Positions 1 through 51,701 of a DNA stretch of 51,701 bases are shown one piece after another. The stretch is from Ruminiclostridium sp. GTDB lineage: Bacteria; Bacillota; Clostridia; Oscillospirales; Ruminococcaceae. A program made the translations under genes and the position numbers. The stretch covers positions 94,994 through 146,694 of the forward strand of contig JAGBMA010000092.1 in the NCBI GenBank assembly GCA_017635095.1, written 5' to 3'. The number at the start of each line of letters is the position of its first letter. The first letter of the stretch is position 1. The notes under the pieces were generated by a model. The model was not told the origin of the DNA, did not search any database, and was given only the letters and a program-made list of their open reading frames with translations.

Positions 1-426
1 TTTCTGCGCAGATACCTTTATTATAAGGCAGTACGAGCTGCCGAGACGGTAAAGGCACGACGAGCGCACAAGCCCGGTGAGACTGCGGCAGAGCCGGGCG
101 GCACTTCCGAGATCGTCCGTGCGGCACATCAGCGGAGCCGACTTTCGCTCGTTTTCGGGCGGCGGGAGCACGTCTGTGCCGAGGGTAGATACATAAAGCA
201 CACAGCCGCCGTCCTCGGACGGAAATGCTTCAAGAAAGAGCCGTTCTGCGCTGTGGTCGGGAAAGAGAGAGCTTTCGGACTGGAATTTCTTCAGGAAGCT
301 CGTGAGACTGCGCTTCGACTCTGCTGTGCGGGCGCGAAGGCTTTCGCTCCTTATAGCGTAATCCTTCATGTCTTTGCCGGTGAGTGTGATCTTTACGGTG
401 TTTCTGCTAAGTGCGTCATAGTACAT
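1..426 (-). CDS. mecA: MecA-family adaptor protein, 5' part (runs off the window)
   Basis: Reverse-strand frame open from the ATG at 426 to the window edge, 142 residues seen. It begins MYYDALSRNTVKITLTGKDM and contains ERLFLEAFPSEDGGC followed by VLYVS. The family is an adaptor that delivers substrates to the ClpC-ClpP protease (known of MecA). The N-terminal LT..DM pattern and the EAFPS..GGC pattern are what I recognise from clostridial MecA proteins. A GGGGG stretch lies about 7 bases upstream of the ATG as a ribosome site. It is divergent from the Rnf-like operon with only 36 bases between the two starts, so each promoter must overlap the neighbouring gene. The C-terminal half, which binds ClpC in the family, is outside the window. 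Confidence 0.75.
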   Translation of the reverse strand, partial: MYYDALSRNTVKITLTGKDMKDYAIRSESLRARTAESKRSLTSFLKKFQSESSLFPDHSAERLFLEAFPSEDGGCVLYVSTLGTDVLPPPENERKSAPLMCRTDDLGSAARLCRSLTGLVRSSCLYRLGSSYCLIIKVSAQK

Positions 427-462
427 GGAAATGCCCCCAAATATATATTAATAAGGAATAAG

Positions 463-1866
463 ATGTCTGATAATACAAATGAACTGCTGAACAAATTTGA
501 CAGCGATGTAAAGACCTATGAGACGACCGCGGTTAAAAAACAGCGCAAGTCCAAGTCCATATACGGTGACCAGCTAATCTGTCTCACTGCACTCGTGGGA
601 ATGAGCGTGTGGCAGAGCGGCTATCGTGCCCTTGTGATATGCCTCGGTTCCGTACTGGTGTGCATTCTGTCCGATATGATATTCTGCCGCATGACGCGCA
701 AGACTTATAATCCGAAGGATCTTTCGACGATCGCCTCGGGACTTTGCATAGCGCTGATGATGCCAGCGTCCGTGCATTACGGTATCGTTGCGGGCGGAGC
801 GCTTCTTGCGATCGCGGTAAAGCATATTTTCGGCGGAAAGGATAACTATATCTTCAATCCGACCTGCGTTGCTATCGCATTCCTGATAATATGCTTCCCG
901 AACGATATGCTGTCCTATCCCGCTGTCGGCTCAAAGCCGGAGCTGTGGGGAGATGCGGGAGTCCCGCTCGTATCGGGAGTGGAGTTCTATCTGCTCAAGC
1001 TCGGTACCGCGCCTGCCGTGTCTCTCCAGAACATCATGCTCGGCATAACCGCCGGGCCTATGGGAACTACCCAGCTCCTGATCATCGCGGTGTGCGGCAT
1101 ATGCCTGATGCTCAGGCGGTCGCTCTCGCCTCTGGTCACGCTGTTCGGACTTGGTTCTTACTGCGCGCTCACGGTGCTGTTCCCGGTATTCTCGAATATA
1201 GGCGATACCATGCTCATGGAGCTTTCGGGAGGTTACCTGCTTTTCGGTTTCGTTTTTCTTGCAGCCGACCCGCAGACTATGCCAAAGACCGCATTCGGAA
1301 AGATCATGCTCGGTTTCATGATCGGCATTATAGGCTGTCTCTTCCGCCACTTCGGCAAGGTAGAGGGTTCGTTCATCTTCGTAATACTGATAGCGAACGC
1401 ACTTTCTCTGAAGCTCGACGATGTGTGTGCTGCAATAGCAAAGAGAGTCCGTGAAGCTGTAAAGTACCTGAATAAGGATCTCGGACGGTATGAGAAGCTC
1501 AGGAACGAGGCTGAGAACGAATCAAGACCGAAGCTCACCGATACTATGGAAATTATTGTTCCACCGACGAACTACAATATGCCGCCGATAGACAATAAGG
1601 TAACGAAAATAAATCGCAAAAAGACCAATATTATTACAAGATACGCCGATAATCTCCGCATAAAGCGGAAAAAGGACGAGCTCGTCCGCAGAAAACAGAT
1701 CAAAGACGGCGAAAACAGCTACATGAACGCCATGCGCAATATGATAGGGCACAGGAAAGAAAAGGAAGCTGTTCAGAAAACGGAAGAGAAGAAGACCTCC
1801 GTGCTGCATATAATCAAGCAGCCCATGAAGAAGTCTCAGCAGAAAAACAACAAACAGGGTCAGTGA
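463..1866 (+). CDS. RnfD/NqrB-like membrane protein, cofactor motif apparently lost
   Basis: 467-residue polytopic membrane protein of the RnfD/NqrB family. The start chosen is the ATG after AAGGA at 453-457; the frame is open further upstream but without a ribosome site. Family hallmarks are the FNPT helix, the segment LGITAGPMGTT, and LAADPQTMPKTAFGK near the last helices. RnfD carries covalent FMN on a threonine in an (S/T)-(G/A)-A-T motif; the equivalent loop here (around WGDAGVPLVSGV) has no such motif. After about residue 322 there is a 145-residue basic, K/R/E-rich cytoplasmic tail that RnfD proteins normally lack. It is followed at 10 bases by an RnfE-like and then an RnfA-like gene, with no rnfC, rnfG or rnfB beside them. 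Membership in the family is confident; a role in ion-coupled electron transfer is doubtful. Confidence 0.7.
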   Translation: MSDNTNELLNKFDSDVKTYETTAVKKQRKSKSIYGDQLICLTALVGMSVWQSGYRALVICLGSVLVCILSDMIFCRMTRKTYNPKDLSTIASGLCIALMMPASVHYGIVAGGALLAIAVKHIFGGKDNYIFNPTCVAIAFLIICFPNDMLSYPAVGSKPELWGDAGVPLVSGVEFYLLKLGTAPAVSLQNIMLGITAGPMGTTQLLIIAVCGICLMLRRSLSPLVTLFGLGSYCALTVLFPVFSNIGDTMLMELSGGYLLFGFVFLAADPQTMPKTAFGKIMLGFMIGIIGCLFRHFGKVEGSFIFVILIANALSLKLDDVCAAIAKRVREAVKYLNKDLGRYEKLRNEAENESRPKLTDTMEIIVPPTNYNMPPIDNKVTKINRKKTNIITRYADNLRIKRKKDELVRRKQIKDGENSYMNAMRNMIGHRKEKEAVQKTEEKKTSVLHIIKQPMKKSQQKNNKQGQ

Positions 1867-1876
1867 TCGTTGATAT

Positions 1877-2803
1877 ATGGAAAACAGGATCAATCTTAAA
1901 GACGGACTTATAAAACAGAATATGGTATTTATGAGCGGTATGCTCATAGCCCCCGTTATCGCCTGTGCGACCACTCTCATGAAAAGCCTCGCGATATGCT
2001 TTGTCTTTTCCTTTGTTTCGGTGGCGGCTATACTCATATGCCGTTTAATTCCCCGTGCGATAGTATATACTATAAGAGTGACGCTTTACACGATCATAGC
2101 GGCGGTATGCTATATCCCCGCTTCTCTTCTTGCAGGTCTTATCTTCGGCGAGACCGTGGTCAGAGCCGCGGGCGTCTATCTGCCGATACTCATAACAAAC
2201 TCGCTCATTCTCTCAAAGACCGAGACGCGCTTTTATGTCGAGCCCGTGCATCACATGGTCAGAGATGTTTTCTGGTTCGTGATAGGATTTGACGCGGCTT
2301 GTGCAGCCACCGGCCTTTTCCGTGAATTCCTCGCTTCCGGCAGGATCGCGGGTGCGGAAGTACCGATACTGTTCACGATACCGGCGCTTGAGACCACATT
2401 CGGCGGATTTCTTTTCGTCGGTATAGGCGCAGGGCTGTTCCGTGGAGTTTATAACTACCGTAAGGCTCACGCGGCTGCGGCAGAGGACGAGGATTCCCTG
2501 GCGGAGTACGCGGAGGACGTGGGCGAGTTCCTTGTGGGCGGTCATCACTCAAAGGGCGAGCGCGAGAAGATAAGGATATACAAGGCTGCGGTGAAGCGGG
2601 CGCAGAACGAGAACGACCTGCTGGAAATGGAGTTCCTGAGCAACCGCGATGTTCTTGCGGCTTTTGAGGCTATCGTCTCGGAGGGTCAGGAGCTTGGCAG
2701 CGAGTCACAGACGGAGGATACGGCAGATACTGACGCAGAGGGAAGTCAGCCCGATGAGTCTTCGGGTGTGGAAGATGCGGAAAATACGGAGGGTATAACA
2801 TAA
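1877..2803 (+). CDS. RnfE/NqrD-like membrane protein lacking cluster cysteines
   Basis: 308-residue protein: about six membrane helices in residues 10-195, then an acidic cytoplasmic tail of about 110 residues rich in E, D and A. The opening GLIKQNMVFMSGMLIAPVIA matches the RnfE/NqrD start, where the family reads G-L/V-C-P/S-x-L-A-V; the cysteine position is alanine here. The second family cysteine, in the ITNC motif, is serine (ITNSLILSKTE). In Rnf and Nqr these cysteines hold a [2Fe-2S] cluster in the membrane between the D/E-type and E/A-type subunits. Ordinary RnfE is about 200-230 residues, so the tail is an extension. No good ribosome site is visible before the ATG; translation may be coupled to the upstream gene ending at 1866. 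Confidence 0.65.
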   Translation: MENRINLKDGLIKQNMVFMSGMLIAPVIACATTLMKSLAICFVFSFVSVAAILICRLIPRAIVYTIRVTLYTIIAAVCYIPASLLAGLIFGETVVRAAGVYLPILITNSLILSKTETRFYVEPVHHMVRDVFWFVIGFDAACAATGLFREFLASGRIAGAEVPILFTIPALETTFGGFLFVGIGAGLFRGVYNYRKAHAAAAEDEDSLAEYAEDVGEFLVGGHHSKGEREKIRIYKAAVKRAQNENDLLEMEFLSNRDVLAAFEAIVSEGQELGSESQTEDTADTDAEGSQPDESSGVEDAENTEGIT

Positions 2804-2804
2804 A

Positions 2805-3401
2805 ATGGATATATTTCTTAGTATAGTTTCTGCCGCTCTCGCGTCGATATTTCTGCAGAACCTCGTGCTTGAGCGCGCACTTGGCGCAAATGTGCTCCTT
2901 TACGCGTCGCGAAAAAAGGAACACGTTGTGGGGTTTGCGGTCGCGATAACATATACGACGACCATCGCTTCCCCGTTCATATGGACGCTCGATCGGCTTC
3001 TCGGAGATTTTGAGTATTACAGCGTGTTTATGCCGCTTCTGTATGTACTCACTGTATCGGTGATATATATTGTGACCCTTGTGCTGATCTGGAGGTTTTT
3101 CCCGACGCTGTTCAAGTCTCTTCGCAAGTATGTACACCTCTCCGTGTTCAACAGCTCGGTCATAGGAGCACTGTTTCTGTATTCCCAGCAGGGAAATGAC
3201 CTCTTTGCATACATCGGCTACGGTTTCGGAACCGGAATAGGGTTTGTGCTTGCGGCATATCTTTTGTATGCGGCGGCGGACAGACTTAACTCGTCGCTTG
3301 TTCCCGCGGCTTTCAGAGGATATCCCATAATGATAGTATATGTGGGGATCCTGTCCCTTGCGCTTTACGCATTCACGGGATATTCCACTTCGGCAGTGTG
3401 A
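2805..3401 (+). CDS. RnfA/NqrE-like membrane protein lacking cluster cysteines
   Basis: 198 residues, about six membrane helices, the usual length for RnfA. It begins MDIFLSIVSAALASIFLQNL and continues VLERALGANVLLYASRK, which aligns with the RnfA/NqrE pattern FLG-x-C-x-F-L-x-V-S-K-K; the cysteine position is asparagine. The second motif, NC-A-x-x-G, reads NSSVIG, so this cysteine is also replaced by serine. The gene starts one base after the RnfE-like stop with GGAGG about 12 bases before the ATG, so the three genes form one operon. Together D, E and A would form the membrane core of an Rnf-like complex, but without the redox relay. A cation-translocating or scaffold role is possible; this is inference. 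Confidence 0.65.
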   Translation: MDIFLSIVSAALASIFLQNLVLERALGANVLLYASRKKEHVVGFAVAITYTTTIASPFIWTLDRLLGDFEYYSVFMPLLYVLTVSVIYIVTLVLIWRFFPTLFKSLRKYVHLSVFNSSVIGALFLYSQQGNDLFAYIGYGFGTGIGFVLAAYLLYAAADRLNSSLVPAAFRGYPIMIVYVGILSLALYAFTGYSTSAV

Positions 3402-3445
3402 CCTTTGTTCATAACGCATTCCGCATAAAATAAAGGAGAATGGCT

Positions 3446-4768
3446 TTGGATAAGCGCAGATATTACGGAAGAAAGATAAAAAAGACCAAAAATCTGTATC
3501 GCAGGAAAAGATCTGCGGGACAGAAGGTTTTTGGTACTGTAATGCTGGTCATCGCGTTGTCGGCGATAGCCTTTCTTGGGTTCTGCATCGGAAAGCCGCT
3601 TCTCGATTATATAGGAAGCATAGGAAAGGATCAGCCTGCGGAATGGACGCCGGAGGCTTCGTATAACGCACAGCTCACGGAAAAGCCGGAGGAAAGCACA
3701 GATCCCGCCGCGGACAGCTCCGCGCCGACCCAGGTTCCGGCGGGAAGTGACGCGCCGGCGGACGAACCCGCGGCCGAAGCGACAGCTTCCACCTCTGCCG
3801 CCACATCTGCCCGTGAGACCGTAAGCACCAACCAGCCCCATTCAACTACCGCACAGACCGGTGAAACGGATACTTCGTCCCCGGCAAGCAGCGGCACTCT
3901 CATTGCGTCGGAGGCTCCCGCAAGCGCCCTTTCAAACAGCTCTTCACTGTCTGCCGTGCTCGCGAAGGCGAAGTCCGGCGGGTATAACGCTGTGGTGGTG
4001 CAGTTAAAGGACAGGAACGGATATTTCAGATACAAGACTGCAATAGAAGGAGCCGCCGACAGCGTCCTCGTCACCGGGACCATGACCCTCGAAGAGATCA
4101 TGAAGGTGTTCAGGGAGAACGGGATAGTCCCGATAGCCGAGATCGCGGTACTTTCGGACGAAAAGGGCTGTGAGATGTTCACGGATATGAGCTACAAGTG
4201 CATAGATTCGCCCGCAACATCATGGCTCGACTATTCGCTCTCACCACCGCGGCGCTGGGCAAATCCCGACAGCTCTGCTACCCGCGAGTATTTCGCAAAG
4301 GTCACTGCGGAGCTCATGACGGCAGGATTCGAGAATATACTGCTCACCGACGTGATATTCCCGAACTTCCAGCACTACGACAACGTGTATATTGCAGCCA
4401 AATACTTTGCCCAGGACAGATACAAGCTCCTTTACAATGTCGTCAAGGCGGGGAATATGATAGAAATGAAGGCTTCCGATGTGATCGGAGAGGAGTTCGG
4501 CCGCACCGCGGAAGTGCTCAACGATGTTTCACAGCTCCACGGAAACTCCGTCGCCCTCATAATAAGCCGCTCCGATCTGCCCACCGACGCAGGCTACCCG
4601 GCGGACGCAAAAACACTGGTGGAAACGGTCCTTTCGCTTGCAGCCAAGAAGACCGGTGATCTCAGGATAGTTCCGGTGATCGACAGCTCGGGCTTCGACG
4701 ATGCGGAAAGGGCAAAGATAGCCGGCAGCCTCGGCTCCCTCGGATATGACAGCTATATAATGCGATGA
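3446..4768 (+). CDS. Membrane-anchored putative glycoside hydrolase-like TIM-barrel protein (DUF4015-like)
   Basis: About 440 residues. Order: basic N-terminus with KKTKNLYRRKRSAG, one membrane helix (FGTVMLVIALSAIAFLGF), a linker of about 110 residues rich in P, T, S, A and E, and an extracellular domain from about residue 150. The domain shows AVVVQLKDRNG, VPIAEIAVL, the RWANPDSSATREY segment and an ENILLTDVIFPNF strand, resembling the putative glycoside hydrolase family (DUF4015). The AAAGGAG site at 3432-3438 is only one base from the ATG at 3440 but seven bases from the in-frame TTG at 3446, so I favour TTG, giving a start at (M)DKRRYYGR. It follows the RnfA-like gene by under 50 bases and may share its transcript. 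Substrate unknown. Confidence 0.65.
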   Translation: MDKRRYYGRKIKKTKNLYRRKRSAGQKVFGTVMLVIALSAIAFLGFCIGKPLLDYIGSIGKDQPAEWTPEASYNAQLTEKPEESTDPAADSSAPTQVPAGSDAPADEPAAEATASTSAATSARETVSTNQPHSTTAQTGETDTSSPASSGTLIASEAPASALSNSSSLSAVLAKAKSGGYNAVVVQLKDRNGYFRYKTAIEGAADSVLVTGTMTLEEIMKVFRENGIVPIAEIAVLSDEKGCEMFTDMSYKCIDSPATSWLDYSLSPPRRWANPDSSATREYFAKVTAELMTAGFENILLTDVIFPNFQHYDNVYIAAKYFAQDRYKLLYNVVKAGNMIEMKASDVIGEEFGRTAEVLNDVSQLHGNSVALIISRSDLPTDAGYPADAKTLVETVLSLAAKKTGDLRIVPVIDSSGFDDAERAKIAGSLGSLGYDSYIMR

Positions 4769-4787
4769 TAGGTATTGCCGCCCGTTA

Positions 4788-4816
4788 TTGACAACAGGCG
4801 GCAAATGTGGTATAAT
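4788..4816 (+). promoter_or_regulatory. Sigma-A promoter of glyQS
   Basis: TTGACA at 4788-4793, a 17-base spacer and TATAAT at 4811-4816: a perfect consensus. The leader to the ATG is only about 30 bases, so there is no room for a T-box. Confidence 0.9.
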
Positions 4817-4851
4817 ACAACTCAGTTAATCTGACGAAAGGATACGGCATT

Positions 4852-6228
4852 ATGCAGAATACAGAAAAAACAATGGACAAGCTCGTCGCGCTCTGTAAGG
4901 GACGCGGCTTCATCTACCCGGGAAGCGAGATCTACGGCGGTCTTGCAAATACATGGGACTACGGTCCCCTCGGCGTTGAACTCAAGAACAACATCAAGCG
5001 CGCATGGACAAAGAAATTCGTCCAGGAGAACAAGTACAATGTCGGTCTCGACAGCGCGATTCTCATGAACCCCCAGACATGGGTGGCTTCCGGTCATATC
5101 GGCGGCTTTTCCGATCCGCTCATGGACTGTAAAGAGTGCAAGACCCGTCACCGTGCCGATAACCTCATCGAGGACTTCGACGGCACTAATGTTGCAGGCT
5201 GGTCAAACGAACAGATGATGAATTATATCCGCGATAAGGGCATCAAGTGCCCGAACTGCGGCAAGGCGAACTTCACCGATATAAGACAGTTCAACCTCAT
5301 GTTCAAGACTTTCCAGGGCGTTACCGAGGACAGCAAGTCCGAGCTTTATCTCCGTCCCGAGACTGCACAGGGCATCTTCGTGAACTTCGCCAATGTTCAG
5401 CGCACCACCCGCAAAAAGATACCTTTCGGTGTCGGTCAGGTAGGTAAGTCCTTCAGAAACGAGATCACCCCCGGAAACTTCATCTTCCGCGTGCGTGAGT
5501 TTGAGCAGATGGAGCTTGAATTTTTCTGCAAGCCCGGTACCGATCTCGACTGGTTCCATTACTGGAAGGACTTCTGCAAGAACTGGCTCCTTTCCCTCGG
5601 CATCAAGGAAGAAAACCTGCGTCTCCGTGACCACAGTCCCGAGGAGCTCTGCTTCTACTCAAAGGCGACCACGGATTTCGAGTACCTGTTCCCATTCGGC
5701 TGGGGCGAGCTTTGGGGAGTTGCGGACAGAACCGACTACGACCTCACTCAGCATATAAAGACAAGCGGTCAGAAGCTCGAATACTTCGATCCCGAGACGA
5801 ACGAGAAATATGTTCCTTATGTTATCGAGCCGTCGCTGGGTGTTGAGAGACTGTTTCTCTCGCTTGTCACCGAGGCTTACGATGAGGAGCAGCTTGAAGA
5901 CGGTACTTCCCGCACAGTTATGCATTTCCACCCGTTCCTTGCTCCGTTCAAGGCAGCGGTGCTCCCGCTCTCCAAGAAGCTTGCCGAACCTGCACAGGCT
6001 ATCGCGGACGAGCTCTGTAAGTACTTCCCCGTTGACTACGATGATGCAGGCGCTATCGGAAAGCGCTACCGCCGCGAGGACGAGATCGGAACTCCGTTCT
6101 GCATCACCTACGACTTCGACAGCGAGACCGACAAGTGTGTTACAGTCCGCGAGCGTGATTCGATGCAGCAGGTAAGAATACCGATAGACGATGTAAGAAA
6201 GTATATTGAAGAACGAATATTCTTCTGA
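4852..6228 (+). CDS. glyQS: Glycine--tRNA ligase, single-chain type
   Basis: 458 residues, the length of the homodimeric class II glycyl-tRNA synthetase found in many Firmicutes. It charges tRNA-Gly with glycine in the cytoplasm. Visible marks are [20 protein letters not shown] near the start, motif 2 with the [19 protein letters not shown] stretch around residue 200, [14 protein letters not shown] before it, motif 3 [10 protein letters not shown] around residue 328, and an anticodon-binding domain at the C-terminus ([11 protein letters not shown], then [14 protein letters not shown]). CPNCGKANF around residue 135 is the usual zinc-site-like insert. It has its own consensus promoter and an 11-bp terminator, so it is a one-gene unit. 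Confidence 0.97.
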
Positions 6229-6235
6229 TAAAACG

Positions 6236-6267
6236 ACCTCCGGAGACAGGATCTCCGGAGGTTTTTT
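6236..6267 (+). terminator. Rho-independent terminator after glyQS
   Basis: ACCTCCGGAGA at 6236-6246 pairs perfectly with TCTCCGGAGGT at 6252-6262 around a 5-base loop, followed by six T. On the reverse strand the stem is followed by TCGTTTTAT, so it may also end the deacetylase transcript. Confidence 0.9.
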
Positions 6268-6295
6268 GTTCGGTCAATGTCTGTGGAAAGAGAGA

Positions 6296-7333
6296 TCAGA
6301 CATCGGCGCCCACTTCGTAGCCCTGACTGCGCCAGTAGTCTATCAGCGGTCCGAGGATCTCCGCGTTGGTTTCGGATACCGCGTGAAGCAGGTAAATACC
6401 GCTGTGAGTGGAATCCTTGATCTTTGCGAGAGCTTCCGCCGGGTCGGTATGGACGCTTGTGTCCCAGTCCGCGTATGCAAACGACCAGAAGAGGCTCGTA
6501 TAGCCGAGGTTGTGGATATCGTCAAGGGTGCGTTCGGAGAACTCGCCTTTCGGGAACCTGAAAAGCGTCATCTCATATCCGAATTCGTCAAGAACGTACT
6601 GATGAAGCTTTGTAACGTCCGCCCAGACCTCTTTCTGGGTAAGGTCGGGAAGGGACGGGTGCGCCCATGTGTGATTGCCGACGACATGACCTTCATCTAT
6701 CATTCTCTGCACAAGCTCGGGTGCGGTCCTGCAGTAATCATATGTCACGAAGAATACAGCTTTTACGCCTTTTTCGCTCAGTGTATCGAGAATTTGTGCA
6801 GTATAGCCGTTTTCGTAGCCCTCATCGAAAGTAAGACAGATCTTTCCGTCGGAAGCGAGGAACTTCGCGCCGAGAGCACTATACTTTTCCTCCGCCCTTA
6901 CCGCGTCAATGGGGCGGTTCTTGTCGTCGCGCTCCTTGCCGAGCCCCCAGCCGATCTTTTCATTCTTCATGGCTGTTCTGCCGATGTAGGACGAGGCAAA
7001 AGCCGCCTCGTCTGTTACTATGGGACCGTCCTTGATGTCCTTGTCGGAAACTATGCCGCTGTCCGTGACATCGGAGGGTCTGGTGTCGTCCGTTATCCGG
7101 TCAGGCTCGTTTTCGGCTGTGTCGGCTGTTTCACCGTGGTCGGTGACTATTCCGTCCCTGCCTGCCTCATATTCGCCGTCGTCCATGGTCCCCGCAGTGG
7201 TTGTGGTGGAGGACGCAGGGGTATTTGCGGTGGTGCCCGAAGTACCCGCATTTCTGTCCTTGTCCGCACAGCCCGCCAGTGAGAATGTCACAGCGAGGAG
7301 TGCGCATACGAGCAGTGCTGCTTTAAGTTTCAT
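6296..7333 (-). CDS. Polysaccharide deacetylase lipoprotein, PdaA-like (NodB domain)
   Basis: 345 residues. A lipoprotein signal peptide ends at the lipobox LAGC (Cys about residue 21), then a T/S/D-rich linker of about 100 residues and a NodB deacetylase domain from about residue 140. The domain opens LTFDEGYENGYT, close to the TFDxGYENGYT form of PdaA-type enzymes; the zinc-ligand pair is in GNHTWAHPS (H-x3-H), and LFRFPKGEFSE and GIYLLHAVS are further motifs. PdaA-type enzymes remove an acetyl group from peptidoglycan N-acetylmuramic acid; substrate here is inferred. The protein is expected outside the cell, anchored to the membrane. Start ATG at 7333 has GGA 11 bases upstream. It stands alone, with repeat copy A behind its start. 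Confidence 0.88.
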   Translation of the reverse strand: MKLKAALLVCALLAVTFSLAGCADKDRNAGTSGTTANTPASSTTTTAGTMDDGEYEAGRDGIVTDHGETADTAENEPDRITDDTRPSDVTDSGIVSDKDIKDGPIVTDEAAFASSYIGRTAMKNEKIGWGLGKERDDKNRPIDAVRAEEKYSALGAKFLASDGKICLTFDEGYENGYTAQILDTLSEKGVKAVFFVTYDYCRTAPELVQRMIDEGHVVGNHTWAHPSLPDLTQKEVWADVTKLHQYVLDEFGYEMTLFRFPKGEFSERTLDDIHNLGYTSLFWSFAYADWDTSVHTDPAEALAKIKDSTHSGIYLLHAVSETNAEILGPLIDYWRSQGYEVGADV

Positions 7334-7377
7334 GATATATCATTTCCTTTCGGTTTGTCGTGATATTGCATTTTTCA

Positions 7378-7508
7378 ATATGATCTCCCGTTTAACTCAC
7401 CAAAAATGGGTGCAGCGTCACGCTGCCGCAGGTCAAGGGCGCGCAGCCCTTGTGCCGTCTGCAAAGACAGCGCGCAGGCGCTTTGGTGAGTTATCCGCGT
7501 GATCGTAT
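7378..7508. repeat. Four-hairpin intergenic repeat, copy A, inside inverted terminal repeats
   Basis: The core, 7411-7482, folds as four tandem hairpins on the plus strand: GCAGCG-tca-CGCTGC; AAGGGC-gcgca-GCCCTT (with an extra C-G at its base); GTCT-GCAA-AGAC; and AGCGC-gcag-GCGCT. It shares TGCCGC-x-GG, AGCCC, GCCGTCTGC-x-AAGAC and GCAGGCGC with copies at 10114 and 28632. The core is flanked by 27-bp imperfect inverted repeats at 7378-7404 and 7482-7508 (22 of 27 matched, the inner 11 perfect: AACTCACCAAA / TTTGGTGAGTT). It lies between the deacetylase start and the yajC terminator. It may be a mobile miniature element or a conserved RNA fold. Confidence 0.7.
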
Positions 7509-7552
7509 TTTTCAATGCGGTTTTATTATTTCCGCGCGAGCCGTTTTTATGC

Positions 7553-7584
7553 AAAAAAATAACAGACCCGGTGATCGGGTCTGT
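7553..7584 (-). terminator. Terminator after yajC
   Basis: ACAGACCCG and CGGGTCTGT (7562-7570, 7576-7584) pair around GTGAT; read on the minus strand the stem is followed by TTATTTTTTT. Confidence 0.9.
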
Positions 7585-7603
7585 ATCATGGATCAGCAGC
7601 GTC

Positions 7604-7963
7604 TTACTTCTTTATCGTAACTTTCTCAACATCATCGTGAGCAGTGCGGTTCTCGGCGATAGCGGTCTTGAGCACACGAATACGGTTGCGGTCGCTTCCG
7701 GTCTCGACAACTACGGTATCTTCCTGTATGCTGAGCACTCTGCCGATAATGCCGCCGATAGTCACTACCTCGTCGGCTACCTGAAGGCTCTCGCGCATTT
7801 CCTTTTCCTTCTTGGCGCGGTTCTTCTCCGGGCGAATGAGCAGAAAGTAGAATACAACGAGCATAAGCGCAAGCGGAACGATCGTTATGAGCAGTGATGT
7901 AATGTTAAATCCCTGAGCGTTGGGATCTGCTGCTGTGGCAGCCATTAATGTAAAAATGTCCAT
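7604..7963 (-). CDS. yajC: Preprotein translocase subunit YajC
   Basis: 119 residues. An N-terminal segment MDIFTLMAATAADPNAQ precedes one membrane helix (residues about 20-43, ITSLLITIVPLALMLVVFYF), then the family motif LIRPEKNRAKKEKEMR and a small cytoplasmic domain with ADEVVTIGGIIGRV. YajC associates with the SecDF-type accessory complex of the Sec translocase. The start at 7963 is set by AAAGGA seven bases upstream; a longer frame begins at 7999 but overlaps the ribosome site. It has its own promoter and terminator. Confidence 0.95.
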   Translation of the reverse strand: MDIFTLMAATAADPNAQGFNITSLLITIVPLALMLVVFYFLLIRPEKNRAKKEKEMRESLQVADEVVTIGGIIGRVLSIQEDTVVVETGSDRNRIRVLKTAIAENRTAHDDVEKVTIKK

Positions 7964-8002
7964 ATTTACGTCCTTTCTTTTGTGCAATTTTCCTGTCATT
8001 CT

Positions 8003-8031
8003 ATTATACTATATTTTTTTCCTAATTGCAA
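8003..8031 (-). promoter_or_regulatory. Promoter of yajC
   Basis: On the minus strand: TTGCAA (8026-8031), 17-base spacer, TATAAT (8003-8008). Confidence 0.8.
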
Positions 8032-8072
8032 GTATTATTTGCAACAATTTATCGTCATATTTTGCATTCCGC

Positions 8073-8110
8073 AATAACAAAAGTGACAGCGGACACAAAG
8101 CCGCTGTCAC
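8073..8110 (-). terminator. Terminator after ilvE
   Basis: GTGACAGCGG (8083-8092) pairs with CCGCTGTCAC (8101-8110) around an 8-base loop; minus-strand reading continues TTTTGTTATT. Confidence 0.88.
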
Positions 8111-8137
8111 TTTACATTCGGTCATATACTCAACGTA

Positions 8138-9202
8138 TTATTCAACCACCTGGGTCCAGCCGAATTCGTCCGGGATACGACCCCACTGGATACCGGTAAG
8201 TGTATCATAGAGCATCTGGGAGATCGGTCCGATCTTACCGTCGTTGATCTTCATTACAAGGTCACCGTACTTGAGCTCGCCGATAGGAGAAATAACAGCA
8301 GCAGTACCGGTTCCGAACGCTTCCTTGAGTGTTCCTTTCTTGTAGTTATCAACGATCTCGTCGATCGAGAGAAGTCTCTCGGATACTTTGTAGCCCTTTG
8401 CTCTGAGGAGCTCGATCATGGACATTCTTGTGATACCGCCGAGGATAGAGCCGCGGAGCTCAGGTGTAACGACTTCGTCGCCGAGAACAAACATAACGTT
8501 CATGGAGCCGACTTCTTCAACGTACTTTCTCTCAACGCCGTCGAGCCAGAGGGTCTGCTCATAGCCCTGTTCAGCAGCTTCTTCCTGACCCTTGAGGGAG
8601 ATAGCGTAGTTAGCGCCTGCCTTTGTGAAGCCGGTACCGCCGATGACTGCACGGACATACTTCTGCTCAACAAAGATCTTTACGGGCTCGATACCCTTTT
8701 CATAGTAAGCGCCTACGGGCGAGAGGATAACGCAGAAAATGAGGTGTTTTGCGGGGTGAACGCCTACATGGTGGTCAACCGCGAATACGAACGGACGGAT
8801 ATAGAGGGAAGTATCCTTCTCTGTGGGGATCCAGTCCTGGTCGATCTTTACGAGTTCCTTGATAGCCTTGATGACGAAATCGCCGTCAAACTTCGGTATG
8901 CAGAGACGCTCGCAGGAGGTGTTCATTCTTGCCATATTCTTTTCGGGGCGGAAGAGCTGGATCTTGCCCTCTGCGGTGCGGTAAGCCTTCATGCCCTCGA
9001 AGCACTCCTGAGCGTAGTGGAGCACCATAGAAGCGGGGTCGAGCTCGAACGGACCATAGGGAACTATTCTCGCGTCATGCCAGCCTTCGCCGTCATCATA
9101 GTTCATAACGAACATATGGTCGGTGTAGTAGTTGCCGAAGCCGAGCTTTGTCTGGTCGGGCTTCTGCTTGGGATTAGTGGTCTTTGTTACTTTGATCTCC
9201 AT
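8138..9202 (-). CDS. ilvE: Branched-chain amino acid aminotransferase
   Basis: 354 residues, PLP-dependent fold type IV. It transfers the amino group between glutamate and the keto acids of leucine, isoleucine and valine in the cytoplasm. Motifs: LHYAQECFEGMKAYR, FRPEKNMARMN, the lysine in GFTKAGANYA expected to bind PLP, LWLDGVERKYVEEVGSMN, and GTGTAAVISPIG. The length fits the about 350-residue type. The start at 9202 follows AAGGAAGG; an upstream in-frame start at 9313 lies before the promoter and is not used. Single-gene unit with promoter and terminator, divergent from the RNA at 9341. Confidence 0.96.
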   Translation of the reverse strand: MEIKVTKTTNPKQKPDQTKLGFGNYYTDHMFVMNYDDGEGWHDARIVPYGPFELDPASMVLHYAQECFEGMKAYRTAEGKIQLFRPEKNMARMNTSCERLCIPKFDGDFVIKAIKELVKIDQDWIPTEKDTSLYIRPFVFAVDHHVGVHPAKHLIFCVILSPVGAYYEKGIEPVKIFVEQKYVRAVIGGTGFTKAGANYAISLKGQEEAAEQGYEQTLWLDGVERKYVEEVGSMNVMFVLGDEVVTPELRGSILGGITRMSMIELLRAKGYKVSERLLSIDEIVDNYKKGTLKEAFGTGTAAVISPIGELKYGDLVMKINDGKIGPISQMLYDTLTGIQWGRIPDEFGWTQVVE

Positions 9203-9251
9203 AATATTGCCTTCCTTTATACTTTTTTGTCCTGTGGGACTATTCTTATAT

Positions 9252-9280
9252 ATTATAGCACTTTTTCTGCAATTTGTAAA
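9252..9280 (-). promoter_or_regulatory. Promoter of ilvE
   Basis: On the minus strand TTTACA (9275-9280), 17 bases, TATAAT (9252-9257). The plus-strand promoter at 9307 is 26 bases away, facing outward. Confidence 0.8.
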
Positions 9281-9306
9281 TACATAAATTGCAAATGGCA
9301 GGAATA

Positions 9307-9335
9307 TTGACAAAAAAGTTGAAATGTGGTATTAT
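9307..9335 (+). promoter_or_regulatory. Promoter of the structured RNA at 9341
   Basis: TTGACA (9307-9312), 17-base spacer, TATTAT (9330-9335). A start around 9341-9343 would begin exactly at the base of the long closing stem of the RNA. Confidence 0.8.
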
Positions 9336-9340
9336 ATACT

Positions 9341-9513
9341 TGCGACATAAACCGAATAATTGTGTATCTCACCGTGTATTTCTATCTATGGTAGAAATAT
9401 AGGCTTTTTCGTCACGGTGAGGTAGGTACTCTCTTCTTCGTTTCGGTTTGTGTCGCAGCAATCAAGGCTTGTATTTTTACGGTGCGCAGCCTTGTTGCTG
9501 CGCATTTTTGTTT
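9341..9513 (+). ncRNA. Rod-shaped non-coding RNA candidate, 6S-like architecture
   Basis: About 170 nt between a strong promoter and a terminator. A 16-bp closing stem, TGCGACATAAACCGAA (9341-9356) with 9442-9457, is complete with one G-U pair. Above it is an asymmetric open region (11 nt 9357-9367 and 20 nt 9422-9441), then CTCACCGTG/CACGGTGAG (9368-9376, 9413-9421), then TATTTCTA/TAGAAATA (9377-9384, 9392-9399) with a 7-nt loop. Long rod, central bubble, terminal stem and size recall 6S RNA, which binds sigma-A RNA polymerase; I see no sequence match that proves this. No convincing open reading frame lies inside. The next gene, 9554, could be reached by read-through. Confidence 0.55.
9484..9513 (+). 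terminator. Terminator of the structured RNA, with a competing pairing
   Basis: GCGCAGC (9484-9490) and GCTGCGC (9497-9503) form the stem, followed by ATTTTTGTTT. Upstream CAAGGCT (9463-9469) can instead pair with AGCCTTG (9488-9494), which would break the terminator stem. Confidence 0.8.
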
Positions 9514-9553
9514 GTGCGGGAAACGGGCGCACTGTGGAAAGGAACTTCCAAAA

Positions 9554-10045
9554 ATGAATTATTGTTCAAAATGCGGAAAGCCACTTGAGGAAGGGAGCGC
9601 ATTCTGCGCAAACTGCGGAGCTGCGGCAGAGGTCGGAGTCGTACCGAACGCATCTGGATCCAACAGCGGGAAAAAGTCCGGCCTTTCAAATCTGAAGATA
9701 GATATTTTTTCAACAGATGAACCGCTCAAACCCAAAATAATAATACTTCTTGTTCTGATAGCATTGGTTGGCTGGGGCGGTCTTGGTTACGCTATTGAAG
9801 GTCTTTTCAAAATATCATTGCCTGCGCCCATAGCTCTGATATTTGTTATCCCTCTAATTGCGTCGATCATTGTTCAGGGAATACTGACGTTCATTTTGTG
9901 CTGGAACTTTCTCAAATACAGAATGGTGTTTCTCGTCCCGACACTGATCTTATCATTATTCGGCTGTTGCTTGTATTTTATTATTATCCCGATCGTAACT
10001 ATCAGACATATAATAACGTTCTTTATAAGGAAAAACAAGCGCTGA
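9554..10045 (+). CDS. Zinc-ribbon membrane protein, function unknown
   Basis: 163 residues. It starts with a zinc ribbon, CSKCGKPLEEGSAFCANCG (two CxxC pairs), then a G/S-rich linker and about three membrane helices from residue 65 to 155 (IIILLVLIALVGWGGLGYA, IALIFVIPLIASIIVQGILT, LVPTLILSLFGCCLYFIIIP), ending in a basic tail. The start at 9554 has AAAGGAA at 9538-9544. Such zinc-ribbon plus helix proteins are common in clostridia and mostly uncharacterised. No promoter of its own is apparent; expression probably depends on read-through from the RNA upstream. Confidence 0.75.
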   Translation: MNYCSKCGKPLEEGSAFCANCGAAAEVGVVPNASGSNSGKKSGLSNLKIDIFSTDEPLKPKIIILLVLIALVGWGGLGYAIEGLFKISLPAPIALIFVIPLIASIIVQGILTFILCWNFLKYRMVFLVPTLILSLFGCCLYFIIIPIVTIRHIITFFIRKNKR

Positions 10046-10068
10046 ACATATTTATTTTTAACTCAAAT

Positions 10069-10105
10069 ACCCCGTGAGCATCAAAACTCACGGGGTGATT
10101 TTTTT
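10069..10105 (+). terminator. Terminator after the zinc-ribbon gene
   Basis: ACCCCGTGAG (10069-10078) pairs with CTCACGGGGT (10087-10096), followed by GATTTTTTT. Confidence 0.9.
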
Positions 10106-10113
10106 ATATATCC

Positions 10114-10192
10114 GGTGCAGGGCTTGCCCTGCCGCGGGGACCGGGGCGGCGTCAGCCCCGGAACTGCCTGTTAAGGCGCGCGGAGGCGCTGC
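10114..10192. repeat. Four-hairpin intergenic repeat, copy B
   Basis: Plus-strand hairpins: GCAGGGC-tt-GCCCTGC; CCGGGGC-ggcgtca-GCCCCGG; GCCT-GTTA-AGGC; GCGC-gcgga-GGCGC. The order and spacing match copies A and C, and differing bases change in pairs. It begins right after the upstream terminator and ends at the stop codon of the alpha-galactosidase gene (10193). Preceding TATATATCC is shared with copy C. Confidence 0.65.
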
Positions 10193-12385
10193 TCAAACCT
10201 CTTTGAAATAGGCGATATAGCTCTGGAAATCGCCCCACATATTGGGGATATGGAAGCCGTTGTTCATGAGGAACGCGCCGGAGAACACCTTGCCGGACTC
10301 TTCATGGAGGTAGTTTCTGGACTTATCGAGCCCGCGGAGTTTTATACGATGCTCGAAAACGCTGGGTTCTTTCAGCACCTGCACATATTCGAGGAGCGTC
10401 TCGCTCTTGTCCTTTGAGACGAACTGCCACGCGTCGAAGCGGTCGTTTGCGAAGGGATCTCCGAGACGGTAGTAATCGCCGGTGCGGACAAGGGGGTTGT
10501 ACTTGTTGAATTCGGCGATCTGGTCTTTAATTGCAGCCTTATCGTCATCGCTTATCCTTGTGACATCGAGCTCATAGCCGAACGTGCCGACCATTGCAAC
10601 GTGTCCGCGAGTTTTGAACGGCGTGATCCTGCCGACGCAGTGGTTGGGGCTGTCGGAAACATGGGCGCCGAAGCAGGAGCAGGGGTAGCACATGGAGGTG
10701 CCGTACTGGATCTTGAGGCGCTCTATGGCATCTGTGTCATCGCTCGTCCATATCTGCGGCGAATAGTAGAGCATTCCCGCGTCAAACCGCGAGCCGCCGC
10801 CTGCACAATTCTCCAGGAGCAGGTCGGGGAAGTCGGTGAGGAGCCGTTCCTGAAGTTCATAAACGCCGAGGACATAGCGGTGCCATATCTCGCGCTGGCG
10901 TTCCGGCGGCAGTATCTCGTTGCCGACCTCGCAGAGCTGGCGGTTCATATCCCACTTGACGTACTCGATATTCGCGGAGGAAAGAATCTCGTGCATTCTT
11001 CCGTAGATGTAGTCGCGTATCTCCTTGCGGGAGAAGTCGAGAACGAGCTGGGAACGGGCGGTGGTGCGCGGTCTGCCCTCTATGTGCAGGCACCAGTCGG
11101 GGTGTGCCTTGTAAAGTTCGCTGTCGGGGCTTATCATTTCCGGCTCGAACCAGATACCGAATTTCAGTCCGATCTTGTTGACCTCATCTACCAGGTATTT
11201 CAGACCGCCTTTGAGCTTTTCTTCATTTACGAACCAGTCTCCGAGGGAGGAACGGTCATCGTTCCTGTGCCCGAACCAGCCGTCGTCCATTACGAGCATC
11301 TCTATGCCGGCTTTTTTGGCTTCTCTTGCAATATCGAGGAGCTTCTCCGTATCGAAGTTGAAATATGTCGCTTCCCAGTTGTTTATGAGGATCGGACGGC
11401 GGATATCTTTCCATTTGCCGCGGATAAGGTTGCTGCGCATGACATCATGGAAATTGCGGGACATCTTTCCGAGACCTTCCGCAGAGTAGGTCATTATGAC
11501 CTCGGGAGCCTGGAAGCTCTGGCCGGGCTCAAGGTGCCATGAAAAGTCGTAGGGGTTTTCGCCTATCACGATACGGGTCTTTTCGTACTGGTAAACATCA
11601 GCCATAGCGAGGAAAGAACCCGACCAGCACAATGCAAAACCGTAGCACTCGCCGTAGTCCTCTGTTGCGGTGTGGTCGCAGATCGCAATGAAGTTATTGT
11701 GAGCGTGGCTTGTGGAACCGCGGTTGGAGTCTATGGACTGCTTTCCGAAGCGGAGCGGGAAACGCTGAACATGGCGCTCTCTCGCCCATGTGCCGTAGAG
11801 CGTTATCATATCGTAGTCCATTCTGTCGAGATCGACGCAGCAGGACAGGAGCCTCTGGAGCTCAAGCGGGTCGGAGCCTTTGTTTGTGACCTTGACGGAG
11901 CGGGTGATGACATCGACGTTCTCGAAAACGCTGTATTGCAGTATTATTTCGAGACCGGTATGAGGGTCTTCACAGATAAGATCAAGGGAGGTGACTTCGC
12001 TGTCGTTGTTGGCGAATGTCGCGGGCAGCCCTTCGAGCTTTTTCTTGCCCTTGTAGATCTTGTGGTCTTTATAGTATATCTCGCAGGCGGTCATGCCGAG
12101 CTTATCTTTTACTTGCATACAGGGCTCGCGGAAATCCGCAACGCCGCTTGTGGAGTATTCTATCGGCGCGCAGTCGAAAGAATGGGGCCCCATAGCGTCG
12201 TGAGTTGCAGGAACAAAGGGCGCCCCGTCCGGGATACGCAGGTTGTATGTAAGATCGGTCTCGGGAACAGTTGCTCCGTAGTATAAATGGAGAATGTTTT
12301 TACTTTCTGTGATATGGAATGCGTAGCTTGAAGCAGGAGTATCGAGCTTGAAGACGCGGGCTTTTTCGTTGTAGATGATCGGCAT
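10193..12385 (-). CDS. Alpha-galactosidase, glycoside hydrolase family 36
   Basis: 730 residues, the usual size of clan GH-D family 36 enzymes, which release alpha-1,6-linked galactose from melibiose and raffinose-type sugars. An N-terminal beta domain (to about residue 340) precedes the TIM barrel. Visible motifs: NNWEATYF, MLVMDDGWFGHRNDD, FGIWFEPEMISPDS, the nucleophile aspartate in EYVKWDMNR, ENCAGGGSRFD, and the acid/base aspartate in WTSDDTDAIERLK. No signal peptide, so cytoplasmic. Start at 12385 follows AAAGGACAATAAAA. No sugar transporter lies next to it in the window. Its stop codon abuts repeat copy B. Confidence 0.95.
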   Translation of the reverse strand: MPIIYNEKARVFKLDTPASSYAFHITESKNILHLYYGATVPETDLTYNLRIPDGAPFVPATHDAMGPHSFDCAPIEYSTSGVADFREPCMQVKDKLGMTACEIYYKDHKIYKGKKKLEGLPATFANNDSEVTSLDLICEDPHTGLEIILQYSVFENVDVITRSVKVTNKGSDPLELQRLLSCCVDLDRMDYDMITLYGTWARERHVQRFPLRFGKQSIDSNRGSTSHAHNNFIAICDHTATEDYGECYGFALCWSGSFLAMADVYQYEKTRIVIGENPYDFSWHLEPGQSFQAPEVIMTYSAEGLGKMSRNFHDVMRSNLIRGKWKDIRRPILINNWEATYFNFDTEKLLDIAREAKKAGIEMLVMDDGWFGHRNDDRSSLGDWFVNEEKLKGGLKYLVDEVNKIGLKFGIWFEPEMISPDSELYKAHPDWCLHIEGRPRTTARSQLVLDFSRKEIRDYIYGRMHEILSSANIEYVKWDMNRQLCEVGNEILPPERQREIWHRYVLGVYELQERLLTDFPDLLLENCAGGGSRFDAGMLYYSPQIWTSDDTDAIERLKIQYGTSMCYPCSCFGAHVSDSPNHCVGRITPFKTRGHVAMVGTFGYELDVTRISDDDKAAIKDQIAEFNKYNPLVRTGDYYRLGDPFANDRFDAWQFVSKDKSETLLEYVQVLKEPSVFEHRIKLRGLDKSRNYLHEESGKVFSGAFLMNNGFHIPNMWGDFQSYIAYFKEV

Positions 12386-12447
12386 TTTTATTGTCCTTTC
12401 GTTTGAGTTTTCTGTGCGGTTTCGCCCCGCAGACAGTGAAGATCGTT

Positions 12448-12535
12448 TTTGACAGTCCCTGCCGGCGGTGGCGACTTCATTTCTGTCACCGGCGACAGAA
12501 ACGAAGCAAAGAACGCCGCCCGCTGCATTGTCAAA
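12448..12535. repeat. Nested inverted-repeat (large hairpin) element
   Basis: Outer arms TTTGACA (12448-12454) and TGTCAAA (12529-12535); middle arms GGCGG.GGCG and CGCCGCC; inner arms CTTCaTTTCTGTC (12475-12487) and GACAGAAAcGAAG (12494-12506) with one A/C mismatch and a 6-base loop. The whole 88 bases can extrude as one interrupted hairpin. It lies in the 470-base stretch (12386-12856) between the alpha-galactosidase and permease genes, which holds no convincing gene. The same stretch also has a GGCGGG/CCCGCC hairpin at 12812-12830 that may end the permease transcript. Confidence 0.6.
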
Positions 12536-12539
12536 GTAG

Positions 12540-12701
12540 CTCGGGGGACCGCACAGGGGCTTTAAAGCATACTGCGGACAGATCGTTCCGGGGGTTAAGC
12601 CAGACTTGTTCAGCGAGCTCTTTGACTATTTGCGGGAACAGGGTGAAGATCCCAGAGAACGGTTTTTCAGCTTCGCGCGGTTCATCACACTGTTCCTCTG
12701 A
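12540..12701 (+). pseudogene. Possible gene remnant, 53 codons without a start
   Basis: An open frame between the TAG at 12537 and the TGA at 12699 reads protein-like in its second half: CGQIVPGVKPDLFSELFDYL, then REQGEDPRERFFSFARFITL. It lacks an ATG and a ribosome site. The composition resembles the C-terminal end of a real protein rather than a shadow frame, but I do not recognise the family. It lies just after the nested hairpin. It could be a decayed gene or chance. Confidence 0.22.
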
Positions 12702-12856
12702 ACTTCGGGACGGCTCAGACTGTTAAGTGGAGAGCGAAGATGCTTTACGCAGGGGCGCTCGCTTCGACGGCGGATTGCAAAAGGGGCTGACGGTTACGGA
12801 GCTGATTAATTGGCGGGTACGGATCCCGCCGTCGTTTGTCTCCGACAGGGAGATCT

Positions 12857-13723
12857 TTACAGAACCGGTTCATTGCCCTCGTTGTGGACTTCTTTCGTGT
12901 GAAGCACAAAAACCGTTACAAAATACAGCATCACCGAGATAACAAGAGCTGTCCCTATGCTTACGATAACGTTGAGCTGGCTTATCTCTCCTGCAGCTGA
13001 TGCCGTTCCTGCTGCCGACAGCAGTGCGTTCGCGGATTCGCCGGAGCCCGCAGCCGCGCTCATGGCTATTGACGACAGCGCAAACGGGTTGAATCTGTCC
13101 ACCCGGAAGAATGACAGTACCGTCGGGAGTATCATGTGCATTATGATAACGGCTACGACAGCGATATTTGAGCTTCCGGTGCATAATCCTATGCAGAACT
13201 GCACCGCCGTGGAGAATGCAAGATATATCCCGGCGCAAAGAGCGGAAAGCCATACCATATCCCATTTCAGCTCGGAGGGGAAGAAGATGAGCGACATTCC
13301 CGCGCCCGCGATCATTGCCGCGACAGACGCAGCAAATATAACGAGCGGGTAGATAAGGAATTTTGGGAGTGTGTATTTTTCCGCGGTAAGTCCGGCACAT
13401 TGCGGTATAAGCACCGAGCGTTTCTTCTGTTCGCCGCCCGCCGCCGCCTTGAACAGGAACAGTATCACGATCGAGCCTATTCCCGCCACCTGTTCCGCGT
13501 TGTACATTATCATATCCGAGGCAGAGAACGATGTGTAAAGATCGAGCATCTGGGTATAAGTCTCTTCGTCCGGCATGGCGTCTTTGAGGGTCTGCATCAT
13601 TCCGCTCATCATGCCGAACATAACCGGCGACATGACCGCAAGGGCGAGCATAACGAGTATGACTGCCGCAAGCCGTCCGCCCCGGGAAAAGAACATCATT
13701 TCTTTTCTCAGTCCGTTTATCAT
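12857..13723 (-). CDS. ABC transporter permease (ABC-2 type)
   Basis: 288 residues with about six membrane helices: one at 18-40 (VILVMLALAVMSPVMFGMM), then helices around 80-95, 120-145, 155-180, 185-205 and a final one near 260-280. Between the first two is a short extracellular loop (DAMPDEETYTQMLDLYTSF). The start codon overlaps the stop of the ATPase gene by one base (TAATG), so translation is coupled and the two form one exporter. The transported compound is not evident. It is the last gene of the run that starts at 19530. Confidence 0.8.
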   Translation of the reverse strand: MINGLRKEMMFFSRGGRLAAVILVMLALAVMSPVMFGMMSGMMQTLKDAMPDEETYTQMLDLYTSFSASDMIMYNAEQVAGIGSIVILFLFKAAAGGEQKKRSVLIPQCAGLTAEKYTLPKFLIYPLVIFAASVAAMIAGAGMSLIFFPSELKWDMVWLSALCAGIYLAFSTAVQFCIGLCTGSSNIAVVAVIIMHMILPTVLSFFRVDRFNPFALSSIAMSAAAGSGESANALLSAAGTASAAGEISQLNVIVSIGTALVISVMLYFVTVFVLHTKEVHNEGNEPVL

Positions 13724-14631
13724 TACTGCCAGTGCCCCCCAACTATACTCATATAGACCTGCTCAAGGGTCGGTCTTGAAAGTCTGACCTCCGATACGGG
13801 GATATCGTTGGCGGCGATAAACTTCAGCGCCTCTGCCATTCCCGTCTTTCCGTCCTTTACGTCGGCGGCTGCAAAGCCGATCTTTTCGTTTATTTCCACT
13901 CTCTCCGCGAAAGGCATATCCCTCAGGAGCCCGTAAACACGCTCGTCCGGGTCGGAAAGCCGGAATTCAACGCTTTCCATGCCGAATCCGGCGAGTATCT
14001 GGTCTGTGCTGCCCTCGGCGGCAAGCCGCCCGTCGCGCATTATCCCTATACGGTTGGCGACTCTCTCGACATCGCTCAGTATATGCGTGCAGAGCAGTAT
14101 CGTGCAGCCGGTGTCGGACAGGTTCCTTATGATGTTCATGACTTCCGCGCGCCCTTCGGGGTCGAGTGCGGAGGTGGGTTCGTCGAGTATCAGCAGTTCA
14201 GGCTTGTCGAAGATAGCCGCCGCGATGCCGAGTCTCTGGGTCATACCGCGGGAATAGCCTTTTATGCGTCTTTTTCCGCCCTCGGTCAAGCCGGTTATGG
14301 CAAGGCAGGCGGCGATACGCTTTTTCACATCTCCCGTGTACTTTGTGCAGTACGCGATGTAGCCAAGGTACTCATACCCGTTCATATACGGGAACATGGA
14401 GGGCGTTTCGGGAAGATAGCCGATCTTGATGCTGTTGGTGCCGTCTTCGCCGAGAACGATCTCGCCGTCGTCCTTTGGTATGATGTTGCAGATTATACTC
14501 ATGGTCGTCGTTTTCCCACAGCCGTTCTTGCCGAGGAAGCCGTAGACATCGCCTTTGTTTATGGTCATGTAAAGCCCGTCGAGGACTTTGAAATTCCTGT
14601 AGCTTTTATAAAGATTTCTGATCTCAAGCAT
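13723..14631 (-). CDS. ABC transporter ATP-binding protein
   Basis: 302 residues. Walker A GKNGCGKTT at about 36-44, Q-loop region GYLPETPSMFPYMNGYE, signature YSRGMTQRLG, Walker B LLILDEPTSALD and the switch histidine in LLCTHILSD. After residue 215 a C-terminal domain of about 85 residues (VEFRLSDPDERVYGLL...), as in the DUF4162-bearing ATPases of ABC-2 exporters. It powers the permease that follows. It starts one base after the DUF6062 stop, without a strong ribosome site, so it is probably translated by coupling. Confidence 0.92.
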   Translation of the reverse strand: MLEIRNLYKSYRNFKVLDGLYMTINKGDVYGFLGKNGCGKTTTMSIICNIIPKDDGEIVLGEDGTNSIKIGYLPETPSMFPYMNGYEYLGYIAYCTKYTGDVKKRIAACLAITGLTEGGKRRIKGYSRGMTQRLGIAAAIFDKPELLILDEPTSALDPEGRAEVMNIIRNLSDTGCTILLCTHILSDVERVANRIGIMRDGRLAAEGSTDQILAGFGMESVEFRLSDPDERVYGLLRDMPFAERVEINEKIGFAAADVKDGKTGMAEALKFIAANDIPVSEVRLSRPTLEQVYMSIVGGHWQ

Positions 14632-14632
14632 T

Positions 14633-15337
14633 TTACTTTACTCTCGGCTTTCTTCCGGTAAGGAACTCCACCGAGCGCTCTATCGAGCTCCTGACGTGCT
14701 CCATTTCCGGTTTGTGAAGGTTCCCGGCGTTGCGGTAGTCGAAGCTGTTGCAGAAGTCGTTCACATCGGAGTTGAGCTGTTTTACATACTCTTCCACGAG
14801 GGCGTCGAGATCTTTCTGGAACTGGGCGATATCGGCTTTCTGCATCTTTTCCGCGGCTTTGCGGTTGAGCATATTATAGTGGGGAACGCAGACATACTGC
14901 TGTGCCTTGAAAAGGTTCCTGAACTTCGGATCCTTGACGTACATCACGAAGAACGTTTCGAGCATATGATCTATGCCCCAGTTCACCTTGCTGCACACAA
15001 AGCAGGTGTCTTCCATTTCGGAGGACTTTTTTGCCTTGGCGTTTTTGGAGAAGAATATGCTCTTTTTCTCGAAGATGTTCTTCCGGGCATTTTCGAGGTA
15101 GGTGTTGAGCATAAGCCCCAGCGAGAGGCGGTTGTTCTGCTGCATCAGCATCTCGAAATGCGTCAGGCAGAACCCGAGCTCGTTGGTCTCCATGCGGACG
15201 TCCGGCTCCATCATCGCCGCGCCCATGATATACTCACAGATATGCTGCTCCACCGTATCTCTCATGCGGCAGAACGGACAGCCGTCCTTAGGCTCGAAGA
15301 CTTCGTTTATCGGTATGGTTAAAATGCTTTCTCTCAT
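14633..15337 (-). CDS. DUF6062 family protein, cysteine-rich
   Basis: 234 residues, soluble. Two similar halves each carry a CxxC and a later C-x2-H: CPFCRM with CLTHFE near residues 20-60, and CFVCSK with CVPHYN near 112-155. This suggests two metal sites. The family (DUF6062) is widespread in clostridia without a known function. The start at 15337 has TGAGGT five bases upstream. It sits between ung and the ABC transporter, one base from the latter, so it may act with that exporter. Confidence 0.7.
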   Translation of the reverse strand: MRESILTIPINEVFEPKDGCPFCRMRDTVEQHICEYIMGAAMMEPDVRMETNELGFCLTHFEMLMQQNNRLSLGLMLNTYLENARKNIFEKKSIFFSKNAKAKKSSEMEDTCFVCSKVNWGIDHMLETFFVMYVKDPKFRNLFKAQQYVCVPHYNMLNRKAAEKMQKADIAQFQKDLDALVEEYVKQLNSDVNDFCNSFDYRNAGNLHKPEMEHVRSSIERSVEFLTGRKPRVK

Positions 15338-15379
15338 AATTACCTCATATTATGTGCGGAATGCGGGACGTATTATGGG

Positions 15380-16054
15380 TCATGTGTTGTTAAGATCCCA
15401 GTCGATCGGGGCAATGCCTTTGCTTTCAAGAAAAGCGTTGCATTTTGAAAAGTGCCTGCAGCCGAAGAAGCCGCGGTGCGCCGAGAGCGGCGACGGGTGC
15501 GGTGCGGTAAGTATGCAGTGCCGGGGATTCGTTATGAGCGGCACTTTCGATCTTGCGTTGCTGCCCCAGAGTATGAATACTATGGGCTCCTCCCGTTTGT
15601 TGAGCAGCTCGATTATATGGTCGGTGAAGATCTCCCAGCCTTTGCCGTTATGGCTGTTGGCCAGGCCGCGGCGGACGGTGAGCGATGTGTTCAGCAGAAG
15701 TACCCCCTGTGCTGCCCATTTCGTAAGGTCGCCGGTCTTCGGTATCGGAATGCCGAGGTCGGAGTTCAGCTCCTTGTAGATGTTCTCAAGGGACGGAGGA
15801 AGTCTGACACCGCTATGTACCGAGAACGCGAGCCCGTGAGCCTGACCCGGCTCATGATAGGGGTCCTGACCGAGTATCACTGCCTTTACCTTGCTGTACG
15901 GCGTGAATTTCAGCGCGTTGAAGATGTCGTACATATCCGGGTATATGGTGAAGCCGTTGTACTCGGCTTTAAGGAACTGGCGGAGCTGCAGATAATAGGG
16001 CTTTTCAAACTCGCCGCTCAGCAGCTCGTCCCAGTCGTTTCCTATGCTTACCAT
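15380..16054 (-). CDS. ung: Uracil-DNA glycosylase
   Basis: 224 residues, the family 1 length. It removes uracil from DNA as the first step of base excision repair. Motif [18 protein letters not shown] holds the catalytic aspartate; motif [15 protein letters not shown] holds the catalytic histidine; [12 protein letters not shown] lies between. The start ATG at 16054 is six bases from the stop of the cyclophilin gene, so it is co-transcribed. Confidence 0.96.
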
Positions 16055-16060
16055 GCGGAA

Positions 16061-16534
16061 TCAGCCCTCTATCCAGACCTTCTTCATGACAACGGGAGTA
16101 ACGGGCTTGTCGGAGTAGTCGGTCTCCGTATCGGCGATCTCGTCAACAACGTCCATGCCTTCGATGACCCTGCCGAATGCGGCATAGCTTCCGTCGAGAT
16201 GGGGGGCGTCCTTGTGCATGATGAAGAACTGGCAGCTTGCCGAGTTGGGGTCTGCCGCTCTCGCCATGGAGATAACGCCTCTTGTGTGTTTCAGGTCATT
16301 TTTGAAGCCGTTGGCTGCAAATTCGCCCTTGATGTGCTCGCCGGAGTTGCCGGTGCCGTTTCCGTGAGGACAGCCGCCCTGGATCATAAATCCGCTTATT
16401 ACTCTGTGGAATGTGAGTCCGTCATAAAAGCCCTTGTTTACGAGCTTTTCAAAGTTTGCAACAGTCTCGGGAGCCACTTCGGGACAGAGCTCAAGCTTTA
16501 TCTGCTTTCCGTTTTCAAATTCGATGATTACCAT
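16061..16534 (-). CDS. Peptidyl-prolyl cis-trans isomerase, cyclophilin type
   Basis: 157 residues, no signal peptide, so cytoplasmic. Cyclophilin marks: FHRVISGFMIQGG (active-site arginine and phenylalanine), SMARAADPNSASCQFFI, LDGSYAAFGRVIEGMDVVD. It catalyses proline isomerisation during folding. The start lies one base after the stop of the transglutaminase-like gene. Confidence 0.95.
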   Translation of the reverse strand: MVIIEFENGKQIKLELCPEVAPETVANFEKLVNKGFYDGLTFHRVISGFMIQGGCPHGNGTGNSGEHIKGEFAANGFKNDLKHTRGVISMARAADPNSASCQFFIMHKDAPHLDGSYAAFGRVIEGMDVVDEIADTETDYSDKPVTPVVMKKVWIEG

Positions 16535-16535
16535 G

Positions 16536-17876
16536 TTACATTTTCCTTCCTTTTACGATTATTACTGCCAGTATTGCGCCGACGGCGATCACAGCCGCCG
16601 CAAGAGCCGCAATAATGATGATATACACCGTGTCCGACTGATCGGACGCGGGGATCTCCGTGGTTTTGGGGTCTGCGGCGGGGAATGCCGCATCTTCTGC
16701 GCCGGAGGTGGTGTCATCGCCGACGTCTTTGTCAAGGGGTTGTGAGGTGATCTCGGAGAGCCTTTCCTCTCCTATCACCGTGACCTCGCCGAGAAGCTCC
16801 GTTTCCGGCTTTGCGGCGAAGTAGTGCCGCCGTTCAGCCTTGTCCGCCCTGTGATTGAGCGCCAGCGCCTCGTCGGTTATGTCGAAGTACATATATTTCG
16901 GTCTGCTGTCGGTGCGTTTGCCGCTGCCGTATGTGCCGGAGCCGTCCCAGCAGGAATCCACCCACACCCAGCGCTCTTCCTTTTCATACCAGAAAGCCGA
17001 CCATTCGTGGTTCTGCTTGCCTTCCTCAAGTTCCGCGTAGTGCATTCCCTCGTTGACGACGCCGCCCTTTATGTTCACGGCATCTATGCCTATCGACTCC
17101 GCCATGGCGCAGAACAGGTTCGTGAATCCCGCACATACCGTTTTTGCAGTTTTCAGGACGTTGCACAGCGCGATAGTTGAAGCGGTAACGCCGGTGTCGC
17201 GGGCATCGTTGTCGTAGTACACTTTCTCCGAGATGAAGCGGGATATTGCGCGGGCTTTTTCGTAGTCGTCGTCAAGACCTTCCGTTTCGCGCTCGGCGAG
17301 CATTTTTATCTGCTCAAGCGCTGCCGCGATCTCTTCCGCGTCCATTGTTGGGCTCAGATAGACCGCCGCGGCTTCCGCAGGGGCTTCGTAGATATGCTCA
17401 AATACCCGTGGGTTGGTCTCGCTGTATCCGTTCGTGGGGAAATACCAGCCGCGCTCTTCGTCGTAGAAGATGAAGTATCGCATAGCCGCCCCGGAGTTGA
17501 ACAGGAGCGTGAGTTTGTGCTCGCCTTCGTCGAAAGGCGTCACGGTGAGCTCGGACTCAAATGTTCCGTCCTCGTGGGCTTTCATGGAGTAGGATCCTGC
17601 GGTGTCATCTGAATCCTTGTCTATGAATATCTTACGCACGCGGTCGCCGGTGTACTTTCCGCGTATCGAGATCGTCTTTTTTGCAGTTTCAAAGACCGAG
17701 TAGTTATCGCTGCTGCGTGATGTGCGGAGAAGGTTGGTGCTTCCCGAAGGTTCGTCGTAGTCATCGGCGGATACCGGAACGGCGCAGAGCATGACGGCTG
17801 CAAGAAACGGGATAATACATATTAAAATCAGTTTTACCCGCCTTTCGTAAGAAAAGCGGGCGTTTTTCAGATACAA
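16536..17876 (-). CDS. Secreted, membrane-anchored transglutaminase-like protein
   Basis: 446 residues. A signal peptide (VKLILICIIPFLAAVMLC...VPVSA, cut near residue 36), a beta-rich N-terminal domain, a transglutaminase-like domain at about 180-340, a D/T-rich linker and a C-terminal membrane helix (VYIIIIAALAAAVIAVGAIL) with KGRKM. The catalytic triad is visible: Cys in KTVCAGFTNLF, His in NHEWSAFW, Asp in WVWVDSCWD. Such domains act as proteases or crosslinkers at the cell surface. The start is TTG at 17876 with GGAGGG eight bases upstream; no ATG has a comparable site. Confidence 0.82.
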   Translation of the reverse strand: MYLKNARFSYERRVKLILICIIPFLAAVMLCAVPVSADDYDEPSGSTNLLRTSRSSDNYSVFETAKKTISIRGKYTGDRVRKIFIDKDSDDTAGSYSMKAHEDGTFESELTVTPFDEGEHKLTLLFNSGAAMRYFIFYDEERGWYFPTNGYSETNPRVFEHIYEAPAEAAAVYLSPTMDAEEIAAALEQIKMLAERETEGLDDDYEKARAISRFISEKVYYDNDARDTGVTASTIALCNVLKTAKTVCAGFTNLFCAMAESIGIDAVNIKGGVVNEGMHYAELEEGKQNHEWSAFWYEKEERWVWVDSCWDGSGTYGSGKRTDSRPKYMYFDITDEALALNHRADKAERRHYFAAKPETELLGEVTVIGEERLSEITSQPLDKDVGDDTTSGAEDAAFPAADPKTTEIPASDQSDTVYIIIIAALAAAVIAVGAILAVIIVKGRKM

Positions 17877-17915
17877 GATCAGATCCCTCCGGTATTTCGG
17901 ATCGGCTTCTGCCGG

Positions 17916-18962
17916 TCAGAACATTTTCCTGAGCTCGTCCTTGTCGGGGCTGAACGTCATAGCTACATCCCTTGTTATGACATTGTCGCGGGCGAGACGC
18001 TTCAGGCTCTCGTTCATTGTTCTCATACCTGCGGAAACGTTTGATGCCATGACCTGTTCGATCTGGTGGATCTTTTCGGTACGGATATTGTTTGCGCAGG
18101 CATCGTTGTTGATAAGTATCTCGAAGGCTGCCACACGGCCTCTGTCCGTGTTCACGCACGGGATCAGCATCTGGGAGATGACGCCTCTGAGGTTGGCGGA
18201 GATCTGTGAACGGATCTGGTTCTGTTCCTCGGACGGGAAAACGTCGATGATACGGTTGATCGTCTGTGCGGCGCCGGTGGTATGCAGGGTACCGAGGACA
18301 AGGTGTCCGGTCTCTGCTGCAGTAATAGCGAGACGGATAGTTTCGTAGTCACGCATCTCTCCGACGAGGATAACGTCCGGGTTCTCACGCAGACCGCTTC
18401 GCAGTGCGGCGTTGAAGTCGGAAACGTCGGTGCCTATCTCACGCTGATGTATTGTAGCGAGTTTCGGCTCGTAGATGTACTCAACAGGGTCTTCGATGGT
18501 AAGTATATGGCACGGCCGCATATTATTGATATGATCGACCATTGTTGCGAGGGTGGTGGACTTGCCCGATCCGGTAGGTCCGGTAACGAGGATAAGGCCT
18601 TTAAGCTCTTTTGTCATCTCGATAGCCGCGTTCGGGAGCATTATATCCTTGAAAGAAGGAACGTGTTCGTTGAGCAGTCGGATAGCTGCAGCGAGTTTAC
18701 CGCCGTTCTGGTGATAAACGTTTACTCTCTGGCGGCCGCCGGACGAACAGGTGAAGGAGAAGTCGAGGTCGATGTTTTCGCCGAGCTTTCTTTCCTGATC
18801 CGCTGTGAGCATGGACAGGATCAGCCTGTATGTGTCGTCGTCCTTCATATCGAACTTTTTGAGCTCACCGTTTATACGGATCGCGGTAGGTGCTCCGACA
18901 GTAAGGTGAATATCGGATGCGTTCTTGCTTCTTGCAAAGTTTACGAGCTTGTCTAATTCCAT
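17916..18962 (-). CDS. pilT: PilT-family retraction ATPase
   Basis: 348 residues, the PilT length. ASDIHLTVGAPTAIRING at the N-terminus, Walker A GPTGSGKST near residue 128, Asp box ILTIEDPVEY, Walker B VILVGEMRDYETI, His box TGHLVLGTLHTT. PilT hexamers disassemble type IV pili. No pilin, pilB, pilC, pilM or prepilin peptidase gene is in the window, so the pilus genes must be elsewhere or the ATPase has another partner. Start ATG 18962 follows AAGGAAAAGGAT. It is second in the eight-gene run. Confidence 0.93.
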   Translation of the reverse strand: MELDKLVNFARSKNASDIHLTVGAPTAIRINGELKKFDMKDDDTYRLILSMLTADQERKLGENIDLDFSFTCSSGGRQRVNVYHQNGGKLAAAIRLLNEHVPSFKDIMLPNAAIEMTKELKGLILVTGPTGSGKSTTLATMVDHINNMRPCHILTIEDPVEYIYEPKLATIHQREIGTDVSDFNAALRSGLRENPDVILVGEMRDYETIRLAITAAETGHLVLGTLHTTGAAQTINRIIDVFPSEEQNQIRSQISANLRGVISQMLIPCVNTDRGRVAAFEILINNDACANNIRTEKIHQIEQVMASNVSAGMRTMNESLKRLARDNVITRDVAMTFSPDKDELRKMF

Positions 18963-18987
18963 ATCCTTTTCCTTCCTTTGACAGAAC

Positions 18988-19530
18988 TTATTTTATTTTA
19001 AATTGTATGCCGCTGACGGAGAGATATACCTCCTGGGCCGTATTTGCGATACGCTGGTTCACCATTCCCATGATATCGCGGAAGGCGACCTCTTCCGGAG
19101 AAAGATGCATGACCGAGAAGCCGGGTTCTATCGTGATTATGACGAGAGCTCCGTTGAGCTCTTCGACACGGTTCATACACTCTATGACGTTGTTTACGAC
19201 ATAGTTCCGGATCTTTTCGGATTCTTCCCTTGTGATCTTTGAGATATCCTTTGCCGTATTTTTCATGGCATTCGTAACGAACCCGGCGAGGTCGTCGAGA
19301 ATGAAGAACTTATGGTCTTTCATAAGCGACACGGGATCGTTCACGCTGTTGATTATCTCCCATTTTACATCGTTTTCCTTGTTGGAAAACTCAAGTCTGT
19401 TAAGAGTTTCTTCTTTCATTTCCGGGCTGGTGTTCATGTAAAGAACGTTGTCGCAGGTCCTGAAATAAGATATTGCCCATCTGCTCTTGCCGCTTGCGGC
19501 ACTGCCGGTGACGAGGGTTATACTTGCCAT
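18988..19530 (-). CDS. CobU-like nucleotide-binding protein lacking the catalytic histidine
   Basis: 180 residues. CobU family by its P-loop LVTGSAASGKSRWA, the FILDDLAGFVTN strand and the C-terminal block AFRDIMGMVNQRIANTAQEV. CobU phosphorylates adenosylcobinamide and then adds GMP, using a histidine in R-x2-H/HH-x5-RP-x2-W for the guanylyl intermediate. Here the region reads RLEFSNKENDVKW and has no histidine at all. A kinase or other NTP-binding role is thus more likely than full cobalamin synthesis, and no cob genes are nearby. The start at 19530 has GGAGG seven bases upstream; the frame extends to 19596 without such a site. First gene of the run. Confidence 0.72.
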   Translation of the reverse strand: MASITLVTGSAASGKSRWAISYFRTCDNVLYMNTSPEMKEETLNRLEFSNKENDVKWEIINSVNDPVSLMKDHKFFILDDLAGFVTNAMKNTAKDISKITREESEKIRNYVVNNVIECMNRVEELNGALVIITIEPGFSVMHLSPEEVAFRDIMGMVNQRIANTAQEVYLSVSGIQFKIK

Positions 19531-19610
19531 GATAATACCTCCGTGGCATATTTGACCTATACGAACGGGGAGTAATGCGCTGTTGTGAAACAACACAAAT
19601 ACACAAATTA

Positions 19611-19639
19611 ATTATAAACATTTTTCTTCAAAAAGTCAA
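19611..19639 (-). promoter_or_regulatory. Promoter of the CobU-like/pilT operon
   Basis: On the minus strand TTGACT (19634-19639), 17 bases, TATAAT (19611-19616). A small hairpin TGTTG/CAACA (19581-19595) lies in the leader. Confidence 0.85.
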
Positions 19640-19696
19640 GTATATTCTTACAATTGTGCATAATATTGCCGCATGAAAAATCTGCACAAAAAGTAC

Positions 19697-19725
19697 TTGT
19701 TTTATTTGTGTATTTGTGATATAAT
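19697..19725 (+). promoter_or_regulatory. Promoter of the DUF6106 gene
   Basis: TTGTTT (19697-19702), 17 bases, TATAAT (19720-19725). Confidence 0.7.
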
Positions 19726-19766
19726 AATAAAGTATGATTTCTTGCATTTAAAAGGAGACGATATAT

Positions 19767-20387
19767 ATGGACAGATTTTCCGAGCAGCTCGTCGCGAAGC
19801 TCTCTACCGGAAAGGATATGTTCCTCAGGGGGTGCCTTGTCGCGGGAGCTATGCTTCTGATAGGTGTTATTATTTTCTTTCTTGGTGCATTCAACCTCTG
19901 GCTCATTGCGCTGTGCCTTAGCGCGGCGGTCATCTGGGGGGTTGTCTGGCTGCTCCAGGGAACATTCGTGGAGTATGAGTACATCGTCACCAACGATGAC
20001 CTCGATATTGACAAGATCATAGGAAGAAGAAAGCGCAAACGCCTTATAACCGTAAGCCTTCGCGAGGCTAAGGAGCTTTATGAGTACGATCCCGCAAAGG
20101 AAGTGAACGCTTCCGTCACAGTAATGGCGCATGACGAGTCGGGCGTGGGAATGTACTGCTTTATCTGCGCAACGAAGGAATACGGTGATCTTGCGATCGT
20201 ATTCAATCCCGACAAGCGTACACTTTTCAATATGATCGGCGGGTTTTCTCCCGCTGTGAGAGCTAAATACTCCGAGCTGTATAAAAAAGTAAAGCCTTCG
20301 GAGACGGAAGACGATGAAGATGAGACGGAGAGTGCGGACAATGCCGTGAACGAAGCAGATGAAGCTCCGGACGGCACGGAGGAATAA
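19767..20387 (+). CDS. DUF6106-like membrane protein
   Basis: 206 residues: a short cytoplasmic start, two membrane helices at about 20-65 (CLVAGAMLLIGVIIFFLGAF and WLIALCLSAAVIWGVVWLL), then a PH-like cytoplasmic domain (VEYEYIVTNDDLDIDKIIGR, later GDLAIVFNPDKRTLFNMI) and an acidic tail of about 35 residues. The family is found in clostridia and has no known role. Start follows AAAAGGAGACG. Its 3' end holds the GGAGG that serves the next gene, one base away, so the two are co-transcribed. Confidence 0.7.
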   Translation: MDRFSEQLVAKLSTGKDMFLRGCLVAGAMLLIGVIIFFLGAFNLWLIALCLSAAVIWGVVWLLQGTFVEYEYIVTNDDLDIDKIIGRRKRKRLITVSLREAKELYEYDPAKEVNASVTVMAHDESGVGMYCFICATKEYGDLAIVFNPDKRTLFNMIGGFSPAVRAKYSELYKKVKPSETEDDEDETESADNAVNEADEAPDGTEE

Positions 20388-20388
20388 C

Positions 20389-23300
20389 TTGAAAAAAGCA
20401 CTTCTTAAAAGCTCGCTCCGCGAGATACGTTCGACCCTCAGCCGCTTTCTCTCTATCTTTGGTATAGTTGCAATAGGCGTAGGCTTTTTTGCCGGCGTAA
20501 AGACAGCCGCTCCCGATATGCGCAATACCGTGGACGATTACCTTGACGGCTCGAAGCTCATGGATATGCGGCTCGTTTCGACATACGGCTTCGATGACAA
20601 CGACATAGCGGCGCTCCGTGAGATCGGGGGCGCGGAGGTGTATCCTTCGTACTTTACCGACCTTGTGGCGCATTACGCCGACCGTTCTCCTGCAGCCGCA
20701 AGACTTATCGCGGTCAGCGACGCGGTAAAGGAAGAAAAGCTCAACATACTTGCTCTCGTTGACGGACGTATGCCGGAAAAACCGGGGGAATGCGTCGTCA
20801 ATTCCACAAAGATGATGGGCGGCCCCACGATCGGCGACAGCGTGACATTCACCGATAACAGCGGCGCTGTGCCGGAGGACATCATATCGGTGAACGAGTA
20901 CACTATCGTCGGCAAGGTGCGCTCCGCCATGTACATAGACAAGACCACCCGAGGCAGCACTTCCGTGGGCAACGGGTCCATAGAGTCCGTATATTACATT
21001 CCCGAGGAGAACTTCTGCGTTGAGTATAACACCGAGGTTTATCTGCGGTTCCCGGAGCTTGACGGATATAATTGCTACGAAAGCGATTACAAGGACGCCA
21101 TGGACGAGCTCAAGGACAGGGCGGAGGACATAGGCGAAAGACGCGCAGAGGAACGCTTTGCGGATATAAAGCGGGAAGCCGACGAGAAACTTGCGGACGC
21201 GGAAAAAGAACTTGCAGACGCGGAAGCCGAGTACAACGACAAGATAGCCGACGGTGAGAAGGAGATCTCGGACGGCGAGAAAGAGATCGCAGACAATGAG
21301 CAGAAGATAGTCGACGCGGAAGATGAGATCGCGGAAAATGAGCAGAAGCTCATCGACGCGGAAGCCGAGATCGCCGAGAACGAACAGAAGCTCATTGACG
21401 CGCAGGCAGAGATAACCGACGGTGAAAAGAAGCTTGCGGACGGCGAAAAAGAGATCGCCGACAATGAAAAGAAACTCTCTGACGGCGAAAGCGAGATCGC
21501 GGACAACAGAAAGAAGCTCGATGATGCCCGGAAAAAGTATGACGACGGGCTTAAAGAATACAATGACGGACTGAAGAAGTACAACGACGGTCTGGCGGAA
21601 TATGAGAAGAACCTCGCGGAGCTGAACTCGCGGAAAGAGCAGCTCGAAGCCGCCTGGGAAGAATATAACGCGGGTGCGGAAGCGCTTGAAGCCGGAAAAA
21701 CTCAGCTTTCGGAGCAGAAAGCCGCGGTAGAGGCGGGGTTGGCACAGGCTGCCGCTGCTATGGGCGTGCCGGAGATCACCGATGAGATGCTCGTGCAGCT
21801 CGCACAGGCGGATCCGCAGATGGCACAGCTCGCCGCGGGAAAGCAGGCGATAGCCGATGCGGAAGCGGAGATATCGCAGAATGAAGCTGTTCTTGCAGCT
21901 TCAAGAGCACAGCTCGAAGAAGGTCAGTCCCAGATCGACGAGGGGAGCCGGCAGCTCGAAGAGGGCAAAAAGACCCTTGATGACAGCAGGAAACAGCTTG
22001 ATGAAGCAGCGGCAACGCTGGAAAATGCAAAGAAAGAGATAGATAACGGAGACGCGGAGCTTGCAAAAGCGGAAAACGAGCTCGCCGACGGCAGAAAAAA
22101 GCTTGAGGACGGGAAAAAGGAGCTTGCCGACAACAGGGCAAAGATCGAGGACGCAAAACGCGAGCTTGCCGACGGCATAAAAGAGATCGAGGACGCAAAG
22201 CAGGAGGTCGCGGACGGCTGGGTCGAGCTGAACGACGGCAAGACCGAAGTTGAAGACGGCAAAAAGGAGCTTGCGGACGCGAAAGTCAAACTCGAAGACG
22301 GCAGAAAAGAACTTGAAGACGGAAAGAAAGAGGGCGCGGAAAAGATTGCCGACGCAAAAGCGGAGCTCGATGATGCGCGAAGCAAGATCGACGACCTCTC
22401 GAAGCCGAAATGGTACGCGTTTACCCGCGACGGTAACCCCGGATACTCGGAATACGGCGAGAATGCCGACAGGATCAATAATATCGCCAGCGTGTTCCCC
22501 GTGTTCTTCATAGTTGTGGCTATGCTTGTCTGCCTTACAACGATGTCGCGTATGGTGGAGGAGCAGCGTGTCGGTATAGGTACACTGAAAGCCCTCGGCT
22601 ACGGAAACGCCAGCATCATCTTCAAGTATATGCTTTACGCGGTATCGGCAACTCTGCTGGGCTGCGTCGTAGGATTTACGGTGGGTATGTATCTGTTCCC
22701 ATACGTTATAATCACGGCTTACGGTATGATGTACGACATTCCCGGGATCTCACTCGGTATAGACCCGGTCACCGCGGCTTCGGCGACTCTCGTGTTCACG
22801 GCTGCGACTGCGCTCACGGTGTACTTCACGTCCCGCTCGGCGCTTGCGGAACAGGCTGCGCAGCTCATGCGGCCGAAAACCCCGAAAAACGGCAAGCGGA
22901 TACTGCTTGAGCATATAACGCCGATCTGGAAACACTTCAATTTCAGCGGCAAGGTGACTGCGCGCAACCTTTTCAGGTACAAGCGGAAGATGCTCATGAC
23001 GGTCATCGGTATTTCCGGCTGTACGGCGCTTCTGCTCACGGGACTTGCGCTTTACGATGCGATAAACGACATTATCGCCAAGCAGTTCAACGATATCCAG
23101 GATTACCAGGGTATCCTTGCGTATGACCGCGAGGAACACCCCGAAGCTGCTGACGAGGCGGCGGATATAATAGCTGCAAATGGCGGCGAGAGCATAAGGG
23201 TGTATCAGAAGCTCGTCAAGGTGAATGCAGCGGGAAAATCCGTCAATGCTTATATTGCAGTCCCCTCCGAGCCGGAGAAGTTCACCGAATTCTTCGACCT

Positions 23301-24078
23301 GCGGAGCAGGACCACCGGCGAGAGATTCAGCCTTACAGATGATACCATTTATATAGATGAAAAGACGACGCTGCTGCTCAACGGGATATCTGCCGGCGAC
23401 AGTGTTGAGATCGAGCTCAGCGAGACGGAAAAATACACTGTCACGGTGACGGCGCCCTTTGAGAACTATCCGAACCACTACGTCTATATGACCGAGGGCG
23501 GATATGAGCGCATATTCGGTGAAAAGCCGGAGTACAATGTGCTCTACTTCCGTCACGGGCTCGGCACGGGAGACGAGCAGGATAAACTCGGCGAGGAGCT
23601 GCTCGCGGTGGAGGGAGCCCTCAACGTAACGTTCAACTCCAACACCATGGCCACATTTACCCAGATGCTCGATACCCTGAGCATGGTCATCGTGGTCATT
23701 ATCGCCTCCGCGGGACTGCTTGCATTCGTGGTCATGTATAATCTCACGAACATTAACATTACCGAACGCATAAGAGAGATAGCGACGCTGAAAGTGCTCG
23801 GTTTCTACGACGGCGAGGTTGACAGCTATATCTTCCGCGAAAATATCCTTCTTGCGCTTCTTGGCACCGGCGCGGGTCTTGTGCTCGGAATTTTCCTTGC
23901 AAGGTTCGTTATAACAACCGCCGAAGTCGATCTCGTGATGTTCGGAAGGAACATATATCCGCTGAGTTTCGTGCTCGCGGCGGCGGCTACGATGCTGTTC
24001 TCGGTGCTGGTCACACTTGCGATGCACAAGAGGCTCAAAGATGTGAACATGATAGAAGCGCTTAAATCTGTGGAATAA
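20389..24078 (+). CDS. Giant FtsX-type ABC permease with extracellular coiled coil
   Basis: 1,229 residues. Start TTG at 20389 with GGAGG at 20378-20382; the in-frame ATG at 20359 lies inside the previous gene without a ribosome site. Order: one helix at about 15-35 (FLSIFGIVAIGVGFFAGV), extracellular MacB-like domain to 230, coiled coil about 235-670 built of seven-residue units such as ELADGEKEIADNE, interrupted at about 454-484 (MGVPEITDEMLVQLAQ), FtsX domain 1 (about 697-830), a second helix and extracellular domain (about 865-1080), FtsX domain 2 (about 1092-1229). It resembles the large FtsX-like permeases of gut Firmicutes. No ABC ATPase is adjacent. Confidence 0.85.
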   Translation: MKKALLKSSLREIRSTLSRFLSIFGIVAIGVGFFAGVKTAAPDMRNTVDDYLDGSKLMDMRLVSTYGFDDNDIAALREIGGAEVYPSYFTDLVAHYADRSPAAARLIAVSDAVKEEKLNILALVDGRMPEKPGECVVNSTKMMGGPTIGDSVTFTDNSGAVPEDIISVNEYTIVGKVRSAMYIDKTTRGSTSVGNGSIESVYYIPEENFCVEYNTEVYLRFPELDGYNCYESDYKDAMDELKDRAEDIGERRAEERFADIKREADEKLADAEKELADAEAEYNDKIADGEKEISDGEKEIADNEQKIVDAEDEIAENEQKLIDAEAEIAENEQKLIDAQAEITDGEKKLADGEKEIADNEKKLSDGESEIADNRKKLDDARKKYDDGLKEYNDGLKKYNDGLAEYEKNLAELNSRKEQLEAAWEEYNAGAEALEAGKTQLSEQKAAVEAGLAQAAAAMGVPEITDEMLVQLAQADPQMAQLAAGKQAIADAEAEISQNEAVLAASRAQLEEGQSQIDEGSRQLEEGKKTLDDSRKQLDEAAATLENAKKEIDNGDAELAKAENELADGRKKLEDGKKELADNRAKIEDAKRELADGIKEIEDAKQEVADGWVELNDGKTEVEDGKKELADAKVKLEDGRKELEDGKKEGAEKIADAKAELDDARSKIDDLSKPKWYAFTRDGNPGYSEYGENADRINNIASVFPVFFIVVAMLVCLTTMSRMVEEQRVGIGTLKALGYGNASIIFKYMLYAVSATLLGCVVGFTVGMYLFPYVIITAYGMMYDIPGISLGIDPVTAASATLVFTAATALTVYFTSRSALAEQAAQLMRPKTPKNGKRILLEHITPIWKHFNFSGKVTARNLFRYKRKMLMTVIGISGCTALLLTGLALYDAINDIIAKQFNDIQDYQGILAYDREEHPEAADEAADIIAANGGESIRVYQKLVKVNAAGKSVNAYIAVPSEPEKFTEFFDLRSRTTGERFSLTDDTIYIDEKTTLLLNGISAGDSVEIELSETEKYTVTVTAPFENYPNHYVYMTEGGYERIFGEKPEYNVLYFRHGLGTGDEQDKLGEELLAVEGALNVTFNSNTMATFTQMLDTLSMVIVVIIASAGLLAFVVMYNLTNINITERIREIATLKVLGFYDGEVDSYIFRENILLALLGTGAGLVLGIFLARFVITTAEVDLVMFGRNIYPLSFVLAAAATMLFSVLVTLAMHKRLKDVNMIEALKSVE

Positions 24079-24235
24079 CGATATGTAGTATTATCCGGCA
24101 GGCGCCGCACAACATATATTATATGTGCCGCAGAGACTGCAATAAAATATACGGAAAAAATTTTGTAAAAGTGAAACTTTTTTACCGAAATCTCCTACTA
24201 CCTATATGTAGGGGGTAAAAAGCGAGGTGAGCTTG

Positions 24236-24778
24236 TTGGGAAGCGATGCGCTTGATGCCTATTTTAACAAAGTCTATGGCGAGACGTTCCGCGCGGTCTC
24301 CAGATTCGTTGTCAGCAAATGCGGCAGCGTACAGGATTCCGAGGATATAGTCCAGAATATCTATACCCGCTTTTATCAGCGTATTGCAAAAAAGGGGTAC
24401 GACGATATCGAGAGCGCCGAGGCTTTCGTTATCAATATCGCGAAATTTGAATGCAGGAACTACTTCGGTTCGGTCAAGAAGCACAGCGTAAGCACAAACT
24501 TCTCAGAGTACTCCGAAGAACAGATGGTCGAGATCGAAAAGGAAATGTCCAAAGAGCAGAAAAACCTTGAGGACGTCCTTTGCAATGAGATCCTCGCAAA
24601 ACAGATCTTCGACGATATTGCCAGAGACGACCCGGTCATTGGTCGTATATTCTATCTTCACTTCGTATGCGATATGAAGCTCGATGAAGTCGCGAAAGAG
24701 CTCGACCTTACGCTCTCTTCCGTCAAGAACAAGCTTTATCGTACCATAGAAAGACAGAAGAAAAAATTTGACATCTGA
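24236..24778 (+). CDS. RNA polymerase sigma-70 family factor (ECF-like)
   Basis: About 180 residues. Region 2 (DSEDIVQNIYTRFYQRI, about residues 32-48) and region 4 helix-turn-helix (MKLDEVAKELDLTLSSVKNK then LYRTIERQKKKF) with no region 1 or 3, so an ECF-type factor. Three in-frame starts compete: GTG 24227, TTG 24233, TTG 24236. The ribosome site GAGGTGA at 24224-24230 overlaps the GTG, so TTG 24236 fits best. Upstream 24079-24235 has TGAAAC at 24171, which resembles an ECF -35, and CCTAC/GTAGG flanks at 24194-24212; a self-regulated promoter is possible but unproven. The next gene is probably its regulator. Confidence 0.82.
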   Translation: MGSDALDAYFNKVYGETFRAVSRFVVSKCGSVQDSEDIVQNIYTRFYQRIAKKGYDDIESAEAFVINIAKFECRNYFGSVKKHSVSTNFSEYSEEQMVEIEKEMSKEQKNLEDVLCNEILAKQIFDDIARDDPVIGRIFYLHFVCDMKLDEVAKELDLTLSSVKNKLYRTIERQKKKFDI

Positions 24779-24811
24779 TTTATCATTATTATATGAAAGG
24801 AGGTTCAGTAT

Positions 24812-26683
24812 ATGAATACCAACGACTTTTATAAAGAGCTGTTTGAGAAATATGCTCTCGATGAAGAGAAGATCAGACGCAATGCTATAAAAGCCGCTAA
24901 AACTCCCGCATGGCAGAGAGCGGTCGGCGCTCACTGGAAGTCCGCTGTCGGCGCTGCGGCTGCAGTTGCGGTAACGGTCGGCGCGGTTGCTTATACTGTC
25001 GGAAACAATGCCGGCAATATCGACATTGATCCACAAGAGAACCTTCTTTCCGCATCTCAGAGACTTCGTGACGCGGAACAGAACTATATGTCCGCTGCAA
25101 CAGAAGATGAGAGCAAGGCTGAGATATATGTTACTTTCATAGAGGATATCTGCTTCAGCGATATGTCCGTATCGCTTTCAGCCCTCCCGGAAAGTGAAGA
25201 AATAGTTATCGAGTGCCTCTACCTTAACGACGGTACGGTTATCCGCGGCGCAGAAGAGATCGAAGCATACGCGGAAACAAGCGGCAATCTCAGCACTATC
25301 GCGGGTGCAAAGCTCAGCGCGCCCGTAAGATCTTACAGAGATATCCAGGATCTCTCGAAGGTATATCTTGCAGAGCTCGGCTCCGATGATATAAACGACG
25401 AGACATTCTCACCCATAGATTACGATGACGTGGATCCGCTCAGAAATGCTTATGAGTTCATATCCACCACCGCACTCGCGGAATCTACCACAACTCCGTT
25501 CTCCTTCGAGAGCGAAGTGACATCGGATACGGTCTCCGAAGTAACCAGCAGCGATGATACAACAGAGCCGCCCGAGGATACGGAAGAACTCGATCCCGTA
25601 GATGAACCCGAGGACGATGAAGAGACAGACGAGCCCGACGAAGGTCAGACCGAGGAAACCGAGGAAAGCAGCACTGATGTTTCCGAGACTTCCGCGCCCG
25701 AAGAAGAGAGCGAGCCCGCAGAAACAGAAGTGACTACCGCAGAAACTACGGTGGCTTCTTCCGAGATCACGGATCCGCCGGAAGTGGGTCTTATGACCCA
25801 GATCTATCAGCTCAATGTTGAAAACGCGCTCGATACACTGCTCATAAAGGATAACGCTATCGTTCTCACAAGGAACGAGGTCTATATCTACAAAGTGGGC
25901 GGGATAATGAGCGGCATTGAGAACGTTTATGAGATCTCAAACCCGAAAGTGACATATACCGACGAAAATACAGTTATCATCACAGGCTGTGGAGCAAGCG
26001 GCAGGAGGAACACGATCCTCGTACTCGATATCAAACGCGGCTCGGCTGACCTCAAAGACGCAGGTGAGAGCCTTGGTGAGGCTGAGATCGGTACCGTGAA
26101 CTGCAGCACCTCGGAGGGCAAGTACTTCCTCAAGGCTGTATCGGCTTCTACAACGTATGTGTACGAGCTTATGACCGGCGATGACGGGATCCAGTTCAGA
26201 CCCCTGTTCGAGTCCGCGGGCGTGGTTTCTCCCGCAGGCTACAGGAACGGCTGGCTGTGGTACACGGCGGCAGATGAGAGTATGAGATATAATCTGTACT
26301 CCTTCAACTGCAGCGACGGTTCCACCAAGCTTGAATACAATTTCGGAAGCGTTTGCAAGGTACGCAGAAGCAAGTCCTTCGACAGCTTCATCATAAGCAC
26401 CAATGACAGCGAGAGCAGCGAGCCCCAGAGCTATGTCTTTGATACGGCAAGAAGCCAGCTCGTGCCCGTTGCGGTAAACGGTGAAGCTATGATAGCTGTG
26501 AAAAACGGAACTATATATGTAGGCTTTGACGGCAAGAACTACACGGTATCTTCCGAGGGAGTGCTCACGGAAGCTCAGCATCATGTGGATTACGTCAATA
26601 AGCCCGTGAGCAAATACACCATTCTCTCTTCCGACTCAGAGAAGGTAGTAGTTGCAGAAAAAACGGATGCATGGAGCAACTGA
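24812..26683 (+). CDS. Single-pass membrane protein with acidic linker, putative sigma-factor regulator/sensor
   Basis: 623 residues. A short basic cytoplasmic part (1-40), one helix at about 42-64 (AVGAAAAVAVTVGAVAYTVG), an extracellular region of about 150 residues, a linker at about 210-326 made almost only of E, D, T, S and P, and a C-terminal domain of about 295 residues with repeating beta strands that looks propeller-like (NAIVLTRNEVYIYKVGG, NTILVLDIKRG, RNGWLWYTAADESMRYNLYS). It starts 33 bases after the sigma factor with AAAGGAGG. Gene pair and topology fit an anti-sigma factor whose outer domain senses a signal; the cytoplasmic part does not match a known anti-sigma domain that I recognise. 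Confidence 0.65.
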   Translation: MNTNDFYKELFEKYALDEEKIRRNAIKAAKTPAWQRAVGAHWKSAVGAAAAVAVTVGAVAYTVGNNAGNIDIDPQENLLSASQRLRDAEQNYMSAATEDESKAEIYVTFIEDICFSDMSVSLSALPESEEIVIECLYLNDGTVIRGAEEIEAYAETSGNLSTIAGAKLSAPVRSYRDIQDLSKVYLAELGSDDINDETFSPIDYDDVDPLRNAYEFISTTALAESTTTPFSFESEVTSDTVSEVTSSDDTTEPPEDTEELDPVDEPEDDEETDEPDEGQTEETEESSTDVSETSAPEEESEPAETEVTTAETTVASSEITDPPEVGLMTQIYQLNVENALDTLLIKDNAIVLTRNEVYIYKVGGIMSGIENVYEISNPKVTYTDENTVIITGCGASGRRNTILVLDIKRGSADLKDAGESLGEAEIGTVNCSTSEGKYFLKAVSASTTYVYELMTGDDGIQFRPLFESAGVVSPAGYRNGWLWYTAADESMRYNLYSFNCSDGSTKLEYNFGSVCKVRRSKSFDSFIISTNDSESSEPQSYVFDTARSQLVPVAVNGEAMIAVKNGTIYVGFDGKNYTVSSEGVLTEAQHHVDYVNKPVSKYTILSSDSEKVVVAEKTDAWSN

Positions 26684-26710
26684 TAAGTCAGTTCCCCGAA
26701 TATTAAGATA

Positions 26711-26738
26711 CCCCGCCTGTGAAATATTGCAGGCGGGG
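26711..26738. terminator. Hairpin between convergent genes, likely two-way terminator
   Basis: CCCCGCCTG (26711-26719) pairs with CAGGCGGGG (26730-26738). T-runs are weak on both sides (TTTACGATT; TATCTTAATATT). Confidence 0.6.
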
Positions 26739-26808
26739 TTTACGATTGTATAGCCTATAAACGGGATTTCCCGGGATAGTCCGCGGCCGGTGTCGCCTGC
26801 TTCGCGGA

Positions 26809-28422
26809 TCAGAGCGTGAATGTTCCGCCGGTCTGAGCCTTGCGCCACTCGACGTACTCTTCGTAGGTGCCGAGTTTGTCCCAGCAGCCCTTGTCCTTGA
26901 TCTCAATGATGCGGTTTGCAACAGTCTGAACGATCTCGTGGTCGTGAGATGCGAAAAGAACAACGCCCTTGAAGTCGCGAAGACCGTTGTTGACGGCAGT
27001 GATGCTTTCGAGATCGAGGTGGTTGGTCGGACGGTCGAGTATAAGCACGTTGGACTTGAAAAGCATCATGCGGGAGAACATACACCTTACCTTCTCGCCG
27101 CCGGAAAGCACGTTTACCGGCTTGAAGATATCGTCGCCGGAAAAGAGCATTCTGCCGAGAAATCCGCGGAGATACGTTTCCGTAACATCATCGCTGTACT
27201 GGCGGATCCAGTCGAGTATGGACATCTCGCAGCCTGCAAAGAAATGGTCGGAGTCAACGGGGAAGTAGCTCGTCGTGATCGTGTTGCCCCATTTGTAGCT
27301 GCCCTCATCGGGCTCCAGCTCGCCCGTGATGATCCTGAACAGGGTCGTTATCGCTATCTCGCTTTCGCCGAGGAATGCGATCTTGTCCTCGCGTCCGACG
27401 GTGAACGATACATCATCGAGCACTTTTACGCCGTCAACCGTTTTCGAGAGCCCGCTTACCTGCAGTATATCCTTGCCGGGTTCGCGCTCCATATCAAAAC
27501 CTATGAACGGATAGCGGCGGCTTGATGCGGGCATTTCCTCGACTGTGAGCTTGTCGAGAAGCTTTCTTCTCGATGTTGCCTGCTTGGACTTGGATTTGTT
27601 GGCGGAGAAGCGCTGAATGAAGGTCTGGAGCTCTTTGATCTTCTCCTCGTTCTTCTTGTTCTGCTGCTTTATCATGCGCTGTATGAGCTGTGACGATTCG
27701 TACCAGAATTCGTAGTTGCCCACATACATCTTTATCTTGCCGTAGTCTATATCTACCGTGTGGGTGCAGACGTTGTTCAGGAAGTGGCGGTCATGGGAAA
27801 CAACTATGACTGTTCCGAAGTACTCCGCAAGGAAATCTTCAAGCCATGCGACCGCATCTATATCCAGATGGTTCGTAGGCTCGTCCATGAGGATTATGTC
27901 GGGGTTTCCGAAAAGAGCCTGTGCGAGAAGAACCTTGACTTTCTCGTTACCCGAAAGGCTCGACATATTGCTGTAGAGTATGCTTTCGTCAAGTCCGAGA
28001 CCCTGCACGAGTTTGGAAGCGTCGCTCTCGGCTTCCCAGCCGTTGAGCTCTGCAAACTCGGCTTCGAGCTCACTTGCGCGGTTCCCGTCCTCTTCGGAGA
28101 AGTCCTCCTTCGCGTAGAGTTCGTCCTTTTCCTTCATGACCTCGTAAAGCCGCTTGTTGCCCATTATAACGGTGTCCTGAACCGTATATTCGTCAAAGGC
28201 GAAGTGATCCTGGCGCAGCACCGACATACGCAGATCCTTCGGGATCGTAACGGTACCGGTGGTGGGCTCAAGCTCGCCGTTGAGTATTTTCAGAAATGTG
28301 GATTTTCCCGCTCCGTTGGCGCCGATAACGCCGTAGCAGTTCCCCTCTGTGAAAAGCAGATCGACGTTCTTGAATAGCGTCTGACCGCCGAACTGTAAAC
28401 TAACATCTGAAACTGTAATCAT
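26809..28422 (-). CDS. ABC-F family ATPase with degenerate second site
   Basis: 537 residues, two nucleotide-binding domains, no membrane part. Domain 1 is intact: Walker A GANGAGKST, signature LSGNEKVK, Walker B ILMDEPTNHLD. An arm/linker follows (MIKQQNKKNEEKIKELQTF, RFSANKSKSKQATSRRKL). Domain 2 has GESEIAITT in place of Walker A (no lysine) and LILDRPTNHLD, an arginine where the catalytic glutamate is expected; its signature VLSGGEKVR is intact. ABC-F proteins act on the ribosome. It resembles the YbiT/YkpA-like group; members of that group may also vary at site 2. Own promoter at 28481. Confidence 0.9.
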   Translation of the reverse strand: MITVSDVSLQFGGQTLFKNVDLLFTEGNCYGVIGANGAGKSTFLKILNGELEPTTGTVTIPKDLRMSVLRQDHFAFDEYTVQDTVIMGNKRLYEVMKEKDELYAKEDFSEEDGNRASELEAEFAELNGWEAESDASKLVQGLGLDESILYSNMSSLSGNEKVKVLLAQALFGNPDIILMDEPTNHLDIDAVAWLEDFLAEYFGTVIVVSHDRHFLNNVCTHTVDIDYGKIKMYVGNYEFWYESSQLIQRMIKQQNKKNEEKIKELQTFIQRFSANKSKSKQATSRRKLLDKLTVEEMPASSRRYPFIGFDMEREPGKDILQVSGLSKTVDGVKVLDDVSFTVGREDKIAFLGESEIAITTLFRIITGELEPDEGSYKWGNTITTSYFPVDSDHFFAGCEMSILDWIRQYSDDVTETYLRGFLGRMLFSGDDIFKPVNVLSGGEKVRCMFSRMMLFKSNVLILDRPTNHLDLESITAVNNGLRDFKGVVLFASHDHEIVQTVANRIIEIKDKGCWDKLGTYEEYVEWRKAQTGGTFTL

Positions 28423-28480
28423 TATCCGATGACCTCATTCTGTGTATTTGCCTGTTCCGCGGGAACAGACTGCACTAACC

Positions 28481-28509
28481 ATTATATCATATACTATTTA
28501 ATAATACAA
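28481..28509 (-). promoter_or_regulatory. Promoter of the ABC-F gene, with leader hairpin
   Basis: On the minus strand TTGTAT (28504-28509), 17 bases, TATAAT (28481-28486). In the leader CTGTTCC/GGAACAG (28452-28468) forms a tight hairpin with a 3-base loop. Confidence 0.8.
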
Positions 28510-28572
28510 ATCGCTTTTTGAACAAAATCAACACATTAAGCACCGTAATTTTGTATATTTTATGCATAAAAT

Positions 28573-28602
28573 AAAAGCTTCCGAGCTGTCTCGGAAGCTT
28601 TT
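28573..28602 (-). terminator. Terminator of the ftsZ transcript
   Basis: A perfect 13-bp stem AAAAGCTTCCGAG/CTCGGAAGCTTTT with a 4-base loop; minus-strand reading continues TTTTATTTTAT. It lies 113 bases past the ftsZ stop, behind repeat copy C. Confidence 0.9.
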
Positions 28603-28631
28603 CGTTTTATCAAGTCTATATATCCAGCTTA

Positions 28632-28712
28632 CGATGCAACGGAACGTTGCCGCGGGACGGGGGCGCGTAGCCCCAGCGCCGTCTGCGAAGACCGCGCGCC
28701 CGCAGGCGCGCT
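28632..28712. repeat. Four-hairpin intergenic repeat, copy C
   Basis: Plus-strand hairpins: GCAACG-gaa-CGTTGC; GGGGC-gcgta-GCCCC; GTCT-GCGA-AGAC; GCGCGCC-cgca-GGCGCGC. It ends three bases from the ftsZ stop codon and is transcribed with ftsZ before the terminator at 28573. The third hairpin carries a GNRA tetraloop, as in copy A. Confidence 0.7.
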
Positions 28713-28715
28713 GAA

Positions 28716-29945
28716 TCACTTTCTGCTGCTGAAGAGCTGTTCGAGATCGCCGTAAACGTCGTCATTGCTGCTGGGCGAGGACGTTCTCGAATTGAGGAAG
28801 TCGGCGAAGTTGTTGCCGGAGCTTACCTTGCCGGTGTTGGTGGTCGTGGAGATTATGTCTTCCGCGACACTTCTTTCGGTCGCAGCCTCGAAGCTGTCCT
28901 TGAAGCAGGTAGCTATTACCGAGATCGTGATCGAATCTTTCATATCCGGCGGGCCGTAGTTCGCACCTGTGATGATCTCCGCGTCGGGGTCGCAGGCTCT
29001 TGTGATAGCCTGCATAGCGTCATCGACGTCCGCCATAAGTGCGTCCTGAGAAAGGGTTATGTAAACGAGGAGTCTGCCGGCGTTCTTGATAGAAGTCTCA
29101 AGCAGGGGGCTGTTTACGACCTGGGAAACTGCCTCATCGACCTTTTTATCGCCCGAGCCGGTACCGATAGCGATATGAGCGTCGCCGGCGTTCCTGATTA
29201 TCGTGCTCAAGTCGGAGAAGTCAACGTTTATGAGCGCTGTTGTGTTTATCATGTCCGAAACGATCTTTACGGAGCGGTGGAGCACGTCATCTACCATTGA
29301 GAACGCCTGGGGCACCGTAAGAGCCTTTTCGTTGAGCTGGAGAAGCTTCTGGTTCGGGATTATGACGAGAGCGTCAACGTGCTTTCTGATCTCGTCGATA
29401 CCCTTCATAGCCTGGTTCATCTTCTGGCTTCTCTCGAAGTCGAAGGGCTTGGTTACCACGCCTATCGTGAGGATACCCATTTCCTGTGCGATCTCGGCTA
29501 TGACCGGAGCAGCGCCCGTACCGGTGCCGCCGCCCATACCTGCGGAAATGAACACAAGGGAAGCTCCCTTGAGGTACTTTTCTATGTCCTCTCTGTCTTC
29601 GCGTGCAGCTTCCGCGCCTACTTCGGCACGTCCGCCGGCTCCGCGGCCCTTTGCACACTTCTTTCCTATCTGGACTCTTCTGATTATGGATTTGTCTTTG
29701 TTCTTGAGAGCAGCTACATCGGTATTTACTGCAACGAATTCAATATCAACGTCATCGGCCGCCGCATCTTTTGTGTTCTTGTCACGGAGACCTTTTCTTG
29801 CCATAGCTTCAACGGCGTTTCCTCCACCGCCGCCTACGCCGAATACCTTTATACGGATATCGTAAACGGCACTGTCGTCAAGGTGGTCGAACTCGGGTTC
29901 CTCTGTCTCTACTGCGAAACCTTCTTCATCGATCTCAATTGCCAC
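28716..29945 (-). CDS. ftsZ: Cell division protein FtsZ
   Basis: 409 residues, tubulin-like GTPase that forms the division ring. GVGGGGGNAVEAM near the start, the T4 loop GGGTGTGAAP, NTDVAAL, and SMVDDVLHRSVKIVSDMINT. The start is GTG at 29945 with AGGAGGT seven bases upstream; a longer frame to 29999 lacks a site. The stretch DKNTKDAAADDVD is an extra loop in the N-terminal half. The C-terminal linker is short, and the last residues (DDVYGDLEQLFSSRK) do not fit the usual DIPxFLRxR tail; the nearest match, FADFLNSR, lies about 23 residues before the end. It has its own promoter. Confidence 0.97.
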   Translation of the reverse strand: MAIEIDEEGFAVETEEPEFDHLDDSAVYDIRIKVFGVGGGGGNAVEAMARKGLRDKNTKDAAADDVDIEFVAVNTDVAALKNKDKSIIRRVQIGKKCAKGRGAGGRAEVGAEAAREDREDIEKYLKGASLVFISAGMGGGTGTGAAPVIAEIAQEMGILTIGVVTKPFDFERSQKMNQAMKGIDEIRKHVDALVIIPNQKLLQLNEKALTVPQAFSMVDDVLHRSVKIVSDMINTTALINVDFSDLSTIIRNAGDAHIAIGTGSGDKKVDEAVSQVVNSPLLETSIKNAGRLLVYITLSQDALMADVDDAMQAITRACDPDAEIITGANYGPPDMKDSITISVIATCFKDSFEAATERSVAEDIISTTTNTGKVSSGNNFADFLNSRTSSPSSNDDVYGDLEQLFSSRK

Positions 29946-30063
29946 GATATGATACCTCCTGAATTTTGTACATAATGACGGAAATGGAGAACACTCCACC
30001 GTTCACAAATCGATGTGCTATGAACGCTAAACCCGCACTACGACTGCATTTTTTTCAATATTC

Positions 30064-30092
30064 ATTGTAGCAGATTTCGTTAAAAAATTCAA
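30064..30092 (-). promoter_or_regulatory. Promoter of ftsZ
   Basis: On the minus strand TTGAAT (30087-30092), 17 bases, TACAAT (30064-30069). The leader is about 110 nt and includes a GTTCA..CACA / TGTG.AAC hairpin. The rest of 30093-30194 is A/T-rich without a clear feature. Confidence 0.8.
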
Positions 30093-30194
30093 TACCTTTT
30101 TCAAAAAAAACTAAATATTTTGTGTTTTTTTTTACGGGCTGTATCTAAATGTTGTGGTTTTTGTAAAATATTGGTAATAATAACGAAATCACTG

Positions 30195-31286
30195 TTATTC
30201 AGCGCTGTTTCCGGCGTCTTCGCCCTCATCGGCTTCTTCCGTGTTTTCGGCATCTTCCGGCTCCTCTTCCTCGGGTAAAGTAGGCAGTGGCGCGGTCGTT
30301 ATAGGGCGCTGGATCGCGCGGCTCGTATCGGAGACATTCAGGGTGACGTGTTCCGTCTCTGCAATATACCCGCCGTATAGCAGCTCCTTTATCATACGCA
30401 TCTTTTCGTCTATCTGTAATACCGAACCAAGATGTATCTCTACTCTTGCGTCATATACGAGTATGAGGTCAAGGGCATCTGTGATATCAAGGGAGGTGAT
30501 GTCTTCAAGTCCGGCTTTTTCGACAGCGGTGCTTATCTGCTGGACGAGATTATCCTGCTCCTCATCTTCCGCCTTTATGAAGCCGCCGACGATGACGGAA
30601 TCCGCAGGCTTGTAGCCTATGACGTGCATACAGTCCGCATTGCCGGTATCTATTGACATTACGCGGCCTATGTGGGAGATAACATAGTTCTTGCCGCCGT
30701 AGCCGAAGCTTACCATTGGCACGGAGCGGGTGACGGTTATTTTTATGGTAGAGGGAAAGACCTTGTCGATAGTGATACTGTCCAGCGTTACGAGCTTGTC
30801 CAGAACTTTCTCGGGTATGCCGGAGGTGCTGAGTCTGACGAGGTTCTCGTCTCCTTTGAGACCTGTGGCAGCTATGATCTGCTCGTCTGTGTAGTCGGAT
30901 TCACCCTCGACGACGATCTTTTCTGTGTTGAAAAGGACAGTAACGGAGAGAACCGAAAAAATAATTACAGCGAGTACAGAAACCATCACATAATACACTA
31001 CGTTACTGCCGCGCTTATGTTTGCGCTTCTCGCGGAGCTCCTTTTCTTCGCGGCGGCGGGCCTCCTGCTCACGCTTTCTGCGAACGGGGCTTTGCGGCGG
31101 AAGCTGTTTTCTGGTCTGTGCAGCTATTTTCTCCTGCTTTTTGGTGTTTTGCGGAGCCGGCTTTTTTTTCGCCGCTTTTTTCTGTGAGCGTTCGGTCTCT
31201 TCGCGGAGCTTCTCTTTAAGCTCCTCGCGGCTCATCTCAACTGTCCTGCTCTTATTGAGCCTGTGAAAATCAGGGATAACGCTCAC
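30195..31286 (-). CDS. ftsQ: Cell division protein FtsQ/DivIB
   Basis: 363 residues. A long basic cytoplasmic part (1-95, many K, R, E, Q), one helix (VVYYVMVSVLAVIIFSVLSV), a POTRA domain (IVVEGESDYTDEQIIAATGL), the FtsQ/DivIB beta domain (FPSTIKITVTRSVPMVSF) and a C-terminal tail of about 45 residues rich in E, D, P and T. It stabilises the FtsL/FtsB complex at the septum. The GTG at 31286 directly touches its GGAGG, leaving no spacing; in frame only a rare ATC, or ATG 31235 (MSREELKEK), is available further on. The true start is uncertain. Confidence 0.85.
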   Translation of the reverse strand: MSVIPDFHRLNKSRTVEMSREELKEKLREETERSQKKAAKKKPAPQNTKKQEKIAAQTRKQLPPQSPVRRKREQEARRREEKELREKRKHKRGSNVVYYVMVSVLAVIIFSVLSVTVLFNTEKIVVEGESDYTDEQIIAATGLKGDENLVRLSTSGIPEKVLDKLVTLDSITIDKVFPSTIKITVTRSVPMVSFGYGGKNYVISHIGRVMSIDTGNADCMHVIGYKPADSVIVGGFIKAEDEEQDNLVQQISTAVEKAGLEDITSLDITDALDLILVYDARVEIHLGSVLQIDEKMRMIKELLYGGYIAETEHVTLNVSDTSRAIQRPITTAPLPTLPEEEEPEDAENTEEADEGEDAGNSAE

Positions 31287-31308
31287 CTCCGTTCATGTTT
31301 CCGGTCTG

Positions 31309-31375
31309 CCGGAATATTTTACCGACAGACCGAATATAATTTATTGCAATAATTTAACCGACCGTAATATTCCGG
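31309..31375 (-). promoter_or_regulatory. ftsQ leader with two exclusive hairpins
   Basis: AATATTCCGG (31366-31375) is a perfect 10-bp inverted match to CCGGAATATT (31309-31318). A competing stem CGGTCTG/CAGACCG (31302-31308, 31326-31332), extended by CGG/CCG, uses part of the same bases. No T-run follows either. Confidence 0.45.
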
Positions 31376-31380
31376 ATCGT

Positions 31381-32643
31381 TTATACTGTTCTTATATCTG
31401 CTCCGACGCTCCTGAGACAGCCTTCAATGTTCTCGTAACCCCGGTTGATATAGCAGATATGACCGATGCCGGTGGTACCCTCCGCGAACAGCGCCGCTGT
31501 GACCATTGCTGCTCCGCCGCGCAGATCGCCGGCTTCAAGCTCTGCGCCGGAAAGCCTGTTCACGCCCTCGACGACCGCAACCCGGCCTTCCACCTTTATC
31601 TTTGCACCGAGCCGTGTAAGCTCGCTTACATGGCGGTAGCGGTTCTCGAACACTGTTTCCGCGAACATCGTGGTTCCCGGAAGCGTCGCACACAGCGCCA
31701 TCATGGGAGGCTGCGCGTCTGTGGGGAAACCGGGATATGGGGCTGTGCGTATCTGTGACGGTGCTTTAAGGGTCTTCCGGGCGTTAAGATAGACGCTTCC
31801 GTTCCCGAAACCGTAGATGCTGCAGCCGATCTGTTCGAGCACCGGCACCACGAGCCCGAGTGACGGGAGATCCGCCTGTGTCAGCAGTATCTCGCCCCTT
31901 GTTATCGCTCCGCAGCACAGATATGTTGCCGCGGCTATTCTGTCCGGCATTACCGTGTACCTGCACCCCGAGAGCCGTTTCACGCCCTCGATATGAATTG
32001 TTCCGGTGCCTGCGCCCTTTATTTTTGCGCCGCATCTCGTCAGATACTCCGCGAGATCGCATATCTCCGGTTCTCTTGCAGCGTTGTGGATCTCGGTCGT
32101 GCCCTCCGCAAGTACTGCGGCGAGCATCACGTTTTCGGTCGCTCCCACCGACGGGACGGGGAATGAGATCTTCGCGCCCTTGAGCTTCTGGGCGGTGCAT
32201 ACTATGTAGCCGTGCTCCTCGCGTATCTTTGCGCCCATTTTCCTGAACGCGTCAAGGTGGAAATCAATAGGCCGCGAACCTATCTCGCAGCCTCCGGGAA
32301 ATGACAGTCTGCACTGTCCCGCCCGTCCGAGGAGCGCTCCCATGAATATGATCGACGAGCGCATCTCCCGCATGAGTTTTTCGGAGATCTCCGACGTCCT
32401 GAGCGCCGACGCGTCTATGCAGACCACACTTCCCTCACGCTTGCAGGAGCAGCCGAGCGCTGACAGGATCCTGCAGGCAGCGTCACAGTCCGAAAGCTTC
32501 GGGCAGTTGTAAAGCTCGGTCTCGCCCCTGCACAGCACCGCCGCTGCAAGAAGCGGGAGCGCGCTGTTTTTTGCGCCCTGGACCGCGATCTCTCCTTCTA
32601 TGCGCCGACCGCCTCTGATAATGAGTCTGCGCTGTTCAGACAT
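31381..32643 (-). CDS. murA: UDP-N-acetylglucosamine 1-carboxyvinyltransferase
   Basis: 420 residues. First committed step of peptidoglycan synthesis: it adds enolpyruvate from PEP to UDP-GlcNAc. GAKNSALPLLAAAVL at the start, the catalytic cysteine in FPGGCEIGSRPIDFH (near residue 115), SVGATENVMLAA, FPTDAQPPMMAL and ENRYRHVSEL. The start at 32643 has AGGGTGA seven bases upstream; the open frame reaches 32847 but has no site there. That ribosome site is inside a hairpin (32652-32691). Position between tfoX-like and ftsQ genes in the division cluster is unusual. Confidence 0.95.
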   Translation of the reverse strand: MSEQRRLIIRGGRRIEGEIAVQGAKNSALPLLAAAVLCRGETELYNCPKLSDCDAACRILSALGCSCKREGSVVCIDASALRTSEISEKLMREMRSSIIFMGALLGRAGQCRLSFPGGCEIGSRPIDFHLDAFRKMGAKIREEHGYIVCTAQKLKGAKISFPVPSVGATENVMLAAVLAEGTTEIHNAAREPEICDLAEYLTRCGAKIKGAGTGTIHIEGVKRLSGCRYTVMPDRIAAATYLCCGAITRGEILLTQADLPSLGLVVPVLEQIGCSIYGFGNGSVYLNARKTLKAPSQIRTAPYPGFPTDAQPPMMALCATLPGTTMFAETVFENRYRHVSELTRLGAKIKVEGRVAVVEGVNRLSGAELEAGDLRGGAAMVTAALFAEGTTGIGHICYINRGYENIEGCLRSVGADIRTV

Positions 32644-32651
32644 ATATATCA

Positions 32652-32691
32652 CCCTTTTTCTGCTTTTTTCACATATTATGCAGAAAAAGGG
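32652..32691 (-). promoter_or_regulatory. Hairpin covering the murA ribosome site
   Basis: CCCTTTTTCTGC (32652-32663 complement side) and GCAGAAAAAGGG (32680-32691) are perfect 12-bp complements. In the transcript the 3' arm ends with AAAAAGGG, which includes the murA ribosome site, so the stem would hide it. No T-run follows, so it is not a simple terminator. Confidence 0.55.
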
Positions 32692-32734
32692 AGATTTGTG
32701 ATTTATCGGGTGCGCCGGTCGGAAAGCCCGCGGT

Positions 32735-33049
32735 TCATTTCTTTTTCTTCGGTGCGGGAAGCTCATCGAGCATAGCGTCGAACAGTCCGCACAGGAATGC
32801 CTTGTCGTCGATATTTTCCACAAGGAGCATCTCTTTTGCCCCGTCATACGGCAGTTCCCGGCTTGCCTCCGGCATAAGTCTCAGCGCGGAAGCGACGGGC
32901 TTTACGAGGAGCCTGTCGTCGTAGATCCCGCCGACTATCCTGCCTTTGTAGTAGATGATGTACTCGCCCATCATGGGGCGGTATGTTATCTCGTCCAGGC
33001 CGGAAAGCTGTTCAAGGACGAAATCGAGGTATTCTTTTTTTGATGCCAT
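32735..33049 (-). CDS. TfoX N-terminal domain protein
   Basis: 104 residues, only the TfoX N-terminal domain: ITYRPMMGEYIIYYKGRIVG then IYDDRLLVKP and ELPYDGAKEMLLVE, ending in PAPKKKK. TfoX-type proteins regulate competence in some proteobacteria; small single-domain members in Firmicutes have no settled role. It lies 56 bases after murG and 91 bases before murA, inside the cell wall cluster, where it is not a usual member. Confidence 0.8.
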   Translation of the reverse strand: MASKKEYLDFVLEQLSGLDEITYRPMMGEYIIYYKGRIVGGIYDDRLLVKPVASALRLMPEASRELPYDGAKEMLLVENIDDKAFLCGLFDAMLDELPAPKKKK

Positions 33050-33105
33050 TTTTCTCCTCGTCGCGCGAAACCGCTGCGATCATGTACTGACTGCGGTTTA
33101 CAGGT

Positions 33106-34218
33106 CTATTTCACGAGATCGAGTATATTCCCGACAACAAGGTCGGTGGAATTCGGTATATTGAGCTTTGCCGCGTTCTCGCCCATTTCGGTGAGACGCG
33201 CCCGGTCTTCGTAGAGCGCCTTTACCTCTGCAAGCAGTCTTTCCGCCGAAAGATCCTTGTCCTCGATAAGGATCGCCGCTCCGTTCCTGCTCATGGTGAG
33301 CGCATTGTAGTACTGGTGGTTCTCGGCAGCCTGAGGGAACGGTATGAGGATAGCGGGGCGTCCTGTGGCTTTCAGCTCGGTGAGCGTCATAGCGCCTGCG
33401 CGGGATATCACAAGATCTGCCGCACAAAGGCAGGTGTACATATTGTCGATGTATTCCCGGGCACGGAACCGCTCGTCCGGCACTATGCCGTGCTCTTTCA
33501 GGAGCCCGTCGAACATATCTCTGCCGTTGCCGCCGAAAGAGTGTATGTGGTTGATATCGCCGGCTTTCTGCTCCCAGTCCAGCATACCGACCACGGATTC
33601 GCTTATCTTATTTGCGCCGAGGCTCCCGCCGAAAGAAACGATCGTCATTCCATCGGGAAGACCGAGGCGCTTTCTTGCCTCACTGCGCTCTTCGATCGGG
33701 ATATTGCTTCTCAGGGGGTTGCCGGTTATGACGCAGTTTTCCTTGTGGGACAGGTGGGAAATAACGTCCTCGTTGGACACGAGCACTTTGTCAACGTGTT
33801 TTGAGAGCATCGTTGTGGTGATCCCGGGAAGGGAATTGCTCTCATGCACCGCGGTCTTTATGCCCATTTTGGCGGCAGCGGTAAGCACGGGTGCGCACAC
33901 ATATCCGCCCGTACCGACCACGACATCGGGCGCAAATTCTTTCAGAAGCTTCTGGGCATATCCTTTGGCTGTGATATAGTAATGGACCGCCTGTATGTTG
34001 CGCTTGATGTTCTGGGGGGTGAGCTTGCGCTGGAGCCCCGCCATTCTGAATGCGGTGAAGTCGTAGCCCGCTTTGCGGACGAGTTTCTCTTCCATTCCGC
34101 CCTGTGCGCCTACGAATTTTATTGCAGCTTCGGGGAAAAGCTGGCGTATCTTGTCCGCGATAGCGAGCGCGGGATTGATATGTCCCGCAGTTCCGCCTGC
34201 GGCAAGGATAACTCTCAT
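33106..34218 (-). CDS. murG: UDP-GlcNAc:undecaprenyl-pyrophosphoryl-MurNAc-pentapeptide transferase
   Basis: 370 residues, GT-B glycosyltransferase on the inner membrane face that turns lipid I into lipid II. GGTAGHINPALAIA at the start, VVGTGGYVCAPVL, SFGGSLGANKISESV, and the donor-binding PAILIPFPQAAENHQYYNA. Its ATG overlaps the ftsW stop by one base (TAATG), so the two are coupled. Confidence 0.97.
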   Translation of the reverse strand: MRVILAAGGTAGHINPALAIADKIRQLFPEAAIKFVGAQGGMEEKLVRKAGYDFTAFRMAGLQRKLTPQNIKRNIQAVHYYITAKGYAQKLLKEFAPDVVVGTGGYVCAPVLTAAAKMGIKTAVHESNSLPGITTTMLSKHVDKVLVSNEDVISHLSHKENCVITGNPLRSNIPIEERSEARKRLGLPDGMTIVSFGGSLGANKISESVVGMLDWEQKAGDINHIHSFGGNGRDMFDGLLKEHGIVPDERFRAREYIDNMYTCLCAADLVISRAGAMTLTELKATGRPAILIPFPQAAENHQYYNALTMSRNGAAILIEDKDLSAERLLAEVKALYEDRARLTEMGENAAKLNIPNSTDLVVGNILDLVK

Positions 34219-35531
34219 TATATAGACGCCTTTCGTGATATATTCAGTACGACACCCATTTCACCGAGCTGCATCATGAGGGCGGTGCCGCCATAGCTCA
34301 GGAACGGGAGCGAAACGCCGGTGTTGAAGAACGCGTTGGACGCAACGGCTATGTTGAGGAAAGCCTGGAAGCCTATCTGTATCACTATTCCCGCGCAGAG
34401 GAGCATACCTTCCTTGTCCGGAGCCGAGGCTGCAATATAGAATCCGCGGATTATAAGGATAAGGAAGAGCAGGATAACGACCACTGCGCCGACAAAGCCC
34501 AGTTCCTCCACGATGACGGAGAAGATGAAGTCGTTCTCCGCGAAAGGCAGGTAACTATACTTCTGATGCGAGTTTCCGAGCCCCTGACCGAACATTCCGC
34601 CGGAGCCGAGGGCTATGAGGGACTGATAGGTCTGATAGGTGTCACCCTGGATATCGGCTTCCGGGTTTTTAAGACTGAGCATTCGTGCGGAAACGTAGTC
34701 GAAACCGAGCATCGGGAACACGGTGAATATCATTACCGCGCCCACGCCGATAGCTGCAAGCACAAGAGCGACATGAGTGCCCTTGGCGCCGCCTATGAAC
34801 AGCATACAGAGCGAGATCACAAGGATAATGAGCGTAGCCGAGAGGTGAGGCTGCATTATAACCAGTCCGCAGGCTATGCCTATTCGTATCATTATCGGTA
34901 TAAAGCCTTTGGTGAAGCTTTTCATATTGTCATAGTTGCGCTGCATATATTCGGCTATGACCATTATCGTTACGAATTTCAGGATCTCCGAGGGCTGGAT
35001 CGTGATCTCGCCGATCTGGATCCAGCGTTCGGCGCCGTTTACGGTACTTCCCATGATACGAACGAGTATCATGAGTCCGGCGGAAACGAATATGGCGGTC
35101 TTCATTACGAGTTTGGTGAAAAGGATATGATAGTCGATGAATGAAATGAGTATCATCGCCACAAATCCTATTGCAGCAAATACGAGCTGGCGCTTTATGA
35201 AGTGATAGCTGTCGCCGTAAGTTACCTTCGCGGAGGCGTATGTCGCCGAAAACAGCATCACAAGCCCGAATGCAAGCAGCATCAGGACTATCAGGAAGAA
35301 GGAGAAGTCGAATTTCTGCGGTATGGAAAAGTCTATGACGTGTTTTTTGTTCTTTTTGGCCGCTGCGGCTGCCTTTGCTGTGCGCACCGGTGTACGCTGC
35401 TTCGGCTGAGCCGGTACAGCGGGTCGGTTCACCGCTTCGGTCCCGTTATACATACGCATGGGGCTCACGCTGCTGAGAGCACGGCGCTGGATATTTCCCG
35501 TGCGTCGGTTTATACCCTGGGTGTTTTCCAT
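34218..35531 (-). CDS. ftsW: Peptidoglycan glycosyltransferase FtsW (SEDS)
   Basis: 437 residues. A basic cytoplasmic head of about 70 residues, then ten or so helices. SEDS marks: LVMLFSATYASAK, the NGAERWIQIG loop, QPSEILKFVTIMVIAEYM, SLIALGSGGMFGQGLGNS, and SLPFLSYGGTALM. It polymerises glycan strands at the septum with the class B PBP encoded in the same run. Start ATG 35531 follows AAAGGAGG. Confidence 0.96.
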   Translation of the reverse strand: MENTQGINRRTGNIQRRALSSVSPMRMYNGTEAVNRPAVPAQPKQRTPVRTAKAAAAAKKNKKHVIDFSIPQKFDFSFFLIVLMLLAFGLVMLFSATYASAKVTYGDSYHFIKRQLVFAAIGFVAMILISFIDYHILFTKLVMKTAIFVSAGLMILVRIMGSTVNGAERWIQIGEITIQPSEILKFVTIMVIAEYMQRNYDNMKSFTKGFIPIMIRIGIACGLVIMQPHLSATLIILVISLCMLFIGGAKGTHVALVLAAIGVGAVMIFTVFPMLGFDYVSARMLSLKNPEADIQGDTYQTYQSLIALGSGGMFGQGLGNSHQKYSYLPFAENDFIFSVIVEELGFVGAVVVILLFLILIIRGFYIAASAPDKEGMLLCAGIVIQIGFQAFLNIAVASNAFFNTGVSLPFLSYGGTALMMQLGEMGVVLNISRKASI

Positions 35532-35553
35532 GTCGTTTCCTCCTTTCCCGTTA

Positions 35554-36567
35554 TTAAAGCCCGTTTACGAGCAGAACCGCGACTGTGCCGCAGGCTGCGC
35601 CGATAAGCGAGAACACTATTACTATCTTTACTTCTTTCCAGCCCCGTATCTCGAAGCTGTGGTGGATAGGTGTCATCTTGAAGAGACGTTTGCCGTGAGT
35701 GATCTTGAAGTATGTCATCTGAATGAGCACAGAAAGCGCTTCCCAGATATAAACTGCCGCAGCAATGACCATGAGCACTTCGATATGCATTGCGATGCCG
35801 AGCAGCGCCACTATACCGCCGAGGAACATTGAGCCCGTGTCGCCCATGAACACTTTCGCCGGGTGCCAGTTCCATATCAGGAAGCCGAGACAGCCTCCCG
35901 CGGCTGCAACAGAAACAACGGTGTAGCCCATAAATCCGAGCATGGCCGATATTACAGCGAATACTATGCAGTAAACGAAGGTGACGGAGGAACATAGCCC
36001 GTCAATACCGTCGGTAAGGTTTACCGCGTTTACGATGTAGAGAATGCCGAGACCCATTATGATGTAGTAGAAGTACCACAGGTCAAGCCCGCCGATAAAC
36101 GGGAACTTTATGATCGTGTTCGTATCGCCGGAAAGAACTTTGGCGGTAAAGAAAGCGGCAATAACAAGGATCTGCAGCACTATTTTCTGCATCGGGGTAA
36201 GACCCTCGTTCTGTTTCTTCTTTACTTTGATGAAATCGTCGAGGAAACCAATGAACCCGAAGAAGAAAGCGCCTGCGGTAACGGTTATGACACCGATTAT
36301 GTCCTTGCGCGCAAGTTCGTCCGTGCCGAGAAGCCCGTTCACCATGAGCAGTATCAGTCCCACCGCAACAGCCGCAACGGTACCGATAATGAACATCATT
36401 CCGCCCATTGTGGGGGTGCCCTGCTTGTCTTTTTTGTGCCAGACAGGTCCTATGTCGAGGATAGTCTGACCGAATTTAAGCCTGCGGAGCCACGGGATTA
36501 TTGCAAATCCCAGTACAAATGATATTAAAACAGCAGTAAATGCCGTGGATATTATCGTCAATAGCAT
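35554..36567 (-). CDS. mraY: Phospho-N-acetylmuramoyl-pentapeptide-transferase
   Basis: 337 residues, ten membrane helices. It attaches phospho-MurNAc-pentapeptide to undecaprenyl phosphate, making lipid I. HKKDKQGTPTMGG in the first cytoplasmic loop, NLTDGIDGL, GDTGSMFLGG and the TPIHHSFEIRGW block with active-site histidines are all present. It follows murE by 67 bases and precedes ftsW by 22. Confidence 0.97.
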   Translation of the reverse strand: MLLTIISTAFTAVLISFVLGFAIIPWLRRLKFGQTILDIGPVWHKKDKQGTPTMGGMMFIIGTVAAVAVGLILLMVNGLLGTDELARKDIIGVITVTAGAFFFGFIGFLDDFIKVKKKQNEGLTPMQKIVLQILVIAAFFTAKVLSGDTNTIIKFPFIGGLDLWYFYYIIMGLGILYIVNAVNLTDGIDGLCSSVTFVYCIVFAVISAMLGFMGYTVVSVAAAGGCLGFLIWNWHPAKVFMGDTGSMFLGGIVALLGIAMHIEVLMVIAAAVYIWEALSVLIQMTYFKITHGKRLFKMTPIHHSFEIRGWKEVKIVIVFSLIGAACGTVAVLLVNGL

Positions 36568-36634
36568 CTTATTTCCTCTTTTTGTTCTCTGTCGCCGCAG
36601 CGCACGCGAAGCAAGGCCGGGAGCTCTGACGTTC

Positions 36635-38071
36635 TTATACGCAGAGCTCCGCGATTATCTCGTGCTCGCTGAAATGCATATAATCGTCGCCGATGACCTG
36701 ATACTCTTCGTGACCTTTGCCGCAGAGCGCGATGACATCATCTGCGCGAGCCTGAGACACCGCGAACTTTATGGCTTCGAGCCTGTCTATGAAGCAGTGA
36801 GTCTCACATCTGCTCCCGTCGAAGCCGGTCTTTACCTGATCTATGATAGAGCCGGGATCTTCGAAACGGGGGTTGTCGGAGGTTATCACCGCGATATCCG
36901 CGAATTTCGCAACACATCTGCCCATTGCCGGGCGCTTTCCCGCGTCGCGCTCGCCTGCAGCGCCGAACACCACGATGAGCCTGCCCTTTACGAACGGTTT
37001 TATTGCAGACAGAGTCTTTTCAAGTCCGTCCTCGGTGTGGGCGTAGTCGCAGATGACCGTGTAATCACGGTCATAGAGCACTTCCGCGCGTCCGCAGACC
37101 CCTTTGACGGTGTTAAGAGCGGCTGCCGCTTCGCGAACGTCCAGTCCCGACTGAACACAGGCCGCCGCCGCGCCCATGGAGTTCATGACGTTGAACGTTC
37201 CGGGCATGGGTATCGAGATATTGAAAGCCTGAGCGGAAGCCTTGTCGGTGAGCACATAGGACACGCCGCCGCTCCGGGGTCTTATGCTGCAGGCGGAAAC
37301 ATCGGTCATGTGCTCTTCGCTGAGTGCGACGAGATGTATGCCGCCCTCCTGCTGCAGCTCCCCGTAAAGGCGCTTGCCCCACGGGTCGTCGGTGTTTATG
37401 ACTGCGCTGTCGCAGTACCGGAAAAGCGATTTTTTTGCCAGGTAGTAATTCTCCATAGTACCGTGCCAATCGAGGTGATCCTGCGTAAGATTCGTGAATA
37501 TGCCGCAGACGAACCGTTCACCTGTGAAACGGTGCTGGGAGAGCGCCTGAGACGAGGCTTCCATGACGCAGTATTCCGCGCCGTTGTCCGCCATTTCTCT
37601 GAAATAGCCGTAGAGATCGAACTGATACGGGGTGGTGAGGTGGGCTTCATAGACCCTTCCGCAGACGTCATAGCCTGCCGTGCCGATGCAGCCGCATTTA
37701 TGCCCGCTTTCGTTCAGTATATGTTTTATGATGTTTACTGTGGTGGTCTTTCCGTTGGTGCCGGTGGCTGCAATAAGTTTCAGCCGTTTTGTGGGTTCGC
37801 CGAAATAACGGGACGAGAGGACGCTGTACATTATGCGGGTGTTTTCACAGAGTATCTGCTGCGGAAGCCCGAGGTCGTGATCTATGACCACCGCCGCGGC
37901 GCCCTTTGCGAGCATATCCGCGCAGGCAGCATGACCGTCGAAGTTGCGGCCGGTTATCGCAACGAAGATGTCGCCTTTTCCGACTTTGCGCGTATCATCT
38001 GTGATGACGCCGATCTCGCAGTCGTCAAGACCGCTGCGCTCGCTTTCTGTCAGTATATCGTATAAACGCAA
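36635..38071 (-). CDS. murE: UDP-MurNAc-L-alanyl-D-glutamate--2,6-diaminopimelate ligase
   Basis: 478 residues. P-loop GTNGKTTTVNIIKHIL near 110, the TTPYQFDLYGYF segment, EASSQALSQHR, LTQDHLDWHGTMENYY and the C-terminal VFGAAGERDAGKRP. The motif DNPRFEDP marks meso-diaminopimelate rather than lysine as substrate (known of MurE), so the cell wall is probably DAP type. It starts 33 bases after the PBP gene. Confidence 0.96.
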   Translation of the reverse strand: MRLYDILTESERSGLDDCEIGVITDDTRKVGKGDIFVAITGRNFDGHAACADMLAKGAAAVVIDHDLGLPQQILCENTRIMYSVLSSRYFGEPTKRLKLIAATGTNGKTTTVNIIKHILNESGHKCGCIGTAGYDVCGRVYEAHLTTPYQFDLYGYFREMADNGAEYCVMEASSQALSQHRFTGERFVCGIFTNLTQDHLDWHGTMENYYLAKKSLFRYCDSAVINTDDPWGKRLYGELQQEGGIHLVALSEEHMTDVSACSIRPRSGGVSYVLTDKASAQAFNISIPMPGTFNVMNSMGAAAACVQSGLDVREAAAALNTVKGVCGRAEVLYDRDYTVICDYAHTEDGLEKTLSAIKPFVKGRLIVVFGAAGERDAGKRPAMGRCVAKFADIAVITSDNPRFEDPGSIIDQVKTGFDGSRCETHCFIDRLEAIKFAVSQARADDVIALCGKGHEEYQVIGDDYMHFSEHEIIAELCV

Positions 38072-38104
38072 GGCGTGCCTCCTGTTCCGCCGTTTCTTCG
38101 TATA

Positions 38105-40468
38105 TCAGCCCGCATCGGAGTTGTTGACGAGGAATGTTACTTCCACGACAGTTCCTTTGCTTACGGAATGACCGGCGGGGATAGACTGGGAGGTCGCGAC
38201 CGCGTCGGGGTTATTGACTCCGCCGCCGCTCAGCGACACGTTGAGGCCGTAGAATGAGAGGGTCTTGTTGACCTGATCTATCTTCATACCGGTGAGATCC
38301 GGGACATTTACGGTCTGATCCTCTGAGCCGTTCATGTAAATTATTACAGTTCCGCTTTTGGGAATAGGCGACGCGGCTTCGGGGATAGTCTTGCGGACTG
38401 TGTTGCCCGCTTCTTCGCCGACGATCTCGTATTTCAGACCCTTGGAGTTTATGGAAGTGATCGCGTCGAGTATCGAAGAACCGTAAACATACGGTACTGT
38501 TGTATTCTGCATTTCAAGCTCTTCTGCGGTGTACTGGGGATAAATGCCGAGGTATTCGAGGCATTCGCTGAACACTGCGGAGACAACGGGGGCTGCGACC
38601 ATGGAGCCGTAGTACTTGCCGCCGAGAGGTTCGTCAACGCATACGAGCATTATGTATTCGGGGTCGTCGGCAGGGGTGAATGCACAGAACGAGCCCACAT
38701 ATCGCATATCCCAGTCGTGGTGGTATTCATCGAGCTTCTGGGAGGTGCCGGACTTACCGCCGATGCGGTAGCCTGCGATATAGGCGTTCTGACCGCCGTT
38801 CGCGGTTACGACATTTTCGGTGAGCTGGCGCATAAGGGCGGAAGTTTCGCCGCTTATTACCTGTCTCTTGATAGTGGGTTCGGCGGATTTGATGACGTTT
38901 CCGCTGCTGTCGATGATCTTGTCAACGATATACGGCGTGAGCAGATAACCGCCGTTTATGGCTGCCGCATATGCGCATATCATCTGGAGAGGAGTTATCT
39001 TGTTGGTCTGACCGAAAGAAGAGGAAGCAAGCTCGACCGAGCCCATTCTCTCATACGGCACGAAAAGCGGTGCGGCTTCTCCGGGGAGGTCAACGCCGGT
39101 CTTCTCGGTAAATCCGAAAGCGGTGAAGTAGTTGCAGAAAAGCCTTCTTCCGAGCCTCAGTCCTATCTGGATAAAGGACGGGTTGCAGGACTTTGTGAGG
39201 GCGTCCTGGAGGCTAAGTGTGCCGTGACCGCCGCCGGTGGTCCAGCAATGTATCTTTGTGTCCTCGACCTCGTAAACTCCGAGACAGAGGAACGATGAAT
39301 CGAGGTTTATTACTTCCTCTTCGAGAGCGGAGGCACAGGTTATGACCTTGAATACCGAGCCGGGGAAGTACAGCTCGGATATCGCCTTGTTCTTCCACTG
39401 GAGCTCACGCATGGCTGCGCGCTCCTGGTCGAGCTCTTCTTCTATGAGCTTGTCGATCTGCTCCTGATCCGTAAGGCTGCCCGCCATGTAGTCGAGGACG
39501 AGCTGGTAGCGCATCTCTTCGAGACGCTCCTCATCTATATCGGAAAGCTTGGAGGGATTGTTGAGGTCGTAGCCGGGAGCTGTCGCCATTGCCACAATCG
39601 CTCCGGTCTTGGCATTCATTATGATGCCGGTGGCGCGGTTTGCGGCCTTGTATTGCTTCACCGCGGTTTCGAGGTTCTTTTCGAGGTAATACTGCACCGT
39701 CGAGTCGAGGGTAAGTATGATGCTGTTGCCGTCGCTCGCCTCATAGCGGTTCTCGTAGTCATAGGGCATTGCGTTGCCTTTTGCGTCCTTTGCCATGACG
39801 ATAAGGCCGTCGGTGCCCTGGAGATAATTGTCGTAGTACGCTTCGAGTCCGTAAACGCCCTCATTGTCGTAGTTGGTGAAGCCGATTATTGAGGAAGCGA
39901 GGCTGTCGTTGGGATAGTAGCGCTTGCTGCTCTCCATGAGGTTCACGGTATAAGCCGCAAGCTTGTTTTCGGTGATGAACTTCTGTATCTTGTCGTAGGT
40001 TTCTTTATCGACCTTCTTCTTGACGATAAAGTACTCATTCTTCATGTTTTTGCAGCCGTCGCGTATCTTCTGGACATCAACGTCGAGAAGCTTTGCGAGG
40101 GTCTTGCAGATAAGTTCGGTCTTGGGCGGTTCGCCCTTTTCGCCGAGCTTCGCGTCCATTTCGGCGATGGCTTTCGGCGAGAGTACCACGTCCCACACGG
40201 TCGTGCTCTGGGCGAGTATTTTATTGCTGCGGTCATAGATAGTTCCGCGGTTTGCCGTGATAGTGTAGCTGCTGAGCTGCTGGGAGTTTGCCTTAGAGCG
40301 GTAGTACTCCGATTTTACGACGGTGGTGTTGTAGATCACCGTGCATATGTAACCTGCAGCCAATATAAGCAGACTAAGCACGACCCAGAACATTCTCCGC
40401 TTCATTTTGTTGGTCGGAGCAAGTATGGGCGTGCTTTTCGTGCTGTCGGGCATTTTTCCGTTTGCCAT
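38105..40468 (-). CDS. Class B penicillin-binding protein with two PASTA domains (FtsI/SpoVD type)
   Basis: 787 residues. One N-terminal helix (MFWVVLSLLILAAGYICTVI), the PBP dimer domain (TANRGTIYDRSNKILAQST), a transpeptidase domain with SVFK (in PGSVFKVIT), SCN (KSCNPSFIQIG) and KSGTS, then two PASTA domains (VPYVYGSSILDAI..., VPDLTGMKIDQVNKTL). It crosslinks septal peptidoglycan with FtsW; PASTA modules bind muropeptides or stabilise the fold. The start at 40468 has AAGGGG six bases upstream; the frame extends to 40510. PASTA-bearing members are called PBP2x or SpoVD; vegetative FtsI role is inferred from position after ftsL. A GCGGACG/CGTCCGC hairpin (40501-40521) lies just before the gene. 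Confidence 0.93.
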   Translation of the reverse strand: MANGKMPDSTKSTPILAPTNKMKRRMFWVVLSLLILAAGYICTVIYNTTVVKSEYYRSKANSQQLSSYTITANRGTIYDRSNKILAQSTTVWDVVLSPKAIAEMDAKLGEKGEPPKTELICKTLAKLLDVDVQKIRDGCKNMKNEYFIVKKKVDKETYDKIQKFITENKLAAYTVNLMESSKRYYPNDSLASSIIGFTNYDNEGVYGLEAYYDNYLQGTDGLIVMAKDAKGNAMPYDYENRYEASDGNSIILTLDSTVQYYLEKNLETAVKQYKAANRATGIIMNAKTGAIVAMATAPGYDLNNPSKLSDIDEERLEEMRYQLVLDYMAGSLTDQEQIDKLIEEELDQERAAMRELQWKNKAISELYFPGSVFKVITCASALEEEVINLDSSFLCLGVYEVEDTKIHCWTTGGGHGTLSLQDALTKSCNPSFIQIGLRLGRRLFCNYFTAFGFTEKTGVDLPGEAAPLFVPYERMGSVELASSSFGQTNKITPLQMICAYAAAINGGYLLTPYIVDKIIDSSGNVIKSAEPTIKRQVISGETSALMRQLTENVVTANGGQNAYIAGYRIGGKSGTSQKLDEYHHDWDMRYVGSFCAFTPADDPEYIMLVCVDEPLGGKYYGSMVAAPVVSAVFSECLEYLGIYPQYTAEELEMQNTTVPYVYGSSILDAITSINSKGLKYEIVGEEAGNTVRKTIPEAASPIPKSGTVIIYMNGSEDQTVNVPDLTGMKIDQVNKTLSFYGLNVSLSGGGVNNPDAVATSQSIPAGHSVSKGTVVEVTFLVNNSDAG

Positions 40469-40573
40469 GTTATCCCCTTGTTTCGCTGTCTTGTCTGTGC
40501 GCGGACGCAATGCACGTCCGCATTAAATTATATTAGTCTGTCCGATGTTTTATTCCTGTCCTTTTTATCAATG

Positions 40574-41080
40574 TCAGAATCCGAGGTAGTCGAGAATGCT
40601 GTTGAACCACTTCTGTATCGAAACGAAGATATTCGGGTCACTTTCAGCGATCTCGGTCATTTCTTCGGTGTTGAGCGTTATGAATGTGATCTGGGAGTTC
40701 TGGGTCTTCTGCAGCCCGAGATCCTGTGAAGCGATGCTCTCCACGTTGTCAAGAGTGTACATACTGTCGAGTTCCGAATTGAGACGCACGTTCTCGCGCT
40801 CCGCAAGCTCGATCTCATTCTTCGTTTCGCTTATCTTTGAGGTGTAATCCGAGATCTGGACCTTGCTGTAAAGGAGCGAGAACGCGATGACGGCTGCAAA
40901 AGCCACAAGAGCGATTGCCGCAACAGCGCTTCCGTTTCGTCCTACGGACTTCTTCTGCGTGATGTTTATTTTTGCCTGTTCTTCACGCTGTTTCTTCCGG
41001 TCACGCTTTCTGCGTTCGAGATCCTCGTCGGTCTCAAAAAGCGTGAGGTCGTAAGCTAAGTTTGAATTATCGTTATACAT
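40574..41080 (-). CDS. ftsL: FtsL-like division protein
   Basis: 168 residues: a basic cytoplasmic part (RRKRDRKKQREEQAK), one helix (AVAAIALVAFAAVIAFSLLY), then an extracellular coiled coil (TSKISETKNEIELAERENVR) and the FtsL/DivIC-type end LDNVESIASQDLGLQK, followed by about 40 extra residues. FtsL bridges FtsQ/FtsB and the septal synthases. Family sequence is weakly conserved, so position between rsmH and the PBP gene is the main support. Confidence 0.85.
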   Translation of the reverse strand: MYNDNSNLAYDLTLFETDEDLERRKRDRKKQREEQAKINITQKKSVGRNGSAVAAIALVAFAAVIAFSLLYSKVQISDYTSKISETKNEIELAERENVRLNSELDSMYTLDNVESIASQDLGLQKTQNSQITFITLNTEEMTEIAESDPNIFVSIQKWFNSILDYLGF

Positions 41081-41115
41081 CTTTATCCCTCCGGTCCGGA
41101 CAGCTTTCGTTCGGT

Positions 41116-42051
41116 TTACTGCTGAACGGGAAGCTTCTCTATGACTCTGAGTTTTGCACTTCTGCTGCGCGGGTTGGCTGCAAGCTCCGCCTCATCTGCG
41201 GTGAGGGGCTTGCGTGTTATCTGCACGGCCCGGGGCTTTTTCCCGCATACGCACACGGGGAAGTCTTTCGGGCAGGTGCAGCCTTCGCACAGACTTCTGA
41301 ACTTTTGTTTTACTATCCTGTCTTCGAGCGAGTGGAATGTTATCACCGAGAGCCTTCCTCCCGGTGCGAGCAGCTCGAAGATATCGCCGAGCGCGGAAGT
41401 AAGCGCGTCGAGCTCGCCGTTGACTTCTATTCTTATTGCCTGGAACGATTTCCGGCAGGGGTTTTTCTCTTTTCTCACTTTAAGCGGTACATTGCGCTTG
41501 ATTATCTCCGCAAGCTCGCCTGTGGTGTTGATAGGCGCGTTCTCCCGGGCAGTGACGATGCCGTGAGCTATCCCGCGGGCGAATTTTTCTTCGCCGTAGG
41601 CAAAGAGTATCTCCGCGAGCTTGTCCTCGGGATATTCGTTGACCACGTCCCGGGCGCTCATACCCTCGCCGCTCATGCGCATATCGAGGGGAGCGTCGTT
41701 ATGGAAAGAGAACCCGCGTTCGGGGTCGTCGAGCTGGTGGGAAGAAACGCCGAGATCCATGATCGCGCCGTCGAGATGATCTATCCCGAGTTCGCGCAGC
41801 GCGTCCCTGATCTCGCTGAAATTGCGGTTGACAAATACCGGCGAATAGCCTTCGAGCCGCTTTTTTGCAGCTTCTATGGCTTCCTTGTCGCGGTCGAAGC
41901 AGATAAGCTTACCTGTGCCGGCGAGCCTTTCCGCTATTTCAAGGCTGTGACCGCCTCCGCCGGTGGTGCAGTCCGCGTAGATCCCGCCTTCATGCACATT
42001 CAGCCCGTCAACTGCGGGCATGAGCAGCACAGATGTATGTGAAAACTCCAT
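41116..42051 (-). CDS. rsmH: 16S rRNA (cytosine(1402)-N4)-methyltransferase
   Basis: 311 residues. HTSVLLMPAVDGLNV at the start, the SAM site YADCTTGGGGHS, GIDHLDGAIMDLGVSSHQLD, DMRM near residue 120, and the C-terminal VITFHSLEDRIVK. It methylates C1402 in the ribosome decoding centre. The ATG at 42051 follows the mraZ stop by one base, so the longer frame to 42078 is not used. Confidence 0.97.
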   Translation of the reverse strand: MEFSHTSVLLMPAVDGLNVHEGGIYADCTTGGGGHSLEIAERLAGTGKLICFDRDKEAIEAAKKRLEGYSPVFVNRNFSEIRDALRELGIDHLDGAIMDLGVSSHQLDDPERGFSFHNDAPLDMRMSGEGMSARDVVNEYPEDKLAEILFAYGEEKFARGIAHGIVTARENAPINTTGELAEIIKRNVPLKVRKEKNPCRKSFQAIRIEVNGELDALTSALGDIFELLAPGGRLSVITFHSLEDRIVKQKFRSLCEGCTCPKDFPVCVCGKKPRAVQITRKPLTADEAELAANPRSRSAKLRVIEKLPVQQ

Positions 42052-42052
42052 A

Positions 42053-42472
42053 TTACAATCCGAGCTCCATTGCCACATCTACAAGCGACTGGCTGTCGGT
42101 CTTGCTGTTTACCTCGTCCCACTTTGCCTTATCCCATATTTCCGCGCGGCCTTCAAGACCGACGATGACAACGTCCGTATCAAGTCCCGCATACTCGCGG
42201 AGCGGGGCGGGGATAAGCGCGCGGCCCTGTTTGTCGGGCTCTATATCGAAGGCGCTTCCGAAGAGGAAACGCTGGAGATCTGCGGTCTTGGTCTGGGGCA
42301 TTTCCCTGATCTTTGCCACGAGGGATTCCCAGTCTTCCATTGTATATACCTTTATACAAGGGGCGTCAATGGTTTTGGAGATCATAAAGACTGCGCCGAG
42401 CTCGTCGCGCAGCTTTACCGGAAAGTTCATTCTGCCTTTTGCGTCAAGTGTGCTTTTGAATTCGCCGCGCAA
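42053..42472 (-). CDS. mraZ: Transcriptional regulator MraZ
   Basis: 139 residues, two AbrB-like domains: GEFKSTLDAKGRMNFPVKLR then FDIEPDKQGRALIPAPLREY. MraZ binds repeats in its own promoter region and controls the division cluster. The start is TTG at 42472 with AAAGGA about 11 bases upstream; an ATG between them is out of frame. It is the first gene of the run to ftsZ. Confidence 0.95.
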   Translation of the reverse strand: MRGEFKSTLDAKGRMNFPVKLRDELGAVFMISKTIDAPCIKVYTMEDWESLVAKIREMPQTKTADLQRFLFGSAFDIEPDKQGRALIPAPLREYAGLDTDVVIVGLEGRAEIWDKAKWDEVNSKTDSQSLVDVAMELGL

Positions 42473-42508
42473 GTCTTTTCATTTCCTTTCTTCTGTCATA
42501 AAATAGCC

Positions 42509-42635
42509 AAGTTTTCAACAGTTTCAACAGTTTGCGGCATTAAATGGAGGTTTTGCCCTGCGAAACTGTTGAAAACTTTGTGGATAAGGTTAAAAAGTGA
42601 ACTTTTTGCCAAAAAAGTGGACAGAAAACCACTTT
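42509..42635 (-). promoter_or_regulatory. mraZ leader with nested inverted repeats (candidate regulatory region)
   Basis: Within the roughly 160-nt leader: AAGTTTTCAACAGTTT (42509-42524) and its exact complement (42563-42578), with a second partial copy of CAACAGTTT beside the left arm; AAAAAGT/ACTTTTT (42592-42607); and AAAGTGG/CCACTTT (42614-42635). MraZ sites known from other bacteria contain GTGG(G) units; the last palindrome holds GTGG on both strands. Confidence 0.5.
42579..42587 (-). promoter_or_regulatory. Perfect DnaA box in the mraZ leader
   Basis: On the minus strand TTATCCACA, the consensus 9-mer. Next to it, TTTTCAACA (minus strand) and its mirror copy near 42511 each differ from the box by one base. 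Confidence 0.55.
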
Positions 42636-42641
42636 AATTAC

Positions 42642-42670
42642 ATTATACTATTCCCGGACGAAAATTTCAA
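42642..42670 (-). promoter_or_regulatory. Promoter of the mraZ operon
   Basis: On the minus strand TTGAAA (42665-42670), 17 bases, TATAAT (42642-42647). The rest of the gap to 42830 is very A/T-rich with TTGTGCAAT(T) motifs repeated near 42726 and 42748. Confidence 0.85.
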
Positions 42671-42883
42671 GGCTTAATTTGCAATCGGACGAACTAAATG
42701 CATAGAACTTTTCGAGAAAATTTTGTGCAATTCCGACAAAATTTCATTGTGCAATTTGAAGTGTATTCACAAAAAATAATTGCAAAACCGCAAAATATTG
42801 TGCTTTAGACGTTAAAATTGACTACATCTTGTAGTTTTCCCGGAGCGGTGGTTTTTTCGTCACTTTTATTTTTGCTCCGGGTG

Positions 42884-42892
42884 TGGTATAAT
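42884..42892 (+). promoter_or_regulatory. Extended -10 promoter of rimM
   Basis: TGG-TATAAT; no good -35 at 17 bases. An 8-bp hairpin CCCGGAGC/GCTCCGGG (42839-42846, 42874-42881) ends just before it. Confidence 0.6.
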
Positions 42893-42922
42893 ATTCCTAC
42901 AGGTCTTGAAAAGGAGAACGAT

Positions 42923-43450
42923 ATGAAGAAATATCTTGAAATAGGGAAGATAACCAAGCTGCAGGGCTTGAAAGGCGAGGTGAGGGTGCAGTACTACTGT
43001 GATGAACCGGAGATGCTCTGCGACTTCGACACGCTCTATCTCGGGCGGGAACACGCTCCCGTCGAGCCCCAGCGCGCCCGCTACCTCAAAAGTGACGTGG
43101 CTGTGCTCAAGCTCAAAGGTGTGGATTCCCCTGAAGAAGCGGAGAAGCTCATCGGGAAGATGCTGTATTTCGACCGCGATGACATGGAGCTTCCCGAGGA
43201 CACATGGTTTATTCAGGACGTGATCGGGCTCGACGTTTACGATGCTGACACGGGAAAATGCTACGGGAAGGTCGATGACATCTATCAGAACGGGACTGCG
43301 GACGTTTACTCGGTGAGGACCCCCTCCGGCGCACAGCTCATGTTCCCCGCGATACCGGAGGTGCTTCTCGATACGGATATAGACGGCGGAAGGATCACCA
43401 TTCGCCCGCTTGAGGGGCTCTTTGACCCGGAGGTGATCGAGGGTGATTGA
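42923..43450 (+). CDS. rimM: Ribosome maturation factor RimM
   Basis: 175 residues. RimM domain (EIGKITKLQGLKGEVRVQ) followed by a PRC-barrel domain (WFIQDVIGLDVYDADTGKCY, then GKVDDIYQNGTADVY). It helps mature the 30S head. Start ATG 42923 follows AAGGAG; the frame runs back to 42818 but across the promoter. It overlaps trmD by 8 bases. Confidence 0.95.
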   Translation: MKKYLEIGKITKLQGLKGEVRVQYYCDEPEMLCDFDTLYLGREHAPVEPQRARYLKSDVAVLKLKGVDSPEEAEKLIGKMLYFDRDDMELPEDTWFIQDVIGLDVYDADTGKCYGKVDDIYQNGTADVYSVRTPSGAQLMFPAIPEVLLDTDIDGGRITIRPLEGLFDPEVIEGD

Positions 43451-44153
43451 GATCGGTATCGCGACACTTTTCCCGGATATGTGCGAGGTTGTTCTCTCCG
43501 AAAGCATCATAGGCCGCGCCAGAAAGGCGGGAGCGGTGAAGATCGGCTGCCGGAACATACGGGATTTCGCTCTCAACAAGCACAGGCACGTTGACGACAA
43601 GCCATTCGGAGGCGGCACGGGTATGGTGATGCAGGCTCAGCCCATATACGACTGTGTGACCGCGATGATGGCGGAGCTTCCGGAAGGCGTAAAACCGCGG
43701 CTCATCTATATGTCGCCCCAGGGCAGGACGCTGGATCAGCAGCTCGTCAAGGAGCTTGCAGCCGAAGAGAGCCTTATAATCCTCTGCGGTCATTACGAGG
43801 GAGTTGACAGACGGGTGCTCGACGAGCTTGCTTTCGAGGAGATCTCGGTGGGGGATTACGTCGTTACCGGCGGGGAACTGCCCGCGCTTATGCTGGCGGA
43901 CGCGGTATGCAGGCTGCAGGAGGGCGTGCTTCCCAATGAGGACGCCTACTCCAACGAGAGCCACTACAACGGGCTCCTTGAATATCCACAGTACACCCGC
44001 CCCGAGGAATGGCGGGGAAGAAGAGTGCCGGAAGTCCTGCTCTCCGGTCATCATGCGAACATAAAGAAGTGGCAGGAGGAAATGTCTCTTGAGGTAACAC
44101 GGGAGAAAAGACCGGAACTGCTGAGTAATTCCGGCTGCACAAAGCGCAAATAA
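43443..44153 (+). CDS. trmD: tRNA (guanine(37)-N1)-methyltransferase
   Basis: 236 residues. IATLFPDMCEVVLSESI, the knot region LCGHYEGVDRRVLD and the EEISVGDYVVTGGELPAL block, then RPEEWRGRRVPEVLLSGHH. TrmD methylates G37 of tRNAs reading C-starting codons. The GTG start lies inside the end of rimM, with GGAGGTGATC a few bases upstream. No standard terminator is obvious between 44154 and 44300. Confidence 0.97.
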   Translation: MIEIGIATLFPDMCEVVLSESIIGRARKAGAVKIGCRNIRDFALNKHRHVDDKPFGGGTGMVMQAQPIYDCVTAMMAELPEGVKPRLIYMSPQGRTLDQQLVKELAAEESLIILCGHYEGVDRRVLDELAFEEISVGDYVVTGGELPALMLADAVCRLQEGVLPNEDAYSNESHYNGLLEYPQYTRPEEWRGRRVPEVLLSGHHANIKKWQEEMSLEVTREKRPELLSNSGCTKRK

Positions 44154-44310
44154 TGACCGCGGGCGCAGTGGGCTTGCACATCGTTTTTGCGGTGATATGC
44201 GGCCGGTAAAGTGTTTGGACAAAATCACCAATAACGGTTGAAAGTTTTCGGCAGGTTTGAGCGTAATCGGAGAATAATTTCAAAAAAAGCGTAAAAACGG
44301 CAAAAAGCTG

Positions 44311-44339
44311 TTGACGAAAAAAGCTTTTGAGGATATACT
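44311..44339 (+). promoter_or_regulatory. Promoter of ptsH
   Basis: TTGACG (44311-44316), 17 bases, TATACT (44334-44339). In the leader GCGGC/GCCGC (around 44350-44364) forms a hairpin. Confidence 0.8.
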
Positions 44340-44406
44340 ATCTTTGTAAGCGGCGGGAGTGCCGCAAAGGAGACATTATATAAAGTATAATATGGAGGGA
44401 TCTTTC

Positions 44407-44670
44407 ATGTTCGTAAGAGAAGTAGAAGTAAAGAACCAGGTAGGCCTTCACGCAAGACCCGCTACATTCTTCATTCAGAAGGCTAATGAGTACAAGTCCT
44501 CTATCTGGGTAGAAAAGGAAGAGCGCAGAGTAAACGCTAAGAGCCTGCTCGGTATCCTTTCTCTCGGTATCGTAGGCGGTACACCTATCCGCATCATAGC
44601 TGACGGTTCCGATGAACAGCTCGCTGTTGACGGCCTCACAAAGCTCATCGAAAGCGGTTTCGAGGAATAA
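44407..44670 (+). CDS. ptsH: HPr family phosphocarrier protein
   Basis: 87 residues. The phosphorylatable histidine is in GLHARPATFFIQKA (His about 15) and the regulatory serine in AKSLLGILSLGI (about 46). HPr passes phosphate from enzyme I to sugar permeases and, as Ser-P form, takes part in catabolite control. The start at 44407 is chosen because GGAGGG lies eight bases upstream; an earlier in-frame ATG precedes that site. No ptsI next to it. Confidence 0.93.
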   Translation: MFVREVEVKNQVGLHARPATFFIQKANEYKSSIWVEKEERRVNAKSLLGILSLGIVGGTPIRIIADGSDEQLAVDGLTKLIESGFEE

Positions 44671-44695
44671 TTAAGATAAAATCAAATGCAGACTG

Positions 44696-44725
44696 AGCCG
44701 CGCCAACAGGTGCGGCTTGTGTTTT
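44696..44725 (+). terminator. Terminator between ptsH and the lipoprotein gene
   Basis: AGCCGC (44696-44701) with GCGGCT (44712-44717), then TGTGTTTTT. It ends three bases before the AGGAG of the next gene, so it may act as a partial terminator. Confidence 0.65.
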
Positions 44726-44736
44726 TAGGAGATCTG

Positions 44737-45489
44737 ATGAAAATAACGAAACGGCTGCTGCCCTTATATATTATAATGGTATATTGCATATTCGCTTTGT
44801 CGGGGTGCAGCAGCGCGAACTACGAGGGAAAGGACCTTGTGGATAAGGCAAAGAAACTGCACACGGAGCTTGAAGCCGCGCATATACAGGTCGAGGATAT
44901 CAGAGGCGGACATAATACCGACAGACCGCCTGTGCAGGAGATATGGTACCGCTTTCAGGGCGATGTGATGCAGTATATGTACATCGGGCGGGACCTCGAA
45001 ACGGGCGAGGAATACTACGAGTTCAACAACGGCACCGAACTTGACACATGGCACACAGGAGATACAGAGTGGACGTTTGCGGCTAAGGGCAGCGAGGGCT
45101 ACTACAGCTACTCCCGGGCAAAGCGGCACTACTTCGCAGACGGGGAGCTGCTGCTCAACGATTATCCGTCGGCTGTCAGGAGCGCTGAGGTCAAAAACGA
45201 GGTCGGCGGTATCAAGAGAGTGCTGATACAGTACGACGATGCTAAAATATCGCAGTATGAGCAGATGTCGGGCGTTACGGATTATAGTCAGGAGTATTGG
45301 ACGGACAATATTTTCGATAGCAATGTTATAGTTGATAACGGGCAATGCTACTCGCTGATTGTAAGTTACAGCAAGGACGGCAAGAAGTATTCGTATTATA
45401 TCAGCATAGCATTCCCTGACCCGTCCGCGCCGATAGAACGTATCGAACCTCCGGCTCTTTCCGGGGAAATAACGGAGACTGAACAATGA
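44737..45489 (+). CDS. Putative lipoprotein, function unknown
   Basis: 250 residues with a lipoprotein signal (LLPLYIIMVYCIFALSGC, lipid Cys at about residue 23). The exported part is polar with many Y, E and D (ARHIQ-like helix, then beta-rich VQEIWYRFQGDVMQYMYIG, WTDNIFDSNVIVDNGQCYSL). I do not recognise a family. The start at 44737 follows AGGAG; the frame continues to 44686 but includes the terminator. Its stop overlaps the next ATG by four bases (ATGA). Confidence 0.72.
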   Translation: MKITKRLLPLYIIMVYCIFALSGCSSANYEGKDLVDKAKKLHTELEAAHIQVEDIRGGHNTDRPPVQEIWYRFQGDVMQYMYIGRDLETGEEYYEFNNGTELDTWHTGDTEWTFAAKGSEGYYSYSRAKRHYFADGELLLNDYPSAVRSAEVKNEVGGIKRVLIQYDDAKISQYEQMSGVTDYSQEYWTDNIFDSNVIVDNGQCYSLIVSYSKDGKKYSYYISIAFPDPSAPIERIEPPALSGEITETEQ

Positions 45490-46124
45490 CCAAACGACAA
45501 AATATCGCTCTTATCCTCAATATCGCCGCTTTTGTCTTCGGCTGCGTCGGCATAATCTTCCGGCTCATGCACAGCCTCGGCGACTTCTTTCTGTACTACA
45601 CCCAGATATCGAACGTCATCGCCGTTATTTCCTCGGCAATGTACATAGCTTTCCGGAACACGGACAGCGGGAAGATGCGGACATTCGTTATCTGCACCCG
45701 GTATCTCACCGCCTGTATGCTGACGATGACGTTTATCGTCGTTATGTGCATATTTATCCCGATGAGCGGCGGGGCTGCCACGGGACGGCTCCTCGGCTCC
45801 GTCAACGGGATAATGCATCACGCGGTCTGCCCGGTGATATCGGTGACATCCTACATATTTTTCGAGGACGGCGTGAAGACGAGAAAGGCGATGCTGATAC
45901 CGTTTATTGCCACGGCAATATATTCGTTCACGATCTACACGCTGAACTTTCTGCGGCTTGCGGGAGCTCCATACCCGTTCTTTGAGGTGTACGATCACCC
46001 GGTACACGAGCTCGTGATATGGTTCTTCGCGCTCATGGCACTTGTGGCAGCTATCGCAGCGGCGGTAAGGTTTGCAAACCTGAAACTTTCGAGGGAAAAG
46101 GAGAAAGAACATGAAGTGCCCTAA
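45486..46124 (+). CDS. Six-helix membrane protein, Pr6Pr-like
   Basis: 212 residues with about six helices (IALILNIAAFVFGCVGIIF, YYTQISNVIAVISSAMYIAF, LTACMLTMTFIVVMCIFI, later two). The FFLYYTQISNVIAV pattern and the histidines in SVNGIMHHAVCPV recall the Pr6Pr family of bacterial membrane proteins, whose role is unknown. It is coupled by ATGA to the lipoprotein gene and overlaps the next gene by 14 bases. Confidence 0.65.
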   Translation: MTKRQNIALILNIAAFVFGCVGIIFRLMHSLGDFFLYYTQISNVIAVISSAMYIAFRNTDSGKMRTFVICTRYLTACMLTMTFIVVMCIFIPMSGGAATGRLLGSVNGIMHHAVCPVISVTSYIFFEDGVKTRKAMLIPFIATAIYSFTIYTLNFLRLAGAPYPFFEVYDHPVHELVIWFFALMALVAAIAAAVRFANLKLSREKEKEHEVP

Positions 46125-46320
46125 ATGCAGCGGTGAAAACTGCTATATCATCAACGAAGTGTCCGAAAGCGGACGCGACTACTACGGCGGCAGGGGCTGC
46201 CTCGGCTACCTTATTTTCGGGCCTGCAGGGCTTTTGTGCGGGCTTTGCGGCGAGGGGAGGCAGACTAAGAGCACGAACTACTGGATCTGCAATGACTGTG
46301 GGAAGAAGTGGAAAGCATGA
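46111..46320 (+). CDS. Small zinc-ribbon protein
   Basis: 69 residues. CPKCSG at residues 3-8 and CNDCGKKWKA at the end form a four-cysteine zinc ribbon; between is a glycine-rich, partly hydrophobic stretch (GCLGYLIFGPAGLLCGLCGE). AAAGGAGAAAG lies before the ATG. Overlaps with both neighbours show it is translated with them. Confidence 0.72.
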   Translation: MKCPKCSGENCYIINEVSESGRDYYGGRGCLGYLIFGPAGLLCGLCGEGRQTKSTNYWICNDCGKKWKA

Positions 46321-46688
46321 CCCGGGACGAGCTTTGGATACGGGCAATGGAGATCGGAGCAATGGGCGGCTGTCACCAGCGGCCGGACCGGAGCTTCTTC
46401 ATCGGCGGGTATCAGTTCCCGGTGTGTGCGCGCTGTGCCGGAGTATTTCTCGGTCAGGCTGCAGCGGCGGTGATGCTTATACTGCGGAAGCGGATCCCGC
46501 CGGCCGCCGCCGCGGTGCTCCTGCTCACCATGGGAGCGGACTGGTTAGTCCAGCGTATCGGGCTCCGTGAGTCAACGAATCTGCGCAGGCTCATTACGGG
46601 GATAATGGGCGGCGTGGGGGTCGTGTTCATCTGGGCTGACGGAGTGCAGGCAGTGATTAAAATGCTGAAAAAAACGGGAAAAAGCTGA
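46317..46688 (+). CDS. DUF2085 membrane protein
   Basis: 123 residues. The N-terminal motif CHQRPDRSFFIGGYQFPVCA, followed by RCAGVFLG, identifies DUF2085; then about three helices and a final one (GIMGGVGVVFIWADGVQAVI). The family's metal-like Cys/His set is complete but its function is unknown. The ATG at 46317 overlaps the stop of the zinc-ribbon gene (ATGA); a GTG at 46308 is the alternative. Confidence 0.78.
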   Translation: MTRDELWIRAMEIGAMGGCHQRPDRSFFIGGYQFPVCARCAGVFLGQAAAAVMLILRKRIPPAAAAVLLLTMGADWLVQRIGLRESTNLRRLITGIMGGVGVVFIWADGVQAVIKMLKKTGKS

Positions 46689-46724
46689 ATTTGTGCAAGA
46701 TGCATAAAATCGGCTTTTTATTTT
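46681..46724 (+). terminator. Terminator before the S10 promoter
   Basis: AAGC.GA.ATTT.TGCA pairs with TGCA.AAAT..GCTT in 46682-46716, followed by TTTTATTTT. Confidence 0.75.
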
Positions 46725-46759
46725 GATGAAAATTCTATACTGCAAATTTCAAAAAAATC

Positions 46760-46788
46760 TTGTAATTTATGTAAAAATAATGTATAAT
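46760..46788 (+). promoter_or_regulatory. Promoter of the S10 operon
   Basis: TTGTAA (46760-46765), 17 bases, TATAAT (46783-46788). Confidence 0.85.
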
Positions 46789-46794
46789 ACCTAT

Positions 46795-47055
46795 TGCACG
46801 CTGTAATGGCGATGAAACCGGAGGTTGCACGGAAACGTGGGAATTCCGGCGGAGTATGCGGGGTCAGGAACCCTGCGAATGCGTATTTTGTGACTGCCGT
46901 TTCGTGGAAGGGTCCGTCAGCGGCGGATACCCCCGATGGTGAAAATGAGTCCGGCGAAGTATCGGCGGACGCGGAACACGCGGCATAGTGTCAGTGTAAA
47001 AATGCGCACCCGAACGCATAAACAAGTGCAAATATTACGAAAGGGGTAAACTACA
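46795..47055 (+). promoter_or_regulatory. Long structured leader of the S10 operon
   Basis: About 260 nt between the promoter and rpsJ. CCGGA/TCCGG (46818-46822, 46845-46849) closes over CACG-GAAA-CGTG (46828-46839), a GNRA-capped hairpin; GCGGGGT/ACCCTGC (46858-46864, 46870-46876) follows. In other bacteria L4 binds the S10 leader to regulate the operon; that this leader does so is inference. A 64-codon frame inside it has no ribosome site and is not called. Confidence 0.6.
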
Positions 47056-47367
47056 GTGGCAGCAAAGGAAGTTGTAAGAGTTAAGATCAAGGGCTATGAG
47101 CACGGTATCGTTGACGCAGCTGCGGCAAAGATCGTTGAAACAGCAAAGAGAACAGGTTCGAGAGTTGCAGGACCTATCCCGCTTCCCACAAACAAGGAAG
47201 TCATCACGATCCTTCGTGCAGTTCACAAGTACAAGGACAGCCGTGAACAGTTCGAGCTCAGAACTCACAAGCGTCTTATCGACGTAATCCGTCCGACAAA
47301 CAAGACCATAGAAGCTCTCCAGAGTCTTGAATTGCCGGCAGGCGTAGAAATTTCCATGGAGTTCTGA
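47056..47367 (+). CDS. rpsJ: 30S ribosomal protein S10
   Basis: 103 residues, GTG start with AAAGGGG upstream. [37 protein letters not shown] and [15 protein letters not shown] are S10 signatures. S10 is part of the 30S head and of transcription antitermination complexes (NusE). First gene of the operon; its stop codon is the loop of a 7-bp hairpin. Confidence 0.97.
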
Positions 47368-47489
47368 GAACTCCCCACCGAGCGGTAAAAACCGCCGAAG
47401 AAAACAGAAGTTTCGAGTTATGTCGGGGTCACCCGACCGCTAACCAAGGCAGACACGCTGCACTTGGTCACGTTGAGACAATGCTCAAC
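47358..47489 (+). promoter_or_regulatory. Five tandem hairpins between rpsJ and rplC
   Basis: GGAGTTC-TGA-GAACTCC (47358-47374, the loop being the rpsJ stop); GCGGT/ACCGC (47382-47395); GTCGGG/CCCGAC (47422-47437); CCAAG.CAG/CTG..CTTGG (47444-47467); GTTGAG/CTCAAC (47472-47489). No T-run follows any of them. The 145-base gap is long for this operon. Confidence 0.55.
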
Positions 47490-47512
47490 CAATAACCAAA
47501 GGAGGAAAAACC

Positions 47513-48145
47513 ATGAAAAAAGGTTTGATCGCAAAGAAGATCGGTATGACACAGATCTTCGACGAAGCGGGAAACGTTGTTCCCGTAACCGTAGTTGAAG
47601 CAGGCCCGTGCGTAGTAGTCCAGAAGAAGACTAACGAAAACGACGGCTATGAGGCAGTTCAGCTCGGCTTCGGCGATGTTTCGCCCAAGCACACGAATAA
47701 GCCCATGCAGGGTCACTTCAAGAAGAATGATGTTCCGTTCAAGAAGACTCTCAAGGAGTTCAGACTTGACGACATCTCCGCAATGAACGTAGGCGACATC
47801 TTAAAGGCTGATACTTTTGCAGTCGGCGATGTTATAGATGTTCAGGGCACAAGCAAAGGTAAAGGCTATCAGGGTGCTGTAAAGCGCCACAACCAGCACA
47901 GACTCAAGATGACACACGGTGCGGGTCCTGTTCACAGAGAGCCCGGTTCAATGGGCGCCTGCTCGTCCCCGTCGAGAATATTCCCCGGTAAGGGAATGCC
48001 CGGCCACATGGGCGTTGACACAGTGACAGTCCAGAACCTCGTTATCGTTAAAGTCGATGCTGAAAACAATCTTATCGCAATCAAGGGTGCTGTTCCCGGT
48101 CCTAAGGGCGGAGTGCTTTGCATTACTGATGCGGTTAAGGCGTAA
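47513..48145 (+). CDS. rplC: 50S ribosomal protein L3
   Basis: 210 residues. [20 protein letters not shown] at the start, VQLGFGDV, and the long-loop block [20 protein letters not shown] then [11 protein letters not shown]3 helps start 50S assembly. AAAGGAGG lies seven bases before the ATG. Confidence 0.98.
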
Positions 48146-48159
48146 GGAGGAGGATCACA

Positions 48160-48783
48160 ATGGCAAACGTAAAAGTATATGATATGAACGGTCAGCCTGT
48201 TTCCGACCTCGAGCTTAATGATAAGGTATTCGGGATCGAACCGAACACCGTAGTTATGCACGCAGCAGTAGTGAATTACCTCGCAAATCAGCGTCAGGGT
48301 ACACAATCTACTCTCACCAGAACAGAGGTAAGCGGCGGCGGTAAAAAGCCCTGGAGACAGAAGGGTACAGGTCACGCAAGACAGGGTTCCACCAGATCTC
48401 CTCAGTGGAGACACGGCGGAGTTGCACTCGGACCGAAGCCCAGAAGCTACAGCTACTCATTAAATAAAAAGGTCAAGAGACTCGCTCTCCTTTCCGCTCT
48501 TTCGTCTAAGGTAGCAGAAAACGAAATGGTAGTAGTTGATGCAATAAAGACGGACGAGTTCAAGACAAAGACCATCGTCAATATGCTGAACGCTCTCGGC
48601 GTTGACGGAAAGGCTCTCATAGTTCTCGATTCCACCGACAAGAAGGTAATCAAGAGCGCAGCCAATATCCCCGGCGTAAAGACAACTCAGTATAACACTC
48701 TCAACGTTTACGACATCCTCAACTACAACAAGTTCATCGTTGTAAAGGATGCGGTCGCTAAGATAGAGGAGGTTTACGCATAA
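48160..48783 (+). CDS. rplD: 50S ribosomal protein L4
   Basis: 207 residues. The extended loop [20 protein letters not shown] is diagnostic, followed by [17 protein letters not shown]4 lines the exit tunnel and in some bacteria represses its own operon. Its stop overlaps the rplW start by one base. Confidence 0.98.
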
Positions 48784-49079
48784 TGGAAAGAACAGCACAA
48801 GACATTATCGTACGTCCGATAATCACCGAAAACTCCATGGAAGGACTTGCAGACCGCAAATATACCTTCAAAGTGGCAAATTTCGCGAACAAGATCGAAA
48901 TAAAGAAGGCTGTTGAACAGCTTTTCGGCGTTAAGGTCGAGAAGGTCAACACCATAAGCGTTAAAGGCAAGAAGAAAAGAATGGGCAGAAGCGAGGGCTA
49001 TACCTCCGACTGGAAAAAGGCGGTCGTAACACTCACCGCAGATTCCAAGACCATCGAGTTCTTCGACGGAATGATATAA
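48783..49079 (+). CDS. rplW: 50S ribosomal protein L23
   Basis: 98 residues. [34 protein letters not shown] and the [17 protein letters not shown] end are L23. It sits at the tunnel exit, where trigger factor and SRP dock. Coupled to rplD by TAATG. Confidence 0.97.
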
Positions 49080-49091
49080 GGAGTGAGATAA

Positions 49092-49925
49092 ATGGCTATA
49101 AAGACATATAAGCCCGTCACCCCCGGCAGACGCGGAATGACGGTCATTGATTACAGCGGCTTATCTAAGGTCGCTCCCGAGAGAAGTCTTCTCGAAACTC
49201 TCAAAAAGCATTCCGGACGCAACAGCTACGGACGTATCACCGTCAGACATAAGGGCGGCGGAAACAGAAGAAAATACAGAGTTATAGACTTCAAGAGAAA
49301 CAAGCTCGGTATGAACGCGGAAGTAAAGACGATCGAATACGATCCCAACCGCTCCGCTTTTATCGCTCTCGTGCAGTATGAGGACGGCGAGAAGAGATAT
49401 ATCCTCGCTCCCGAAAAGCTCGCTGTAGGCGATAAGGTAAGAAGCGGCGCCGATGCAGATATCAAGCCCGGCAACACGCTCCCGCTCGCAAATATCCCGG
49501 TAGGTACTGTTGTTCACAACGTTGAGCTCCACCCCGGAAAGGGCGCACAGCTCGTTCGTTCCGCCGGCAACATGGCTCAGCTCATGGCTAAGGAGAACGG
49601 CATGGCTCTCCTCAGACTTCCCAGCGGCGAGCTCAGAAACGTTGCAGAGAACTGCATGGCTACCATCGGCGTAGTAAGCAACGCAGAACACGCTAACGTG
49701 AACTACGGTAAGGCAGGACGCATCAGACATATGGGTATCCGCCCGACAGTCAGAGGTTCTGTCATGAACCCGAACGACCACCCGCACGGCGGTGGTGAAG
49801 GTAAGTCTCCTGTAGGACGTCCGGGCCCTGTAACCCCGTGGGGCAAGCCCGCTCTCGGTTACAAGACCAGAAAGACCAACAACAGAACAGACAAGTTCAT
49901 CGTTAAGAGAAGAAACGCTAAGTAA
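49092..49925 (+). CDS. rplB: 50S ribosomal protein L2
   Basis: 277 residues. [39 protein letters not shown] and the C-terminal [20 protein letters not shown] with the conserved histidine region near the peptidyl transferase centre. Standard length; AAGGAG precedes the start. Confidence 0.98.
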
Positions 49926-49943
49926 AACCAAGACAACGATCAG

Positions 49944-50010
49944 GCTGCTGTTAATAAGGGTGCGTAACGCGGGAGACCGCTGTGTAAAGCGTATTTCATT
50001 AACTTGCAGC
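49944..50010 (+). promoter_or_regulatory. Structured RNA between rplB and rpsS
   Basis: GCTGC.GTTAAT (49944-49955) pairs with ATTAAC..GCAGC (49998-50010), enclosing GCGG-GAGA-CCGC (49969-49980), a GNRA-capped hairpin. The 109-base gap is unusually long for this place in the operon, and the fold ends 14 bases before the rpsS ribosome site. Confidence 0.5.
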
Positions 50011-50034
50011 GTAGCTTGAAAGGAATTAATAACT

Positions 50035-50310
50035 ATGAGCAGAAGCATAAAGAAAGGTCCTTATGTCCAGGAAGCTCTCTACAAGCGCGTTCTCGCAATG
50101 AACGAGGCTAACGAGAAGAAGGTCCTCAAGACATGGAGCCGTTCCAGCACAATATTCCCCGATTTCGTAGGTCATACGATCGCAGTTCATGACGGACGCA
50201 AGCACGTTCCGGTATATGTAACAGAGGACATGGTAGGTCACAAGCTCGGCGAATTCGCCCCCACAAGAACTTTCAAGGGTCATGTGGGAAGCAAGACCAC
50301 CAAGAAGTAA
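50035..50310 (+). CDS. rpsS: 30S ribosomal protein S19
   Basis: 91 residues. [58 protein letters not shown] and [14 protein letters not shown] are S19. It contacts S13 in the 30S head. GAAAGGAATTAA precedes the start. Confidence 0.98.
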
Positions 50311-50323
50311 GGAGGAGAAACGA

Positions 50324-50659
50324 ATGGAAGCAAGAGCTGAATTAAGACAGGTTCGTATTTCTCCCCGCAAGGTAGGGATCGTCCTCGATCTTATCAGAAA
50401 TAAGCCCTGCGATATTGCAATGGCAACACTCAAGAATACTCCCAAGGCAGCTTGCGAGCCCCTTGCGAAGCTTCTCAAGAGCGCTATGGCTAACGCAGAG
50501 AACAACCACAATATGGATCTCAGCCGCTGCTATGTGTCCGAAGCACACGTCGGCGCAGGTGTTACTCTCAAGAGAATAAGACCCGCAGCTAAGGGCAGCG
50601 CACACAGGATCTTAAAGAGAACGTCCAACATAGTTCTGGTCGTTAAGGAATCGGAGTAA
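50324..50659 (+). CDS. rplV: 50S ribosomal protein L22
   Basis: 111 residues. [39 protein letters not shown] and the tunnel loop region ending [18 protein letters not shown]. The start at 50324 follows GGAGGAGAAACGA; the earlier frame from 50282 lies inside rpsS and is not used. Confidence 0.98.
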
Positions 50660-50671
50660 GGAGGTAAACAA

Positions 50672-51442
50672 ATGGGACAGAAAGTTAATCCCCACGGTCT
50701 CAGAGTAGGCGTTATCAAGGATTGGGATTCCCGCTGGTTTGCCGGAAAATCAACCTTTGGCGACACACTTGTTGAAGACTACAAGATCCGTGAGTATTTA
50801 AAGAAAAAGCTTTATAAGGCCGGTATCCCCTCGATCGAGATCGAGAGAGATGCAACTAAGGTAAAGGTAAATATTTCCTGCGCTAAGCCCGGTATGGTGA
50901 TCGGTCAGAAGGGCGCAGAGATAGACAAGCTCAGAACAGAGCTCGAAAAGCTCACAGGCGGCAAGACCGTTCTCGTGAACATCATCGAGGTAAAGAGCCC
51001 CGATCTCTCCGCACAGCTCGTTGCAGAGAACATAGCTTCTCAGCTCGAAGCCCGTGTATCCTTCAGACGCGCTATGAAGTCCTGCATCGGCAGAACTATG
51101 AAGCTCGGCGCAAAGGGTATCAAGACTCAGGTCGCAGGCCGTCTCGGCGGTGCCGAGATCGCTCGTTCCGAGAGCTATCATGAGGGTACTATCCCGCTTC
51201 AGACGCTCCGTGCAGACATCGACTACGGTGTTGCAAGAGCAAACACAACTTACGGCGTTATCGGCGTAAAGGTATGGATCTACAAGGGCGAAGTCCTCAA
51301 GGGCGAAGTTCGTGAGAACAGAAGCGAGAGACCCGCAAGAAGAAGAAACGACAGGAATGACAGAAACGGAGAGGCAAGAAGACCCCGCCGTCCGAGAAAT
51401 TCCGAAAGAACCGAAAAGAAAGATGAAGGGGGTAATGAATAA
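50672..51442 (+). CDS. rpsC: 30S ribosomal protein S3
   Basis: 256 residues. [20 protein letters not shown] at the start, KH domain with the GxxG loop GQKG near residue 80, and [20 protein letters not shown]. After about residue 215 there is a tail of about 40 residues made of R, N, E, K and D (such as [20 protein letters not shown]), longer than the E. coli end. The stop overlaps rplP by one base. Confidence 0.98.
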
Positions 51443-51701
51443 TGTTACTTCCAAAGAGAGTTAAGTACAGAAGACAGCAGAGAGGTCGTATGACCGGTAA
51501 GGCTCTTCGCGGCAACAAGGTAACAAACGGAGATTACGGTCTTCAGGCTCTTGAGCCCGCATGGATCACATCAAACCAGATCGAGGCTGCCCGTATCGCT
51601 ATGACGCGTTACATCAAGAGAGGCGGTCAGGTATGGATCAAGATATTCCCCGACAAGCCGGTAACCGAAAAGCCGGCTGAAACACGAATGGGTTCCGGTA
51701 A
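51442..51701 (+). CDS. rplP: 50S ribosomal protein L16, 5' part (cut by window end)
   Basis: 86 residues seen. It begins [20 protein letters not shown], then [20 protein letters not shown] and [18 protein letters not shown], all L16. TAATG coupling with rpsC; GGGGG lies upstream in the end of rpsC. L16 helps position tRNA on the 50S. The C-terminal third is beyond the window. Confidence 0.97.

Follow-up and report, generated by a model that had tools for sequence, protein, structure and literature searches.

A dispersed family of MITE-like, mobile elements occurs in part of a rumen Ruminiclostridium-like genus, and it carries a core in which the letters change while the shape stays, so that the fold itself appears, on comparison of its copies, to be under selection. 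The key structure of this core is a predicted pseudoknot (pseudoknot b), where the initial annotation had seen hairpins only. We put at about even the chance that this is a mobile family carrying a structured RNA module that is kept in untranslated regions. Whether selection acts on RNA or on single-stranded DNA is an open question for REP-like elements, and more than 100 natural variants of one fold, some of them at orthologous sites, provide a ready test of it for a dispersed bacterial repeat.

Copies in the window

The window, that is, the whole stretch of 51,701 nucleotides analysed here, holds the three copies that had been annotated at 7411-7482, 10114-10192 and 28632-28712, and the order of hairpins, the linkers and the loops are common to all of them. 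The hairpins numbered 1, 2, 3 and 4 in the initial annotation are named H_d, H_c, H_b and H_a, respectively. Eighteen copies of this genome, copies 1 and 3 of the window among them (as L027 and L001), went into the search model; the window match ranking below the three copies scores 20 bits. The features are as follows.

6296-7333, minus strand: polysaccharide deacetylase gene, downstream of copy 1 (Pfam Polysacc_deac_1)
7370-7379, no strand: one flank of the copy 1 target-site duplication (ATTTTTCAAT), a perfect 10-bp direct repeat with offsets resembling those of other copies of the same subtype
7507-7516, no strand: opposite flank of this duplication, perfect 10-bp direct repeat
7380-7506, minus strand: whole MITE-like element of copy 1, subtype A, as read in the sequence
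7380-7404 and 7482-7506: imperfect terminal inverted repeats of copy 1 (inner part ..AACTCACCAAA); ends resemble those of L236, L242, L243 and L028
7409-7473, minus strand: structured core of copy 1 and model match (85.4 bits), with H_b 7456-7469, H_c 7434-7452 and H_d 7412-7426
7470-7481, minus strand: H_a of copy 1, upstream of the core, as read in the sequence
7453-7463, minus strand: predicted pseudoknot b of copy 1, loop 7461-7463 (TGC) with linker 7453-7455 (GCA)
10114-10192, minus strand: copy 2, immediately following the stop codon of alpha-galactosidase; core and model match 10114-10182 (48.4 bits), with H_b 10165-10178, H_c 10141-10161 and H_d 10117-10132
10162-10172, minus strand: predicted pseudoknot b of copy 2, loop 10170-10172 (AAC) with linker 10162-10164 (GTT)
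10193-12385, minus strand: alpha-galactosidase (GH36), host gene of copy 2 (Pfam Melibiase, 5e-160)
28632-28712, minus strand: copy 3, lying 3 bases beyond the stop codon of ftsZ; core and model match 28633-28697 (80.3 bits), with H_b 28680-28693, H_c 28658-28676 and H_d 28636-28650
28677-28687, minus strand: predicted pseudoknot b of copy 3, loop 28685-28687 (CGC) with linker 28677-28679 (GCG)
28651-28667, minus strand: putative pseudoknot c of copy 3, loop 28665-28667 (CGC) with linker 28651-28653 (GCG)
28716-29999, minus strand: ftsZ, host gene of copy 3 (Pfam Tubulin and FtsZ_C)

Copies 2 and 3 thus begin within three bases of a stop codon, as had been claimed. The setting of copy 1 is unlike theirs: it lies between yajC and the polysaccharide-deacetylase gene, 5' of the start of the latter.

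Abundance and distribution

A search for further copies had been proposed with the initial annotation, and a profile search of this genome yields 74 matches at E<=0.01, which is a lower bound because only 150 of 1523 candidates were scored; 9 of the 59 congeners examined also have the element, with 1-48 copies per genome. Identical cores occur at unrelated sites, and 19 combinations of H_c with H_d among the 19 copies of genome G010 indicate that hairpin modules reassort within genomes. Searches of phages and plasmids with copy 1, and of IMG/VR with one exact subtype-A pattern, gave no match.

A covarying and pseudoknotted core

Among 17 distinct copies, 12 of 18 stem pairs have changed on both sides and 92% of cells pair, versus 33-47% with slid partners; among 97 distinct copies from seven relatives, both-sided change extends to 19 of 24 pairs (pseudoknot pairs counted) and pairing to 96.5% of cells, versus 26-49%. 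The excess is kept under a tree-aware null, and the original reading of the covariation, as selection on a fold adopted by a single strand, is supported. Folding energy by itself is weak evidence for the fold, with z against shuffles between -0.7 and -4.1 for the three copies on both strands and an unremarkable value for the ftsZ copy.

In pseudoknot b, the loop of H_b is predicted to pair with the three bases past its own stem, forming an H-type pseudoknot. Seven triplet combinations (CGC/GCG, TGC/GCA, AAC/GTT, TCC/GGA, CCC/GGG, GAC/GTC and CAC/GTG) are found, 388 of 397 cells are Watson-Crick, and G-U pairs are absent. When 165 aligned copies were put to a tree-aware covariation test, the loop-linker pairs 12-20 and 11-21 ranked second and fourth of all column pairs and exceeded every null value from 150 simulations; another tree-aware run with 134 distinct cores and 12 simulations also supports the pseudoknot. 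Both tests left out cores with more than six gaps, and the 165-row test left out short-flank copies as well. Since the loops are very short, the geometry would be tight, and a competing 3-bp hairpin may form in its place. The loops GCAA, GTTA and GCGA quoted in the initial annotation hold one side of pseudoknot b.

H_c probably forms the same type of pseudoknot (c), laid out as in b. Here 385 of 399 cells are Watson-Crick and nearly invariant, and pseudoknot c is therefore unproven: its covariation is not significant among the 165 copies, with E above 300 for each of the three pairs. Compensated variants are TACTC/GAG (two rows) and TATGC/GCA (one row), and eight rows are uncompensated. Tandem pseudoknot repeats are otherwise familiar from type III antitoxins, where they lie beside a toxin gene.

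Mobility and insertion at terminators

It had been suggested that the copies could be a REP/MITE-like element or a 3'-end mRNA structure. Of the first suggestion it is the MITE half that holds, on inverted repeats, target duplications and empty sites; the REP half is not supported, GTAG not being conserved and no link to Y1 transposases being seen in the four element-bearing genomes searched. Terminal inverted repeats are present in subtype A (..CCCGGATAACTCACC), and the subtype B end TCAGTYTGTCRA has 15 matches in this genome versus 1 for a reversed control, several of the 15 being intragenic. Target-site duplications are found in part of the copies. Copy 1 of the window has both its inverted repeats and a perfect 10-bp duplication; in copy 3 the ends pair imperfectly over just 7 bp, and no terminal repeat was noticed in copy 2. 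Similar 10-bp duplications, with 0-1 mismatch and like offsets, occur in 5 of the 8 subtype A copies with a recognisable left end. Of 170 copies compared (from 182, short-flank copies dropped), 7 have left and right flanks more alike than in any mismatched pairing, with about 0.5 expected.

Seven copies outside the window each have the local terminator hairpin on both sides. At the TyrRS site, G010, G057 and G033 lack the element and have a single corresponding terminator, and two terminators surround the element here; likewise, the mreB site has one terminator and no element in G010, and two terminators here. The ftsZ site is without the element in a relative (L141), with flanks too diverged for a precise empty site. 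Duplication of the whole hairpin suggests that the target is recognised by its shape and that the palindrome, rather than the enzyme, sets the duplication length: the terminator would form an extruded cruciform that is cleaved at the foot. Terminal repeats together with target duplications suggest an enzyme of the DDE type, and one or more transposases would act on the elements in trans. For 13 of the 15 matches to the subtype B end, the flanking sequence (about 250 bases each way) contained no recognisable transposase of an autonomous parent in this fragmented assembly.

IS1272 and TnSha1 of the IS1182 family also use terminator hairpins, with no sequence consensus, as insertion sites (PMC4923244), but TnSha1 deletes part of the hairpin whereas the family here has the whole hairpin on both sides. 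An IS1182 transposase (DUF772) was found in only 2 of 5 element-bearing genomes searched, complete in G042 and as a fragment in G000, and the ends of that G042 element differ; IS1182 is not supported as the driver. Bacterial MITEs such as BOX, RUP, SPRITE and QMITE are likewise short, non-autonomous and intergenic, with target duplications, structured transcripts and composite clusters (PMC10969869). The present family differs from them in its covarying pseudoknotted core, its gene-end placement and its duplication of whole terminator hairpins; neither 'pseudoknot' nor 'compensatory' occurs in the main text of that review (PMC10969869). Rfam gave no match above the gathering threshold in the window, with nothing but sub-threshold matches at copy 3, and just three tRNAs at 11 further loci. 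The family is not described in the titles and abstract openings of the literature searched, in which subscription papers are incompletely covered.

Inheritance and gene context

Three copies appear, from the comparison of G000 with G010, to have been inherited vertically between species, and two of these carry paired changes of a stem at the inherited site. In each of the pairs L032/L202, L044/L196 and L160/L200, either copy is the best match of the other, at rank 1 of 76 and 1 of 19, with core identities of 0.97, 0.83 and 0.83; fourfold-site identity is 0.69 for L032/L202 and 0.55 for L160/L200, with 0 sites for L044/L196. Two paired changes lie in H_b of L044/L196 and two in H_d of L160/L200, alongside one-sided changes in H_c (two in L044, one in L160). 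Of the nine ortholog groups, the remaining six have a partner that is not the mutual best match, with another copy closer in one direction or both, and either conversion or independent insertion may have taken place there. The comparison took in model-recognised copies only and left out one flipped group of ten.

By crude ORF-based gene calls, on which all context counts rest, convergent gene pairs flank 71 of the 149 copies with both neighbours called; when only the 35 long stretches are counted, 22 of 56 copies lie in convergent gaps, versus 68 of 331 gaps there. Within such gaps the core mostly sits closer to the co-directional stop (21 of 25, 12 of 15 and 24 of 25 in three subtypes; 3 of 6 in subtype A). 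Transcription with the upstream gene, as claimed for copies 2 and 3, would apply to many copies, 37 being sense in tandem contexts, but not to all, since 21 are opposite; the bias is mild, both overall and in the long stretches (13 versus 10). One vertically inherited copy is antisense, between two same-strand genes.

RNA module or single-stranded DNA

As we envisage it, a small non-autonomous element would carry a core of ~65 nt made up of a pseudoknotted H_b, a likely pseudoknotted H_c and a plain hairpin d. Once inserted, the core would form a compact RNA fold in 3' UTRs and in the spacers between cistrons, and would be retained because it shields or separates transcripts, perhaps as a barrier to exonucleases or to read-through. 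A fuller version, which we consider less likely than not, is that cruciform-guided terminator insertion spreads a portable pseudoknotted RNA module to untranslated regions, where the host keeps it as an RNA-stability or insulation device and compensatory evolution proceeds in place. If so, termination at the insertion site would be preserved, since the whole terminator hairpin is duplicated.

The G-U pairs and the orientation bear on this choice. In the stems, G-U is rarer than A-C (8 versus 23, outermost H_b pair excluded; 79 versus 18 at that pair), and a G-U excess, the mark of sense-strand RNA, was not found: G-U is not commoner where a copy shares the reading direction of its upstream gene (7 versus 17). 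Both are unlike the prediction from RNA-level selection on the sense strand. Terminator-like control stems have 40 G-U and 33 A-C among 1775 pairs, and the test is therefore of little power here. The only mild bias of tandem orientation is likewise an observation against the RNA reading.

It is somewhat doubtful, although conceivable, that the fold acts instead as single-stranded DNA, bound in its folded form by a transposase in trans, with selection on transposition. Folded strands are bound by TnpA-REP, IS200/IS605 and integron integrases, and integron attC sites and IS200/IS605 ends conserve structure more than sequence. The rarity of G-U in the stems, its absence from pseudoknot b and the identical cores at unrelated sites would all agree with this, as would the complete Y1 transposase gene of G010, and the loop-to-foot pairing resembles the guide pairing of IS200-type transposases. 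However, the pseudoknot sets the family apart from such recombination sites, and no association with a Y1 transposase was seen. The Y1_Tnp search covered this genome and 60 genomes (itself included), 36 of them of the genus, with G000, G010, G023 and G033 as element carriers; six further element-bearing genomes, G042 and G057-G059 among them, lay outside it. One complete gene was found in G010, fragments in G000 and G023, and none in G033, which has 15 copies, while several element-free congeners, e.g. G008 and G013, have complete genes; Y1 thus does not track the element among the genomes searched. The unconserved GTAG and the suggestion of a DDE-type enzyme also speak against the single-stranded DNA reading, and the vertically inherited copies retain the fold in place, which transposition alone does not demand.

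Other explanations

Rather improbable is an origin of the paired changes without selection on the fold, through quasipalindrome correction, in which a hairpin templates the repair, or through gene conversion over short tracts that exchanges entire hairpins among copies. The reassorting modules of G010, the duplicated terminator pair of L112/L180, which differs by a paired block, and the six ortholog groups with a closer copy elsewhere would fit such a process. It does not, however, make a loop complementary to a linker beyond its own hairpin, and two of the three loci that look vertically inherited have paired changes.

REP sequences are biased to gene ends, and the dispersed, palindromic copies at gene ends and in convergent gaps, together with the complete Y1 gene of G010, could recall REP/BIME-like elements of the ordinary kind, dispersed by a RAYT. 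The TnpA-REP (RAYT) transposase of REP/REPIN elements recognises the folding of one strand (PMC8266576). Yet GTAG follows the core in only 19 of 182 copies, all in G000, and lies somewhere in the core or its near flanks in 29 of 182; the opposite strand has it in 63 of 182, mostly within the variable loop of H_c or H_b and not at the foot. With GTAG not conserved and Y1 not associated in the genomes searched, membership of REP/RAYT is not supported, and given also the loop-linker pseudoknot, terminal repeats and target duplications, we regard this explanation as very improbable. Chance GC-rich hairpins, with which the ordinary folding energy of the ftsZ copy for its composition would agree, have practically no standing, being already refuted by the copy number, the covariation controls and the empty sites.

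Placement and distribution of the element family

Read on the minus strand, all three stretches of the window carry one module, in which a variable hairpin a (H_a) is followed by hairpins b, c and d (H_b, H_c, H_d); the coordinates are those of the structured cores:

7409-7473, minus strand: copy 1, between yajC and a polysaccharide-deacetylase gene
10114-10182, minus strand: copy 2, at the end of the alpha-galactosidase gene
28633-28697, minus strand: copy 3, at the end of ftsZ

Some 180 bases beyond the left edge of the window there is a further copy (L013, C14:94749-94814). With blastn against the own genome (G000), copy 3 gave 26 matches (E<=10), copy 1 gave 35 (E<=1) and copy 2 at least 40 (E<=1; 40 of 65 candidates scored). 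That the elements form a family, as the initial annotation proposed, is borne out by a covariance model built from 18 copies (R1), which finds at least 80 matches at E<=1 in this genome, at least 74 of them at E<=0.01, lower bounds with 150 of 1523 candidates scored. Under stricter filters, with at most 53 candidates scored per genome, R1 was positive at E<=0.001 in 11 of 99 genomes: the own genome, 9 of 59 congeners and, weakly, 1 of 39 others.

Minimum numbers of R1 matches in congeners
G058: 48
G010: 33
G023: 27
G057: 25
G059: 20
G042: 16
G033: 15
G051: 7
G050: 1

Across 394 genomes of the order, a second model (R2) recovered the own genome and at least two distant genomes with one and two weak matches, a minimum distribution since at most 13 candidates were scored. 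Among the FtsZ relatives, 9 of 19 bear the name Ruminiclostridium, and several come from rumen or gut samples. At two loci in distant genomes from another family (L285 in G271, L287 in G391), hairpin c, a (C)CCGCG linker, hairpin d and ACC follow one another as they do here; the c-d module may extend beyond the Ruminiclostridium-like genus.

Covariation and a predicted pseudoknot

The covariation noticed in the three copies holds in alignments drawn from a set of 182 distinct copies from 8 genomes. It was tested with an APC-corrected G statistic against substitutions re-placed on the branches of a FastTree tree at each column's parsimony count, the tree being derived from the same alignment. 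For 134 distinct cores and 12 simulations, 8 pairs were significant, 6 within helices and 2 outside (11-21 and 12-20). With 165 flanked rows and 150 simulations, these two ranked 2nd and 4th, above all null values, and another non-helix pair, 54-58, reflecting H_d loop types, reached E 0.007. Pairs 11-21 and 12-20 connect the H_b loop to the three bases immediately past its stem, where 388 of 397 cells are Watson-Crick (A-C 4, other 5, G-U 0); the pairing is visible in the window copies alone (TGC/GCA, AAC/GTT, CGC/GCG). It is read as a pseudoknot, to which a competing 3-bp hairpin would be a possible alternative. H_c has the same layout, with a nearly invariant CGC/GCG (Watson-Crick in 385 of 399 cells), compensated variants TACTC/GAG (two species) and TATGC/GCA, and 8 uncompensated rows.

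One copy (L178:3221-3342) has another palindromic repeat inserted into the hairpin c loop. In L203, L239:4629, L245 and L249, the upstream gene apparently ends on a stop codon contributed by the hairpin a loop (GCGC-TGAC-GCGC or TAAC).

Retention in place, and RNA or single-stranded DNA

Both flanking genes are homologous across species in 10 groups of copies. The mutual-best-match test, run on 9 of these (11 pairs), made the ortholog the mutual best match in 3 G000/G010 cases; in the other 6 groups it was not the best match, or one-way only. Core identity is 0.72-0.97 across the 11 pairs, a figure inflated because a copy had to remain recognisable to R1 to be included, and fourfold-site identity is 0.44-0.74 for the 10 pairs that offered usable sites. 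Paired changes in place occur in L196/L044 (H_b GTCT/AGAC vs GCCC/GGGC) and L200/L160 (H_d CCAGCG/CGCTGG vs CCGGCA/TGCCGG), and both pairs also hold one-sided H_c changes. One antisense copy (L032, L202:8121, L240:10302) is kept in three species with a 97% identical core, between two genes that, as read from the DNA, look like purine genes.

Such retention speaks for the inserted copy having a function, as RNA. In the stems, minus the outermost H_b pair, the strand read here has 8 G-U against 23 A-C, and therefore gives no wobble-pair support for selection on sense-strand RNA; the opposite strand or single-stranded DNA fits these small numbers better, the A-C count coming partly from one shared subfamily. 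With retention favouring RNA and wobble scarcity favouring DNA, an RNA function is put only moderately ahead.

Mobility and terminator sites

Of the suggested REP/MITE likeness, the MITE part stands and the REP part falls on the features tested: the family behaves as a MITE carrying a structured insert would. Subtype A, that of window copy 1, has terminal repeats and 10-bp duplications. Seven copies, most of them with ends like TCAGTYTGTCRA, sit in terminators, with the terminator hairpin on both sides as repeats of 24-40 bp that differ in sequence at each locus. At the TyrRS site, G010, G057 and G033 all lack the element and each has a single copy of the corresponding terminator, the terminator in G042 is a different one, and the G059 sequence stops shortly past the gene; at the mreB site, the comparison genome, G010, has a single terminator. 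Hairpin targeting resembles that of IS1272/TnSha1, which deletes part of the hairpin whereas this family duplicates it fully. In L112/L180, the two terminator copies that surround one element differ from each other by a paired block in the lower stem and are identical in the inner part.

Composite arrays and contig ends

A third group of copies belongs to long composite arrays, located for the most part between convergent genes. Subtype assignment relied on simple text patterns and left 75 of 182 copies as 'other'. In L002, L003, L004, L051 and others, the array runs from hairpin modules to AGCTGCCGCG, a bidirectional terminator and CGCGGCAGCT; a second array, in inverted orientation and facing the convergent gene, often follows. 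Many near-identical copies stand 80-450 bases from G000 contig ends (for example L010, L055, L059, L066, L168), which places the assembly breaks next to longer composite repeats (..AAGTTTTTTTGGAAAGAGAGAGGGG..). At the contig ends of C32 and C214 (L082, L083), IS200-type transposase fragments adjoin a terminator-like hairpin.
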